Shown here: one piece after another, positions 1 through 64,000 of the stretch
Position numbering within the stretch: the stretch's first letter is position 1
Layout: every line of letters starts with the position of its first letter
Assembly (NCBI GenBank): GCA_032622095.1
Contig: CP136066.1
Coordinates: forward strand, 203,258,978 to 203,322,977
DNA from: Siphonodentalium dalli
Lineage: Eukaryota > Mollusca > Scaphopoda > Gadilida > Siphonodentaliidae
DNA length: 64,000 bases
Direction: 5' to 3'
Program-made: the position numbers and the translations under genes
The notes under the pieces: model-generated
What the model saw: the letters and a program-made list of their open reading frames with translations, nothing else
What the model was told of the DNA's origin: nothing
Databases searched by the model: none

Positions 1-98
1 ACAGCGCATTTTGCATTCGATTTCTGTCACATTGTAACTTTCTGTACCGAAATGCTCGCAAAAGAATGCTTGGAAAAAGTGCAAGTGTATGGCCATCA

Positions 99-498
99 TT
101 AACCCTTTACCCAACAGAAGGGCCCTGTGCCAATGCATTATCTTATATATGCGAGTCGACCATAGGTCGCCTCGCATATATAAGAGAATGCATTGGCTTA
201 ACACATTAAAAATTATAAAATTGTTAAAGAATGTAAGAAAAAATGGTAAAAAGTGTTAAAAAAAGATTTTTTTTAGGCCAGTGCATTCTCTTATATATGC
301 GAGGCGACCTATGGTCGACTCGCATATATAAGAGAATGCATTGGAACAGGGCATAACTGTAACTATCACAATGTGGTCAAGGAGCCGGTTCCAATGATAT
401 CCATATTTGTATGGTTCTATTGAGACAGACGGAAGATATTTTAGGCTGTTGAAGCTTTATTTGGCCGGTTTTGGCCGGTTTGTTGGGTAAAGGGTTAA
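99..498 (+). mobile_element. MITE family A, copy 1 (TTAA-flanked)
   Basis: A non-autonomous element bounded by TTAA at 99-102 and 495-498. The ends are inverted: CCCTTTACCCAACA on the left and TGTTGGGTAAAGGG on the right, extending imperfectly to about 22 bp (…GGCC). Inside are two 67-bp hairpins (130-196 and 278-344) in opposite orientation, an AT-rich spacer with AATTGTTAAAGAATGTAAG, and a unique right arm with repeated GGCCGGTTTT. TTAA targets and CCC-starting termini are typical of piggyBac-type elements. No transposase is present, so mobilisation in trans is inferred. Confidence 0.85.
130..196. repeat. 67-bp hairpin module (reference copy)
   Basis: Arms CCAATGCATT(C/A)TCTTATATA…TATATAAGAGAATGCATTGG pair almost perfectly around a tiny ATA loop, with one preserved mismatch near the loop (TCGACC against GGTCGC). 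Other full or near-full copies: 278-344, 2417-2483, 2705-2771, 10322-10374 (loop deleted), 10571-10637, 13014-13080, 13214-13280, 16798-16864, 16935-17001, 19449-19515, 19744-19810, 22082-22148, 38520-38586, 38644-38710, 38958-39024, 39054-39120, 39762-39828, 40049-40115, 56980-57046, 61739-61805 and 61875-61932 (shortened). Half copies lie at 1690-1716, 9855-9883, 19377-19399, 19861-19914 and 21525-21540. It is open in several frames but is not protein-coding. Confidence 0.95.
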
Positions 499-1550
499 TG
501 TGCTGTATACTCAGATATGGATAACGCTATTTAGTATATTGATATACAGACAGACAGAAGTTCCAAAATATATATTAGATAAAGATAAAAGTGTTTGTGA
601 TTGTGTAAACCCTTGCGGTGGTCTAATCACAGATGGACACCGCGGGTTAGTATGATATCAGTGCTGGTAATTGTGGAGGCGCTAAACCCTTACTCTGGTC
701 TTGATTGGATGCTTCTCATTAGGAATCACTCGCGATAATTGTAAACTTCTTTGTCACAGATGCACTCGATTTGTCTTAGGAGACGAAGCGTGTAACTATT
801 CTGGCGAGGTTTGTACACACTACGGTTTAGCCATACCAATCGGCTAATTTACGGCGCAACAACCTCAGAAATCTATGAGCCAGACAACGAGGAAACCCAG
901 CAGAAAAATCACTCACGGCCCCGTTCGCTGGTGGTATATCAATAACTCCCTCAACAGTAGTCCCATAGTTGTCAACAACCACATAATTTTTAAACATAAT
1001 TATCGAGAGAGGTATGCTCAGCTAAACTGCTAAACCAGCTCCCGAAGCTAGCGTTAATGTAAAAACATTACCATTGGCGTGTCCATTGCGTGAGAACCGA
1101 GCCTTCTAATTGGGAGGCAAACACATGTGATGTAAATTTTGCATCAAGACAAGAAGCTTTTCAGAGAAAACAGTTGATTTGTGGCATTCTTCTAGTCAGC
1201 TAGTGCTGAAATCAATGTGTGATATTCTCTGTAAAACATGTTTTGGGTATGGTTAGGACCGGGCATAAAACAAACATTTCATCACTTTGGCTGTGACTTC
1301 TGCCAGAATTATGTTACGAGGATATATTTATGAATTTTTGGTGCAAAAATAATATTTATCGCCCGTGTTAATCTATAGCATGTATGTGCAACGTATAGTA
1401 AAATGCAACACATTAAACGTTTGATTATATACGCATTGTTTTCGGCTGGTGCATGAACATTGGAATCCATTTTAACAGTGGTTTATTTGATGTAAACATG
1501 TTTTATTTCCAATCCCGATAGCATATATGTATATAACATTAAAAGTTATA
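499..1550. other. Gene-free stretch, nothing recognised
   Basis: About 1 kb of AT-rich intergenic DNA. There is no ORF with a recognisable domain, no clear tandem array and no transposon end that I can pair. Confidence 0.5.
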
Positions 1551-1551
1551 C

Positions 1552-1686
1552 ATTATCCGAATTAACTCTCCTAAATTACAATTTCTTTGGCTTCGAGGGT
1601 AAAACATATTTGATTCGAGTCGAGGAACCCACCAATCAAAGCTCAGAGTTATCAGATATCGATTTTTGAAATTTGTTATCCCTGTG
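1552..1686 (+). mobile_element. Fragment of the AGGTACTCAATCCG-type TTAA element
   Basis: The sequence TTTGGCTTCGAGGGTAAAAC…ATTTGATTCGAGTCGAGGAA…CAAAGCTCAGAGTTATCAGA closely matches the interior of the elements at 21542-22015 and 63718-64000. The right half is missing: it is cut at about 1686 and followed directly by a family-C fragment. A diverged remnant. Confidence 0.6.
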
Positions 1687-1689
1687 GGA

Positions 1690-1766
1690 GAGTCGCATTT
1701 ATAAGATAATACATTGGCACAGGGTTTTCGCAAAAAATCAGGAAGCTCCAGTCGTGAAAGGGTTAA
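1690..1766 (+). mobile_element. MITE family C, right-end fragment
   Basis: Half of a degenerate hairpin module (…GATAATACATTGG) followed by CACAGGGTTTTCGC, then TCAGGAAGCTCCAGTCGTGA and AAAGGG-TTAA (1763-1766). This is the right terminus of the family seen at 9805 and 38907. The left end is missing. Confidence 0.65.
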
Positions 1767-2360
1767 TTTGTGTTCATAAGATTGAACACTTGTTACATTG
1801 ACACAGAAGTCCTCGATGTACTCCGTTATTCATGATTTTGATGCCACAGCTCCAGCCTCGGCCGATTCAAGCAAGAGAGAATATTATCTTATCGTTTAAA
1901 ATTGCAATGAACCGATAGTTCAGAAGACACAAAATTGACACAATTTAAACGGCAAAAATAAACGATACAATTTCTTTAACTCTTTACCAGCCAATCTTTG
2001 GCGAACGTCGATATATAAACATGTGAACATCCGCGGCAAGATGTACGAAGCTTGCGTACTACGTCATATAAACATGTAGTCAAGCAATACACACGCGAAT
2101 TATTGTGCAGAACAGTGATACACTCAGATGTTCACTGATATTCAATGTTGAGGAAATTCCACCGACACATTCTATTGGAGACACAAAACTCGCAAAGGCT
2201 ATACCACAGAAGAAAAAAATTGGCATCAGTTTAAAAATTTGTTAAACACTGTGTTTGTGTCAAAACTGGACAGCAGATATAATTGTGTAGCACAAAGATT
2301 TAAGGCTGCTGTGAGATTTTTAACATGGTAGATTTTACGAGTTTGTGTTGCTAATAGAAC
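1767..2360. other. Gene-free stretch with one short duplicated block
   Basis: No gene. Around 2128-2168 a block including TATTCAATGTTGAGGAAATT and CCACCGAC recurs as a direct repeat at 2837-2876, so it flanks the family-B element between them. The same block is found inverted near 6395-6430. Confidence 0.45.
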
Positions 2361-2788
2361 ATATGTGACCCGCCATATCAAATCCAGTCGGAAGTCGGGA
2401 TTTTTTTTACCCTGTGCCAATGCATTCTCTTATATATGCTAGTCGACCATAGGTCGGCTCGCATATATAAGAGAATGCATTGGCCTAATAATTTTTTACA
2501 ATTTTAATAATTTGTTCTTGTATTCTTTAACAATTTTATAATTTAACCCATACAGAGCCCCAGACAAACATGAGCAGACGACACTCTTCTATATGCTTCT
2601 ATATATGTGTGGGGCTCCCTGCAGGGTAATGGATGTTTTTTTATTTTATGTCCTAAAAATTGTAAGAAACATTTATTTAAAAAACATGATAACAAATTGT
2701 TAGGCCAATGCATTCTCTTATATATGCGAGGCGACCTATGGTCGACTCGCATATATAAGAGAATGCATTGGCACAGGGTAAAAAAATA
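2361..2788 (+). mobile_element. MITE family B, copy 1 (right terminus lost)
   Basis: Left terminus GTGACCCGCCATATCAAATC followed by CAGTCGGAAGTCGGGA, a T run and ACCCTGTG, then a hairpin (2417-2483), a spacer, a second stem-loop made of GGGGCTCC/GGAGCCCC around 2560-2630, and the inverted hairpin (2705-2771). The expected right inverted repeat (ATCCCGACTT…GGCGGGTCAC) is absent. Short matching AATAGAACATA tracts lie on both sides. Related full copies: 10267-10693, 19397-19860 and 39712-40171. Confidence 0.75.
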
Positions 2789-3540
2789 TCTCAAATAGAA
2801 CATACCTCGTCAACTAACTATAATATACTCACATATTCAGTCATATTCAATGTTGAGAAAATTCCACCGACCCCGGCATATTTCATATGTCATTTCTACA
2901 CAATTTTGTTTAAGATCAAATTTAAAACATATTGTGTAGAATGTATACATATTTGTTCTAAGGTGACGTTCACACATAGCCGGTGAAGCCGTTACCCGGC
3001 GAACCCGTTAGCCGGCGAAGGTTGGGCAGAGTGTTTACACATCGCCGGCGAAGATACGCATATATTCATGTGTCTCCTTTACTTGTTAATAGTTTTCGTT
3101 TTAGTTCTCACTGAACTGCAATATGATATTGCTGTACACCTGTAAACATCTAGCCGCTTCCTGTTAGAGATATGGTTGGGCAGTATAGTGAAATGAAACA
3201 TTTTAGAAATGGAAATGCCGAAATTATTAATATCCAACTCAAACTTTCAGGTATTGCTATTGGTAATTTTATAGATATTTAAAAAACATTGTTAATGGTT
3301 TGTTTTGGTTCACAAACTTCACATACAGCCTGTGAAGTGAGTGTCGCACCAAAAGCATGGCCATTGTCAGTTTTGAGATCTGTTCGTCGCATACATCTAC
3401 AAATTGGTGTCTAATCATTCGGATTGGATTTTATATTATATATATAAGTTTCAACATCGCGAATCAAATGTGACACATTTTCCGTTTGCACATTATACAA
3501 TAAAATATGTTTTTCATTTTACTCGGGCGTTCACCATGTC
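2789..3540. other. Gene-free stretch; dispersed block and CCGGCGAA-rich patch
   Basis: The block at about 2837-2945 (…CATTTCTACACAATTTTGTT…) has an inverted partner at about 6345-6430. From 2975 to 3050 the motif CCGGCGAA/CCGGTGAA recurs several times, and similar motifs reappear near 4470-4550. No gene is visible. Confidence 0.45.
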
Positions 3541-3990
3541 CATGTATATAGGGCCGAGGCGATGGGGGTGTCTCATCCCAACTTTAATCAAAATATTCAA
3601 AAGCTGGAAATTTCATACCTGACACGGCAATAGTTGGACATTTGACATCAGCAATATGATGAAATTGTTCTCGTAGTTTTATTTTCAACAATTTGTTATT
3701 GGTGATTTCTTTAGGCAACATTTGCTTATTTTTTGACCAAATTGTTGGACTGAAATGACCATCAGTTGGAAATGATCCAACCTTATTAGAGGTGCGTCAA
3801 GTTTGGAAAATGTCCAACAATTGGAAATCTTAAGGCTGGATGCTAGGATTTTGCAATTTTCAGGGTTCAGATTAAAAAACATTCTCACACCTGGCCATAA
3901 CCACGGTCGGTCGATAAATTCCAAAGATGAACAGTCCCACACCTCCACATCAGGCCCTCTAGACCCGTCCCTGTGTCAATATGTCCACGG
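3541..3990 (+). mobile_element. Diverged relative of the hAT-type element at 42320
   Basis: Shares several blocks with 42320-43336 in the same order: GGGGGTGTCTCA, GGAAATTTCATACCTG, a GTTGG-AAAT/TTCCAAC-rich core, then AGGCTGGATGCTAGGATTTT and CTCACACC. It ends CCCTCTAGACCCGTCCCTG, like that element's CCCTCTAGCCACATCCCTG. The left terminus is eroded and no clean target duplication is visible, so the exact bounds are approximate. Confidence 0.6.
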
Positions 3991-4808
3991 CGCACTCAGA
4001 TTTTAGATTATTGAACTAATTGTCCATTAAGTTTGAATCCACAGAAACGTGCCATCCCATTTCTTCCATATATATATATGGACATACATGTACATGAATT
4101 AATTCCCTCGAATGCGCAACAAATGTACCATGCACATGCAGAGTACGTGTACCATCATCGGTTAGTATTTATAATAATAGCTTATAACCAAGGTGCGTGA
4201 CCATCGACCTGACAGCTGATTAGAGACAATCAAACTGGCACACTGACCAATATATACACAGGTGAAAAGCGGGCTGGTCTATCAGCGATTGCACAATAAT
4301 ATTGTTCGAGTTAATTGTTGAAAGGAAATCACCCATGACGGCATGACCCCAGATAAACATCTAACTTAACCGCAGAGCGAATTAGAATCCATACGACAAT
4401 CAGGTGCTTGTACTAAAGCATTTTTAACCAAAAGTTGAAAACCGTATAGCTGAGTATCCGGATAGCCGTAATTCTTATCCGGCGAAGTATAAACACTCTA
4501 TTGTTATCGCTGCCGGCTATACAGCGAATGCGATCTTCGCCGGGTAATGTATAAACACCCCCTAAGAGTGTATGCCATGATTTGTTGAGAGGGTAATTAT
4601 TTTCTAACATAGGGAATTATATTGACATTGAAACTAACGGCGATGTTGCTGTTGGATCACATTGCATGAAGGTTGGCGAAGGTAGACACTCGTTTCCTAC
4701 CTCGGACCCAACCTAAGCTGAACATGCGCACTGTGCCCATTGGTTATCGCTTTCGAATTTTTTATTTCAGGTGTAATAGTCACATAGAACGTACAGTCAA
4801 TGAAAAGG
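3991..4808. other. Gene-free stretch, nothing recognised
   Basis: Intergenic DNA with scattered CCGGCGAAG-like motifs (4480-4550). No gene or pairable transposon end. Confidence 0.4.
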
Positions 4809-4811
4809 TCC

Positions 4812-5332
4812 CTGCATTATAACCACACGGTCACGACACGCAGGTATATACGATGATGATTGTGTCCATTATAACCACACGGTCACGACATGCTGGCCTA
4901 TACGATGATGATTGTGTCCATTATAACCACACGGTCACGACATGCAGGCCAAAATGATGATGATAGTGTCCATTATAACCACACGGTCACGACATGCAGG
5001 CCAAAATGATGATGATAGTGTCCATTATAACCACACGGTCACGACATGCAGGCCAAAATGATGATGATAGTGTCCATTATAACCACACGGTCACGACATG
5101 CAGACCAAAATGATGATGATAGTGCCCATTATAACCACACGGTCACGACATGCAGGCCTATACGATGATGATTGTGTCCATTATAACCACACGGTCACGA
5201 CATGCAGGCCAAAACGATGATGATTGTGTCCATTATAACCACACGGTCACGACATGCAGGCCAAAACGATGATGATTGTGTCCATTATAACCACACGGTC
5301 ACGACATGCAGGTCAAATCGATGGTGATTGTG
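4812..5332 (+). repeat. Minisatellite, exact 52-bp period, 10 units
   Basis: The anchor TCACGACA occurs at 4831, 4883, 4935, 4987, 5039, 5091, 5143, 5195, 5247 and 5299, exactly 52 bases apart each time. The unit contains CCATTATAACCACACGG, then CATGCAGG and GATGATGAT. Variation is concentrated in the few bases after CAGG (TATA against CAAAA). No indels separate the units, which suggests recent expansion. Confidence 0.95.
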
Positions 5333-5741
5333 TTATCAACTGATACGGTTGACCGATTCGTTGATAGGGTTGAAGATATCCTCTTTGGTCAAAGCAACCT
5401 ATCCAATACTCTAAATGCTAAATTGTTTAGCAATACGCAAACGTTCATTGCATCGTCAGGTAGATTCCATTGACGGAAAATCTTCAAAATCCCAATAAGC
5501 CTATATCTTCATGTATTCGCCGATATTGCTATCAAAAGACTCGGCTTAGCTCGCCATATGACCTACAATCCCCTTCTTGGTATATGTCCACTCACTTTAG
5601 ACATCACCTTCAATGACGACCAATTGTCACCAAACTCCACCATAATAAATTGTCACACCTACTACGTCATCGCTATACTGTGGTTCGTGTGTCCGCAGCC
5701 ATTGTCGTTATATAAAAGAACGAGAGAGAATGAGTGATTCT
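5333..5741. other. Gene-free stretch, nothing recognised
   Basis: Intergenic DNA between the 52-bp array and the poly-G run. No ORF with a recognisable product. Confidence 0.4.
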
Positions 5742-5763
5742 GGGGGGGGGGGGGGGGGGGGGG
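5742..5763 (+). repeat. Poly-G tract (about 22 G)
   Basis: An uninterrupted G homopolymer immediately after GATTCTG. Length may be unreliable because such runs are prone to sequencing error. Confidence 0.9.
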
Positions 5764-6427
5764 CTAGCCCGGGATTGTCGAAGGACCGAATAGTCCTCCC
5801 CTTAATCCCTACTATAAAAGAAGGAACGAGTTTTTATTGTTTATATCCCATAGAATACACATGTGTATATATAATAAACAAGCTTCGTACATCTCGCCGC
5901 CGGGATTTATATCAGACGCACCTATATATCAGCCGACGCTATTCTTCGGCCGACGGTTTCTCCCGAGGGTAACGTCAAGCGCACGCAAAAGCAATTGGTG
6001 ATAAGTATGTTAATGCTGGCGGGTTCGTTAATCACTAAACACCTTGTTTATTAGGATTCCGGCTAGATAATTTGAATCATATTAGGGGCACCTATGATGA
6101 TCGACGGGTGACTCGACCTATACCCATTGATTGATCACCCCGTGTCTCTCGAAGATAAGATTCTTGGTTAGCTGTTTATTTCTATTGAAGTGGGGCCACG
6201 TGCTGTATATTTTTGCACAGTTTCTAGATTTGTTCTCGGCATAAATATATATATGAAGACCGGGGCGTTTGAGGAATTGTGAGCAGAGATACATCTCTTC
6301 TTGTTAGTTATAAGGTCGCGGGTCAAGGTAGAAATGTACACTCTTAGAACGAATGTGTTAAATTCTACAAAATTGTGTAGAAATGACACATAAACACATA
6401 TATGTCGGTGGGATTTTCTTAATTATA
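5764..6427. other. Gene-free stretch with an inverted dispersed block
   Basis: No gene. About 6345-6430 is the reverse complement of the block at 2837-2945 (TCTACAAAATTGTGTAGAAA, GTCGGTGGGATTTTCTT). Confidence 0.45.
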
Positions 6428-6771
6428 ATGTTCTTCGCTGTATGTGAAAGTCACAACTCGAAATTGCGCGATTTAAGTGACTTCGTGCGCAATTTTGCGT
6501 TACGTCGCTTACAATTATGGAATTTCTCCTGGGTGATTAATTAATGTTTATTATAGCGATATCGGCTCACAAATGTCACAAATAAACATGCAACCTCGAG
6601 CTGCTTGGGACCACCTCAAAATGTGAAGTAGATTATTGAGGAACAAGTATTAACAAAGAAATATATTCCCTGCCATGTTTGTTCAATGTTATAAAGTTCC
6701 CTGTCAGAATGGGTCAGAACATCATGTTTTGTTCTCGCGGAATATGATATATACGGGCGTTAGCCAAAGTA

Positions 6772-9629
6772 CACCCTATGTGTGCCGATCGGTGTATTGC
6801 TGTGGGTCGGTGTAGAGCTGTTAACCGCGGGAATTCCCGTACGAGGGGTATATTGGAAAACGTGGTTTGTCAAAGCACAGAATGAAATTTTCTTAACTGT
6901 TTTTTGCTTTAATCATCGAACAAAGGACCCAACAAACAGTAAGTATGATTGCCTAGTTAATAATATCGCATAATCGCGTCCCTTCAATACTTTTATCAAA
7001 GCTTTTGCCTCGAAAAAGGTAAAATTCTGTTTAAATCTCCATAACTTTTGCAAACCAAGACCTTTACATCGGGAAACCAATTGCAATTATAGGCAAATAT
7101 ATTGAGAATCGATTTGGGTGCGTAAACCCAACCATCAAAGCTATATTTCTTGGTGAAAATTTAGTTTGACGGAGGGCACTACCGAGAAAAAATGGCACGA
7201 ATATAGCAATGAGAAAACATGGTATGATCGGAAAAAGCTGTCAAAGACCGGATGATAGCTGAAATTAAACCTTCATATATGCTGGTATTTTAACAGGTTT
7301 AGGCGGTGTTATTCTCAGGACATTCTTCGAACATATATGGGACTGATTGATCATGACTAAACATATCGTATAAACATTACGTCAGGTGCAAATATCGTTT
7401 TATTATGACTTAGCCACAGTTGCATTAGCTTTTAGAATCATGTTGGTCTCAACGAGTCTTGTGATGATGTGTTGTATTATCTCGACTAATTCCGAAGATG
7501 CAGAAGCTAAGACTGACTCCAAGTCATCGATTCCACAGGCTTCACAATCTTCTATAATTTCCAAATATCTTGATACTGCTTCTGTGTCCTTCTCCATTGC
7601 AGTGTTTTCCGTCTGTCTTCCAGAGTTGGCTCGGTCTATCTTCCCCAACAATCAACATCACCAAGAACTTTGACTTTTTCTCTGCATATCTTTTTTCCGT
7701 CGACTGCTATCTTAACTATTTTTTTCCAAACACATGTGCTACTTGCTGGATAACGTCTTGGTGAATACCAGGAAGATAACCCTTAGATTCTTGGTCTTTT
7801 TTAGATTCTTGGTCCTTTGTCATAAGGTTGAGTATATGAGGTACGGCAACATTCAGCTTAGCTGCTAGAGGGTCATAGTAGTTTTTCTCTGTTAATCCTT
7901 GAGTTATGTCGCCAATGTGTTGAGGACCCCACATGAAACGAAGAAATTTTCCTCTAAATAGCCGATATCCAGCTAACCAGAACGTTTTGGTTTCTCTTGG
8001 AAATCGCATCATCGGTGTAGTTGGCAAAGAAAATAACCGGACTTAAGTCCAGGAATAACAAATAACATATATTGTCTAAGGGCAGTGAGCCATGAGCGAT
8101 CAGTCGATTCATCTCCATATGCAGATCGACATGCTCCCCACCTTCTAACTGTTGTAGCACTTTTGGCAGCAGGTATGTTAGTTCCTCAATCTCAACTTCA
8201 AATTCCGTTTCGTCTATTGTGATACTACTGCCACTGGTATCATCCATTGAACTGTCTTCTTGTTCATCAACTAGTTCTGATTCATAGTTTAGTTTTAGCT
8301 TGACAGGTGTGTTGAGTTATTTCACATTGACAATGAATATTGACTCGTCCTTAACATCGACCCTTCTCCCCTCTGAGACTAGGTCTGTTGGAATGACACC
8401 ACGATGAACTTTCAGCGCGTATTTCTCTGTCCCTTTTGCATGGTCCAAAAACTTTTCCAAATAGCGCAACTCACATTGTCTGTGATCTGTGACATTGTGA
8501 ATTTGTGATCTACAATGTCACTCAGGTTCGTCCACTTTGATCCACAGTGAAAACATTTAAACGCCTGCACCATCCCCGAAACGATGAGAGAAATCATGTG
8601 AATGAATACTATGCCACTTACTTATATTGAGATCAATCAACTGGATTCAATGATTACGTGATACACTGTGGATGGACCTGACAGAAACCCGAATGAAGGA
8701 GTTTACAAGTTAGTACAGCTACTGAGTGCGTTATATCACGTAATCATCGCAGCCTGTTGATTATTATGTTTATTACATATACCAGCTAGAAATTTGGCAG
8801 CTTGGTGTGTGGTTTTAATTGTTGGGAACAACTTTTAAAAGACAATTTATGCACGAAATTTCACAAAAAGAAATTAAACGTCAAAGGAGAAATTACGTCA
8901 ATTTCGGCAGTGACAATATACATATATATAGGCCTACCGGATAATTATCTGGGAAATCTGTATAAATCACACATATATACTAGATAGGTAATAAATACAA
9001 TGTTGCATGTAGGTTATTACAGACATGCCATATCGATATTAGATCAATTGCATATTCCAACAGATCATCGAATAAGGAAACAGCTGCATTTAGTTCAAAT
9101 TCCATTAAAATCTCAATGAAACTGGAATGTCAATAATTTGCTATTTCCCGAACATTTGCGGTAAAACTGTAACTATCAGATGATCTTCTCGTGCTATATT
9201 CGTGCCATTGTTTCTCGGTAGTGCCCTCCGTCAAACTAAATTTTCACCAAGAAATATAGCTTTGATGGTTGGGTTTACGCACCCAAATCGATTCTCAATA
9301 TATTTGCCTATAATTTCAATTGGTTTCCCGAAGTAAAGGTCTTGGTTTGCAAAAGTTATGGAGATTTAAACAGGAATTTTACCTTTTTCGAGGCAAATGC
9401 TGTGACAAAAGTATTGAACGGACGCGATTATTCGATATTATTAACTAGGCAATCATACTTACTGTTTGTTGGGTCCTTTGTTCGATGATTAAAGCAAAAA
9501 ACAGTTAAGAAAATTTCATTCTGTGCTTTGACAAACCACGTTTTCAAATCTACCCCTCGTACGGGAATTCCCGCGGTTAACAGCTCTACACCGACCCACA
9601 GCAATACACCGATCGGCACACATAGGGTG
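6772..9629 (-). mobile_element. 2.86-kb DNA transposon, ~435-bp TIRs, 5-bp target duplication
   Basis: Long inverted repeats cover about 6772-7207 and 9193-9629. The termini read CACCCTATGTGTGCCGATCG on the left and the complement on the right. AAGTA is duplicated at 6767-6771 and 9630-9634, and removing the element with one AAGTA restores the CATG-family sequence. A CAC…GTG end and a 5-bp duplication recall Transib/ProtoRAG-type elements, but no transposase signature is seen. The interior carries a broken coding remnant on the minus strand (8600-7386). Superfamily assignment is tentative; the structure is clear. Confidence 0.85.
7386..8597 (-). pseudogene. Broken coding remnant inside the 2.86-kb element (zinc-finger-like start)
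   Basis: Read on the minus strand, about 400 codons can be followed through several frameshifts and at least one stop (near 8315). The start has a zinc-binding-like pattern: C-x2-C (CFHCGSKW) followed by H and further H residues, from about 8560. Next comes an acidic stretch (VDEQEDSSMDD, about 8245), then LPLDNICYLLFLD, a frameshift near 8030, and FWLAGYRLFRGKFLRFM-WGP at about 7990-7930 with a short internal repeat of KDQESK. The last piece (7651-7403) is acidic and helical-looking. I do not recognise a named family; FRGKFLRFM resembles uncharacterised repeat-encoded proteins of marine invertebrates as I remember them, which is weak evidence. Its position between TIRs makes it element cargo. 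There is no DDE-type motif I can point to. Confidence 0.55.
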
Positions 9630-9649
9630 AAGTAGAGATTCGTGACACG

Positions 9650-9804
9650 TTCTAGCACACCCCCTCCTTCCATTTTACGTTGGCGTTATTTTTATGTTCA
9701 ATTGAGCCATGTCCGCTTCAATGGGGACTATACATAAATCCAAACATTTATAAGACGCTTTCTAAAATATAGACACACCAATTCGTGTGTACATATATAT
9801 GTGC
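9650..9804. other. Short spacer with a fragment of the GGGGA-CTGTACACC family
   Basis: About 9719-9770 (ATGGGGACTATACATAAATC, CAAACATTTATAAGAC) resembles the left end of the element at 13602-13952 (ATGGGGACTGTACACCAAATC). Confidence 0.4.
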
Positions 9805-10148
9805 TTAACCCTCTCATTACGGGAGATTCCTGATTTTTTTGCGAAAACCCTGTGCCAATGCATTCTCTTATATATGCGAGTCGAGCCTAACAAATTTTAT
9901 ATTATTTTTTATAATTGTTAAAAAATGAAGAATTATTTTTTTAAATTGTTGAAGAATGTAAGAAAATAATGATAAAAAATTGACAAAGAATGTAAGAAAA
10001 AATGATAAAAAGTGATAAAATTGTTAAAGAATATAAGAAAAAATCTAAAAATTGTTATAGAATGTAAGAACAAATTATAAAGAATAATAAAAATTGTTAA
10101 AGAAGGTAAGAAAAATTTATAAAAAAAAATTGTTAGGACAATGCATTC
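9805..10148 (+). mobile_element. MITE family C, left end with expanded AT spacer
   Basis: Starts TTAA (9805-9808) then CCCTCTCATTACGGGAGATT, CCTGATTTTTTTGCGAAAAC, CCTGTG and half of a hairpin module (9855-9883). The loop and second arm are missing. About 250 bp of degenerate repeats of AATTGTTAAAGAATGTAAG follow, ending in a hairpin stub (10137-10148). The right terminus is absent, so this is a truncated copy. Confidence 0.7.
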
Positions 10149-10266
10149 TGGTCTTTAATGATGTGCTGTCTGTGCTCTAGCCTGGTCCACGATAATGTGC
10201 ATTTCAACTGAATAAACGTGTTCTAGGAGGTCAATGAATTATACTAACCTCTTAACATGATTCCAC

Positions 10267-10693
10267 ATATGTGAACCGCCATATCAAATCCAGTCGTAAG
10301 TCGGGATTTTTTTACCCTGTGCCAATGCATTCTCTTATATATACGAGTCGACCATATATAAGAGAATGCATTGGCCTAACAATTTTTTATCATTTTTTTT
10401 AAATAAATGTTTCTTACAATTTTTAGGACATAAAATAAAAAACACCCATTAACCTGCAGGGAGCCCCACACATATATATAAGCATATAGAAGAGTGTCGT
10501 CTGGGGCTCTGTATGGGTGAAATTATAAAATTGTTAAAGAATACAAGAAAAAATTATTAAAATTGTTAGGCCAATGCATTCTCTTATATATGCGAGGCGA
10601 CCTATGGTCGACTCGCATATATAAGAGAATGCATTGGCACAGGGTAAAAAAAATCCCGACTTACGACTGGATTTGATATGGCGGGCCACATAT
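10267..10693 (+). mobile_element. MITE family B, copy 2
   Basis: Long inverted termini: GTGAACCGCCATATCAAATC on the left against GATTTGATATGGCGGGCCAC on the right, continuing through the CAGTCGTAAGTCGGGATTTT arms. Inside are a shortened hairpin (10322-10374), a GGGGCTCC stem-loop and an inverted hairpin (10571-10637). ACATATGTG flanks both ends, so the exact AT-rich target duplication cannot be resolved. Confidence 0.85.
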
Positions 10694-10914
10694 GTGCTAT
10701 GAACAGTGGTTTGACTAGTTTGTTGCATACCATAAACCAGAATACTGAACCTGGTATCAAGATTATATCACTTTTATCTGGACCATTGCCTCTCTTGTAA
10801 ATTCCATTATAATACATTATGTACCTATCTAGTCTATGTTGATATGCCGTGGTTATCAACACGACTGAAAGTTAAGCAAAACGATGTTCAAAAGTGTCAC
10901 AATTCAAAATTAAC
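10694..10914. other. Short gene-free spacer
   Basis: Nothing recognised between two elements. Confidence 0.4.
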
Positions 10915-11251
10915 TTAAAGGCATGGATGACCTCGCGGTGGGTTTTGCTGTTTAATTGCCACATCCTTTAAATATTGTTCTTATACCAATCATAAATATC
11001 CCGTAAATAGTATGTTATGTCAAGTTCATGCGCTTTGTTATGTAAAGAGCCAAAATTGTTACAGAACATGGCTTTTGTTTACATAACACAGCTTACGAAC
11101 CTGACAATAACATACTATTTACGCGATATTTATGACTGGTATATATATGAACAAAATATGCCTATATTTTAATATTCTTTCTGTTTATGGCAGTGTTAAC
11201 GGTGTTTTATTTTAATAGTAATACCCACCGCGAAGGCCACCCGTGCTTTAA
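10915..11251 (+). mobile_element. TTAA MITE, AGGCACGG family, copy 1
   Basis: TTAA at 10915-10918 and 11248-11251. Ends AGGCATGGATGACCTCGCGG on the left and CCGCGAAGGCCACCCGTGCT on the right are inverted. Internal blocks CATACTATTTACGCGATATT and TATTTTAATATTCTTTCTG are shared with 25480-25724, 27500-27941 and 41217-41717. No coding capacity. Confidence 0.85.
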
Positions 11252-12982
11252 TTGTCACAGCACAACTAACAACGAGACAAGCAGGACAAAGAACAGCCAT
11301 TATTATAATTGGTTCTACTATGTTGTGTTCTACTATAGGATGTGTTGTTTCTTGTTTACAAAGAATCATGGTGTCCGCAAATAAGTACAATGGCCACTTC
11401 AAAACTATCACAATAAAAATTGTGTACTGCTACCTTATATGGCACAGTATAATCAATTGCTTCTGAGATCTCTTGAAAAGAAAAAACACCAACGCTTATC
11501 AAAAATCAATAAATCAATTGCCCACTTGCCATTTGATATGATAATGGTAACCACCAATATTTTATCAATTAGTACTCCGCTTTAGAGTACAGCGTAGAAG
11601 GTAATACATTGGGTTGGAATCACTTGTCCCTATCGACCCTTCGACCACCCTGTGGTTACCCCCAACACCAATTCCTTCTCATGCACCCCAATCCGAGAAA
11701 ATATTGAAGTCTACACATGCCTTGTAATTACACATACGGAGTTGAATTTTCTATTCAATCGGCCCACACCTCTCTTGCTCAATATCAGAAATTCTAGAGA
11801 TACGGCACATATACATCCGTTATTTTGTATTAGAAATTCATGTTATACGCGTTAACTTAAAATAAGTCGATTGCCCTACTTCACTATGACGGGCCGTCAT
11901 TGACGGCATGTCGGGGTGATATTTGGTATTGTAATTATACACTGACTTTTGTATTTTGACTGTCATCTTGGTAGCCATCTAGGATGAAATTGAACAGTTT
12001 TATTGAATTGTGATAAAAATTCCATATGTGGTATAACATTTCTTTTCCCATTTCTGAATTCAGCAAACTTCTTTAAAACGGTTGCCAGAATGCTATAATT
12101 TTGTTGTCTAAAGTGCATTTTCGACCAATCGAACAGGCTGTGTACAACACAATTGTTTGCACTGCATTGCTGAAGCAATAAGTTAACGCTGATTGCTCAT
12201 AATTGCAATCGCCACCAAACGGAAGATCATTTACAAGAGATATTTGGAAATCGTAAAATCGTTGAATTGTTGGTGCCATTTTGGCGGCCATCTTTGACTG
12301 GGTATAAAAAAAAATGTCCATGAATGTCGGTTTTGTACTGTGATATTTGCTATTGCTGAATTGCCTATACTGAGAGAAAAATTATACCCTTTAATAAATA
12401 TGCACACTATTGGTCCGTCCTTATGACAACCGTGCATCTGAACTGAGGTAATAATGACGTCATATTTGTGACGTCATAATTCCTTCCAGTCGCGGACTCA
12501 GGAAGTCTTACAAACTTGTTCTGACAAAGTGACATTCTATAAAAATATCATAGTATCTACATTTGTTTTTAAAAAGTACATATAAGCGAATATACTGCTG
12601 TAGGATCGAAGTGAACGCTTTAAAGGGGTTCTGTACTCAAATGATGTTATTGGTTTCAAAAGTACTTGCTTCGAAGAAGAAGGTAACCATTTTACCATTA
12701 TTTGAAAGTCTGTTGATTACGAAGTAATGTTATGGGTGCCAGTAAGTTGGAATGCGAAAATAGAACTATCGTATTAGAGTAATTTTTATAAATTTTTTAA
12801 GTAATTGTATCAAATAAATGTTATATTATATGCATTTTAGTCCCAGATACTCATTTAAATTCGTATATTGTCACTAGTCAGCGAGTACCTGAGTTCACGC
12901 CCCGTATATATATCAACGTAATGTTCCACACGATTATGTGTGTCACGCGTCTGATTACGTCTTGTACACTGAAATTTGTAAT
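11252..12982. other. Gene-free stretch; CRE-like palindromes near 12455
   Basis: No supported gene. Two TGACGTCA palindromes occur at about 12453-12478 (AATGACGTCATATTTGTGAC). Around 12280 the minus strand reads AAGATGGCCGCCAAAATGGC, a low-complexity pattern often seen in invertebrate repeats. Otherwise nothing recognised. Confidence 0.45.
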
Positions 12983-13434
12983 TTAACCCTTTACCCAGCA
13001 GAACGGCCCTGTACCAATGCATTCTCTTATATATGCGAGTCGACCATATGTCGCCTCGCATATATAAGAGAATGCATTGGCTTAACACATATTAAAAATG
13101 ATAAAATTGTCAAAGAATGTAGAAAAATATTATCAAAATTGTTAAAAAATGTAAGAACAAATTCTAAAATTGTTAAAGAATGTAAGAAAAATGGTAAAAA
13201 GCGTTTTTTTAGGCCAATGCATTCTCTTATATATGCGAGGCGACCTGTGGTCGACTCGCATATATAAGAGAATGCATTGGCACAGGGCATAACTGTAACC
13301 ATCACAATGTGGTCAATGAACCGGTTCCAATGATATCCATATTTGTATGGTGTTATTGAGACAGACCGAAGATATTTTAGGCTGTTGAAGCTTTATTTGG
13401 GCGTTTTTGGCCGGTTTGTTGGGTAAAGGGTTAA
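12983..13434 (+). mobile_element. MITE family A, copy 2
   Basis: TTAA at 12983-12986 and 13431-13434 with CCCTTTACCCAGCA and TGTTGGGTAAAGGG ends. Hairpins at 13014-13080 and 13214-13280. It preserves the uninterrupted junction GCATTGGC-TTAA-CACATATT (13073-13092), which serves as the empty site for the nested insertion at 21542-22015. Confidence 0.9.
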
Positions 13435-13601
13435 AATATGACTCGAGCCATAATTAAATTTATATCATATTATTAACTTTGGTTTCAAGATAACCTGTTA
13501 ACTCTAATTAATTACTTTTCTATATATTATCGATATTATAATATATAGATCGTTGTTAGTGCCGGGAATCTATTGAAATTGGCGCACAATCATCGACCCC
13601 T

Positions 13602-13952
13602 TTAAATGGGGACTGTACACCAAATCCGGCAATTTATGAGACCATATCCTGTTATGCTCAACAGAACATATGTAACACATGAATGAATTTGAGCCATGGA
13701 TTAGTGCAAAATACACATATTTGCTCTATGAACAATGCTAACAGCATGGTAATTATAATGAAAATGAATAAATAGCTGGAGTCATAAATTCATTTTCTTT
13801 ATAATTTCATGTTGTTTGCATCGTTCATAGAGCACATTAGTGTATTTTGCACTAATCCATGGCTCAAATTCATTCATTTGTTACAATATTCTGCTGAGTA
13901 TAAAAGTAGATGGTCCATAAATGGCCAGATTTGGTGTACAATACCCCTTTAA
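13602..13952. mobile_element. TTAA palindromic MITE, GTACACCAAATC family, copy 1
   Basis: TTAA at 13602-13605 and 13949-13952. Ends GGGGACTGTACACCAAATCC and GATTTGGTGTACAATACCCC are inverted. The interior is a large imperfect hairpin (GAATTTGAGCCATGGATTAG…CTAATCCATGGCTCAAATTC). The uninterrupted TTGTTACAATATTCTG at about 13879-13894 is the empty site matching the family-B insertion in the second copy at 39415-40217. Confidence 0.85.
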
Positions 13953-14292
13953 CGATAATATGATGTGGTCCATGAATTTCAATATAATAGCAAAGCTTAC
14001 TAGAGTACAAGGAACCTCAAAACAGTGTTTAAACACGAGGGAAGTATATAAGTATGAGTATACGCAGGCCGACATATGGGTCATCATAATCGAAAACACA
14101 TTACGCCAATTAATCAAAATTATTTCAAGGTATCAACCGCCAGTTTTCATCGAGTTAACGTTTAAAAAATTCCGTACTACTCATTGACGAGGGATCATAT
14201 GATTTAACAACCCTGTGTCTGTTAAAATCTGGAAGTCAATCGATTTAGTATGAGACAAATTACTCAATAGTTTGAAGCAGCCCACGTACAAG
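13953..14292. other. Gene-free stretch, nothing recognised
   Basis: No domain, array or pairable repeat end seen. Confidence 0.4.
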
Positions 14293-14737
14293 CCTGCAAA
14301 TAGTGTGTCTGTCATTTGCAGAATGAGGTCCCCAGAGGGTGAATTTAGTGATGCTATCCCGCACAGCTAGCTAGCATCACCAAATTCACCCCCATGGACA
14401 TCATTCTGCTTAGGCATTATCTTCTGGGAAATATCTATAGTTTCAACTTAACATTGCTTTTAGTTACTTTTCCCCTTCTGTTCAGTTTATATATCCCCTA
14501 ATTTGCAGACGATAAATGCATAATCGAGGTGACCAATGGGTGAACATCACCATCTTCAACTGGGGAAATTCAATCTGATCCTAGATCTCCCATAGCAGTT
14601 GGGGCTTAATCAGACTGGGGTTCACATAAGGTGAATTTGGGGACACTAGCCCGCCATGCATGATATATATATATGGCGTCGCTACATTCACCTTCTGGGG
14701 ACCTCATTCTGCAAATGACGGACACAGTATTTGCAGG
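14293..14737. mobile_element. Inverted-repeat element, CCTGCAAATA family, copy 1
   Basis: Left CCTGCAAATAGTGTGTCTGT, CATTTGCAGAATGAGGTCCC; right GGGACCTCATTCTGCAAATG, ACGGACACAGTATTTGCAGG. Each arm also folds on itself: GGTGAATTTAGTGATGCTA pairs with TAGCATCACCAAATTCACC at 14338-14390, with a similar stem at 14633-14690. A partial copy lies at 20052-20330. No target duplication could be assigned. Confidence 0.75.
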
Positions 14738-15172
14738 TTTGAGTACGAAGTAAGTAGTGTACGTCAGTCATCAACAGAACAACGTGTTTGCAGGTGTTCA
14801 AATAAGCGTTTCCGACGCGTGTTAACATAGACGGCATGCTTGTTTCGATTATGTTTCTCAAGTCGAATGTGAAAATAAACGTGGCGGCGGTTAGCACATT
14901 ATGGTTATAATCACGTAATTAGGAAATATCAAAGTTCGTCATACCTCCACTTAATCATGAGGTATATATCAGTCCGTTCATCGCCCTATCATCCACTGAG
15001 GTAATAGAGGTTATATATCCACGACCTGAGATACACCGAGTCTGAAGAAATATCGAACATCGAGTGACTTCTAATATTAATTCTTATCTTTACCGTTGTG
15101 TTTACGTGAAAATATAGTATATGTTTTCTTATAGATACCGGTAGTGAGTTTCATTAACCACTTCTTAACTAA
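14738..15172. other. Gene-free stretch, nothing recognised
   Basis: No gene or repeat recognised. Confidence 0.4.
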
Positions 15173-15211
15173 ATACTCATTGAGTATACCTTACTCGTTT
15201 TAAATTCGCGC

Positions 15212-15286
15212 AGTATTATTTTTCGCTCAGTTTTGAATTCGGACAACAGGGTGCGCGATTTCAAAACTGAGTGAAGAAAAATAATA
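15212..15286. repeat. Strong hairpin
   Basis: AGTATTATTTTTCGCTCAGT-TTTGAATTCG pairs with CGATTTCAAAACTGAGTGAAG-AAAAATAATACT across a ~15-base loop. Just downstream, CGATTCTGCGACC-like motifs recur at about 15313-15390. Probably a small palindromic element; no terminus resolved. Confidence 0.75.
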
Positions 15287-15390
15287 CTACTGTCGCACGG
15301 CACAATCGTTTCGACGATTCTACGACCAATTCCACGATTCTGCGGCTTGACAACCACGGTGCTGCGGCAATTTAACGATTCTGCGACCAG

Positions 15391-16381
15391 GCTGATGCAA
15401 TAAACACGAAAAAAACAGTAAGAAATGAATAATTCCAGAAATATAGACAGTTATGTACCACATATTATATTTCTATTAGGTACGGCGATCTTCGATTCAG
15501 CACTAGACAGTTAGCACAACAATACATAATCTTTGACACAAATAGACCAGTTGTTTTGGATTTACACACATCACTGTGTGAAATTCGTCTTTAGAGTTGA
15601 GAAAATATATATAATGTCCTATAAAATTGAGTGGAAACCAAATAATAACATAGCCATACGTCTTTGGTTGATTTTTCACAACTGATGTTAACCTCAGTTC
15701 TGTGATTGATGGCGCTGTGTCCATATTTGTGGGGGTATCATCGCACTCAATTGACAACGCCGAGTAGTCGACTATGACAACGACGATTGTGAGACCAGCA
15801 ATTGAAATTTCATTAACTTGTGCTCACGAGAAGTCGTTTTCTAATGAATTTGACGCTCGCTATAGACATGAATACGCATATGAATCACACGACCTCAAGG
15901 CTGCGAGATTAAGACTCTTTTATTTGGAGCCAGCTGTGGAAAATAAAGTAATGTCGAATCGTATATTACTGTACTGTACATGTTTAATTTCCATATCTGT
16001 GCACCACACATTACAGATTTAAATGTTCCGCCTATCCAACTTTCCTTCCGTCTGTCACTACGCCTAACTAGCAGCCGACTCACAATGCCTCGGTATTTTC
16101 TTATGGCCAACATGTCTTATTCTCAGTTGCGTTGTGGTATCGATAGCGGGGAATGGCCGCCTTCGTGTTAGAAATTAACTCCACACATGAAACTTAATAT
16201 TTTGTTTTGAGTATAATTCCATATTTTGACATCCAGGTATATATATATATATATATCTATAAACGGTGAAAAATGATATTCTATAATGATTTATTTATTT
16301 GTGATTAAAATCTAGTTATCTAAAATATAATTCCCTCGCGCAGTCAAGATTTGCCTCCAGATATTACAATTCTATGACATT
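15391..16381. other. Gene-free stretch with an (AT)n run
   Basis: Nothing recognised except a short AT dinucleotide run at about 16239-16256. Confidence 0.4.
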
Positions 16382-16535
16382 ATAACTTGCTGCAGCAAGA
16401 TGCTAACTTGCTGCAGAAAGATACTAACTTGCTGCACAAAAGGTGTTAATTTAATGTAGAATGATGCTAACGTACCGCAGAAAAGGCGATAACTTAGTGT
16501 ATATATAGAGGGATGCTAACTTACTGCAGAAAGTT
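16382..16535 (+). repeat. Degenerate ~24-bp tandem repeat
   Basis: GATGCTAACTTGCTGCAGAAA-type units recur about six times with substitutions and small indels: CTAACTTGCTGCAGAAAGAT, CTAACTTGCTGCACAAAAGG, CTAACGTACCGCAGAAAAGG, CTAACTTACTGCAGAAAG. Confidence 0.7.
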
Positions 16536-16766
16536 GACGAATGACTTAACTTGGCCCTCCAGTGTCGGTGATATTAGAAATAACCAAACTCTCGAAACGA
16601 ACTAATTCAGCGGCAGACGAAAGGTTATCACTCGTTCATATTTGGCCATTGAATATTGTTATAATTGATATGTTTGATATGGGGAATGAACGATATAGTA
16701 GAAATCGACTATGTGATCCTTTCATACATTTAATAGTGATTGGTGAACAATAACAGACAGTAACAA

Positions 16767-17155
16767 TTAACCCTTTACCCAACAGAACGACACTGTGCCA
16801 ATGCATTCTCTTATATATGCGAGTCGACCATAGGTCGCCTCGCATATATAAGAGAATGCATTGGCTTAACACATTAAAAATTATAAAATTGTTAAAGAAT
16901 GTAAGAAAAAATGGTAAAAAGTGTTTTTTTTAGGCCAATGCATTCTCTTATATATGCGAGGCGAGCTATGGTCGATTCGCATATATAAGAGAATGCATTG
17001 GCACAGGGCATAACTGTAACTATCACAATGTGGTCAAGGAGCCGGTTCCAATGATATCAATATTTGTATGGTTCTATTGAGACAGACCGAAGATATTTTA
17101 GGCTGTTGAAGCTTTATTTGGCCGGTTTTGGCCGTTTTGTTGGGTAAAGGGTTAA
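16767..17155 (+). mobile_element. MITE family A, copy 3
   Basis: TTAA at 16767-16770 and 17152-17155, CCCTTTACCCAACA ends, hairpins at 16798-16864 and 16935-17001. Very close to copy 1 in both internal arms. Confidence 0.9.
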
Positions 17156-17250
17156 TATAACAAGGTCGGATTCTATTCAATAATTTCAACAGCATCAAGA
17201 TATAGAATATAAACAGAGTGTTCCTCTCTTCTTCTTTTTTCTCTTGCCAG

Positions 17251-18648
17251 CAGGGGGGGGGGGCGGAGAAAATATGTTTTCCGACACGTATGCTGGGGGT
17301 GGTGGTGTCAAAATAAGCCCAAAGCAATTTTTTCCGTGACAAAATTATTTTTTCTCCTTCACACCTTTTATTGGATTTTTACTAGTCTGTACAGGTTTGT
17401 AACACTAATAAATCAATAGTAAGGAACTGAAGCAACACTAAACATGCTAGGGCCATTGGATGTTGGTTTGTGCATATTTAGGACAAGGGAAAGTATTCTT
17501 AATGCAGCTGAATCGCCCATGTAGTATTCTATGTAATTAACATAAAATAGGATAACTTTAAAGAAATAAATTGAATGCCAAATCTGGTCAAACATGGACA
17601 TTAAACACTGATGTATACACTGATGTATAAGAAAAAAACATGTAACATACCTGGACTTGCGAGTGGATAACACAATTATCTCATATGTGACAAAAGAGAT
17701 AGAAAATGGTAATAATTCACAATCTCATGTAGTCATGAATGAGTTAATACAGGTTTCTACTAAAAGTGTAGATATGTTTTTTATTATATGCTTTACTCTC
17801 ACATGCTACACTTGAGCAGTCCAATAGAAATAATGCCTTATCTGAACTCATACAAGATTCCTGAATTCATAAATGGTACCTCATTGACATTGGCTCATTC
17901 GCTGAAGATTTCACATGACACAAGAGGAATACAGTAATGCTCTAATTAATCGACTTCTTAACCACATCAGAATTATGAGTATGTTTTCAGGATTTAGTCG
18001 GAAATATGGCTTGTTGCCATTCATCGGAAAGCTCTCAGTGAGAGCTTTCCGATGAATGGCAACAAGCCATGTTTCTGACTAAATCCTGAAAAGTTATCCA
18101 TAATTCTGATGTTGTTAAGAAGTCAATTAATGAGCATTACTGTAACTCTATCCTGTTTGTCATATTTTGTCAAAATTGTATTGTAAACTTTGGAAGTTCA
18201 GTATTTTGTGAGAAATTGAAGCTTTTCATTTTTTCTTTCTTGGACACTCAGCTATATTGTTTTTACTATGATTTTGCCAAGGGACTGAATGATCAGCTTG
18301 GGGCATTTTAATGTACTCACCATTATTTGTGCTAGATCGGTAAGCAGAATATTCACATGTTTCTAGGGACAAAATCCACAGCAGTCAAGAATATACTGCT
18401 AGAGACCAGTCCTGCTGTTCATTACTAGATTAACTGAATCTCAATGTAGGAGGTTTGGTGCTGGTTTTCTCTGTATGTTTGTGTTTTGCGTTCCACAAGG
18501 GGGTGGGTGTCAAAACATGGCTGGAAAAAACTCTATGAAATGGAAAAAAAATTGGGGACGGGGGGGGGTGGGTGGGTCCAAAAAGTGGTCATCGGCAAAA
18601 AAGTAGCATACGTGTCTGGAAATTTTTTTCCGACCCCCCCCCCCCCTG
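17251..18648 (+). mobile_element. Poly-G-ended element, copy 1 (1.4 kb, 7-bp target duplication)
   Basis: Starts CAGGGGGGGGGGGCGGAGAA…TCCGACACGTATGCT and ends with the complement (AGCATACGTGTCTGGAAATT…TTCCGACCCC…CCCTG). TTGCCAG is directly repeated at 17244-17250 and 18649-18655. The interior has no recognisable protein and contains the TA-flanked palindrome at 17932-18142. Other copies: 36998-37540 and 45242-45616. This is the longest, so it may be closest to a full-length element. Confidence 0.8.
17932..18142. mobile_element. 211-bp palindromic MITE with TA target (mariner-like), copy 1
   Basis: Ends CAGTAATGCTC and GAGCATTACTG, flanked by TA at 17930-17931 and 18143-18144. The whole element is one near-perfect inverted repeat centred on GAAAGCTCTCAGTGAGAGCTTTC (about 18040). 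TA targets and CAGT-starting ends fit the Tc1/mariner group. It sits inside the poly-G-ended element, so it is younger than that insertion. Copy 2: 62464-62675; a half copy lies at 30283-30340. Confidence 0.9.
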
Positions 18649-18818
18649 TTGCCAGTGATTAAAAAACAAAAACAAAAAAGCCTATATCTCTATATGTTCA
18701 TGTGGCAGACCAATAGACTGCAATATGTGAAAAATAAAGGGATACAAGCACTCATGGCGGGCAAATGTGCACAGAATATGTAAGTCTGTAAACACACCAA
18801 ATACATGGAGAAATAGAA

Positions 18819-19324
18819 CATGCCATGAATCTCCACTCTGGCTAACGCCCGTAGAGATCATATGCCATCAGTAACTTGTTGAAGTTTTGACAGGGAACCT
18901 TATAAAGTCGAAAATAACACGGAGAATATATTTCTTTATTATTATCTGTTCCTTAATAATGTACTGCATTGTATATGTGAAGGTCCCGTCTCGATATTTC
19001 ACGATTTAAGTGAATTTGTGAGCGATTTTGCTTTGCGTAGCTTACAATTATGGAATTTCGGAATTTCTACTGGGTAATTAATTCGATGTTTATTGCGAAA
19101 TCGGCTTACAAAAGTCAGAGAAAAACATGCATTTTTAGTTGGTATATTCACGTACAGTGATGTACTTTATTAAAGAACAGATAATAACTAAAAAATAAAT
19201 TCCCCGCGTTATTGTTCGGCTTTATAAGGTTCCCTGTCAAAACTTCAAAAAGTTCCCATGCAGGTTTTGTACTTGTGGAATATGATCTCTACGGGCGGTA
19301 GCCACAGTAGAGATTCATGGCATG
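18819..19324. mobile_element. CATGCCATGA-family MITE, complete copy
   Basis: Inverted ends CATGCCATGAATCTCCACTC, TGGCTAACGCCCGTAGAGAT and their complement at 19283-19324. The second half mirrors the first (CCTTATAAAGTCGAAAATAA, TTATTGTTCGGCTTTATAAGG). No target duplication could be fixed. A short direct repeat of its right tip (TAGCCAGAGTAGAGATTCAT) recurs at 19971-19997. Confidence 0.85.
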
Positions 19325-19327
19325 ATC

Positions 19328-19970
19328 TTGAACCTTTCATGACTGGAGCTTCCTGATTTTTTTAGAAAGCCCTGTGCCAATGCATTCTCTTATATATGAC
19401 CCGCCATATCAAATCCAGTCGGAAGTCGGGATTTTTTTTTACCCTGTGCCAATGCATTCTCTTATATATGCGAGTCGACCATAGGTCGCCTCGCGTATAT
19501 AAGAGAATGCATTGGCTTAACAATTTTTTATCATGTTTTTTAAATAAATGTTTCTTACAATTTTTAGGACATAAAATAAAATAACATCCATTACCCTGCA
19601 GGGAGCCCCACACATATATAGAAGCACATAGAAGATAGAAGAATGTCGTCTGCTCATGTTTGTCTGGGGCTCTGTATGGGTGAAATTATAAAATTGTTAA
19701 AGAATACAAGAACAAATTACTAAAATTGTAAAAAATTGTTAGTTCAATGCATTCTCTTATATATGCGAGACGACCTATAGTCGACTCGCATATATAAGAG
19801 AATGCATTGGCACAGGGTAAAACAAATCCCGACTTCCGACTGGATTTGATATGGCGGGTCACATATATGCGAGTCGACCATAGGTCGCCTCGCATATATA
19901 AGAGAATGCATTGGCCTAACACATTTTATATTATTTATTATAATTGTTAAAAATTGTAAGAAAAAATGAT
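19328..19970 (+). mobile_element. MITE family C copy interrupted by family B copy 3
   Basis: 19328-19399 is a family-C left end (CCTTTCATGACTGGAGCTTC, CTGATTTTTTTAG, CCCTGTG and half a hairpin). The hairpin stem is broken inside TTATATAT by a family-B element (about 19397-19860; GACCCGCCATATC…GATATGGCGGGTCAC, hairpins at 19449-19515 and 19744-19810). The rest of the stem, ATGCGAGTCGACCATAGGTC onward, resumes at about 19867 and runs to 19914, followed by the AT-rich spacer. The C copy's right terminus is missing. Confidence 0.8.
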
Positions 19971-20051
19971 TAGCCAGAGTAGAGATTCATGGCATGATGT
20001 TTGTGCATACGAACTATGACGCAGAATTTAATTTCATCATTATCTTGCAAG

Positions 20052-20330
20052 CCTGCAAATAGCGTGTCTGTCATTTGCAGAATGAGGCCCCCAGAGGGTG
20101 AATTTAGTGATTCTATCCCGCACAGCGGGCTAGCATCACAAAATACACCCTCTGGAGACCTCATTCTGCTTAGGCCTCATCTTCTGTGAAGTATCTACAG
20201 CATCAAATGAACATTGTTTTAGTTACGTTCTCCCATCTGGGAAGTTTCTAAATCCCCTAATTTGCAGAAGGTAAAATCCATAATCGAGGTGCCCAATGGG
20301 TGAACATCACCAACTTCAACTTTGTTCTTG
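20052..20330 (+). mobile_element. CCTGCAAATA-family element, left part
   Basis: Matches 14293 onward: CCTGCAAATAGCGTGTCTGT, CATTTGCAGAATGAGGCCCC, a self-pairing arm at 20085-20170 (GGTGAATTTAGTGATTCTA…), then CCTCATTCTGCTTAGGC and CCCAATGGGTGAACATCACC. Homology stops at about 20330. Confidence 0.75.
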
Positions 20331-20575
20331 TATTCATTATTGGTAGTTCTCCTCTTCAAGAACGAATTTTTTTGCATTTTGAAAACATTGTTTGGTTTCA
20401 AAGCTACCAATCGTGTAGTACGTTAAATTATATTAGTCCTATATTTATAATATGACTTTCAGAATAGATTTCAAGGCTTTGACCTTTTCATATGTTCACC
20501 GTCAAATGTTTATTAAACTTTGGTGTCTTATTGGACTAATGGGAATGTTATCGGTAATGTAACTATCACAGTAAT
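20331..20575. other. Short gene-free spacer
   Basis: Nothing recognised. Confidence 0.4.
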
Positions 20576-21376
20576 GCTGATGGGGTCATTGTCACAAGGC
20601 TCCGGTCACATTCGTAGCCAGCTTTTTAAATCGATCACAAATGTAGCCAGCTTTTCTACGCCGATCACATTTGTAGCCAGCTTTTCATATTCATGCGAGC
20701 TTCAATGAACAAGATTTTATCACATAATTTGCCCATAAAAGCAGTTTCATAATTACCGATAAGAGACACGTTTAATATTAGCGCGTGCGATGACGTCACA
20801 TCGTTCTTCAAATGACTTGCGATCGCTGCGGTTTTTATCGTTGTTTTCGATGGATATTTCGCATTGCTTCGCGTTTATTTTATCATGTGATAAAAAGTAT
20901 CTCACACTCGTCCTATTTTATACGTAATTTATCAACCTCGTCCACTAAATTCTATTTGAGCCTCGGTAAACCTCGGCTCAAATCGAATTTAGTGAACTCG
21001 GTTGATAAATTCCGTATAAAATAGTAACTCATGTGAGATCCTCTATATGTTAGTCTCATTTTTCTGAGTTGATGAATGAAAAACAACAAATTTTAATTTG
21101 ATATTAGTTCACCTAATAACCTGAGGTTTCCGATCAATGTCGTTAGATGCTCGAATTATATTCCAATATAAGTTGATAAACGAAGTCAGTTTTGGAGCAT
21201 GACGTCGATATTTTAGTAACGAACGCGATGACGTCATATTTCGCGCCATATAAAGCATGGAATTAGAAAAGCTGGCTACGAATGTGATCGCCGGCGAAAA
21301 GCTGGCTACATTTGTGATCGATTTAAAAAGCTGGCTACGAATGTGACCGGAGCCTTGTGACAATGACCCCATCGGC
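20576..21376. mobile_element. 0.8-kb foldback element with repeated GCTGGCTAC arms
   Basis: Outer arms GATGGGGTCATTGTCACAAG-GCTCCGG and CCGGAGC-CTTGTGACAATGACCCCATC are inverted. Each arm holds three degenerate units of CACAAATGTAGCCAGCTTTT (or complement), alternating with GATCACA/GATCGATTT. The centre (about 20905-21020) is a second strong hairpin with TTTATCAACCTCGTCCACTAAATTC paired to GAATTTAGTGAACTCGGTTGATAAA. TGACGTCA occurs at about 20790 and 21228. No coding capacity. Confidence 0.8.
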
Positions 21377-21479
21377 CACAGTAATGTGTACAAATTTTTT
21401 TTTTTTGACATGCACAGTCTCATAATTGGAAAGTTATTAATAACGAAAATAAGAACAAATATAATGTACCTGAGTAGCT

Positions 21480-22187
21480 TCAAGCAATTTTTATAATATT
21501 TTTCTACATTCTTTGACAATTTTATAAGAGAATGCATTGGCTTAAAGGTACTCAATCCGTAAAGAGGGTCCCCATCTCAACAGATTCCAACAACAACAAT
21601 CCGATCAGGGGGTCCTATATTACTATTTCTTTGGCTTTGGGGGTAAACAATATTTGATTCGAGTCGATGATTCAAACAAAGCTCAGAGTTATTAGATATT
21701 GATTTTTGAAATTTGTTATGTTCTCGAGATGAGTACTAATAATTGCCGTCAATTTCGTATCCTGCTCGAGATTTATACACCAAAACTCTATTCAAACAGA
21801 CAAGGATGGATAACTCTAAAATCAAGTGGTAATAATTGACTACGAACTGGGCCAGAAAGAATTCCCGATAATGAAAAATAATAGATTTCTAAAATCGATA
21901 TCTAACAAATCTGAGCTTTGATGGGTGACTTCCTCGACTCGAATCAAATATTTTTGACCCCCGAAGCCATTGAAATAGTAATTGAGATGAGTTTTATCGG
22001 ATTGAGTACCTTTAACACATATTAAAAATGATAAAATTGTCAAAGAATGTAGAAAAATATTATTATATTATATTGTTTAGGCCAATGCATTCTCTTATAT
22101 ATGCGAGGCGACCTATGGTCGACTCGCATATATAAGAGAATGCATTGGCACAGGGCATAACTGTAACTATCACAATATGGTCAATGT
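21480..22187 (+). mobile_element. MITE family A fragment split by a nested TTAA element
   Basis: 21525-21541 (half hairpin …GCATTGGC) and 22012-22187 (CACATATTAAAAATGATAAA…, hairpin 22082-22148, CATAACTGTAACTATCACAA) are parts of one family-A element interrupted at its internal TTAA. Both outer termini are missing. The leftmost ~35 bases (21488-21523) are the reverse complement of the spacer at 22028-22062, so the copy has also been rearranged. Confidence 0.75.
21542..22015 (+). mobile_element. TTAA MITE, AGGTACTCAATCCG family, complete nested copy
   Basis: TTAA at 21542-21545 and 22012-22015; ends AGGTACTCAATCCG and CGGATTGAGTACCT are perfect inverted repeats. The two halves are internally related in inverted orientation (GATTCGAGTCGA near 21658; TCGACTCGAATC near 21933). 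It lies in the TTAA of a family-A element, as the intact copy at 13073-13092 shows. Confidence 0.9.
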
Positions 22188-22250
22188 GTGCAACTTTATA
22201 ATATTAGTCTATACATTATCTGAAACGGCAAAAGGGAAACAAACAAAAAT

Positions 22251-22325
22251 AATTAAAGGCACGGATGGCCTTCGATATAGGTTATAATTTAGAAATAACA
22301 GTTTCCAAATTATGAAAATTGCCTC
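22251..22325 (+). mobile_element. AGGCACGG-family left-end fragment
   Basis: AATTAAAGGCACGGATGGCCTTCG matches the left terminus of the elements at 10915, 27500 and 41217. Homology fades before the duplicated segment that begins at 22340. Confidence 0.6.
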
Positions 22326-22384
22326 TATAATATAGTAATAGCAACCACAACGCGCCGCAGGCGCGTTGTTGCTTTTCAAGTTTA

Positions 22385-22725
22385 GGCGTGAATGACGTCA
22401 TTAATTTTTACAATACCATGAAACAGAATTTCGACGCGATGAAAAACGGCGCACAAAAATGGGTTAAAAATCACGTGACTTCCGCTCCGCTTTCGCATAG
22501 CATCCTGGGAACAATAATTTCCCAAAAGAAATGGTGAAATCACAGAATCGGAAGTGGACCAACGGGATGGTTATGAAATTACCAACTTCAGTTTTTCTGA
22601 ACAATTCCTATGTGATTTAGGCCTATAGATTAGTTTCATTTTGACCAATTTCGTTGGTTAGCTGAAAGAAAACCAGCGAAGACGTCATGACATGGTCCAT
22701 GACGTCATTTACGTCATTTGGCTTT
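22385..22725. promoter_or_regulatory. Cluster of TGACGTCA (CRE-like) palindromes
   Basis: ATGACGTCATTAA at about 22391, GACGTCATGACA at 22681, and CATGACGTCATTTACGTCAT at 22699-22718, with a CACGTGAC box at 22473. The whole set is repeated in the second duplication unit (24173-24490). TGACGTCA is the known CREB/ATF site, but no gene lies nearby to be controlled, so function is unproven. Confidence 0.35.
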
Positions 22726-22811
22726 GTGGGCCAGAATCCAGACACATTTGGTCTCTACCGGAAACACTGATTTCACATCACTATAGACTGTAGACGCAAT
22801 TATATATACGA

Positions 22812-23463
22812 AGTGGCTTTAGCACCGAGGGCTCAAGCACGGCATGCCGCTCTTTAGCGATGAGGGCTAAGGAGCGGTATACGGCTCATTATAGTCGGAC
22901 ACTGGAGATCGAGCAGTACGGATGATAATGTAATACCGTTCTTTATCGCGCCAGGACCATGTATAGCTAAATATTGGTATATACCGATGTTCACCACTCC
23001 TGTGCCCCGTTCTTTGACGTTTGTCACTGAATAGCAGTATACCGTTCTTTAGTGCCAGCGCTGAAGATCGGTAGGCCCATACCGTTCCTTGGTACCAACC
23101 GCTAAAGAGCGGTATAGCCTACCGTTCTTAAGCGTATCAGACCCATAAAGATGAAGAGTGGTATACCACTATTTAGCGTTTGGTACTAAAGAACTGTATA
23201 GCGTGTCAGGCCCGTATAGCTAAAGAGCGATATACTGCTCTTAAGCCACGGCCTTATATATACACATACACGATTTATTGACCGTACTAACACGGGACAT
23301 AAATAGAGGCTCTATCAGCGTATAATCGCTTTTGTTAGAAGTTAGGAAACAGCGCGCGTATATAATGTATATTTTGACTTTGATAAGTCTTTTAGTCCCC
23401 AGTACGCAAATCAAAGCTTTATTACAACGACACAAATTAATGAGTAACACGCATAACACATAT
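22812..23463. repeat. Degenerate inverted array of AAAGAGCGGTATAC/GTATACCGTTCTTTAG
   Basis: Short units such as CTAAAGAGCGGTATA and TATACCGTTCTTTAGC alternate in both orientations from about 22840 to 23255, producing many small hairpins. The segment is absent from unit 2 of the duplication, so it was either inserted into unit 1 or deleted from unit 2. Confidence 0.65.
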
Positions 23464-24124
23464 ACAACTTTTTATATACAATATGCATACAATAAATATG
23501 GGATCCTGGATCCCTCCCTACAAACGTGTTGTTTGTTTGTTTGGTTTTCATTGTTGCTTTTTGTTTGTTCTTCTTTTTACCTAGTGTGTATATATAAGAT
23601 TGTATTCTTCATCATGTTTTCAAATGTCCTTTTGACTATCAGTTTGAATTTTTGACCTGCAGGCATGAGCTAATTCAGCTGCCTTCCACAATGTATACAC
23701 TTAAATGCAATAAGAGACGTCTCTAAAGACCATTTTCTAGAAAAAATACAGACTGGATTCAAACGAGGGATGTTTTCTATTGACAAGAGCCCATGAAACT
23801 GTTTGTGCGAAAGATTTGCCCAGTGATATTTTGGGATAATGCGCTCATGTAGTCATTTATATTTGTCATAGATAAACGTGGGAAATTGGCTAGGTTTAGT
23901 TTGGCATGGAGGTGTATGAGTTGCTTTAACGAGAGATGTGGTGGCAGGGTGGTTGTACTGTATATAGTGTTCCGCGGAATCCGCCCCTCCAACTTTGGTG
24001 AAAATATTCAACATTTTGAAATCCCATGCCGTGACACAGCAACAGTTGGAAACTACGTGTATAGATTGAAATTGTTGTGACAGTTTGTGTGGTTGCTCCA
24101 CTACGTGCCACGTGCGATCATATT

Positions 24125-25268
24125 AGCAACAACAACGCGCCGCGCGTTGTTGCTTTTCAAGTTTAGGCGTGAATGACGTCATTAATTTTTACAATACCAT
24201 GAAACAGAATTTCGACGCGATGAAAATCCGGACAAGAAAAATGGGTTAAAAATCACGTGACTTCCGCCCCGCTTTTGCATAGCATCCTGGGAACAATAAT
24301 ATCAAATTGTGAAATCACGGAATCGGAAGTGGACCAAGTGGGATGGTTATGAAATTAGCAACTTCAGTTTTTCTGAACAATTCCTATGTTATGCAGGCTT
24401 GTGAATTAGTTTCATTTTGACCATTTTCGTTGGTTAGCTGACCGAAAACCAGCGAAGACGTCATGACAAGGCCCATGACGTCATTTACGTCAGTTGGTTT
24501 TGTGGGCCAGAATCCAGACACATTTGGTCTTTACCGGAAACACCGATTTCACATCACTAGACTAAATGCAATTATATATACAAAAAGGCCAAAGGACATT
24601 TTATATACAATATGCACACAATAAATATGGGATCCCTCCCTACAAACGTGTTGTTTGTTTGTTTGTTTGGTTTTCATTGTTCCTTTTTTGTTTGTACTTT
24701 TAAAACTGGTGAGTGCATATAAGATTATATTCTTCATCATGTTTTCAAATGTCATTTTGACTATCAGTTTGAATTTTTGACCATGCAATGAGCTAATTCA
24801 GCTGCCTTCCACAATATATACACTTAAATGTAATTAAGAGACTTCTCTAAAGACCATTTTCTAGAACAATACAGACTGGATTCAAACGAGAGATGTTTTC
24901 TATTGATAAGAGCTAGCTAGCTAGCGCATGAAACTGTTCGCGCGAAAGATTTCCCCAGTGATATTTTGGGATATAGCGCCCATGTAAACATTTATATTTG
25001 TCATATATAAACGTGGGAAGTTGCTAGCTTTAGTTTGACATGGATGTGTATGAGTTGTTTTAACGAGATACGTGGTGGCATGCAGGGTGGTTGTACTGTA
25101 GTGTTCCGCGGAAAACGCCCCTCCAACTTTGGTGAAAGTATTCAACATTTTGAAATCCCATGACTGACACAGCAACAGTTGGAAACTACGTATATAGATG
25201 GAAATTGTTGTGATAGTTTGATGTATTTGTGTGGTTCCTCCACTACGTGTCACGTGCGATCATATTAG
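24125..25268 (+). repeat. Segmental tandem duplication, unit 2 (~1.14 kb)
   Basis: Homologous to 22340-24126 without the 22812-23463 segment. Small differences include an extra AGCTAGCTAGC near 24910. The CRE-like cluster is preserved at about 24173, 24458 and 24476-24496. Confidence 0.85.
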
Positions 25269-25479
25269 TATATTACAGTGATAGTATGAATGCGATATTT
25301 CCACTATAGATACACTTTGTGTGAGCCGAGCGTTTGTCATATACAACACGTAAAGAGTGGGCTATAAGGAATTCGCGGTGACCCATTCAACGCTGAAATA
25401 TCGAGTGGCGATGATTAGCGAGCGCAGTGTCACATCTTGTAAACAACTTGGTGGCAATTTCATCCAAAAGTTCCATTAG
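25269..25479. other. Short gene-free spacer
   Basis: Nothing recognised. Confidence 0.4.
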
Positions 25480-25724
25480 TAGGGTGTCCCGGTGTTGCAT
25501 GTTTTGATTATCGCATACTCTTTAAGTGCTGCACTGTAACATAGCATGGCTTTTGTTTACAAACATAGCGTACAAACTTGAAAATAACATACTATTTACG
25601 CGATATTTATAATCGGTATAAGAATAAGTATGTATATTTTAATATTCTTTCTGTTCATGGCGGTTAAAACGAATGTGACTGTCTTAACAACAATACCCAC
25701 AGCGAAGACCATCCGTATCTTTAA
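25480..25724 (+). mobile_element. AGGCACGG-family element, right part
   Basis: GGCTTTTGTTTACAAACATA, CATACTATTTACGCGATATT, TATTTTAATATTCTTTCTGT and the end CAGCGAAGACCATCCGTATCT-TTAA (TTAA at 25721-25724). The left terminus is missing. Confidence 0.7.
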
Positions 25725-25876
25725 GCTCGAGATTTTAGTGCCTTTCGTTTTAGAAAACTAACAATAGTATATTAATTAACGAATGCATGGAGCAATCATA
25801 TAAGTATGTCGTTTCTTGGGATAAATAATGAAGAATTTGGAAAATAAAATAGCAGCGTTATGATAACAATTGAAAG

Positions 25877-25968
25877 CAAAGATTACAAGTTATGTCCCGG
25901 TAAAACTGTGGCTTCATGCCTTCAAAGATTACAAGTTATGTCCCGGTGAAACCGTGGCTTCATGCCTT
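25877..25968 (+). repeat. Two-unit 46-bp direct repeat
   Basis: AAAGATTACAAGTTATGTCC-CGGT…TGTGGCTTCATGCCTT appears twice in tandem with few differences. Confidence 0.85.
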
Positions 25969-26093
25969 CCGAACCACAGAAAATATAACTTCCGATTCAT
26001 GCATGCCACTCTCAGCGTAATAACCAACTGCAGTCATACACACACAACTAAAGTCTATACGGGGAACATAGCTTTTTCTTTTTCTGTCCCCCC

Positions 26094-26127
26094 TCACCTC
26101 ACCTCACCTCACCTCACCTCACACCAC

Positions 26128-26204
<77 letters not shown>

Positions 26205-26253
26205 CAGGCCTCTCTCTCTCTCCCCCTCCGTTGACTATCTGGCTTTTAATACG

Positions 26254-26343
<90 letters not shown>

Positions 26344-26392
26344 TCTTTCTCTCTCTCTCTCTCTCCCTCCCTCACTTTCTCACTCACACACA

Positions 26393-26442
<50 letters not shown>
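26094..26442 (+). repeat. (CACCT)n then three long (CT)n microsatellites
   Basis: Six or so CACCT pentamers at 26094-26122, then CT dinucleotide runs at about 26130-26202, 26258-26338 and 26399-26441, separated by short non-repeat spacers. Two spacers (GTTGACTATCTGGCTTTTAA and GTTGACAATCTGTCTTTTAA) are copies of each other, so the array grew by duplicating a spacer-plus-run unit. It lies just beyond the 3' end of the lectin gene. Confidence 0.95.
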
Positions 26443-26445
<3 letters not shown>

Positions 26446-26686
26446 GACAATCTGTCTTTTAATACGCCTTTTCTCTCTCTTCTCCCCTCTCTCACCCGCC
26501 CCTCACTCGGGTGTGAATCATCTCGTGTTACACATATTTCACTTATTAAAAGATAGTTTTTATATCGAAAAGCATACATACATAACACATGAACAAAACA
26601 GTCTCCCAAATACCCATATTTATGTCGCAATAATATTCCATCCACAAACATTTCCACTGGAGTTCTTGCATCCACAAACAATAACA

Positions 26687-26949
26687 CTACAGCTCGCAAA
26701 GGTAGCGATGAGTTCTACCAGGCATAACAATATCACATTCATAGTCATTCATTGATTTTACTGCGCCACCTGGTGCGTGGGAGAGAGTCATGCAGTGTTG
26801 ACCACCATCGTTGTCGCCAGGCAACCCAGATATGCTGTTAGATCCAACCCATCCATTCGGCAGCCATATTGCATCGCCATTCCTGTTTATATATGCTCCC
26901 TCATTTGCTTCATCATTGCCATCCACGTAGTGATACATGGCAGCGGGGC
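26687..26949 (-). CDS. PAN/C-type lectin gene, exon 3 (C-terminal half of lectin domain, stop)
   Basis: Last coding exon of a predicted 235-residue secreted protein. The acceptor is CTATTTGACAG|GC (exon starts at 26949) in phase 1, and it joins exon 2 to give ...[11 protein letters not shown]. It encodes residues 150-235: [10 protein letters not shown] around 175-182, then the conserved C-terminal lectin cysteines C201 (GGQHCMTL), C220 (NDYECD) and C233 (RYLCEL-stop). The MND before C220 corresponds to the WND calcium-site motif of C-type lectin folds. A clear EPN or QPD sugar-specificity triplet is not visible, so calcium-dependent sugar binding is uncertain. No canonical AATAAA was found close to the stop. 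Exon boundaries are my reading; no transcript was available. Confidence 0.8.
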
Positions 26950-27499
26950 CTGTCAAATAGAGAGACATGTGGTCAGTGCTAACGCTGGCAAATACCAATA
27001 TTTTTAGAAAATGGCCAAAAAAAAATTCATTTGGCCAAAGTTTTTTTCAGCCCAAAATCGAAAATCTGATTCAAAAACCCCAATTGATTTTGTAACGGGA
27101 GCAACATGAGAATCAATTTATAGTATGATCAACTGCTAATTGATTATGTGATACAGCTTAATGGGAAACAAAAGTCACTCATGGCAGTACACTATCAAAC
27201 AATGTAATAAAACAGTAATGCGGATTAACACTTATGAATCATTTGTCTGTCATAAGGCAGTTTCAGAATCAGTAACCATGCACTTGCTATAGAGAAAGGG
27301 CGTCATTTACAGCCCCCAGTAAAATTAGAAGATAGAAAGTGTGGGTTTTGCTGTGATGATGTCGTATAAGATGAAACACATTTCCTTATGGAATGCACTG
27401 CATATTCACAACTACGAAGAGAACTTTTCGAATCAATGATTTTGTCAATAAATCATTAGCTAAGGCTGATTTGGGGTGGCGTTTATCGTCAAGTATTGA

Positions 27500-27941
27500 T
27501 TAAAGGCACGGGCGGCGTTCGTTGCAGAAATATTCATATTTGTTCAAATCGCCATCAACGGAAGGAATATTTAAAAGAACCTGCTCGTGTTACAGAAGTT
27601 TTGCTTCTGTTTACATAACACAGCGCAATTCTATTGGTTAATCACACACAAATGATATAAACGCTCTTTATTATTTCCATATCAGGAAAACAGTAACAAA
27701 TAACGCTCTTTATGTTACCATAACCCGATCTAAACAAAAGCCAGGTTATGTAACGTTTTTTGCTTTTGTTTACATAACAAAGGGAAAATATTTGACAATA
27801 ACATATTGTTTATGTCATATTTCTTATTGGTATAAGAACAAAGTCTGTCTATATTTTACTATGCTTTCTGTTTATGGCGGTTTTTGGCGGAGGTGAATAT
27901 CTTAACAGCATATCCACCGCCAACGCCGCCCGTATCTTTAA
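27500..27941 (+). mobile_element. TTAA MITE, AGGCACGG family, intronic copy
   Basis: TTAA at 27500-27503 and 27938-27941. Ends AGGCACGGGCGGCGTTCG and ACGCCGCCCGTATCT are inverted. Shares AACGCTCTTTAT…, CATATTGTTTATGTCATATTT and ATGCTTTCTGTTTATGGCGG with copies at 10915 and 41217. It lies in intron 2 of the lectin gene. Confidence 0.85.
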
Positions 27942-28015
27942 ACTTTGTTATCGTATTGGCTTTTCAACTGACTGGGAGAATCCATTTATTATAGAAAGTG
28001 TTAAGCAATGCGAAT

Positions 28016-28270
28016 ATGGTTCAATATATAAACAGGGTTCAATATATAAATAGGGTTCAATATATAAACAGGGTTCAATACATAAACAGTGTTCAATATA
28101 TAAACAGTGTTCAATATATAAACAGTGTTCAATATATAAACAGGGTTCAATTTAAAAACAGGGTTCAACATATAAACAGGATTAATATATCAACAGGGTT
28201 CAAAATATTAACATGGTTCAATATATAAACAGTGTTCAATATATTAACATGATTCAATACACAGGGCTCA

Positions 28271-28305
<35 letters not shown>

Positions 28306-28440
28306 ATATATATATGTTTCAATATATAAACAGGGTTCGTCTATATAAACAGGGTTCAATATATAAACAGTGTTCAATATATTAACATGATTCAATACAT
28401 ACACAGGGCTCAATATATATATATATATATATATATATAG

Positions 28441-28477
<37 letters not shown>

Positions 28478-28535
28478 TCGATATATAAACAGGGTTCGTC
28501 TATATAAACAGGTTTCAATATATAAACAGGGTGCT
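28016..28535 (+). repeat. 18-bp minisatellite (TTCAATATATAAACAGGG) with embedded (AT)n runs
   Basis: More than 15 units of TTCAATATATAAACAG(G/T)G at 28018-28260 and again at 28317-28535, interrupted by AT dinucleotide runs at about 28270-28315 and 28411-28475. A larger unit (GGCTCAATAT…ATATGTTTC…GGTTCGTCTATATAAACAGG) is itself repeated. The 18-base period keeps one reading frame open, but that ORF is an artefact. Confidence 0.9.
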
Positions 28536-28574
28536 TGCGCGCTCCGAATTAGCGAATACGAATATAATTCTTAC

Positions 28575-28739
28575 CTGGGTACGTCATGAGCGTAACCAGC
28601 CAATCAAACATCGCCTGGCTCCGGACTTCCAGAAGATGACCTCTGTCACATTCACACAGGTTTTTACTCTGGCGCCATGTCTGGCTGTCATTGGCTCCCA
28701 TTTTGTACCATATGTTAAAATCAATGTTGTATGTGTATC
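28575..28739 (-). CDS. PAN/C-type lectin gene, exon 2 (N-terminal half of lectin domain)
   Basis: A 165-base internal exon found by reading splice signals: acceptor CCTTCTCTTTACAG|GA (starts at 28739) and donor TACCCAG|GTAAGAAT (ends at 28575), both phase 1, exactly 55 codons. It encodes residues 94-149, with the typical start of a C-type lectin-like domain: W (NIWYKMG), then TWRQSKNLCECDRGHL and LEVRSQAMFDWL. This matches the family pattern W-x2-(A/S)-x3-C-x4-G-x-L-x2-(I/V)-x-S-x4-(F)-x2-L. C122 or C124 should pair with C233 in exon 3. It is not captured by a simple long-ORF scan because no in-frame start codon opens it. Equal phases on both sides would allow it to be shuffled or skipped without a frame change. 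Confidence 0.85.
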
Positions 28740-28976
28740 CTGTAAAGAGAAGGGAAACCTCTGGGCATCCAAATAAAGAAAATATCTAGAAGAAGATTTA
28801 AAATGTGCACGGTTAGAAGCAGGACAATTTATTGAAGCGAATTTGACCATGCAGCAAAAAATAAAGAGACAACAAAAGTCACACTGGGAATTCAAAAATC
28901 TTTCTATAATATGATGAAAAGGACATACATTACATGTGGGTCTGGGGCAGCATGAAGAACGTTCGATAAAATATAA

Positions 28977-29112
28977 TAAATATTGCACGGCTTGTCCGTG
29001 ACTATGCCAAAATAGTGGTCCTCGGTAGAGGAATAGTCCCCTCGCCCCCGGCTCGGGTACTATTCCTCCCCTCGGACCACTATTTTGGCATAGTCACCTC
29101 CAAGCCGTGCAA
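28977..29112. mobile_element. Palindromic element in intron 1
   Basis: AAATATTGCACGGCTTG at the left pairs with CAAGCCGTGCAATATTT at the right, and GACTATGCCAAAATAGTGGT with ACCACTATTTTGGCATAGTC. The centre is GC-rich (GTCCCCTCGCCCCCGGCTCG). Nearly the whole 136 bp forms one hairpin. The AT-rich flanks hide any target duplication. Confidence 0.8.
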
Positions 29113-30282
29113 TATTTATATAATAGAAACATTTCCTGTATATCATTGTATGCTTTTCATCATTGGGTAGACGGGACCTTGGATTACTGGGACCTAATAA
29201 ATATGAGCAATTGAACATAACATGCTAATTATTACAAAACAAGTATTCATCTTTGAGATGATAACATTTTATTTCGTGATTACTGTATCTGCCATATGGG
29301 CTTGTAACGCGCTCCAATGCCCACCCTTCATAAATAAGAACGAAATAGCGCGAATTATAGAAATAAGAATTTATTTTTATTAACTAAATAACGGAGATAT
29401 TTGAAGAAGTGTTTTTGACGAAATAATGGAAATATTTGAAGAACCCAAACCTCCCCCAAGCCCACCCACCCTAAAGAAGAATTTGATTTATATTTCACCA
29501 GAGTTGATCTATTGTGGTGTTGTAATTTCTCATACAAATCGCCGTTATTTCGTAAAGGTACATTCTTTATAGAGTTATTACCCTTTGGCAATGTTAGGAT
29601 TTTAGCTTTTCAAAGAGCCTGTGGCATGCTTCAACGGCTGGCGTGGCATGCCACATACCCTTTACCACTGAGGCATTTTAACTAATAGTTTTGTATTACT
29701 ACAGAGTAACATTGGTCTGTATCAGGTGACCCTTCCATGCACTGCTCTTATGCATCGCTCCTATATACGTGCCTGCTCTAAACATGCGCATGGCAGTATA
29801 CATATGTGTCTCAAGCATGCTACAATGACGTAAATCATGACCATGTATACTGGATGTTACGTCTGTGTGTGGGTGATAAATACGCCGTATAGATAAGGCG
29901 AATAAGGGTGGATACACACATGCATGTAATCTCTGTAAATGTCGTGTATTTGTCGTTTTACATGGATCATACAGACCATGTAATATGTGTCCGGTGACAA
30001 CACAATCATTGCGGCTATGTTTTACCACAGTGAGCCAAGCTCTGAATGTGCAGGAAGCCGTTGAATGAACGAAGTCGTCAGGCCGTTTCAAATAATTGTT
30101 CGCGCGATAACCCAAATGTTGGACTTTCTGTTTGAATCGTTGTATGTCTTCTCTTGATTGTTATACCAGTGATGGCCCCAGGATTTCCTCAACGCAGGGG
30201 CTATGATCCCCAAACATGGGGGTGGGGCTATATTACCCCGGGGGCTACCGGACTGACCATTGTATATTTCCTCGACGTGGTA

Positions 30283-30340
30283 ACTTTTCAGGATTTAGTC
30301 GGAAATATGGCTTGTTGCCATTCATCGGAAAGCTCTCGGC
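30283..30340 (+). mobile_element. Half copy of the TA-flanked palindromic MITE
   Basis: ACTTTTCAGGATTTAGTCGG-AAATATGGCTTGTTGCCATT-CATCGGAAAGCTCTC matches one arm of 17932-18142 and 62464-62675. The second arm is missing. Confidence 0.8.
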
Positions 30341-31110
30341 GGGGTGGGGGCATGCAGCACCGTGAGTCCTGACCCCCACACATGAAGCCACGAAGCCACT
30401 CCTGACTTATACATATTGTAGTTGACAGTCATTTCTGTCGTGTCTGTTTGCTACGAGTGATTAATCTAATATTCAACAATTTATGCTATTCATATAATTA
30501 TGAACATAGTATTACAACTTTAAATTTGAGAGTACAGAAGGCAGTGTTGATGTGTGTCTTCATTCGGGGAAAAGAGTTGTCTAGCTCTACGAGTTCCCAA
30601 CTACGTCACCTTTTCTCTTTTGTGTTATATATGTATACGCAAAATTTACAACTATGGAATATTTAAGTTAATCATATTGTAAACATTCATGCCCAGATAA
30701 TCCCGGCTGATACATTCAACTAAATCCCTTAGTTATTCGAATCGTTCGAGAACCAGCCCCCCTCCCCCAATCATGGATTATGGTCCAAAATGTTATAATC
30801 CAAGCGTGGACAAGCTAAAATTGTGACAGTTAGGAACTTTGTCAACCTTTGGTTTGAAAAACATATACTTTTATATACATTCTGGGTGAAAAAAGGGGGG
30901 GGGTCACTCTCTTTAGTTTCAACGCTGTACCTGCATTAATTTTTTGGCGCTGTACAGTGGATATTTGCATGGAAATCCCAATTGAATGTTATCACATGAC
31001 CTCGCTCTGAAACTATCCGAGGAATCTCGACGAACCGGTATCATGCGGTATTGTCTGTCTTAATTTTCCAACGCCTGTTATTCAAGGAATGAGAGCACCA
31101 TATCGGCTTG

Positions 31111-31517
31111 TTAAAGTGACACTAAACACTCGTGTATCACAATCGCCCTAAAAGAGCACATTTTATTTAAATTTTGGATGACCCTGAAATGACGAAAAAC
31201 AAATCAAGTATAAAATCGACGGACTCAAATCCACTTTTCAAAATTAATTAAAACTCGTGAAAAACAGCAACAGATATCAAACAGGATTTATTCATTTCGG
31301 CATCCATGAAAGAATTGATGACTGGCCTGAAATTTCTTGATAACAGTTAGTTTGATAATGGCTTATAACTGCTCACTTGTCTCGCCTGTTAAAATTGTCC
31401 GATCGCGCGCAGGCGACTAATGCTATCAATGATTGGTGTGACCATGTAAAATACATGGATTTTACATACAGAATTACATGCATGTGTGTATCCACCCTAA
31501 GGGTAGAACTAGTGCAG
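31111..31517 (+). mobile_element. Partial TTAA element, AGTGA-family end
   Basis: TTAAAGTGACACTAAACACT…GTATCACAATCGCC resembles the end TTAAAGTGATGTGAAACACT…TTGGTGATCG of the element at 45769-46112. Homology fades inward, so the far boundary (set here at the next element) is approximate. Confidence 0.4.
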
Positions 31518-31897
31518 TTAAAGACATATTATGGACTTGTTCGAGTGCATGAATCTGATAAGTTAGTACTCAGGCGCAATGCCAAGCTTGGAAATGTAGC
31601 ATTCTAATAACATCGTCGAAAATTTCAAAGAAATCGACCATACCACTCTATAGAAAACATCGTCTGAACTACGCTACGCTCAATTGTAAATATTTACTTC
31701 TCGATTCGGGACGCAACTATCGGCGATAAACTAACACAAATCATTTCGCCGTTGAGAGTCATTGCTTTTAATTGATATATAAGAATGGCGGTGTGTGTTG
31801 TCAATTTGCATTAATATTCGTAACAATAACAACTTTGAGCAAGATTATTCTCCATTTCTATTTGATCACCCTACCGGAGTATTTCACATCACTTTAA
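31518..31897 (-). mobile_element. TTAA element, AGGCATATTATG/AGTGATGTG family, intronic copy
   Basis: TTAA at 31518-31521 and 31894-31897. Its whole length is the reverse complement of 45769-46112 (shared: ACTTGTTCG…, GACCATACCACTCTATAGAA, TAAATATTTACTTCTCGATT, TATTCTCCATTTCTATTTGATC, TTTCACATCACTTTAA). Terminal inverted repeats are weak (AGACATATT against AGTGATGTG). Confidence 0.8.
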
Positions 31898-32870
31898 TTG
31901 GCGTAACGGAGCAGCAAGTGTGTTACAAGCCCCTGTGTTTCTGCCGTTTGCAAAAAGATTGCATGTATTTTATCGGTTTGTTCTTCGATTATCTGTTATT
32001 GGTTAATGGTACAGACTGCAGATGGAAAATTATGTAATAAATACAGAGACTGTGCGACCATTTAGTCATCTGGTCAGGGCTAGTTACAAAGTATGATATT
32101 GTGATATATCTCACTATTTGTATATCGTATTTTCAGTGCGCAAATTATTTCATTGAACAAACTTATCCCCTATAAACCAGACTTTCCCAATACATGTCGA
32201 AGTATAATCCCATGTATAATGGGCAGATCATTAATAGCAAACACCATTGGCAAATATATCCGCATGGTTTAATGTTGCGACATTAACCACAGTCCTATTC
32301 AATTCTACCGTGTATATACTTTCGCTAATCACGCAAATCGAGTTCAACCATGCCTCTAGCATTGTTTGTAACTTGGAAACTCTCAAACACACATCGATAA
32401 AAAGCTACAGTAATTTTCGATAGGGGGGATTCGAATTTGGGAGTTGTTGCTGTCTGACACGTTTACCCGTCGGGCTGCATGCTATGTGGTTCGGCGGGGT
32501 CTCCATTTAGATACTGCTATACGTTTGTTATGCTAGACGGATTGTATATGTATATATATATTGTTGCTGCTGTTACATATGTTGATCCATGTACACATTA
32601 AAATGACTAATCCCCCCGACTCTGATCTGTCTTCTTGAAAATCTACAACCCGGAAATCAGCTCTACTACAAAAGTTACAGAATCTGCTATCTTTGTCGCA
32701 TATATACTGCGGTTAACTAGTGGTTGTGGATGCTGAACCTTATTTCACAAGTTTAGTTAATTAGCGTTTTGATATTTCCTGGTGCTTTCACAATTGACCC
32801 CCGGGAAAACGAAGCCTTCTATATCTTTTTCCGATGCGATTCTGATCACCATACATGAACTATAGTTTAC

Positions 32871-33150
32871 CTGAGTGATCTTCACGTCTATAGACTCCGC
32901 TTGATGTATACAAAGAGTCAAGAACGCCGCCGGACATATAACATTCACTATCGTCAACGTTGAAGGAGAACTCCAGACAAGATAGACGTTCGCATAATCT
33001 CGAGCAGTCAATTTCAGAATCGGCCTTCTTCACTTGCGTTGGTTGAAAGTCACATCCTGTTGGACTCTGATCATCGTGTTTCGTGAAACGTACTCCATGA
33101 ACACATGGCATGAATACAGACACCAAACTCACTAGGTTTACGTACAACAT
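32871..33150 (-). CDS. PAN/C-type lectin gene, exon 1 (signal peptide and PAN/apple-like domain)
   Basis: First coding exon of a secreted or surface protein. Residues 1-19 (MLYVNLVSLVSVFMPCVHG) are a good signal peptide. Residues about 33-88 form a PAN/apple-like module with cysteines C33, C49, C53, C58 and C70 and the core IDCSRLCERLSCLEFSF, followed by ECYMSGG; the family pattern is C…C-x3-C-x4-C-x-(A/E)-F-x-(F)…C. The exon ends CACTCAG|GTAAAC at 32871 in phase 1, matching exon 2. PAN modules bind proteins or sugars. With the C-type lectin-like domain encoded by exons 2-3, this suggests an extracellular recognition or matrix role, perhaps innate immune, but no specific function can be named. 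The ATG lies inside the last unit of a 41-bp minisatellite (33123-33286). Confidence 0.8.
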
Positions 33151-33286
33151 CGCTATACTGAAACCAAACTTACTAAGTGTACGTATATCATCGCTGGACT
33201 GAAACCAAACGCACTAGGTGTACGTATATCATCGCTATACTGAAACCAAACTCACTAGGTGTACGTACATCATCGCTAGACTCAAC
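33123..33286 (-). repeat. 41-bp minisatellite overlapping the lectin start codon
   Basis: Four units starting at 33123, 33164, 33205 and 33246. Read on the minus strand, each unit holds ATG-(T/A)T(A/G)-TAC-GTA… and codes M-(L/I/M)-Y-V-(N/H)-L-V-(S/R)-L-V-S-V. The unit nearest the gene is the real start; the three upstream units read the same peptide but stop soon after (TAG or TGA). Each unit also contains TTTCAG, a possible 3' splice site. The upstream units are potential uORFs if transcription starts beyond 33286. Confidence 0.85.
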
Positions 33287-33289
33287 CAC

Positions 33290-33690
33290 GAACCACGCCG
33301 TCTACATCAATAGCTTTATTGTAGTGTGGTCCTGTATCTATAGGGATCACAATGTCAACGAAATATCGACATAAAGAACTCTGGTCTGCGTGTGTTGATG
33401 TGACAGGGTGTTGCATAGGAACAAGGTGGCTTTTGTTCGCCATTATATACGGCACCACATACCATCTCAATTGTCCAGTTCCGATCGATACATGGTTATT
33501 TTCGATAAGAAATGTTCAAGGAAGTACAGTCCGTGTCTCCATATATCTTTCATAAATAAAACCCTCTAGGGCAATTAAAATACCAAAAACAGTATACTAA
33601 GTTTTCCCCATATATGGATTTCCTCAACAATATCATGAAAACAAAGATGGATTATATTAAACTACTATATAAGTGGGATGAAAGAGAATA
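33290..33690. other. Upstream region of the lectin gene
   Basis: The likely promoter side of the minus-strand gene. TATATA-like patches occur (for example TTATATACGG at about 33443-33452) but none can be assigned as a promoter. Nothing else recognised. Confidence 0.3.
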
Positions 33691-35800
33691 GCATTCGATC
33701 TTATTGACCATGCCTGGTGCGAAGCGCCCAATACTCAATTATTCATACAACACAAACACATTGTCTGCTGCTTTATTGTCTCACATGATTAAAAAGGCCA
33801 CATCGAATTACTTTAAGAACCAACTAGAGCAGAATAATGGTAATTCGAAAGTTCTGTGGAAAACCTTGAAGAGACTTTGGACACCATCTATGAAAGCAAA
33901 TCGCTCCTCGTCGAACATCTATTTAAAAACAGGCGATTCTTTTATGTTTGATAAAGGGGCAGTAGCTAATCGATTTAACATCTTGCTGGTTTAATACAGA
34001 AACTACCCACTCCAACGGGAAAATATGACAAAAGCTTTGTGGATAAGTACTATGCCTAAAACACTGCCGCCCTTAGCTCGTTCGAGCTTGAAAAAGTTTC
34101 CATGAGAGAAGAATCCGAATTTCTGCTGGATCTGACCACATCCAAGGCAACTGGTTTAGACACAATTACAATCAGGTTTCTGTGGGACGGTGCATCTCTC
34201 ACAGTGTCTTACTTGACCCACACATGTATTATCAACCTGACCTTTCATCACGGACATATTCCGTCAGATTTAAAATCAGCTAGGGTGGTGCCTATTTATA
34301 AGAAAAATTAAAAAACCAACCATAGTAACTACCATCTCCACCCTTAAGAGGGAGGTAATGTGGTAGCATTTGAATGAAGAATTCAGTCTAAATTTTCTGG
34401 AAAAGATTGCTCAATACGTACAAAGCGCGGAAGACCGCCGCGTGTTTGTTGGAAAGTGTGAAGATATGTTTAGCGACAACGCGAAGTGGATTTTTTATTT
34501 GATTTTGTGACATTCGAATTTTGATGGAAATATTTGAAAACAATCATGTACTGTTGACCTACTTCCTATTAATATCCAAACTGGGTCGAAAATCAAAATT
34601 CTGCTCTGTGTTGTCTCCATATAAGCATTCAATCTTTCCAATAAGATATGATATGGTCGCCTACGCTTTGTAACGTTTTAGTAAACCTTTCCTGCAAATT
34701 AACGCTGAATTCCGCATCCAAATGTTTCCATTTTACCTCCCTCTTAATGTGGTCTCTAAAGTTTAGAAAAGGTGGTATTTGAACTTCTAGATGAATTTCA
34801 ATCTGGTTTTAGATCTGGATTCTCGACTGAATCCACATTGATTAACTGACTATATTCGGGAACAAATTGATCAAGGAAGTATACAGGAATGGTATTGATA
34901 GACCTATAAGAAGCCTTTGACATGGTAGACCACCATATACTTTTAGACAAATTACACGCCATGGCTTTGATAGTAATACTCTTAATTGGTTTACAGCTTA
35001 CCTTAATCGGACTCAAATTACTGACATTAAGGGCTCTTTCTCAGACACACATTTGATTACTTGCGGCGTCCCTCAGGGATTAATTCTTAAGCCATTATTA
35101 TTCTTACTCTATATGTCAATGGTGCACCGGCCGCAGTAAAGTGTAGACTTCTATTGTACGTAGATAACTCTGCATTGCTTGTATCTGGGAAGTGTGTTCG
35201 GTGGGGGGGGGGTACAGCAGTTTCCGAATGCGCAGTTTGCCTCTCTTTGTGAATTGCTCATAGACAATATATGAATTAGGTAAGACCGATTATATTATGA
35301 CTGGGTCCCAACCAATAATGCGATGCTATAATCATCTTAATATCAAATGTAATCAGACCAGTATCAGCCCCTCTGACACCGTTAAATGTATGGGACTTGC
35401 CTTTGGACCAACACCTAGGTGGAGAGCCTCAGCTCAAATAGTGTTATCTAAATCATGCTCAAGTCTTAAGTTCCTTCATAGAAAAGTTGACTCTTTAACT
35501 AGCTTCACAAAAAGATTACTAGTTCTTGCTTTGATTCAGTACAAAGGTACAGAAATCCCATAATAGAATGATTAGATATTGTCTTGGGCTACATAATCGA
35601 GCAACTGTAAGATACAAGCAACATCTAATCAATGAACAGCGAGTTAACCAAAGAAAGCTTTTACTAATGAAGAAGATAGTGGACTCAACAAAGGCTCCCA
35701 AATATCTCTGTAGATCAGGGCAACAAAAAATCAAATTGATCCCAAATGTAACAAGTCAGTTTGGATCACTATTCCTTAGAGTATTTTAATAGGTTGAAAA
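33690..35800 (+). pseudogene. Broken LINE (non-LTR retrotransposon) reverse-transcriptase remnant
   Basis: Pieces of one ORF in several frames. 33704-33994 is a linker region (SKVLWKTLKRLW…IYLKTGDSFMFDKGAVANRFN). 34102-34311 is the start of the reverse transcriptase (SKATGLDTI…RFL, then GHIPSDLKSARVVPIYKKN). After a 404-bp insertion it resumes at 34748 with VVSK-V, EFQSGFR, then the aspartate box (DL-EAFDMVDHHILLDKL, about 34900-34950) and LLYVDNSA at about 35152-35175, where the catalytic YADD is changed to YVDN. 35297-35790 is the C-terminal region. The endonuclease part is missing. The arrangement fits the CR1/Jockey-like LINE groups. Many stops and frameshifts make it inactive. Confidence 0.85.
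34344..34747. mobile_element. 404-bp TTAA element nested in the LINE
   Basis: TTAAGAGGGAGGTAA at 34344-34358 and its exact complement TTACCTCCCTCTTAA at 34733-34747. TTAA is the target duplication. Excising the element joins SNYHLHPL to VVSKV, the position where LINE reverse transcriptases read SNYRPIS-LPVLSKV, which supports the insertion. The element has no coding potential. No second copy was noticed in the window. Confidence 0.9.
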
Positions 35801-36379
35801 TTCCTGAAAGTTCTATCTGTAAGTACTATTAACATAGTACTTGATTGTGTAGTTTCATGACACACTTTGGAGATTTTGCTTTGTAATTATTTTTTTATTT
35901 CATGACGGGGTGAGCGTAGCCTTTGACTGTGGTGTCGTAGTACGTGATCGCATAGTGTAATTCAGGTTGAAGGGAATAACATCACCTTACTGTCCACGGT
36001 TCAGTTGGTGCAAGCCTTATCGTCAAATGAGCCACCGAACCTACATTGTAGTCAAAGACACCCCTCTCTCCTATTTTTATTCAGAAATATCTACAGTGTA
36101 TTTTAACTTCTAGTGGTACACGTGCTGTCTAATTCACTGTGACCTATCGTTATTCCAAATTCAACTGACTGAATTCATGTCATTGCTTAATCAAACATAA
36201 TGTATTTTTAAACCAGTGGGTTGCGATGGTAGGACGCGGATGGGTGTATTCCGGTCTCCCGTGTGACCTGCGTGATCCATTGGGTACCATATTGGAAATA
36301 AATTGTCTTAGGACTGTTTTCTCATGCTATCCCCGATGGTCACAGTCTTGAATAAACGCCATACTCGTTGATCGACTGG
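35801..36379. other. Gene-free stretch after the LINE
   Basis: May include the LINE 3' tail (stop-rich, T-rich at about 35880-35905). Otherwise nothing recognised. Confidence 0.35.
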
Positions 36380-37990
36380 GGAAGTGGCTATCTACCATCC
36401 GAGTTTTGTAGTAACTGCATGACGAGTTGTGTGGTAGCTCAAGAGTTATGTAGTAACAATCGCCGAGTTGTGCGTTTCATGAGTTTTATAGTCAAATCAA
36501 CGAGCTATGTAGTAATTTGAGGTCACGAGTTCTGTAGTAGAAAATTAACTTGTTGTGTGGTAGAATACAAGCTAACGAGTTATATATTAGAAAATCGTCG
36601 AGTTTTTTTTTTTTGTCTTTTCGAAAACCAGTTTGGACTTTGTGCAATATTATATAGTAAATTCAGGTGTGTGAAATTTGTTTCCCTATTTTTCAGACCA
36701 TCTCTCGATTTTACAGGAATCTGTAAAATGGGGAAAACGATACAAATGCGACTAAATTCGAATGAGGGTAAAACATGTCATGTCACCTTTCGTGCAAAAA
36801 ACTCAAAATCGATTTTTGGGTCGAAATTTTCTAAGCCCAGCGATGGCCTGAAAAAATGGGGAAACCGGGGAAACTGAGACCAAATTCGAGAGAGGGAGCA
36901 CCTTTCGCGCAAAATAACTCAAAATAAATTTTTTGCTCAAAATTTTATTTTTTAAGTCCAGCGATGGTCTGAAAAATGGGGAAAATAGCTTCACAACCAG
37001 GGGGGGGGGTGAAAAAAAAAATTCCGGCACGTATGCCGGGGTGGGTGGGTGGTCAAAGCCACCAACAAGCAATTTTTTCTGCGACTAAAAAAATAAATTC
37101 CTACTTGTTTTTTAGTGTTTTGGCAATGAGTTGGGCTTCAAAACCACTTTGAATGAGAGAAATAATGTAATTCTAACTGGTAAACTGACTGCAGGCAGTT
37201 ATCGTGTTGTATTTTGTTGCAAATATTGAAATCCAAGATGGCCGCTGGCAGCCATGTTTTTTTGGCCGAATGACCTCAAAATGACTCATTCCTATTTACA
37301 TGTCCATGTTAACATCCATGATAAATAGTATGCACAGAAATTCATATACACCTGTTTACAGTGAATTTCCCCCCGAAAATCTCTGTTTTAGTGTTAAAAG
37401 GGGGGTGGGTGTCAAAAAATGTTCGGAAAAAACTGCCGAAAACGGAAATAAAATTGGCGGTGGGGGTGGGTGGGTACAAAAAATGATCGAAAGGGAAAAA
37501 ATGCCATACGTGCCTGAAATTTTTTTCAGACCCCCCCCTGTCACAACCCTGAATTTACTATGTAACATTGCATAAAGTCCAAACTGGCTTTCGAAAAGAC
37601 AAAACAATGTTAGTTTAAAACTCGAAGATTTTGTACTACATAACTCGTTAGCTTTTTTTCTACTACATAACTCGTTGATTTTACTACATAACTCGTTGAT
37701 TTTACTAAATAACTCGTTGATTTTACTACATAACTCGTTGATTTTACTACATAACTCGTGAGCTACCACACAAATCGGCGATTATTACTACATAACTCGT
37801 TGATTTTACTACATAACTCGTTGATTTTACTACATAACTCGTTGATTTTACTACATAACTCGTTGATTTTACTACATAACTCGTTGATTTTACTACACAA
37901 CTCGTGAGCTACCACACAACTCGGCGATTGTTAATACAGAACTCATGAGCTACCGAATAACTCGCGAGTTACTGCACAAATCGGCATAAC
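36380..37990. mobile_element. 1.6-kb foldback element with 21-bp tandem-repeat arms
   Basis: The right arm (37640-37990) is an array of TTGATTTTACTACATAACTCG, 21 bp, about 10 units plus variants with GAGCTACCACACAA. The left arm (36395-36600) holds degenerate complements (GAGTTATGTAGTAACAATCG). Inside these, TTTCGAAAACCAGTTTGGAC (about 36620) pairs with GTCCAAACTGGCTTTCGAAA (about 37580) and TAGTAAATTCAGG with CCTGAATTTACTA. The middle (36670-36990) has a directly repeated AAATGGGGAAA…AACTCAAAAT block, and a poly-G-ended element is inserted at 36998-37540. No protein recognised. Confidence 0.8.
36998..37540 (+). mobile_element. Poly-G-ended element, copy 2 (543 bp, 7-bp target duplication)
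   Basis: Starts CAGGGGGGGGGGTGAAAAAA…TTCCGGCACGTATGCC and ends with the complement (GCCATACGTGCCTGAAATTT…CAGACCCCCCCCTG). TCACAAC flanks it at 36991-36997 and 37541-37547. It lies in the centre of the foldback element. Confidence 0.85.
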
Positions 37991-38209
37991 AACCATTTTG
38001 TATATCGCACCCTTCCGATAATAGCAGCCACAGTGACATAACGAGAACATTAATCTCCAATCCATGCTAGTTTAATCAAACATAAAATAGACTCAATAAT
38101 TTACAACATAACATCGTGATATGATATTTTTATGAGCACAATTTGTGATGCGAACGCATCAGCAGTCACTTATAACGCGGCAAATTTCGCTGGAAGAAAG
38201 ATAGTTTTC

Positions 38210-38890
38210 TTGAAGGGGTCACTCTCACAAAAAAAAACGCTGAAGGGTACACAGGGTTTGAAAATATGCTGAAGGGTACACAGGATTTGTGATAAGCACG
38301 AACACCGTTACTTAAATTGTGTTTATGAAAGTCTGGCATCCATTAGCAGTTTGTTTTCAGTACATTTTAACCCTTTACTCAACAAACCGGTCAAAACCGG
38401 CCAAATAAAGCTTCAACAGCCTAAAATATCTTTGGTCTGTCTCAATAAAACCATACACATATGGATATCATTGGAACCGGCTCCTTGACCACATTGTGAT
38501 AGTTACAGTTAGCCCTGTGCCAATGCATTCTCTTATATATGCGAGTCGACCATAGGTCGCCTCGCATATATAAGAGAATGCATTGGCCTAAACAAAAAAA
38601 TTCTTACATTCTTTAACAATTTTATAATTTTTAATGTGTTAAGCCAATGCATTCTCTTATATATGCGAGGCGACCTATGGTCGACTCGCATATATAAGAG
38701 AATGCATTGGCACAGGGCCCTTCTGTTGGGTAAAGGGTTAATATTCATTGGAACGTAAACAATTATTCTCTAACAGAAATCATGGCAGATACGAAACCTG
38801 AACGTCTTTAGAACGAAAATTTAAAACTTGTGAACCCTTCAGCACTTTTTTTGGTGACAGTGACCCCTTCAGCGTTAGTTTTGGTTCTAA
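38210..38890. mobile_element. Foldback element carrying a nested family-A MITE
   Basis: Left arm TGAAGGGGTCACTCTCACAA, AAAAAACGCTGAAGGGTACA, CAGG; right arm (about 38832-38882) is the complement (TGAACCCTTCAGCACTTTTTT, GGTGACAGTGACCCCTTCAG). GCTGAAGGGTACACAGG is repeated twice in the left arm. Family-A copy 5 sits in its centre at a TTAA. Confidence 0.7.
38367..38741 (-). mobile_element. MITE family A, copy in reverse orientation
   Basis: TTAA at 38367-38370 and 38738-38741; ends CCCTTTACTCAACA and TGTTGGGTAAAGGG. Hairpins at 38520-38586 and 38644-38710. The long GGCCGG-containing arm is on the left, so the element is inverted relative to copy 1. Confidence 0.9.
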
Positions 38891-38906
38891 AGATGTCCCG
38901 TTCGAT

Positions 38907-39169
38907 TTATCCCTTTCATGACGGGAACTGCGCTGGTGCAGCATTACATATCATGTGTCAGTGCATTCTCTTATACATGCGTGTCTCCCATAGGGAGCCT
39001 CGCATATATAAGAGAATGCGCTGGATTAATAGGTCAAGGTAAATATTTTTAGGCCAATGTATTCTCTTATATATGCGAGGCGCCCTATGGGAGACTCCCA
39101 TATATAAGAGAATGCATTGGCACAGGGTTTTCGCAAAATTTCAGGAAGCTCTAGTCATTGAAGGGTTAA
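38907..39169 (+). mobile_element. MITE family C, complete copy with altered hairpins
   Basis: Left TTAT (38907-38910; a mutated TTAA) then CCCTTTCATGACGGGAACTG; right TTCAGGAAGCTCTAGTCATT-GAAGGG-TTAA (39166-39169). The hairpins at 38958-39024 and 39054-39120 have TCTCCC-ATA-GGGAGC and GCGCCC-TAT-GGGAGA near the loop, instead of the usual TCGACC-ATA-GGTCGC. Confidence 0.75.
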
Positions 39170-39276
39170 ACTACTCTTATGGAGCCCCTCACAGACGTCA
39201 GCAGACGACACTCGGCAATACAAGCTGCCATCTGCTCGTGGCTCCCTACGGGAATCTCCGGTCATGGAAGGGTTAA
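39170..39276 (+). mobile_element. Remnant with GGGGCTCC stem and second CCATGGAAGGGTTAA end
   Basis: GGAGCCCCTCACAGACGTCA, GCAGACGACACTCGG resembles the internal stem of family B (GAGCCCCAGACAAACATGAG, CAGACGACACTC). It ends GTGGCTCCCTACGGG then GGTCATGGAAGGG-TTAA (39273-39276). A further TTAA-ended relative abutting the family-C copy. Confidence 0.55.
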
Positions 39277-39414
39277 CACTATAAAAGCACCATATGTACG
39301 TTTTCTACACCAGGAAATAAATAGGTTTGACCATTTTACTTTTGCCTGATACCTGAACTGAAAATTAACTAACACAATTTTGACTAATTTGGTATCAAAT
39401 CGAACCGTTGATCA

Positions 39415-40217
39415 TTAAAGGGGGGATGTATAATAACGCTAAATCTGGCCATGGGACTATTTCCTATTATACGCAACAGAATATATGTAACAAATGAATG
39501 AATTTGAGCCATAGATTGGTGCAAAATACACTCATTTACTTTATGAACAATGTAAAACAACATGGTAATTATAATGAAAATGAGTTTATGGATGGAGTTA
39601 TAAACTCATTTTCATTATAATTACCATGTTGTTTACATCGTTCATATAGAGCGAATGAGTGTATTTTTGCACTAATCTATGGCTCAAATTCATTAATTTG
39701 TTGCATATATGTGACCCGCCATATCAAATCCAGTCGTAAGTCGGGATTTTTTTACCCTGTGCCAATGCATTCTCTTATATATGCGAGTCGACCATAGGTC
39801 GCCTCGCATATATAAGAGAATGCATTGGCCTAACAATTTTTTATAATCTTTTTTAAATAAACGTTTCTTACAATTTTTAGGACATAAAATAAAAAACATC
39901 CATTACCCTGCAGGGAGCCCCACACATATATAGAAGCATATAGAAGAGTGTCGTCTGCTCATGTTTGTCTGGGGCTCTGTTTGGGTGAAATTATAAAATT
40001 GTTAAAGAATACAAGAAAAAATTATTAAAATTGTAAAAAATTGTTAGGCCAATGCATTCTCTTATATATGCGAGGTGACCTATGGTCGACTCGCATATAT
40101 AAGAGAATGCATTGGCACAGGATAAAACAAATCCCGACTTACGACTGGATTTGATATGGCGGGTCACATATTCTGTTGAGTATAAATGGCAGGATTTAGT
40201 GTACAGTACCCCTTTAT
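39415..40217. mobile_element. GTACACCAAATC-family palindrome, copy 2, split by family B
   Basis: Left TTAA at 39415-39418 with AAGGGGGGATGTATAATAAC; right GATTTAGTGTACAGTACCCC-TTTAT at 40192-40217. The internal hairpin (GAATTTGAGCCATAGATTGG…CTAATCTATGGCTCAAATTC) is intact. A family-B element is inserted in TTGTTGCATAT…ATATTCTGTTGAG; copy 1 (about 13879-13894) shows the uninterrupted site. Confidence 0.85.
39712..40171. mobile_element. MITE family B, copy 4
   Basis: GTGACCCGCCATATCAAATC…CAGTCGTAAGTCGGGATTTT on the left and AAATCCCGACTTACGACTGG…GATTTGATATGGCGGGTCAC on the right. Hairpins at 39762-39828 and 40049-40115, and a GGGGCTCC stem-loop at about 39915-39985. ATAT lies on both sides; the duplicated target is 2-4 bp of AT. 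Confidence 0.9.
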
Positions 40218-41216
40218 GGAAATAAAAAAAAAACCTCGTCCGACGATTAGTTGAATACACTTGGGAAAAAATCTAGTGTATGAATCTACTCTGAGTAATG
40301 TCTGATTAAATCCTTATTTGTCTCGACGTACATAACCGATCCGCGCACAATATATCCATATAATTGGGTGTCACCCCTATGCCCCCCCACCCCCGAAACC
40401 TGCATACCAGTTAAATATATAGAGGGGTGAATCGTGCGCACCAGTTAATGGGAATAAAATACTAAGTAATTTTACAGAAATTTCATAGTTTTCATACATT
40501 TGCTGAAGTAGTACCGTATCGATAACTTCAACATATCAAGAGGAAATATATTAGACTGAATTGCATCAAAATATGTCATTTGGGCTGGAAAATAATTTAA
40601 AAAAAATGTATTTGTGCAAAACATCTGCGTTTTTTAATCGTCTTCTTATATTATCTCGACATCCCTCTAAATCAATAATATACTATTCCGATGTATACTT
40701 TTTTAACTTGGTAGGAAAATCCATTTGTATAGGAAGGGTTAAACCCTGTATTTTACATTGGTTTATTCTATTTATTTTACATTGTTTCGGGGGTTGAACT
40801 ATGAAATTAAATACGTCGTGAGCTATAAATAGGATGTTATTAGCATACTAAATAACAGGTGTTATGCGCGCTTCGTATTATTTTTGGATGATCTTACGGG
40901 GTTTTCGTAATGCGTATATGCTATGAATGATATGTATTGCACGTGTGTCAAATATGGTGGGAATCTTTAAATCATGCAAATTCACTTATTCCAATGTTTA
41001 GTGCGAACAAGAGATGAATCTGGGGAAATTTCGCGATTTATTGAATTGAAGAAAGTCGATGCCATTTCGATAACGTAGATTCTGATGTGTAACGGGTAAT
41101 GATGTGAGCACTATATATAGTGAGTCATGTATGAGATCATAGAGTTATTACATAACTCCACAGGCACATAATAATAATAAATATCAATCAGGCCGCACAC
41201 CATTAGAGACCATTTA
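40218..41216. other. Gene-free stretch, nothing recognised
   Basis: About 1 kb of AT-rich DNA. A C-rich patch (CCCCCCCACCCCCG) occurs at about 40384. No gene. Confidence 0.4.
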
Positions 41217-41717
41217 TTAAAGGCACGGGAGGCCTTAGTTGTCGAAAATATTCTTATTTGTTCCAATCACCGTAAACAGAAAAACATTAAAATGCATACA
41301 GTTTCGTTCATATATACCATGACCATCGCGTAAACAGCATGTTATCATAAAGACCTACTATATGTTACCTAAGCAAGAGCCTGATTGTGTTACAGAAGAC
41401 AGCACAATGCTACTGGCTAATCACACACAAATGGCATAAACGCTCTTTATTTGTTCCATATCAGGAATTCACCAACAAAGAACGCTCTTTATGTTTACCA
41501 TCATAATATAAACAAACACCAGAAAAGTAACTTTTTATGCTTGTGTTTACATAACAATGGTCAAACAAATGACAATAACATACTGTTTATGCGATATTTC
41601 TTATTTGTATACGGACAAAGTCTGTCTACATTTTGATGTTCTTTCTGTTTGTGGCGGTTTTTGCCTGGTGGGAATATTTTACAGGATACCCACCGCCAAG
41701 GCCAACCGTACCTTTAA
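41217..41717 (+). mobile_element. TTAA MITE, AGGCACGG family, copy 3
   Basis: TTAA at 41217-41220 and 41714-41717; ends AGGCACGGGAGGCCTTAGTT and ACCGCCAAGGCCAACCGTACCT. Internal AACGCTCTTTAT occurs twice; CATACTGTTTATGCGATATT and GTTCTTTCTGTTTGTGGCGG are shared with the other copies. Confidence 0.85.
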
Positions 41718-41781
41718 TGTTCATCATATTTGTCCAAGTCCGGCCATTTTGGATGGTATTAATGACATCCTTAGTTCAGCC

Positions 41782-42291
41782 TTATCCCTTCTATACTAAA
41801 TACTCATTGACGAGTAGTTCCATATGATATGTTCTGATAATAATTTCAACAAATGATCATAATCGTTTGCTGAACTTATTATTCAACAATGGGACATATA
41901 GGTCAGGTGTTGAACTATTGTATTATCTTTTCGGCATACTGTTGTCTGCCTGTATACGCCATGTCACTAACTCGCGGCCATATTGGATCCACCAGGCCCC
42001 GGTTCCGTGGTTTTAGTTTAGTGCTACAGGTCAAAATTATGGCGTATCATTTCCATATATGGAAGTCATGAATATTCAAAAGCACCATATATGGAAATTC
42101 TACTCCAGAACTTTGACATGTAACACTAAAACCAAGGAACCGGGGCTGTATGAATCTCTGAAACCACGGAACGGAGCTGGATGATACGACCGCGACTCAG
42201 TGATCTCGCTTATTACCTGAATATCCTTCCAAAGCGAGTAATATACCATTCCAATTATTTTATACTTTTGTAATTGAATGGGAGAATGTTC
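41782..42291 (-). mobile_element. TTAA element of the 48893 family, split by another MITE
   Basis: 41782-41960 (TTATCCCTTCTATACTAAAT, CTCATTGACGAGTAGTTCCA, TTCAACAAATGATC) and 42238-42291 (ATATACCATTCCAATTATTT, TATACTTTTGTAATTGAATG, GGAGAATG) are the two ends of one inverted relative of 48893-49132. The CACTGAGTCGCGG element lies between them. The outer end at 42291 is truncated. Confidence 0.65.
41963..42203. mobile_element. CACTGAGTCGCGGCC palindromic MITE, copy 1
   Basis: Left GTCACTAACTCGCGGCCATA-TTGGATCC; right GATGATACGACCGCGACTCA-GTGA. Inner arms TTTAGTGCTACAGGTCAAA and TTTGACATGTAACACTAAA pair, and CCATATATGGAA occurs twice. Copy 2 is at 43484-43724. No target duplication could be assigned. 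Confidence 0.75.
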
Positions 42292-42319
42292 GATAGCCGC
42301 GTGGTCTATGGCGTGTACA

Positions 42320-43336
42320 CAGGGATGTGGCTAGAGGGGGGTGTCGGGGGTGTCTCACCGCCCCCCCCCCCCCCCCCCCCCCAGCAGAGAGCTATATTTT
42401 CAATAGTTGGAAATTTCATACCTGCCAGAACGAAATTTCACACCAACAATAGGTTGAAAATGTTCTTGTAGTTTGATTATAAAACAATTTATTGGGGGGA
42501 ATTTATTGTTTGACCAATATTTGCATATGTTCCTATTTTTGGTCAAAAATTTTGACAGAAATGGTCATCAGTTGGACATTTTCCAACCTTAGGGGGTGAC
42601 AGGTTGGAAATTTCCAACACTTGGAAAGCTTGTGTCCTGGTCCCTCCCCCGTGGCCAGTCAAAAACTTCTAGTTAATTTAAGAAAATAATATTGTCATAC
42701 AATTGGTCAACATTGTCATTGGAATTGTCATCAGTTGGAAATTTCCAACAGTAGGAAGGCTTGAGGCTAGTCTAGATGTAAGGATATTGCGATTTTCTTG
42801 TTCAGATTTCAAAAAATTTCGCACACCGAGCCGAACCATGGTCGGTCCGGTGTGTCATTGCCCCATCCACATGGCCAATACAAAACTGCTAATTAGTTTA
42901 GCAAAACAATATTTTACTACATTTGGTCAAGCTTGTAGACATAAATGGTCATCAGTTGAAGAATTTTCCAACCTGAGGGGGAGCATGAGGTTTGAAATTT
43001 CCAACACTAGGAAAGCTTCAGGCCAGTCTAGATGCTAGGATTTGCGATTTTCTTGTATAGTTTTCAAAATTTTCTCACACCGGGCCGAACAACCATGGTC
43101 GGCCCGGTGTTTCCTGGTCTTTCAGGTTGAAAAATCTTAATGTTCTCATACTGGGAAAATAGAAGCATGGCTAATGAATATATAGGAAATTAGGCCTGAG
43201 CATGAGGTACAAGGGGGGTGCAAATGGAATTATGCAAAAAGTTGGGTTGGTGCGATTCCGACTCAAGGGGGGGGGGTGCAGTTGGAAATTCCCAAGGTGG
43301 ACACCCCCCAGCGGAGACCCTCTAGCCACATCCCTG
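42320..43336 (+). mobile_element. hAT-type non-autonomous element (1017 bp, 8-bp target duplication)
   Basis: Termini CAGGGATGTGGCTAGAGGG and CCCTCTAGCCACATCCCTG are perfect 19-bp inverted repeats. CGTGTACA is duplicated at 42312-42319 and 43337-43344. An 8-bp duplication and CAGGG-type ends are diagnostic of the hAT superfamily. The interior has a poly-C run (42359-42382) and repeated GTTGGAAATTTCCAAC-like blocks with CCGAACCATGGTCGG, but no transposase. A diverged relative is at 3541-3990. It lies about 0.5 kb beyond the 3' end of Pax1/9. Confidence 0.95.
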
Positions 43337-43483
43337 CGTGTACAGCATCATCATCGCAGATGGACATAGCCGAATTGGGCATAGGCTCGACGCCCAGTAC
43401 GGATCAGCCCGAAAATTCACATCCACAAAAACTATTCCGGAGGCTGATGTCGTCATGTGGTGTAAATACGCAAATTACGCATT

Positions 43484-43724
43484 GTCACTGAGTCGCGGCC
43501 ATATTGTATCCATCCAGCCCCGTTCCGTTTTTTTAGTGCTACAGGTCTAACTACTGGAGTAGCATTCCATATATGAAGCTTTTTGGATATTCACGAATTC
43601 CATATATGGAATGCTACTCAATTGATCTGTAGCACTAACAACGGGCTGGATGGACGGACTGGATGGACTTGTAGCCCTAAAAAAACAGGGCTGGATGGAT
43701 CCAATATGGCCGCAACTCAGTGAC
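43484..43724. mobile_element. CACTGAGTCGCGGCC palindromic MITE, copy 2
   Basis: GTCACTGAGTCGCGGCCATA on the left and TATGGCCGCAACTCAGTGAC on the right. Inner stem GTAGCATTCCATATATGAAG pairs with CATATATGGAATGCTACTC. It lies between the hAT element and Pax1/9, 137 bases from the Pax1/9 stop codon. Confidence 0.8.
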
Positions 43725-43860
43725 AAGGTGTATACTATACCACACAAAAAGGCCGATCTCGGACGAAACGGATGAAAATTAATATATGGCCTTTAATGAT
43801 GTACCATCTTGTTGATAATTGCATTAACACAGGCCGATACATAGTATAACAAAACAGTTT

Positions 43861-44666
43861 TCAACTCTGTAAGTACATCGGTGTCATAGACATCGAGCCC
43901 ATGGTGTTGGGCTTCTGTACACCGTAATAGTTATAGTTTTGTCCAACCGGTGACATATTGTCATGTGACATGTTCGTTTGGCCCATGGCCAGCTGTCCTG
44001 CTCTGAAGCCAAGTATGTCAGTCACGGAATGAGATGAGGGCCATCGCATCATGCATGGATGAACACCTGACATCATGGTTTTATTGTCAATGGGAATGCT
44101 CGCCTGTTGAGCGGTGTGAATTTGTGGCGCGGAGACACTACATGCCATGGGAGAACCGGTGTATGAATACGGGTAAAACTGGTTATACAATGGCGTCGTG
44201 TTGAAACTTTTGTTCTCACACTGTGGACTCGTGTTCTGACTGCCTCCTCCGCCTGCTCCTCCTCCTCCTCCTCCGCCAATTTTATTCCTTAGAATCCGAC
44301 TAATAGAACTAACAGACGGGACGTTGTATTTATCACACACGCCATCGGCTAGCAGTTTATCTCTTATCTCCCAAGCAAAGATTCCGGGATCTCTTTCTTT
44401 ATATACTTTGATATGTTTTACCACATTCGGGGTAGTGACCCTCGGTTTACTTCCTCCGATTGCTCCGGGCAGAATTGAGCCAGTCTCGTTGTATCTCGCG
44501 AGAATTTTACTCACACAACCATGTGACACCCGTAGCTGTCTGCTTATATCACATGGTCGAACTCCCAGTTGGGCGAGTTCGACTATCCTCAGTCGTATGG
44601 CGTTTGGTAATGGACGTCCGTTGACGAACACTCCTCCCAGTTGGTTCACTTCTCCATAGGATTGCT
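43861..44666 (-). CDS. Pax1/9: Pax1/9 paired-box transcription factor, main exon (paired domain to stop)
   Basis: Encodes residues 3-269 of a nuclear DNA-binding regulator. The paired domain is complete (about residues 4-131: [20 protein letters not shown]…[12 protein letters not shown]) and closest to the Pax1/Pax9 class as I know it ([36 protein letters not shown]). A glycine run (about 132-143) follows. The octapeptide HSVTDILG is at 214-221, where Pax1/9 proteins have a Groucho-binding eh1-like motif. There is no homeodomain, as expected for this class. The acceptor is CTTTTTTCAG|AGCAATCC (exon starts at 44666), giving (M)EQSYGEV. The frame has no break and ends MYLQS-stop. In deuterostomes Pax1/9 is a pharyngeal endoderm gene. 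The end is somewhat short relative to vertebrate proteins; further 3' coding exons are not needed because a stop is present. Confidence 0.95.
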
Positions 44667-45052
44667 CTGAAAAAAGAAAAGTGTTTACATATTAGGCTAG
44701 CTTTTGAGAGTTTTTAGTCATAAGACGCCTACGAAACCCAACAATCCATAGTCTGATATAGAACCAGATGGTCAAATTATATATTCCTTATATGGTAATA
44801 TATAACCAGAATACATATATAGCAAACGGACGTCTGTTGAAAAGCATAAGTTGGAAAGCGGGTACCTTAAACAAAAATGTGCTAAGAAGGAAGAAAATAC
44901 TAACACGAAATGCTTACAATGTAAACAAGTGTTGTTAATAATGTAAGATGTATATGGATTATGATAACGTCACATGACTACATGTAAATGGGCCAATCAC
45001 ATTAATTACTAGCATATTAAATACCACTATTATCCCTTTCTATATTAAACAC

Positions 45053-45190
45053 TCATTTAGATGTAGATGTAGATGTTTATTTGTACAGTAGATAAGAATA
45101 GATAACAAAGCATTGATATATGAATTAATGGTATTGTACAGGAGCAGCATGACCTACTGGTCGTCTTCCTGCTGCCCTTCAATCAATAAT
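45053..45190 (-). mobile_element. LINE 3'-end fragment
   Basis: On the minus strand: GGGCAGCAGGAAGACGACCA, GTAGGTCATGCTGCTCCTGT, then CTGTACAAATAAACATCTAC and repeated ATCTAC units. A polyadenylation-like AAATAAA followed by a short simple-repeat tail is characteristic of 3' ends of CR1/Jockey-like LINEs. No coding part is preserved. Confidence 0.45.
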
Positions 45191-45241
45191 ACAATAAGAA
45201 AATATGATGGCGTGTGTAGTCTCTTTTATGAGTATAGTACC

Positions 45242-45616
45242 CAGGGGGGGGGGGTAGGTCAAAAGTAAAAACACATCACGCTGAAAATGGCCTTAGTTAC
45301 CCTTGGACTACACACAAAAAAACAAAAAAGAATGAAAAAAAAAATTGGAATTTATTTTTGCAAATTTTTTCCATTTTTAGGTGCCGCGCCCACTAAAATG
45401 AAAACAGAAATAATTAGTTTCAAAGCAAATAAAACCAATAACTTATAGCCATTATGTTCTTAAGTGGCCACTGAAGACATAGCAAAACTCAAATTTCTTG
45501 TATCGGTGAAAAAAATGACAAAAAGTGGATTTTTAAAAAATGGTCCGGCCGCGGGGGACCCACCCCCTAGGCCCTATATGTTGCAAATTTTTTCCGACCC
45601 CCCCCCCCCCCCCCTG
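45242..45616 (+). mobile_element. Poly-G-ended element, copy 3 (375 bp, 7-bp target duplication)
   Basis: CAGGGGGGGGGGTAGGTCAA…at the left and TTTTTTCCGACCCCCC…CCCTG at the right. TAGTACC is directly repeated at 45235-45241 and 45617-45623. Shorter than copies 1 and 2, and the terminal CACGTATG block is lost. Confidence 0.8.
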
Positions 45617-45768
45617 TAGTACCCTTTAGATTTTCGGATAGCTGATATCTGGAGCTTAATGTAGTGGCTGTGCTAGATGTTTGTTTGGGGATTTGTTGTA
45701 CTTACGAGTGTAAGGGACTGTGTGCATTTTACAAACATTTTATTAAGTAGTTGACGTGTGTTTGATGT

Positions 45769-46112
45769 TTAAAGTGATGTGAAACACTCAGGTTGGTGAT
45801 CGAATAGAAATGGAGAATATTCATGCTAAAAGTAGTTATTTTTAAGAATATTAATACAAAGTGACAGTCATTTTTATATATTAATTAAATGCAATAACTC
45901 TCGATGGCGAAATAATTTGCGTTTGTTTATCGCCGATTGTCGCGTCCCGAATCGAGATGTAAATATTTACAAATAAGCGTAGTTCAGGCGATGATATCTA
46001 TGGAGTGGTGTGGTCGATTTATTTGAGATTTTCGGTGATGCTAGATGGCATAGCGTCTGAATACTAACTTATCACTTTCTCGCACCCGAACAAGTACATA
46101 ATATGCCTTTAA
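45769..46112 (+). mobile_element. TTAA element, AGTGATGTG/AGGCATATTATG family, copy 2
   Basis: TTAA at 45769-45772 and 46109-46112. Reverse complement of 31518-31897 over its length. It lies in the proposed Pax1/9 intron. Confidence 0.8.
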
Positions 46113-48892
46113 AATATGGGCGTAATCAACATCTATTTTTTCTTGTTTAGTTTAGTTATAAATATGAGTTTTTAACGATTACTGGTTTTTGAATGTGCAT
46201 GTAAATTTCCACAGCTCATGTAATAATTTATCCCAGTAACCAAACGTTACCAAATATGTTTAAATAAATTTAAAATTAAAACAGCTTTGGTTTAGAGACT
46301 TGATTGGTGATGTATGTTCCGGGCAATGTATTATTTCAAAAATGCAGCGATCCGGTGAAAGTTTCTTCATCAGAAAGGCACATTGAAACAAAGAGGATTA
46401 TAGCTATGTAAACCCCACCACCAGACATATTAGCAAACCCTCCACCCGTCGATACTAATACTATTAGATTAACTGCATCTTGATAGAGGTGTTAACTTTT
46501 CATAACCAGATAAATCACCAATAATACCATTAATGAAAGAGTTTCGTGAAACGAATGGTATTGGTTGACAAATAGTATTAAACTTTCTTGAGGAATCAAA
46601 AGTGACTTTACCAAATGAAAATATTTTTTGCCAAATGTGAATTAGTTTTGCCATTGGAAAATTTGACAAGTGGCAGCGCAAACCCTCGTTGAAACATAAC
46701 AACTTCATAGAGTACACTTTCGCAACATGACTATGGGGGCACCATTTCTAAATTCGAAGCATTCGACGTAGTTCTGCACTGCCAAACGTGCCATGATGTG
46801 GTGTCATAAATATAAATTTGACCTGATGTCAAAATTGACTTGGCTCTCATTTCGTTTCGCGATAAGGAGCATACCGAAACGACGTAGATATCTCGACTAA
46901 GCCATAATACGTGCCGGACCAGTGGATTTTGCGCATAATGTTATCACATAATAATAGCAATCAAGCCACGGAACCAGTCTCTAGGGGAATATCCAACACT
47001 TACCCTGTAAAACTATTACCAAGTAGACGTAATTAATTTGTTTGGATTTGCCTTAGTTAAGTGTAGTTTTATCGATAAAGCAGAGAAATATCAACACGAT
47101 AATAGAAATTGTATTAGCTCTGGGAAAATTAAAATTAGTATTGGTCTATTTCACCCAACTCACATCCTGTCAAATTAGATGGAAGGTTGGTTGCAAATGA
47201 CTGCCACGATAATAGTTATACAATGTATACGCTTTGCGCTCTCTGACTATCTTAATCCGTGACGCTTAGGCAAGGTTCCCTTTAAGCGTGACCAACAAGT
47301 TTTCTGCTTGGAAGCTTTGGTTCCGGTAGGTAGATATCGTCTGCGATATCTTATTGTGGTAATCAGCTCCGGTTAGTGTCTTCGAATCACCCTCGGGAAT
47401 GCCGTTGCAGAGGTATACAGATATACCACAATAGATTGTATAGTAATAAAAAGAATAAAAGCATAAATACTATGTGCCAAGAAACTATGGAGTTCTTGCT
47501 TACATGTTCTTTATTCTCTTGCCGACGAATCCTTAATTATAGAGGAATGTTAGATTAGGGATCAGAATTCACCATGAACTTGGGTAACTTGTTTGAACCA
47601 CGTGGCAATTGTGTTTTGTGGTATTTTGCGGTTGCTTTGTCTTGTGAATTATTTATTTTGGTCAATATGCCTATACAACCTTGCATAGCTTGAAAATATA
47701 ATGAAAACTCCATGACTTAATTCCTAGCAAAATTATGGGGTGCCCCTGGTCGAAAATTGTGGAACGAAATGTATGTGCAATGTTCCAGTTAACAGCGAGT
47801 ATTGATAGATGCTCTGAGACATAGCAGAACTATTACAAGATGGATTGTGCATTGCTGTTTTTACAAGAACATCCCATTCAACGAGAGTTACCATAGTGGT
47901 CAGTTTCAGAATATGCCCGCGCATTTGTCAAAGTTATGACCATTCCTGAAAGATGTTCCCAGTGTAAAGGTGAGTTTTCAAGTTGATATAAAACTTGGTA
48001 TAGCGTTTACTGAGTAAAAGGCCCAAACGCTGACAATGGTGTGATTAGGATGGATCATAAAACATATAGTTCCTGTATCTCTCCCTAATGCTATTCATGC
48101 GCTTGAATACCTACACATGTCTGAGCCCCTATATATATACCCTGATAATTTTATTCTGATCTGGCTGACACATCATCGCAGATTTTATTTCATTCACATA
48201 CTCAAAGATGTCTTCAAAATAGAAAATATATTTTGTTAAATTTTAGTGTCGAAAATATCGAGCAAAACTACCCTCGGTCAGAAATTTGTATGGAGTAACG
48301 GAAATTGCCAACTGTTTAATACAATGGAGGCATGAGTGTTGCTGTGTGTATCCGCAATGAGAGCGGAGGACAAGTGATTGAAACTCTTTGACATAAATTA
48401 ATTTTACTGCTCAGTGGAAAAATACATTATGAGATATTCAAGTGACAACTGTGTTAAATTTAGACAAGTTTTCAATCATAATTTGAACAAATTTTTAAAC
48501 AAAGAAAAACGATTTTCCTACCTATACCATACTCTGTGACAAGGTCCCGTTAGCAGAAACACTCATACATTTTTTAGGCATATTGTTTTTGTTTTATTTG
48601 TTCATATCTGCCACTTTATCATCTCGCGGCTGTATGATTTGCAGGTTCATTTGAAACCGCGGCGATCTGAATCTACAGAGACGTATGGTTTACATACAGA
48701 ACTGGTGACTTAGAGATATCGCATTTACTAGTGAAAACATATTTTATCATGCGAGTACACTCATTCAGGAACCAAAGTCAACAAATGTTGCAACATATAG
48801 ATGTCATTTACAACATATCTGTCAACAAGTTATCGTTATTTTAACACACTTGTTCTCGTGCTTAAATTGGCATGCAGATGTTCTGGGTTGTA
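46113..48892. other. Intronic stretch with no recognised feature
   Basis: About 2.8 kb without a transposon end, tandem array or domain-bearing ORF that I can support. A CTTGGAAGCTTTGG/GATATCG palindromic patch occurs near 47310-47355. Confidence 0.4.
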
Positions 48893-49132
48893 TTAACCCT
48901 TTTTATACTAAATGTATTCTCCCATTCAGTTAAAAGGTATACATCGGAATTGTCTATTATTCATTTGAGGTGCTGTTAAGGTGATAAAAGCAGACGATAG
49001 ATAATTAGAAGTGCAGACCGAAGGAGCCCTATTTATTGAAGGAAATGTTTAGATAATAAGTTCAACAAATGGTCAGAACATTTCCTATGGGATAACTACT
49101 CGTCAATAATGCTTTAGTGTAGAAAGGGTTAA
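48893..49132 (+). mobile_element. TTAA MITE, CCCTTTTTATACTAAA family
   Basis: TTAA at 48893-48896 and 49129-49132; ends CCCTTTTTATACTAAATG and CTTTAGTGTAGAAAGGG are inverted. Relatives: 41782-42291 (split, inverted) and 55192-55450. The right 68 bp is amplified in tandem (next entry). Confidence 0.8.
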
Positions 49133-49270
49133 ACTTATTATCTGAACATTTCCTATGGGATAACTACTCGTCAATGATGCTTTAGTATAGAACGGGTTAA
49201 ACTTATTATCTGAACATTTCCTATGAGATAAAACTACTCGTCAATGATGCTTTAGTATAGACAGGGTTAA
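49065..49270 (+). repeat. Three tandem copies of the MITE right end (68-bp unit)
   Basis: AAACTTATTATCTGAACATT-TCCTATGGGATAACTACTCG-TCAATGATGCTTTAGTATAG-AACGGGTT repeats, with TTAA at 49129-49132, 49197-49200 and 49267-49270. The unit is the terminal 68 bp of the element ending at 49132. Confidence 0.9.
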
Positions 49271-51239
49271 CAAGTCTTTTTGTGTTGCCTTGTTATCCTA
49301 CAATTTGATTATGATTTTTAAACATTATATACATTTAAAATAGGCATTCTACAAATTAGTTCTAGTCTGCTGCCATATATGTATATGACTCTACGGTATA
49401 ATACAAATGCGTCAGTATATATAGTGAGTTTTTCAAATTAACTCGTATGCAACATATGATTTCGCATCTCAACAATCCATAGCAACGGTCATCTGTTATT
49501 TTTATTTCTTCTGGTATAATGTATAGTGTTGTGAGACCTAGATGTTTCTTGACCTTCGTTCTTTGTAATATCTGCTATTTTAATTGGCCGGTTTTCTAAT
49601 TTCTGTGAATCTGTGGAGAATCATGACCATATGAAGAATTTAGAATAGTTGGAAAATATCTTCAATTTTACATTGCGGAATTGTTTATCTACATCGTCCA
49701 GCCGATGGGAATTTCAATTTCTTTCTCAATCCCACGGATATATTCTTGTCGTAAATCGTGAAATAATTTTAAAACTTCAAAGATTGCCACACAATTCCAT
49801 AATTAAACACGCCTCACAAACATTCCCAATTTAAAGAAAAATTCGACCTGGGCAAGTTTACGGTTATTACCGGAAAGTTTACGGCGAAGAACAATGTTAA
49901 GTGTGGGAATACGGCCCTAATTGTGGAACTTTTGGGCAACAGGTTGAGATGTGTATAGCTTCCATATGTGAACGGTCGATAGCGAGTGACCATCGCGATA
50001 ATAAAACTCGTCAGATAGTCTAGTTAGATTGATTGGAAATAAATTTGCCTTGAATGAATTGCTGCTATAAAGCGTCGGTTCTGCAAACGATTCTCACATA
50101 TCACAGGGTAATTAAAGATAAAGTGACCGCTAATAAAATGAAGATGGGTTCCGCTTTGGAATATCACTGACCTGACTTAGAGCGACGGGCTGTATTCGAG
50201 TCAGTCCTAGTAATAGGGGGAGGTGAGGTCACGTAAACCCTATATTTTCGTTCTAAACGTGTACATGTGTTATTCAGCCTTCAAATATAGATGTAATGAT
50301 TGTAATGATTCAATTATTGGTTATGTTTCAACCAGGGGTATTGTCTGTCTATGTATATGCAATTTCTGTATACCATACGTTATTATTTTATTTCATACCT
50401 CCATTTGTTTGGAGAAGAATATGGACATGCCTGAAGTTCAGTAGTGGCAACTGAATTTTTGCCAAAATAAATGTCCTACTTGTGTGAAGTTCTGTTGTCC
50501 AAAAGTCAACGCTGTGTTGTTCTTTAGGATTATATTCAAACCTCAAATATGCTGGTAAATATAACTTTTATCACCCCCAATTTACAATATGAAAATGATT
50601 GTGACCCATCCATATACGAATAATGAGTAGGGTTCTAACCTCTGTTAGAAATACATATCAGCGCGCGATGATCCTTTCCACAATGAAACCATCGGAAATC
50701 CGCCGGTCTTCAATGTTCACGAATCGATTGTCCATTGCATTTATTTACCTTTTCATTTCTTATTTTAGAAATTTACGATATAATCCTTTTTGGAATTTGC
50801 TTTGTAAAGTCAGCTATGGTTAATTTCTGTGTGTTTAATCTAATCTGGATAAATGATATATTTTTGAGTCATATATTTCTATAACTTTGTTGGGGCTCTC
50901 TCAAGTATAGGTACATATATAATAATATAATATATATTTATCAGACAATTTCGAGAAAATCTATTAACCCGTGTTAGACTTAAAGTTATAGCGTTGAACA
51001 TATATATATTTAGCTTTAATTGCAAAAAATAGTGGATATATTTCATACTATCGTTTTGTAAGGAAAATGTATCATTTGTTTTCGTGAATCACCTTGACAA
51101 TCGATTTGGTACTCTTCGTTAATGATTTCCTGTCCCATTTGATATAACATTAGAACAAATTCTTAAAGATATTCAATCTGTTCCTGTCACCACGTTATAC
51201 AACAAAAACATTTATTGGAAACTCGTTTTGTTGAAGGCA
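49271..51239. other. Intronic stretch with no recognised feature
   Basis: About 2 kb; no repeat family seen elsewhere in the window and no supported ORF. Confidence 0.4.
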
Positions 51240-52380
51240 TCGCCTTAGCACTGCCGTTCCAAAAACAAAACACACGATAAACATCTGATGTTACATGTTT
51301 TCCATTACAGTGTTTTAAAACAAAAAAATTCAATCAAAATGTTGTAATGTTCTAAAAAGAAATACCCACATGCATGCATAAACTGTCACGGTTCGTAAAA
51401 AATAAATCATAGAACAATTCAATTCCTAGTGATAGAAGCTCGAGTTGACTGGACCAATACTGGTTTCCATGACTCATACTTATTATTTTACAAACCCGAA
51501 TCTATACAAAACAGGGAAGTCAATTGTCCTCTTATAGAAACGCTCTTTAATATTTGCCACTTATAAGTACGACATAGACGCTCTTTATCCTGCGCCAGCC
51601 TGTTTGCTTAAACGAATCTCACAATGAACTTATTTCAAGGATACAAATAAGCCCATATCGGCATTATTTGAATCTGAATTACGCTCTATATGATCCTAAA
51701 CAAATTAATTATTTAATCTACTATATACAACATATTTTCATTGGCACGCCTCACCAGATTCACGCTATTTATAATATGTTGTTTTTTTACTGCGGCACGT
51801 GCCGTTCAACGGAATAACTGATATAAGCTCAATATGAACATAATTATGTGAATATTTAGGTCCAATATGAACCTATTTTCACGAAAACAATCATGTTGCC
51901 TGAGCGCTCGACAAGAATAAAAAAAAAACAATAATGCATTTATCACCTTTGAAGGTCGAATCTGACCCAAAAAAAACTCTTTTCTGAATGGGCTGGTAGC
52001 TTAGATCAGAAAATGCATAAATTGTTATATTATGTTGTGCAGAGTGCCTGTCCGATTTAGCATCACATTAGTCTGTGTTCATTTTCAGCTTACTATGCAA
52101 AAGAAAACCGGCAACGACTTACAAGAACCATCATTTTTATGGCACATGCATCGCGAAAATACACAAATAAATCCCATCATTTGTATGGCACATGCATCGC
52201 GAAAATACACAAATAAATCCCATCATTTTCTGTTAAAAACAATTTTAAAAAACGCTCTTTATTATCTACTGTTTTGGGTGACGGAAGCATCGACGCTCTT
52301 TATCAGAGACGATCACTGGAATTATTGTTACGCTGATAAAAAATAAAAACGTGCTAAACATTCTCCTATGAAAGTCGATA
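51240..52380 (+). repeat. Dispersed repeat with ACGCTCTTTAT blocks
   Basis: Shares ACACGATAAACATCTGATGT with 58415, TTCCTAGTGATAGAAGCTCG with 59145, and AACGCTCTTTATTATCTAC plus CGACGCTCTTTATCAGAGAC with 56130-56200. A ~45-bp direct duplication (GGCACATGCATCGCGAAAAT, ACACAAATAAATCCCATCAT) lies at 52140-52228. Termini not resolved; probably a mobile element. Confidence 0.5.
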
Positions 52381-52615
52381 CCTGGCTATTAAAACCTCAT
52401 ATTGATGGGGTCACGTGTCTTATCTAATTATTTATCCAATAAAATTATTCATTCATTCATTGTTTTCTGGAATAGTAAAGTAGAGATGAAATATAATATA
52501 ACCTCATTGCGATTTTGTCCATGTTAGTATTTGTATATATGTTTGCATTTGTGGTGCTACTGTGATAAACTGTATTTATATTATATAACAACTCTCCATC
52601 AATGGAGGACAATAA

Positions 52616-52618
<3 letters not shown>

Positions 52619-52654
<36 letters not shown>
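52619..52654 (+). repeat. (TA)n microsatellite
   Basis: About 18 TA dinucleotides. Confidence 0.95.
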
Positions 52655-52659
<5 letters not shown>

Positions 52660-53561
52660 TGTGTGTGTTTGGTCAGATTTGTTTGTGTTCAACATTAATG
52701 CATGTAAATTTTCTTCCGTGCACCACCATCTTTGTCCCGGGGAGAGGAGCGCCATCTAAGTTGCTATATAACTTGTGCTCCAACCCCAATTCGTTCATCC
52801 TATATTAGTTTGTTATGAACAAATTTGTTTGAAATGTATATATGGGATGCTCAATAAAATATGAAACAGAGATGATGGATCTATGATGTCACATCGGACA
52901 GTACATCATTAAATCAGGTGAGGAATCTTTGGTGTATTTGTAAGTTGTGATTTTTCAAGTCAGTGGGAATTTTCAGAGTGATTCCTTATATATTATGTTA
53001 AAGCAAGAGATAAATTTGCAAAAATTATGGCGGCATAATCATATGAAGTAGACAAGTGTGGTGTTTTATAATCGGTATGTGTATTTGGTTCTCCAGTTAT
53101 CACTATAAGGGAGCATTAGGTGAGATAAGTGAAATCAGTATTTCTGCATTACTCATATATATGATATTGTACAATGCGGCATACATTCCTTCAACGGCAT
53201 TGTTAGATCAGAAATGACAGTGACTTGACATTTGACAGACCACAGAACGTGTGGACATAATGACTAAATCATTGGAATTTCGGGTTTCGCCAATTATATT
53301 ACTTGTCGTTTCTTTGAAGTTTTGCAAAGTCGCGTGTCAAGATAAACAAATTAAAATGAAAAGATACTAAATTAAAAAAATATATATATATTATTAAAAT
53401 GTGGAATTTCATCGCATGTATGTTTGCCTGTATACGACAAGGATACATTTGATCGTCAGTTCTTTTCCAATGTGTCGAACAAATGTTCCAGTACACTGGT
53501 ATACATTCTTCACAAAATGAATCATCTTAAAATGAATCAGTATTTGTAACAGCTTACTCAC

Positions 53562-53565
53562 CCAT
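53562..53565 (-). CDS. Pax1/9: Proposed first coding exon of Pax1/9 (ATG G)
   Basis: On the minus strand, CTTCTGAA-ATGG is followed directly by GTGAGTAAG, an excellent 5' splice site. The main exon at 44666 needs exactly one base, G, and an upstream ATG to give M-E-Q-S-Y-G-E-V, the usual start of Pax1/9 proteins as I recall them. ATGG fits, and 4 + 806 bases make 810, a multiple of three. A very short coding first exon just before the paired box is known in this gene class. Another ATGG|GT exists at about 50607 but has a poor donor (GTCACA). The 5' untranslated part of the exon lies upstream (53566 onward) and its limit is unknown. Confidence 0.55.
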
Positions 53566-53599
53566 TTCAGAAGAATTGAATCTGGTTATATTCCGACAG

Positions 53600-53620
53600 A
53601 CTTCTATTTATCCAAAGTCA
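53600..53620 (-). promoter_or_regulatory. TATA-like GGATAAATAG upstream of the proposed Pax1/9 start
   Basis: GGATAAATAGAAG reads on the minus strand about 40-50 bases before the proposed ATG. This is too close for a long 5' UTR, so it is a weak candidate; given only for completeness. Confidence 0.15.
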
Positions 53621-54600
53621 AAGAAAACCACAATTAAAATGGCAACTAGAAAAACTTCCAACAGATGATCAACAAGTTTTTCTTAATAAAAGTTAATATC
53701 GTAAAGCAAAATCGTGTTTGAGTTCGATCGTGACTAAACACATCGTGATATCATCAACAATAGTGAAGGGGGGATTGTTTGCGATATAGGTTACCATTTT
53801 GGTTTTATGCTTATCACAAAGGCAAGGCGTATCCAAAGAAAGTTGCGAAAAGTTAATTGTTTGTTCGCAGCCGTGATTGGATGAGGAATTTTCCGCTTCC
53901 ACTTTCTGTGGCACCGCTGTTTCTCCTTGGCTGGAATTATATATATTATACCCCCAGCTGACTACCAGAAGGTTGCGGTCTGCTTTTCTTGAAATATTTC
54001 ATTTTTTTTATATTTCAGCTGCATGGAATTGCCATTGGAACTTATTGTTATCTGAAAGTGTTCAACGTGGAAGATTTTATTAATTTTACCATATGTATGG
54101 ATTCAATCTGCAATTTTTTTTTTATCCTGCCTAAGCAGTCGAAGCACGACATTGATTCATTGACGAAATTTTAACATATACGGCATTTATGAATACAATT
54201 GTATCTTAATTATTCTTATGTATCAGATTTATGGAGGCAGGGACTCGGTATAAATATTAGTGTTCATTACTAAATTCCTATGTGCTTGCTTCAGTGAGCG
54301 TGAACAAATTCTCATTTCTTATCAAAATGGCCATGTGTCGATCGGAATGGCACATTGAGATGTCCCTCAACTGAGATCAAACTTGAAAATCGGTTCCGAT
54401 TTGTGGCCCATGTTGGGGTTGGAACCCGTGCCAACCTGATATGACTCAGACTGCGATGGTGGTATCCACGTTCAAGCTTGCGCAGATGAAGCTGAATTTG
54501 GCAAGTTCGTGTGTTTCCGTTGGCTTGGTTGTCCAGGATCTTCAAGACATTGATTAGAATCTCCAGGGTCTTCAGATCGATGTTTTGGGTACATTTAGAT
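53621..54600. other. Gene-free stretch upstream of Pax1/9
   Basis: A possible promoter side. Minus strand near 54410 has GGCACGGGTTCCAACCCC, which looks like a tRNA T-arm, but no complete cloverleaf was found. Otherwise nothing recognised. Confidence 0.35.
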
Positions 54601-55098
54601 CATGCCATGAATTACTACTCTGGCTAACGCCCGTAGAGATCATATTCCACCAGTACAAAACCTGGGAACTTTTTGAAGTTTTGACAGGGAACCTTATAAA
54701 GTCGAAAAAATAACGCGGGGAATATATTTCTTTGTTATGATCTGTTCCTTAATAATGTACTTTACTGTGGGTGAAGGTCCAAACTCGAATTTAGGTGACT
54801 TTGTGAGCGATTTTGCTTTGCGTCGAGTACAATTGTGTAATTTCTTCTGGGTAATTAAATCAATGATTATTGCAATATCGGCTCACAAAAGTCACAGAAA
54901 AACATTCAATTTCGAGTTGGGACTTTCATTTATAATGAAGTACATTATTAAGCAACAGATAATAACAAAGAATTATAGTCCTCGCGTTATTTTTTCGACT
55001 TTATAAGGTTCCCTGTCAAAACTTCAAAAAGTTCTCAGGTTTTGTGCTGGTGGGATATGATCTCTACGGGCGTTAGCATAGTAGAGATTCATGGCATG
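54601..55098. mobile_element. CATGCCATGA-family MITE, complete copy 2
   Basis: CATGCCATGAATTACTACTC-TGGCTAACGCCCGTAGAGAT and GATCTCTACGGGCGTTAGC…GAGATTCATGGCATG are inverted. Inner CCTTATAAAGTCGAAAAAAT and TTATTTTTTCGACTTTATAAGG also pair. Same layout as 18819-19324. Confidence 0.9.
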
Positions 55099-55191
55099 AT
55101 CGAGGGTACATTCAGGGTCTCAGAGATGATGGGTTTGGTTACAATGATCCCCGCATCTCTCCCGACATGCTATATACCTCTACAAAAGAGA

Positions 55192-55450
55192 CAACCCTGT
55201 CTTTATTGAATGGATTCTCCTCTTCAGTTATAAAAGTATACTTTGGAATGGTCTATTATTTGTTTTGGAGGGATAAATATAAGCAGACGACTGACCGAAG
55301 AGCTTATGATACATGCAAGCGTCGGGCGATTGTTGTTCATTGAAATGTTAGATGATAAGTTCAACAAATGGCCTATAGATATGACTGTCTGTTGAACTTA
55401 TTATCTGAACATTTCCTAAAGGAACTACTCGACAATGACAGAGAGGTTAA
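55192..55450 (+). mobile_element. Relative of the 48893 TTAA MITE
   Basis: GGATTCTCCTCTTCAGTTAT, AAAAGTATACTTTGGAATGG, GTCTATTATTTGTTT, AAGCAGACGA, then GAACTTATTATCTGAACATT and CTACTCGACAATGA. The right TTAA is at 55447-55450; the left terminus is degenerate. Confidence 0.7.
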
Positions 55451-55578
55451 AATTTGAAATATCGCAGGAGAATTGAGGGAGTGTTACTTTGTGTTGTTTT
55501 TTTTTCATCAGTTGTATTCCCTCTGTTGCTAAAAATAATGATTTGCTTTAAAATTGAAGTGTGGACAAACTCTCTGTG

Positions 55579-55701
55579 ATCACAGTTACTGGACATAAAG
55601 TCCCAAAATTATGGTTTTAATCGAATTTATAATAGTATACCGATTTATAAATTTGATTAAACCCTTATTGTTGGTACTTTATGTCCAGTAACTGTGCTGT
55701 G
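55579..55701. mobile_element. Small palindromic element
   Basis: CACAGTTACTGGACATAAAGT at the left pairs with ACTTTATGTCCAGTAACTGTG at the right; the inner AATCGAATTTATAA and TTTATAAATTTGATT also pair. About 120 bp in all. Target duplication unclear. Confidence 0.75.
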
Positions 55702-55713
55702 GTTCATTTATCG

Positions 55714-55872
55714 GAGAGATTTACATATCATGGGTACCCAAATCAATGTCGGAGAGATTTACATATCATGGGTACCCAAATCAATGTTTATCGGCGAGAT
55801 TTACGTATCATGGGTACCCAAATCAATGTTTATCGGAGTGATTTACGTATCATGGGTACCCAAATCAATGTT
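55714..55872 (+). repeat. Tandem repeat, 36-42-bp units, 4 copies
   Basis: GAGATTTACATATCATGGGT-ACCCAAATCAATGT-TTATCGG repeats four times; the first spacing is 36 and the others 42 bases. Confidence 0.9.
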
Positions 55873-55975
55873 TGCAAACATGTGAACTTATAACAAAGTC
55901 AATGTCAATGAAATGTTACTTTCGCCTATCGGATTTTCACTACCATTTGTATTACACAGCCATCGCTAAAACCTA

Positions 55976-56113
55976 CAAAAGCATTCATAAAGAATGTGGA
56001 ATACGATCACAAAAGCATTCATAAAGAATGTCGAATACGATCACAAAAGCATTCATAAAGAATGTCGAATACGATCACAAAAGCATTCATAAATAATGTC
56101 GAATACGATCACA
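55976..56113 (+). repeat. 34-bp tandem repeat, 4 copies
   Basis: ACAAAAGCATTCATAAAGAA-TGTCGAATACGATC recurs four times, the last with AAATAATG in place of AAAGAATG. Confidence 0.9.
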
Positions 56114-56124
56114 AACGCTCATAC

Positions 56125-56290
56125 TTGATAACGCTCTTTATTATCCACCGATTTCGGGAAACGATCCCATCGACGCTCTTTATCGGAGACAATCATTGGA
56201 CATTATGCTCGCCTGACAAAAAAAAGTGTTAAATCTTCTTTTGAAATTCGATAACTGACAATATACTCAGTCTCCCATAAATAATATACT
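56125..56290 (+). repeat. ACGCTCTTTAT dispersed-repeat fragment
   Basis: GATAACGCTCTTTATTATCC, ATCGACGCTCTTTATCGGAG, GACAATCATTGGA, then CGCCTGACAAAAAAAAGTGTTAA matches 52245-52360. Confidence 0.6.
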
Positions 56291-56979
56291 CATGGGTACT
56301 ATTATGTAATCAGTATGTCCGTTAACATTTTTGGTTTCCGGCCGGTAACTCTAGTTTTGATTATTTTATCTGAACGCAAATTGGTATGTGTTTTTCTCAG
56401 CTGAAAATACACGTCAAGTTCGAATATGAGTTCAGTCTCGTCGAAAATCTACGGGATAATAAAGATATACATTCAATGTATAGTCAATTTTGGACTAGGT
56501 TCAGTCCAATAATTTTCACATGAGTTACTGCCCTTATTCGACTTAGAAGTTGAACGCATTTGGCATTGGAATTAGGGGTATATCAGATATTCTTTGTAAG
56601 CTCAACTTGTTATTGTAGTTTGTGGTAGAACAATTCGAAATGACGAACGGGCATATTTCACCGTGCCTTAGTTGTGGTATATATGAAGCGTATTGTTGTG
56701 TCAAATCCCATGAGTAAATTTTTAAATGGACCGAAGGTACTCGCAGTGGGCAAATTGGCAAAAATTATAAAGTCTGTAAAAACACCAGCCAGAATATGGA
56801 AAAATAGATAAACATTTTTCTTACATGTTTATATTCATTATTGATATATCTCCCATAACGAATATATGCAACAAAGCTGTCAGACTGATTTATCATCGCT
56901 AATCATCGCTAATCATCGCTAATCGTCTATAGTAAGTTCAAATGTTTTAGTTTTTTAATCTCAGTAAAAAATTGTTAGG
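56291..56979. other. Gene-free stretch
   Basis: A short AATCATCGCT triplication at about 56896-56927. Nothing else recognised. Confidence 0.4.
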
Positions 56980-57046
56980 CCAATGCATTCTCTTATATAT
57001 GCGAGGCGACCTATGGTCGACTCGCATATATAAGAGAATGCATTGG
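56980..57046. repeat. Solitary hairpin module
   Basis: A full 67-bp hairpin in the right-hand orientation (GCGAGGCGACC-TAT-GGTCGACTCGC), preceded by AAAAAATTGTTAGG and followed by CACAGGGTAAAT. It is the right half of a family-B-like core without its partner or termini. Confidence 0.85.
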
Positions 57047-58180
57047 CACAGGGTAAATCATAATATTTTTTAATTCTTTGACCATTTCCCATGTTTACTG
57101 CCAAGTTTTAATTAAATCTGGTATCTTGTTTGACTAATTTAACTAATTTAAATTGGTAATTCAACTATAACCGTATTGTTTACAGAACGATGGTTTTGAC
57201 ATACGAAATCTCATTATTGGAGAGTTATTAATAATGACAAAAATTCAATATTTTTGTTTATGTACTTGTTGAAGATAATTGTTCTACAGACTGGTATGTT
57301 ATTTACCATGAACCCATTGCGAGTGCCTCAAAATCGGTTTTTAAATTTCAAAATGAACGGATTAATTTGCCACAGTTCTTGTATATCACATTATGGGTTG
57401 AATAATAGTGGTTTATAATCAAATAACAGCACTTTCGCATAAACAGCATCGTGGTTTATAGATAAAATAACAGCACTGTCTCAGAAGTAGTCGTTTTGTA
57501 CGTGTCTTTATTTTGTGCATGTATGCATAATATAATTCCATTGTGCAATTCAGAAATAATATGATTATGTCTATAGTTTCGATCTTCACATCGAGTGGTG
57601 GATATTTCAGTCTATATAATGTTTACTGCAAGTAGGATAACGTTCGACTTTGTCTAAAAACGACACATTTTACACTAAATATTGGTCAAAGACTCAAAGT
57701 TGGAAAAAGAATGTATCAAAACAAAGCGAACCTACTTTGTGATTGAAATTTCCACTACTGTTGTTTCGGGCATGGAATTTCGAACTATTTTAAATTTTGA
57801 CCAAACTTATATAACAACCGGGCAAACAGTTTTCTTTCAGATTAGTATGAGGGTGCGGGTGTCAGGGTGTGTGGTCGAGAGGACCCAAAAGCAAATTTTG
57901 CCGCAGCTCTACAAAAACATTTTGGCCTTAAAACTTAAGAGATAATGTAATGTAACATCAAAACTGCCTTCAGTCAGTCAGTATATAGATTGTTTCTTGA
58001 TGTAAAATTACTAAATACCCGAGTTTCTGTCATTCTAGGTCACTCCGAATATGAATTGCATAGACACATTGCATAAGCGATCACTTTTATGTCAAACAAA
58101 CTATCACATCTGAATCGCTCATTGAAATAGGTAGGAAACAGACAAGAAGAGGGGAAAATTTAATATTCTTCGGAAAATAT
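57047..58180. other. Gene-free stretch, nothing recognised
   Basis: About 1.1 kb without a supported gene or repeat end. Confidence 0.4.
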
Positions 58181-58350
58181 TTGATTTCTTGTTTCTAGGG
58201 GTGTCGAAAAATGATCGGAAAAAACTTGCCACAAAGGAAAACAATTTTGATTGAGGGTCCTAAAAAACCTAAAAATTGCCAAAGGTAAAACAAAAGTATC
58301 AGATGTGTCTGCATATGTTTTCCAACACCCCCCCCCCCCCCCCCCCCCCG
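58181..58350 (+). mobile_element. Diverged relative of the poly-G-ended elements
   Basis: GGGGTGTCGAAAAATGATCG-GAAAAAACTTGCC and TGTTTTCCAACACCCCCCCC… resemble the interior and right end of 36998-37540. The C run is about 22 long. No 7-bp duplication could be paired. Confidence 0.5.
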
Positions 58351-58399
58351 CAAACAACATCACAATTTCTAGGAAATTCGTTTTTAATTCACACTAGGA

Positions 58400-59280
58400 C
58401 TGCTCTTCCCAAAACAAACACATCAGAAACATCTGGTGTTAGAAATATTTCAGAAATTTTCTAAGTGCCGAATATCCAACGTCCAACTAACTTCACGTGA
58501 ATATCCTTTGAATATCCAACGTCCAACGGCTTATTTGTGCCCTTGTCCACACTTAATCTGCTTAGAATGGCATCATTATGAGTCGATAATATGACTAAAT
58601 CCTCCCAATTTCAGCACATTATCTACGCAAAAAGAGATAATTTAAGCAGATTATCTACCTAAAACTAGTTCTATTATTAGTAGATAATGTGTTTGTTTTC
58701 GGGAGAAGATGCAGGTTTTCGATATTGAAAACGCATGACGCGGAGCATGTTTGCACTTGTAGATTGGCATGTGCAGTTCTCCTATGGGAATGACTATAGT
58801 TACCAAATTTCAGCTTAATCGGCTCGTCAGTACAGCCTGCATGCGCTCTCTAAAGTTACAAGTCGTATAAGTGAACATTTTCCAGCTATGGTCTGGAAAA
58901 CAGGAAAATCGCGGAATTTCGGATGAAGTTTCAGTGGGAGAGAACGAATTGGACTTATGGCGCACCCTTAATGCATAAAACGAATAATAACAAAATTTGA
59001 ATATCCAACGTCCAACTAACTTCACGCGAATGTCCGTTGAATATCCAACGTCCAACTAACTTCACACACCTACTGTTCGAAATATAGCCACATACATGGA
59101 ATCTCCCGATTCATTGAAAATAATTCATGGAAAAATTCATTTCCTAGTGACAGAAGCTCCAGTTGGCAAGTTCCCCTGAGTCATATAATTACTATTACAC
59201 CCCCCCCCCCCCCCTGCTGAGTCATATAATTACTATTACACCCCGAAATATATTCAAAAAGTTCAGGAAAGAAATACGCA
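58400..59280 (+). repeat. Dispersed repeat with GAATATCCAACGTCCAACTA motifs
   Basis: GAATATCCAACGTCCAAC occurs at about 58471, 58508, 58999 and 59039, as two pairs about 500 bases apart and each followed by TAACTTCAC in three cases. ACATCAGAAACATCTGGTGT and TTCCTAGTGACAGAAGCTCC match the repeat at 51240-52380. CTGAGTCATATAATTACTAT plus TACACCCC is duplicated around a poly-C run at 59176-59243. Confidence 0.55.
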
Positions 59281-59696
59281 ATCTCTAAACACCCAAAAAG
59301 ACCTGTTGCCACGCCACAGCCTCAATTTATAATTGAAATACAGAGATATTAGAGACTGTCATAAAGGTACGTATATAACGTTACTTTCATGTATGTTTCT
59401 TCAAAGACGCATTCCAAATGACACGGAATGTGATACGAAGTTTTCGAAAAGAAAAATAAATTGGGTTTCTGGAAATCGGCCGTAGTATTAGTTATACAAA
59501 AAATAATAAGTTTAACACATTAACATAGGTGTTTGATGTAAGTTGTTATATTCAAGCGAATTGTTTATACACGTGGTAATGCCATAACGTTACTCTCAGA
59601 CCCTTTGTCCACGTAATATTGGAGAGGAAGTAATTTACGGGAGAAATCTGGTACAAAGAACGCACTCTACACAACAGAGGTAAAGAGAACACTTCT
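59281..59696. other. Gene-free stretch, nothing recognised
   Basis: No gene, repeat end or array recognised. Confidence 0.35.
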
Positions 59697-59697
59697 C

Positions 59698-59968
59698 TTG
59701 TAATGTCTTAATCAACGCTCCTCAGTCAATCTCCGGCTGACCATATATCGGTATAATGGAATAAAAACGCCCATTGCATGCATGGTGCATAGCTCTCGAT
59801 CAGAGGCCTTCATCTGTGCAACAAATGAATTTCAATGTAATGTCTTCATCACGCTACCCAATCCCAATCTCCGGCTGACCATATAATGGTATTATGGGGA
59901 AATAACACTCAATGCATGGTGCATATCTTTCAGCCAGTGACCTTCTTCGGTGCAACAGATGAATTTAT
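59698..59968 (+). repeat. Two-unit direct repeat (~135 bp)
   Basis: GTAATGTCTTAATCAACGCT…CAATCTCCGGCTGACCATAT…CATGGTGCATA…GTGCAACAAATGAATTT is repeated from about 59837 with moderate divergence. Confidence 0.75.
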
Positions 59969-61549
59969 TTTCTTTTTTTCAATTCAATTCTTTAATCTCA
60001 GTAAATATGGAATGTGAGATACGCAAATTTAATACTATTACATGACAAAAGCACATTCAACAGGTACATAATTATAAAATAGTATATGTAATATTAATAC
60101 ATCATATTAATAATAATAATTGAAGGCACATCCACCAGAATGTATGCCATTAAAGGGACTCAAAAATCATCGCCACCATGTTGTTGTTGTTGAAATCAGC
60201 TATTCACTGCCTGTTCCTAACGCTTCTGTAAACTGCATGCATGGTTTATCTCCCCTGATTGCTATAAATAGATTGGGGGTATACCTCATTGTCTGTGTTT
60301 TGTCAGTGACAGCAAGCATGGTTTCAGGATATCGTTAGAAAAAGACGATATATTGAGCTTAAATTGGCAAAATGCGATCAAATAAGACGTTTTCGTCAGC
60401 GCGAAGATGCCGAAAAATCCGCAATGGATTTTGGGATGTGAATGTCAGTTGTCACACTCACAGTGGATTTCCATGCAAATCTGCGGAGCAAAATTCTGAA
60501 AGTTTAATAATACGGAGAACTTTGCACATACATGCATACTTCTCAGTCTTCGAGTGTGGCTTGATGTGGTACTATAAGAAACAGCAGGTATTTATCTGGT
60601 GGGTCCGCTTTGTAAATTATAAAATTTTGCAATAAATATATTTTTGATAATTTTTTTCTGGAATTACATCACTTGACCTACATATTAATTTGTCAGATTT
60701 GAAATATCAATATTGAATATAAAATTCAAAAATAAATACACCAACATCTATACAAGTTCCAATCGGACCTGCCAGATAAATACCTGTTGTTTTCAATACC
60801 ACATCAAGTCACACTCAGAAGTATGCGCAACTCCAGTTCAGTCATGTACGTAGTGCGTATCCTTCCTTGCTGGAAGCAGCAATCTGCGAAAGCGGTCATG
60901 TTGACTTAAAGAACAAATACAGAAAAGAACAAATACAGACGAGATGATGGATCAGTCACAAGCATGCTGTTTGAGGTAAAGCTACCACCCCTCGAAGAAT
61001 GAAGGAAAGAACAGTGACTGGTTCAATACCACAAAATAGTCAAGGGGTTGGTTTCAGCCCTGCCTAAAGCCTGATTTATCAGAACACGAGAAGAAAGACA
61101 CAAGGGAAATACAGCCAACAAAATTTTAGGACTGTGTCAGTCAAAATCCGGTGGAGAAGGAGGTGTGTTCAACAACACAGAATCGTTCCAACTTCTGCGT
61201 ACCAGCAGCTCACAATTATATATATATGAACACTCCTTCTTTGTTAAAACAACTGTGGAATTGAACTACCTCAGTACCTGGAACAGTCGGTTGTTGATGT
61301 CGGTGATATTGACGGTTTTCTATCTGCTCTGCGAGGGGAACAACAGTATGGAGTGTTTTCAACAATGCTAACAAGGAGCTATTGCTTAAATATTTAAAAA
61401 TTATGCTTGTTTATCATATATAATAAATTATTTTTCAATTATTTCGCTTGCTGCTTATATTTATACTCCAAAATAATTTTGGATGGCTCAAACAACAACA
61501 TTATCATTGCATATATTAACTACTATATGGGAGATTAATCTAACATTTA
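59969..61549. other. Gene-free stretch with an inverted repeat and possible old coding remnants
   Basis: CATACTTCTCAGTCTTCGAGTG…AGCAGGTATTTATCTGG (about 60534-60600) has an inverted partner at about 60775-60830. Short ORFs on the plus strand (60120-60338, 60372-60635, 61165-61371) show no domain I recognise. Some of this may be an old transposon or pseudogene. Confidence 0.3.
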
Positions 61550-62290
61550 ATGGCTGATTACGCTTAAACGTAACTCCATTATGCTTAACCCTTTACCCAA
61601 CAAACCGGCCAAAACCGGCCAAATAAAGATTCAACAGCCTAAAATATCTTCGGTCTGTCTCAATAAAACCATACAAATATGGATATCATTGGAACCGGCT
61701 CATTGACCACATTGTGATGGTTACAGTCATGCCCTGTGCCAATGCATTCTCTTATATATGCGAGTCGACCATAGGTCGCCTCGCATATATAAGAGAATGC
61801 ATTGGCCTAAATTAACACTTTTTACCATTTTTTCTTACATTCTTTAACAATTTTATAATTTTTAATGTGTTAAGCCAATGCATTCTCTTATATATGCATA
61901 GGTCGACTCGCATATATAAGAGAATGCATTGGCACAGGGCCGTTCTGTTGGGTAAAGGGTTAAGCATAATTGGTTTGTATTGCCTTGCAACGTTATATGT
62001 AATGGTAGGCCTCCATGTATCTAACTTAGTAAGGTTTAATGTTCTGGGCGGATGGTAAGATTACTAGCATCGTAATTGACTGCATCAATTTCAGCTTCAG
62101 GGGAGTTTTTTCAATTCTATTACGCTTTACTTTAACGTAAATGCATTATGTGTGATCGTAAATGAATTACGCATAAGCATAATGTAATACGCTTAAGTAT
62201 GGTATAATGGAAATCTAAATTACACTTAGGCATTGCGCATTAAGCTTAAATTTATGCTTAAGCATAATGAATTACACTTAAGCGTGATTA
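61550..62290. repeat. Block of ATTACGCTTAAGCATAATG palindromic motifs
   Basis: Variants of TTACGCTTAAGCATAATG, each centred on CTTAAG or similar, occur at about 61556-61588 and repeatedly from 62110 to 62290. A family-A MITE is inserted at one of these TTAA centres. Confidence 0.6.
61585..61963 (-). mobile_element. MITE family A, reverse copy in a palindromic target
   Basis: TTAA at 61585-61588 and 61960-61963, CCCTTTACCCAACA ends. Hairpins at 61739-61805 and 61875-61932 (the second lacks GCGAGGCGACC). Excision would restore ATTATGC-TTAA-GCATAAT. Confidence 0.9.
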
Positions 62291-62463
62291 GTAATTAAAT
62301 GTGAATTTTGCCTCCCATATGTGTACTATTGTTGTTTCTTACACTTTGCCCCACGTGTTTGGTTGTTTCGCACCATATATTTGGCCATTTCTCACCACAT
62401 GTTTTGTCGTTTCCCACAACTGTCATGCGTTGCTTTTGAAAAAATACTTTGAAAAAGAACATA

Positions 62464-62675
62464 CAGTAATACCCAAAGTAATTGACCCCTTAACCACACC
62501 AGGATTATGGAAAATAATTCAGGATTTAGTTGGAAATATGGCTTGTTGCTATTCGTTGGAAAGCTCTCGTCGAGAGCTTTCCGATGAATGGCAACAAGCC
62601 ATATTTCCAACTAAATCCTGAAAAATTACCCATAATTCTGCTGTCGTTAAGTGTCAATTACTTTGGGCATTACTG
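62464..62675. mobile_element. TA-flanked palindromic MITE, copy 2
   Basis: CAGTAATACCCAAAGTAATT at the left and AATTACTTTGGGCATTACTG at the right, TA at 62462-62463 and 62676-62677. The centre is GAAAGCTCTCGTCGAGAGCTTTC. Same length and fold as 17932-18142. Confidence 0.9.
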
Positions 62676-62677
62676 TA

Positions 62678-63717
62678 TTAAGTTATCTGATGACAACGCG
62701 CCAATTGGACACATTTGTTTTGTTTTTTTTTAATCCCAAATTTTGACAACAAAGTTTACATTATTTTTAAAAAAAACATATCAATAGACCCAGTCTAAAT
62801 AAAATTAGACCATGTTTCATTTCTTTCTTACGAGTCTGGATATCTATATCAGACTGCAATATACCTTATACTAAATGATACGATTCAATGATTCATCCAG
62901 ATTATACCGGTATGAAACTGGCCACTTTGAAGGAAACATTTATGGGGGGGGGGGAGACAACCCCACTGTGACATCGTCGCCACCTCCCTGACAGTCTGAA
63001 GTTAAAATGAACCTGGTTTCTCTATGGATGAGTGATTCACTGATAATTGTTACTTTTGGCCTCTCATAACAAAATGCATATATACACAAGCGTATGGTAA
63101 TAGCGTATATGAAGACTGGAGAAAATTTCATACTAAAATAGGTTATCAGTACATACATGTGTACATGTATATACCAATCACATGTATATTGAGTTTTTTT
63201 AAAAAGTTTCTGAACCCCTTCGGTTGTAAATAGAATGCACTCAGTGATTATGACTTCAAACTTGTGCCTCCTAATTATATAGGTTGATTGAGTTGAAAGG
63301 TTAGAAAATCAGTGCCCTCTCTTGAAATTATTTCTTAAGGAATAATCTCTGTTCCATATTTTGATTACAGTTTAAAGATGGTCTATATATTCTTATTACA
63401 AGTTTTATATATTTTCCTGGGTATAAAATAATGTCCGGAAATGCTTCTATCAATTACTGTTCATTCTATTTTGAATTTTCTGGTATATATACTAGTATAC
63501 CTACAAATAATTTGAGACATTTTACTGCTTGAGGAAACGTTCGGAGCATAGCAAGCAGGAAAATAGTAAAAAAAGATTGTCCCAACTGATTATCAATCAG
63601 TTGTAATATTAAATGATAGAAGCGTTTCTGGACTGGTGTCTTTGACAACTTGACTTATCATTATTATTTTATACCCTAGAAATTATAGAAAACAATTTAG
63701 GAACAGATGATCCATCT
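62678..63717. other. Gene-free stretch, nothing recognised
   Basis: A short G run occurs at about 62944-62953. No gene. Confidence 0.4.
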
Positions 63718-64000
63718 TTAAAGGTACTCAATCCGATAAAACTCCTCTCGATTACTATTTCAATGGCTTCGGGGGTCAAAAATATTTGATTCGAGTCGAG
63801 GAAGTCGCCCATCAAAGCTCAGATTTGTTAGATATCAATTTTAGAAATCTATTATTTTTCATTATCGGGAATACTTTCTGGCCCAGAACTCAGTCAAAAT
63901 TGCGTTATTATTACCACTTGATTTTAGAGTTATCCATCCTTGTCTGTTTGAATAGATTTTGGTGTACACATCCCAAGCAGATTACGGCAGTTGAAGGCAA
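63718..64000 (+). mobile_element. TTAA MITE, AGGTACTCAATCCG family, cut by window end
   Basis: TTAA at 63718-63721 then AGGTACTCAATCCGATAAAA; interior matches 21542-22015, but in the opposite orientation (AATGGCTTCGGGGGTCAAAA, GATTCGAGTCGAGGAAGTC). The right end is outside the window. Confidence 0.85.

Follow-up and report, generated by a model that had tools for sequence, protein, structure and literature searches.

A paired-hairpin core with fixed borders inside several MITE families of Siphonodentalium dalli

The hairpin core and its carriers in the window

The window, that is the whole stretch of DNA that was analyzed, comprises 64,000 nucleotides of Siphonodentalium dalli contig CP136066.1 (positions 203,258,978 to 203,322,977 of the forward strand, assembly GCA_032622095.1), and positions below are counted from its first letter. 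When an 80-bp hairpin unit was used as an nhmmer query across the window, with copies counted without overlap, 26 hairpin copies or fragments were obtained, in agreement with the sequence-only reading of a near-perfect hairpin present more than 20 times. The predicted fold of this unit has an energy of −55.1 kcal/mol, as compared to −16.2 kcal/mol (sd 2.8) for shuffled sequences, none of which folded as well in 200 trials. Twenty of the 26 hairpins form ten inverted pairs, which are framed by CCCTGTG…CACAGGG borders and belong to five A, four B and one C element; hence, the earlier description of hairpins mostly paired in opposite orientation within these borders, and lying inside all three families, was borne out. 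The remaining six are single or broken, and they are found in elements A6, B5, C1, C2 and C3 (in two pieces in the last).

The spacer between the hairpins is an AT-rich repeat, whose 19-mer occurs 19 times in the window at up to 3 mismatches (0.03 expected by chance). Most A copies have a single 19-mer, A2 has three and C2 has five. The core is laid out as CCCTGTG, hairpin, AT-rich repeat, inverted hairpin and CACAGGG. Genome-wide, 152,002 exact copies of the border 20-mer were found, and none of its reversed control. The hairpin occurs in two forms, CGACC/GGTCG in A, B, E (described below) and some C elements, and CTCCC/GGGAG in older copies, which were seen with C termini or in copies whose termini are lost; the differences between the older and the younger hairpins are mirrored changes. 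A hairpin 22-mer had no occurrences in viral or in prokaryotic contigs, and a search for element fragments in the text of published literature gave no match.

Family A is a piggyBac-like MITE with a TTAA target and CCCTTT ends, and it comprises subfamilies; the end sequence of the family occurs 11 times in the window (0.44 expected by chance). It is asymmetric, as the core directly follows the 20-bp end on one side, while a 142-bp arm intervenes on the other. Copy 1 extends from TTAA to TTAA at 99–498 on the plus strand (hairpins 122–201 and 273–352), and it is followed on the same strand by copy 2 at 12983–13434 (hairpins 13006–13085 and 13209–13288) and copy 3 at 16767–17155 (hairpins 16790–16869 and 16930–17009). 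Copies 4 and 5 are on the minus strand, at 38367–38741 (hairpins 38512–38591 and 38639–38718) and 61585–61963 (hairpins 61731–61810 and 61870–61940, the second one internally deleted). The fragment A6 at 21485–22184 (plus strand, hairpin 22077–22156) is split by a TTAA element at 21546–22013. At 21485–21545 there is a fold-back scar, in which a hairpin arm is joined to reversed spacer. A long pair of ends (L103), considered as a candidate coding element, proved to be an A element whose spacer holds other DNA, about 2 kb long.

Family B is a non-coding MITE with GTGACCCGCC ends, which occur eight times in the window (0.90 expected by chance). Its arms meet the core symmetrically, and its spacer houses a second hairpin module, H2. 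The window contains five B elements: copy 1 at 2365–2786 on the plus strand, with the right terminus lost (hairpins 2409–2488 and 2700–2779, H2 2542–2636); copy 2 at 10271–10689 on the plus strand (hairpins 10314–10379, shortened, and 10566–10645, H2 10442–10522); copy 3 at 19396–19862 on the plus strand, inside a hairpin of C copy 3 (hairpins 19441–19520 and 19739–19818, H2 19584–19685); copy 4 at 39711–40167 on the plus strand, inside a D element at ATAT (hairpins 39754–39833 and 40044–40122, H2 39896–39990); and B5 at 56950–57057 on the minus strand, a lone hairpin (56975–57054) with a B-type spacer and lost termini. A 4-bp AWWT target duplication was counted in 14 of 18 B copies, while shuffled pairing of flanks gave a mean of 7.7 and a maximum of 14 four-base matches. 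Part of the support for the duplication comes from a comparison by eye with two empty sites. Six loci were excluded from the count because they were listed as repeat views of duplicated loci, window copy B3 was missed, and at locus L093 the left end that was paired is an inner one and the right end an outer one. The TTAA target assigned earlier to A and C was retained, but the AT target assigned to B was replaced by AWWT.

Family C is likewise a piggyBac-like MITE with a TTAA target and CCCTTT ends; its end sequence occurs six times in the window (0.10 expected by chance), and its inner ends are of two kinds, TTAAAGA|CCCTGTG and GCGAAAA|CCCTGTG. The fragment C1 (1676–1766, minus strand) consists of half a hairpin and the right terminus, and C2 (9805–10150, plus strand, right border approximate) of the left part, a shortened hairpin and a long AT-rich array. 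Copy 3 (19328–19980, plus strand, right border approximate) has its hairpin broken by B copy 3, and copy 4 (38907–39169, plus strand, hairpins 38950–39030 and 39049–39128) carries the older hairpin form with a short spacer. An H2-like module without the H1 hairpin is joined to a C-type terminus at 39166–39276 on the minus strand. The termini of B and C share a stretch of 9 matching bases, which was judged by eye to be due to chance.

Core and termini compared across families

Hairpin consensuses were built for the individual families. The border survey covered the initial 5.2 Mb of a single contig, with loci selected by an exact hairpin 20-mer; from a pool of 157 hairpins two were dropped for short flanks, the remaining 155 were reduced to 136 by similarity of flanks, and the 99 that cover the whole unit and have no more than three gaps were kept. 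The hairpin consensus was identical in A-right (17 hairpins), B (38) and E (10), and that of A-left (19) differed solely at position 77. As these consensuses are identical, a tree of the core cannot mirror a tree of the termini. The flank consensuses of the six junction types match for 0–2 bp outside CCCTGTG and then at 1–10 of 20 positions, and their agreement beyond the border is no better than chance. Nearly all listed A, C and E ends are adjoined by TTAA, with one base changed at a few, and the CCCTTT ends of these families fit the CC[C/T]T motif with which piggyBac-type inverted ends begin (PMC2872659). The piggyBac search gave at least 128 transposase matches in the genome; no transposase with the ends of these families was found, as the 1.0 and 0.8 kb of sequence inspected next to ten piggyBac lineages contained no A, C or E end, and the ends may lie farther out.

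Family E was found outside the window. It has a TTAA target, CCCTTT[G/C]AGTGCCA ends and one hairpin, and it keeps only one core border, as the other falls within the repeat. Its termini also enclose another interior: exact E junctions numbered 10,036 without the core versus 12,833 with it, where each coreless element contributes two junctions. All four of the paired coreless copies that were fetched are flanked by TTAA and are 214–215 bp long including targets, and this coreless relative of E is palindromic. A candidate coding element between E ends (L106) was rejected, as it contains no ORF of 100 amino acids.

Origin of the shared core

Simple common descent, in which a single ancestral MITE kept its core as its termini diverged, could be suggested by the fact that CCCTTT at TTAA starts A, C and E alike, but this is expected of piggyBac-like ends generally, while B differs in both ends and target. 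Together with one core consensus inside chance-level termini, and with E termini present with and without the core, this makes common descent barely credible, as the sequence-only reading had already argued. If gene conversion between copies homogenized the core, identity across families would say little about transfer. The mirrored changes between the older and the younger hairpins are consistent with conversion, and so is the lower divergence of A-right hairpins than flanks, with majority mismatches at 9 of 1195 versus 118 of 2038 sites when hairpin-selected loci were excluded, and differences at 12 of 741 versus 19 of 714 sites among the five window A copies. This lower divergence could reflect either constraint or between-element conversion, but the A subfamilies inflate the A flank figure, and the B hairpins and flanks are little different (28/1853 versus 26/1375). 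No conclusion was based on these rates, as an exact hairpin 20-mer had been used to select loci, A contains subfamilies and the singleton counts compare pools of unequal size. On the other hand, no mirrored pairs were found among 72 substitutions in 95 young hairpins, and both hairpins of one locus shared a variant in 2 of 21 loci. Because conversion also leaves the first arrival of the core in unrelated families unexplained, we consider it improbable. Of the options raised earlier, one core within several termini fits the data, while a recently converting unit is not supported.

Another explanation, that the core is a transposon which still moves by itself and has jumped repeatedly into MITEs, is compatible with its fixed ends. 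A sample of 40 loci with 63 arms was drawn by means of the border, with no regard to flanks. Families A, B, C and E account for 57 of these arms, another is a C arm truncated where its locus ends, and the other five, which belong to three loci, have no recognised terminus; two of these three are copies of a single locus. One locus (L063) has a core lacking a terminus on both sides, but it keeps the T-run of B on one side and so reads as a truncated B. As no core with its own target duplication was present among these 40 loci and 63 arms, which are a sample of the genome, the earlier suggestion of a core moving alone today was not upheld, and we regard it as very unlikely. A weightier alternative, although still an unlikely one, is terminus swapping, in which the core stays and its termini are exchanged, either by recombination or when repair synthesis across a gap switches its template from one copy to another. 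Such exchange would be promoted by long hairpins, at which synthesis stalls, and by the high density of copies that the border 20-mer count indicates; fold-back scars such as that at 21485–21545 exist, and termini, H1 and H2 are found in varied combinations. However, swapping requires that the new termini of every family were attached at an identical base, with six junction types sharing the CCCTGTG border, and at the loci inspected no element with mixed termini was noticed. Elements with single-strand hairpin ends, such as Helitron2, were also considered as a putative source of the core. Intermediate termini between families were also not seen among the loci examined, so the families do not grade into one another there.

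The explanation that we favor, with a probability of about 0.6, is that the core is a fixed-ended passenger module that is probably oldest in C and that at least three further MITE families, whose termini are unrelated, have taken up. The same cargo, in at least four MITE families, appears to have been passed between transposons. The acquirers would be A and E, which are piggyBac-like with TTAA targets, and B, with its 4-bp AWWT target and Sola2-like character; the transposase of B seems to be of another kind than those of A, C and E. Family C would have been the putative donor, and after each acquisition the whole element would be multiplied by whichever transposase reads its outer termini. 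We conjecture that other MITEs received core DNA at internal breaks, perhaps at palindrome tips, and that no target duplication was made by the core itself; this would fit the symmetric B arms and the palindromic coreless relative of E. No target duplication of the core was found, nor any core-empty site in the A, B and C families, so that insertion of the core as a unit is putative. A more speculative and rather doubtful extension of the passenger explanation is that the core is a non-coding parasite of transposons with its own short ends, handed between MITEs of different transposase superfamilies, with the paired hairpins possibly aiding multiplication of the carrier.

Comparison with known systems

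MADE1 is a palindromic mariner-type MITE with a near-perfect palindrome of about 80 bp. The hairpin unit resembles it in palindrome length and in a predicted fold like that of a small-RNA precursor, but here the palindrome is cargo within other elements and mostly forms inverted pairs. Sola2 DNA transposons have an AT-rich 4-bp AWWT target duplication (PMC3627910), which is similar to the duplication of B; this likeness is by target only, and B is non-coding.

The closest precedent is provided by the CMITEs of Acropora corals, likened here by description and not by sequence, which comprise six families, all of them TTAA elements, with an interior of about 75 bp and about 1600 copies estimated (PMC2872659). 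As in S. dalli, different termini with CCCT-like ends and a TTAA target surround one conserved interior, which is better conserved between families than the termini are. In the part of that account on which this comparison is based, the coral interior is not described as paired hairpins (PMC2872659), while the core described here has long paired hairpins with a sharp border, more than 150,000 arms and one terminus type that also occurs coreless, and one of its carriers, family B, differs from the others in its ends and in its AWWT target. The same part of the account leaves the shared coral interior unexplained, and, as all the coral families use TTAA, a piggyBac signal is possible there (PMC2872659). 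In S. dalli, the interior of the TTAA families is also present in B, with another target type, and this weakens that explanation. The more than 150,000 arms, the two hairpin forms and the coreless relative make it possible to test within one genome how MITE interiors shared in the manner of the coral CMITEs arose.

The core and the families that carry it

The window contains 26 hairpin copies or fragments. The hairpin unit opens with the border CCCTGTG, followed by a palindrome in which one mismatch is fixed and the loop measures 3 nt, and then by CCTAA or CTTAA; its folding energy is -55.1 kcal/mol (z -13.7). The fixed mismatch gives the hairpin an orientation, and in this way the inverted pairing of hairpins in the core becomes visible. 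The paired hairpins are separated by an AT-rich repeat, which is long in MITE family C and short in family A, and the spacer of family B holds an additional hairpin module, H2. Exact patterns were counted in the 2.23-Gb genome (nine contigs) that contains the window, with a reversed-pattern control of 0 for every count. The core border was found in 152,002 exact copies and a spacer 19-mer in 47,487.

At least four families carry this core. Family A, asymmetric and with five full copies in the window, has the target TTAA and the ends CCCTTTACCCAACA. Family C, also with TTAA, has the ends CCCTTTCATGAC[T/G]GGAGCT and inner ends of two different kinds. Family B is symmetric, with the ends GTGACCCGCC and a complete length of about 420-480 bp. 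Family E (TTAA, CCCTTT[G/C]AGTGCCA) is absent from the window and has a single hairpin in the complete copies read. The genome contains 91,612 exact A ends with TTAA and 18,051 exact B ends, two per element in each case, and 12,833 exact E junctions joined to the core.

Across the whole unit, counted from the border's first C, A-right, B and E share the majority base at every position. A-left departs at position 77 alone; five positions differ in C-right (4 copies) and one in C-left (3 copies). Beyond the border, the flank consensuses of six junction types agree over 0-2 bp, with 1-10 matching positions over 20 bp, the B flank being blurred in this comparison by T-runs of unequal length. One survey took 40 loci by the border alone from the initial 5.2 Mb of contig 1, duplicated loci included. 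Of its 63 arms, 57 could be assigned (24 B, 14 A, 11 E, 8 C), another was a C arm truncated by the end of its locus, and the remaining 5, spread over 3 loci, had no recognised terminus. A sample of 20 spaced 10-kb stretches contained 16 hairpins, of which 15 belonged to A, C or E and one was unassigned.

Origin of the association and termini without the core

The data support a sharp-ended module that was taken up by MITEs with two kinds of target, then multiplied together with them; the joining of the core into other MITEs would be a conjectural step. The main rival explanation is that termini recombined via the cores they share. A coreless MITE (L004) starts with the same first 43 bp as E, and the coreless E-type junction has 10,036 exact copies, which corresponds to about half as many elements, because these bear the junction at both ends. 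All four paired coreless E-type copies fetched are inverted repeats between TTAA, 214-215 bp long with targets. No coreless A or B was seen among the loci sampled. An H2-like module is attached to a C-type terminus at window 39166-39276.

Ends and targets are the basis on which we infer the transposases that may act on these elements. The genome is rich in piggyBac genes, many of them open; next to ten of these, the stretches read (1.0 and 0.8 kb) contained no such MITE ends, which could lie beyond.

Two fetched loci, L063 and L075, contain a B-type core with H2 and lack both termini; one side keeps TTTTTTTTA and the other stops at CCC next to a G-run. They are read as truncated, yet as the strongest free-core candidate. 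Another locus (L011, 8530-9056) contains four tandem H2-like modules spaced by ~150 bp. On genome contig G000 C1, at about 820017-920842, the core border repeats at ~11.2 kb intervals, a periodicity suggesting that a large unit containing these MITEs is arrayed in tandem.

Hairpin forms and neighboring elements

The CTCCC/GGGAG form of the hairpin occurs with C termini at window 38907-39169 and in L019, L049 and L064, and also in L007 and L011, where the termini are lost. The CGACC/GGTCG form is found in A, B, E and some C, and both stem sides show mirrored changes between the two forms. Judged from few copies, C is probably the oldest carrier of the core and may have been its donor. Among 33 substitutions in four older hairpins there were seven mirrored pairs, five of which are the CTCCC difference. 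None of the 72 substitutions in 95 young hairpins was mirrored, and these hairpins gave no sign of recent correction between arms. A-right divergence was lower in hairpins than in flanks (9/1195 versus 118/2038), and in the window A copies the values were 12/741 versus 19/714. As far as can be told, A subfamilies account for the lower A-right divergence in part only, and it could reflect constraint or conversion between elements.

At window 21485-21545 a hairpin arm is directly abutted by reversed spacer, likely a fold-back scar. Another TTAA element with ends GGTACTCAATCC (21546-22013) splits an A copy at the spacer TTAA, and has relatives at 1555-1679 and 63720-64000. D, a longer palindromic element, lies at 13600-13950 and 39441-40215; the insertion site of the B copy B4 in a D copy is ATAT. 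Two B elements of ~1.4 kb (L091 and L092) retain outer hairpin parts around an interior of CGG-rich inverted repeats and an AT repeat, together with an ORF that encodes a Bcl-2 domain (PF00452; L091 568-1101, plus strand, E 1.7e-13; L092 607-1035, plus strand, E 9.1e-11). Their flanks are identical, so they probably represent one event, duplicated later. Three minus-strand ORFs in the window presumably resemble a Pax1/9 paired-box protein (43861-44691), a PAN domain (32860-33213) and a C-type lectin (26687-27046); the first of these makes an animal genome likely.

The target of family B and comparison with known elements

The sequence-only reading had assigned B the target AT, but B does not simply target AT: four identical bases (ATAT, ATTT or AATT) flank it on both sides in 14 of 18 copies with both ends, and matches of five, six or seven bases were absent. 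Two-base matches numbered 12, close to the average of 10.9 under shuffled pairing. Shuffled pairing gave four-base matches with a mean of 7.7 and a maximum of 14, a value reached because few words occur. Two empty sites agree by eye with a four-base duplication: B4 lies within D, whose other arm supplies the uninterrupted sequence, and B3, another window copy, lies within a C hairpin of known sequence. AWWT duplications are described for Sola2 elements (PMC3627910), and B is called Sola2-like here, not Sola2.

Among the titles and abstract starts listed by searches of an open-access library for shared MITE interiors or superfamily crossing, none described such a crossing. The CMITEs show a pattern like the one found here among TTAA elements (PMC2872659).
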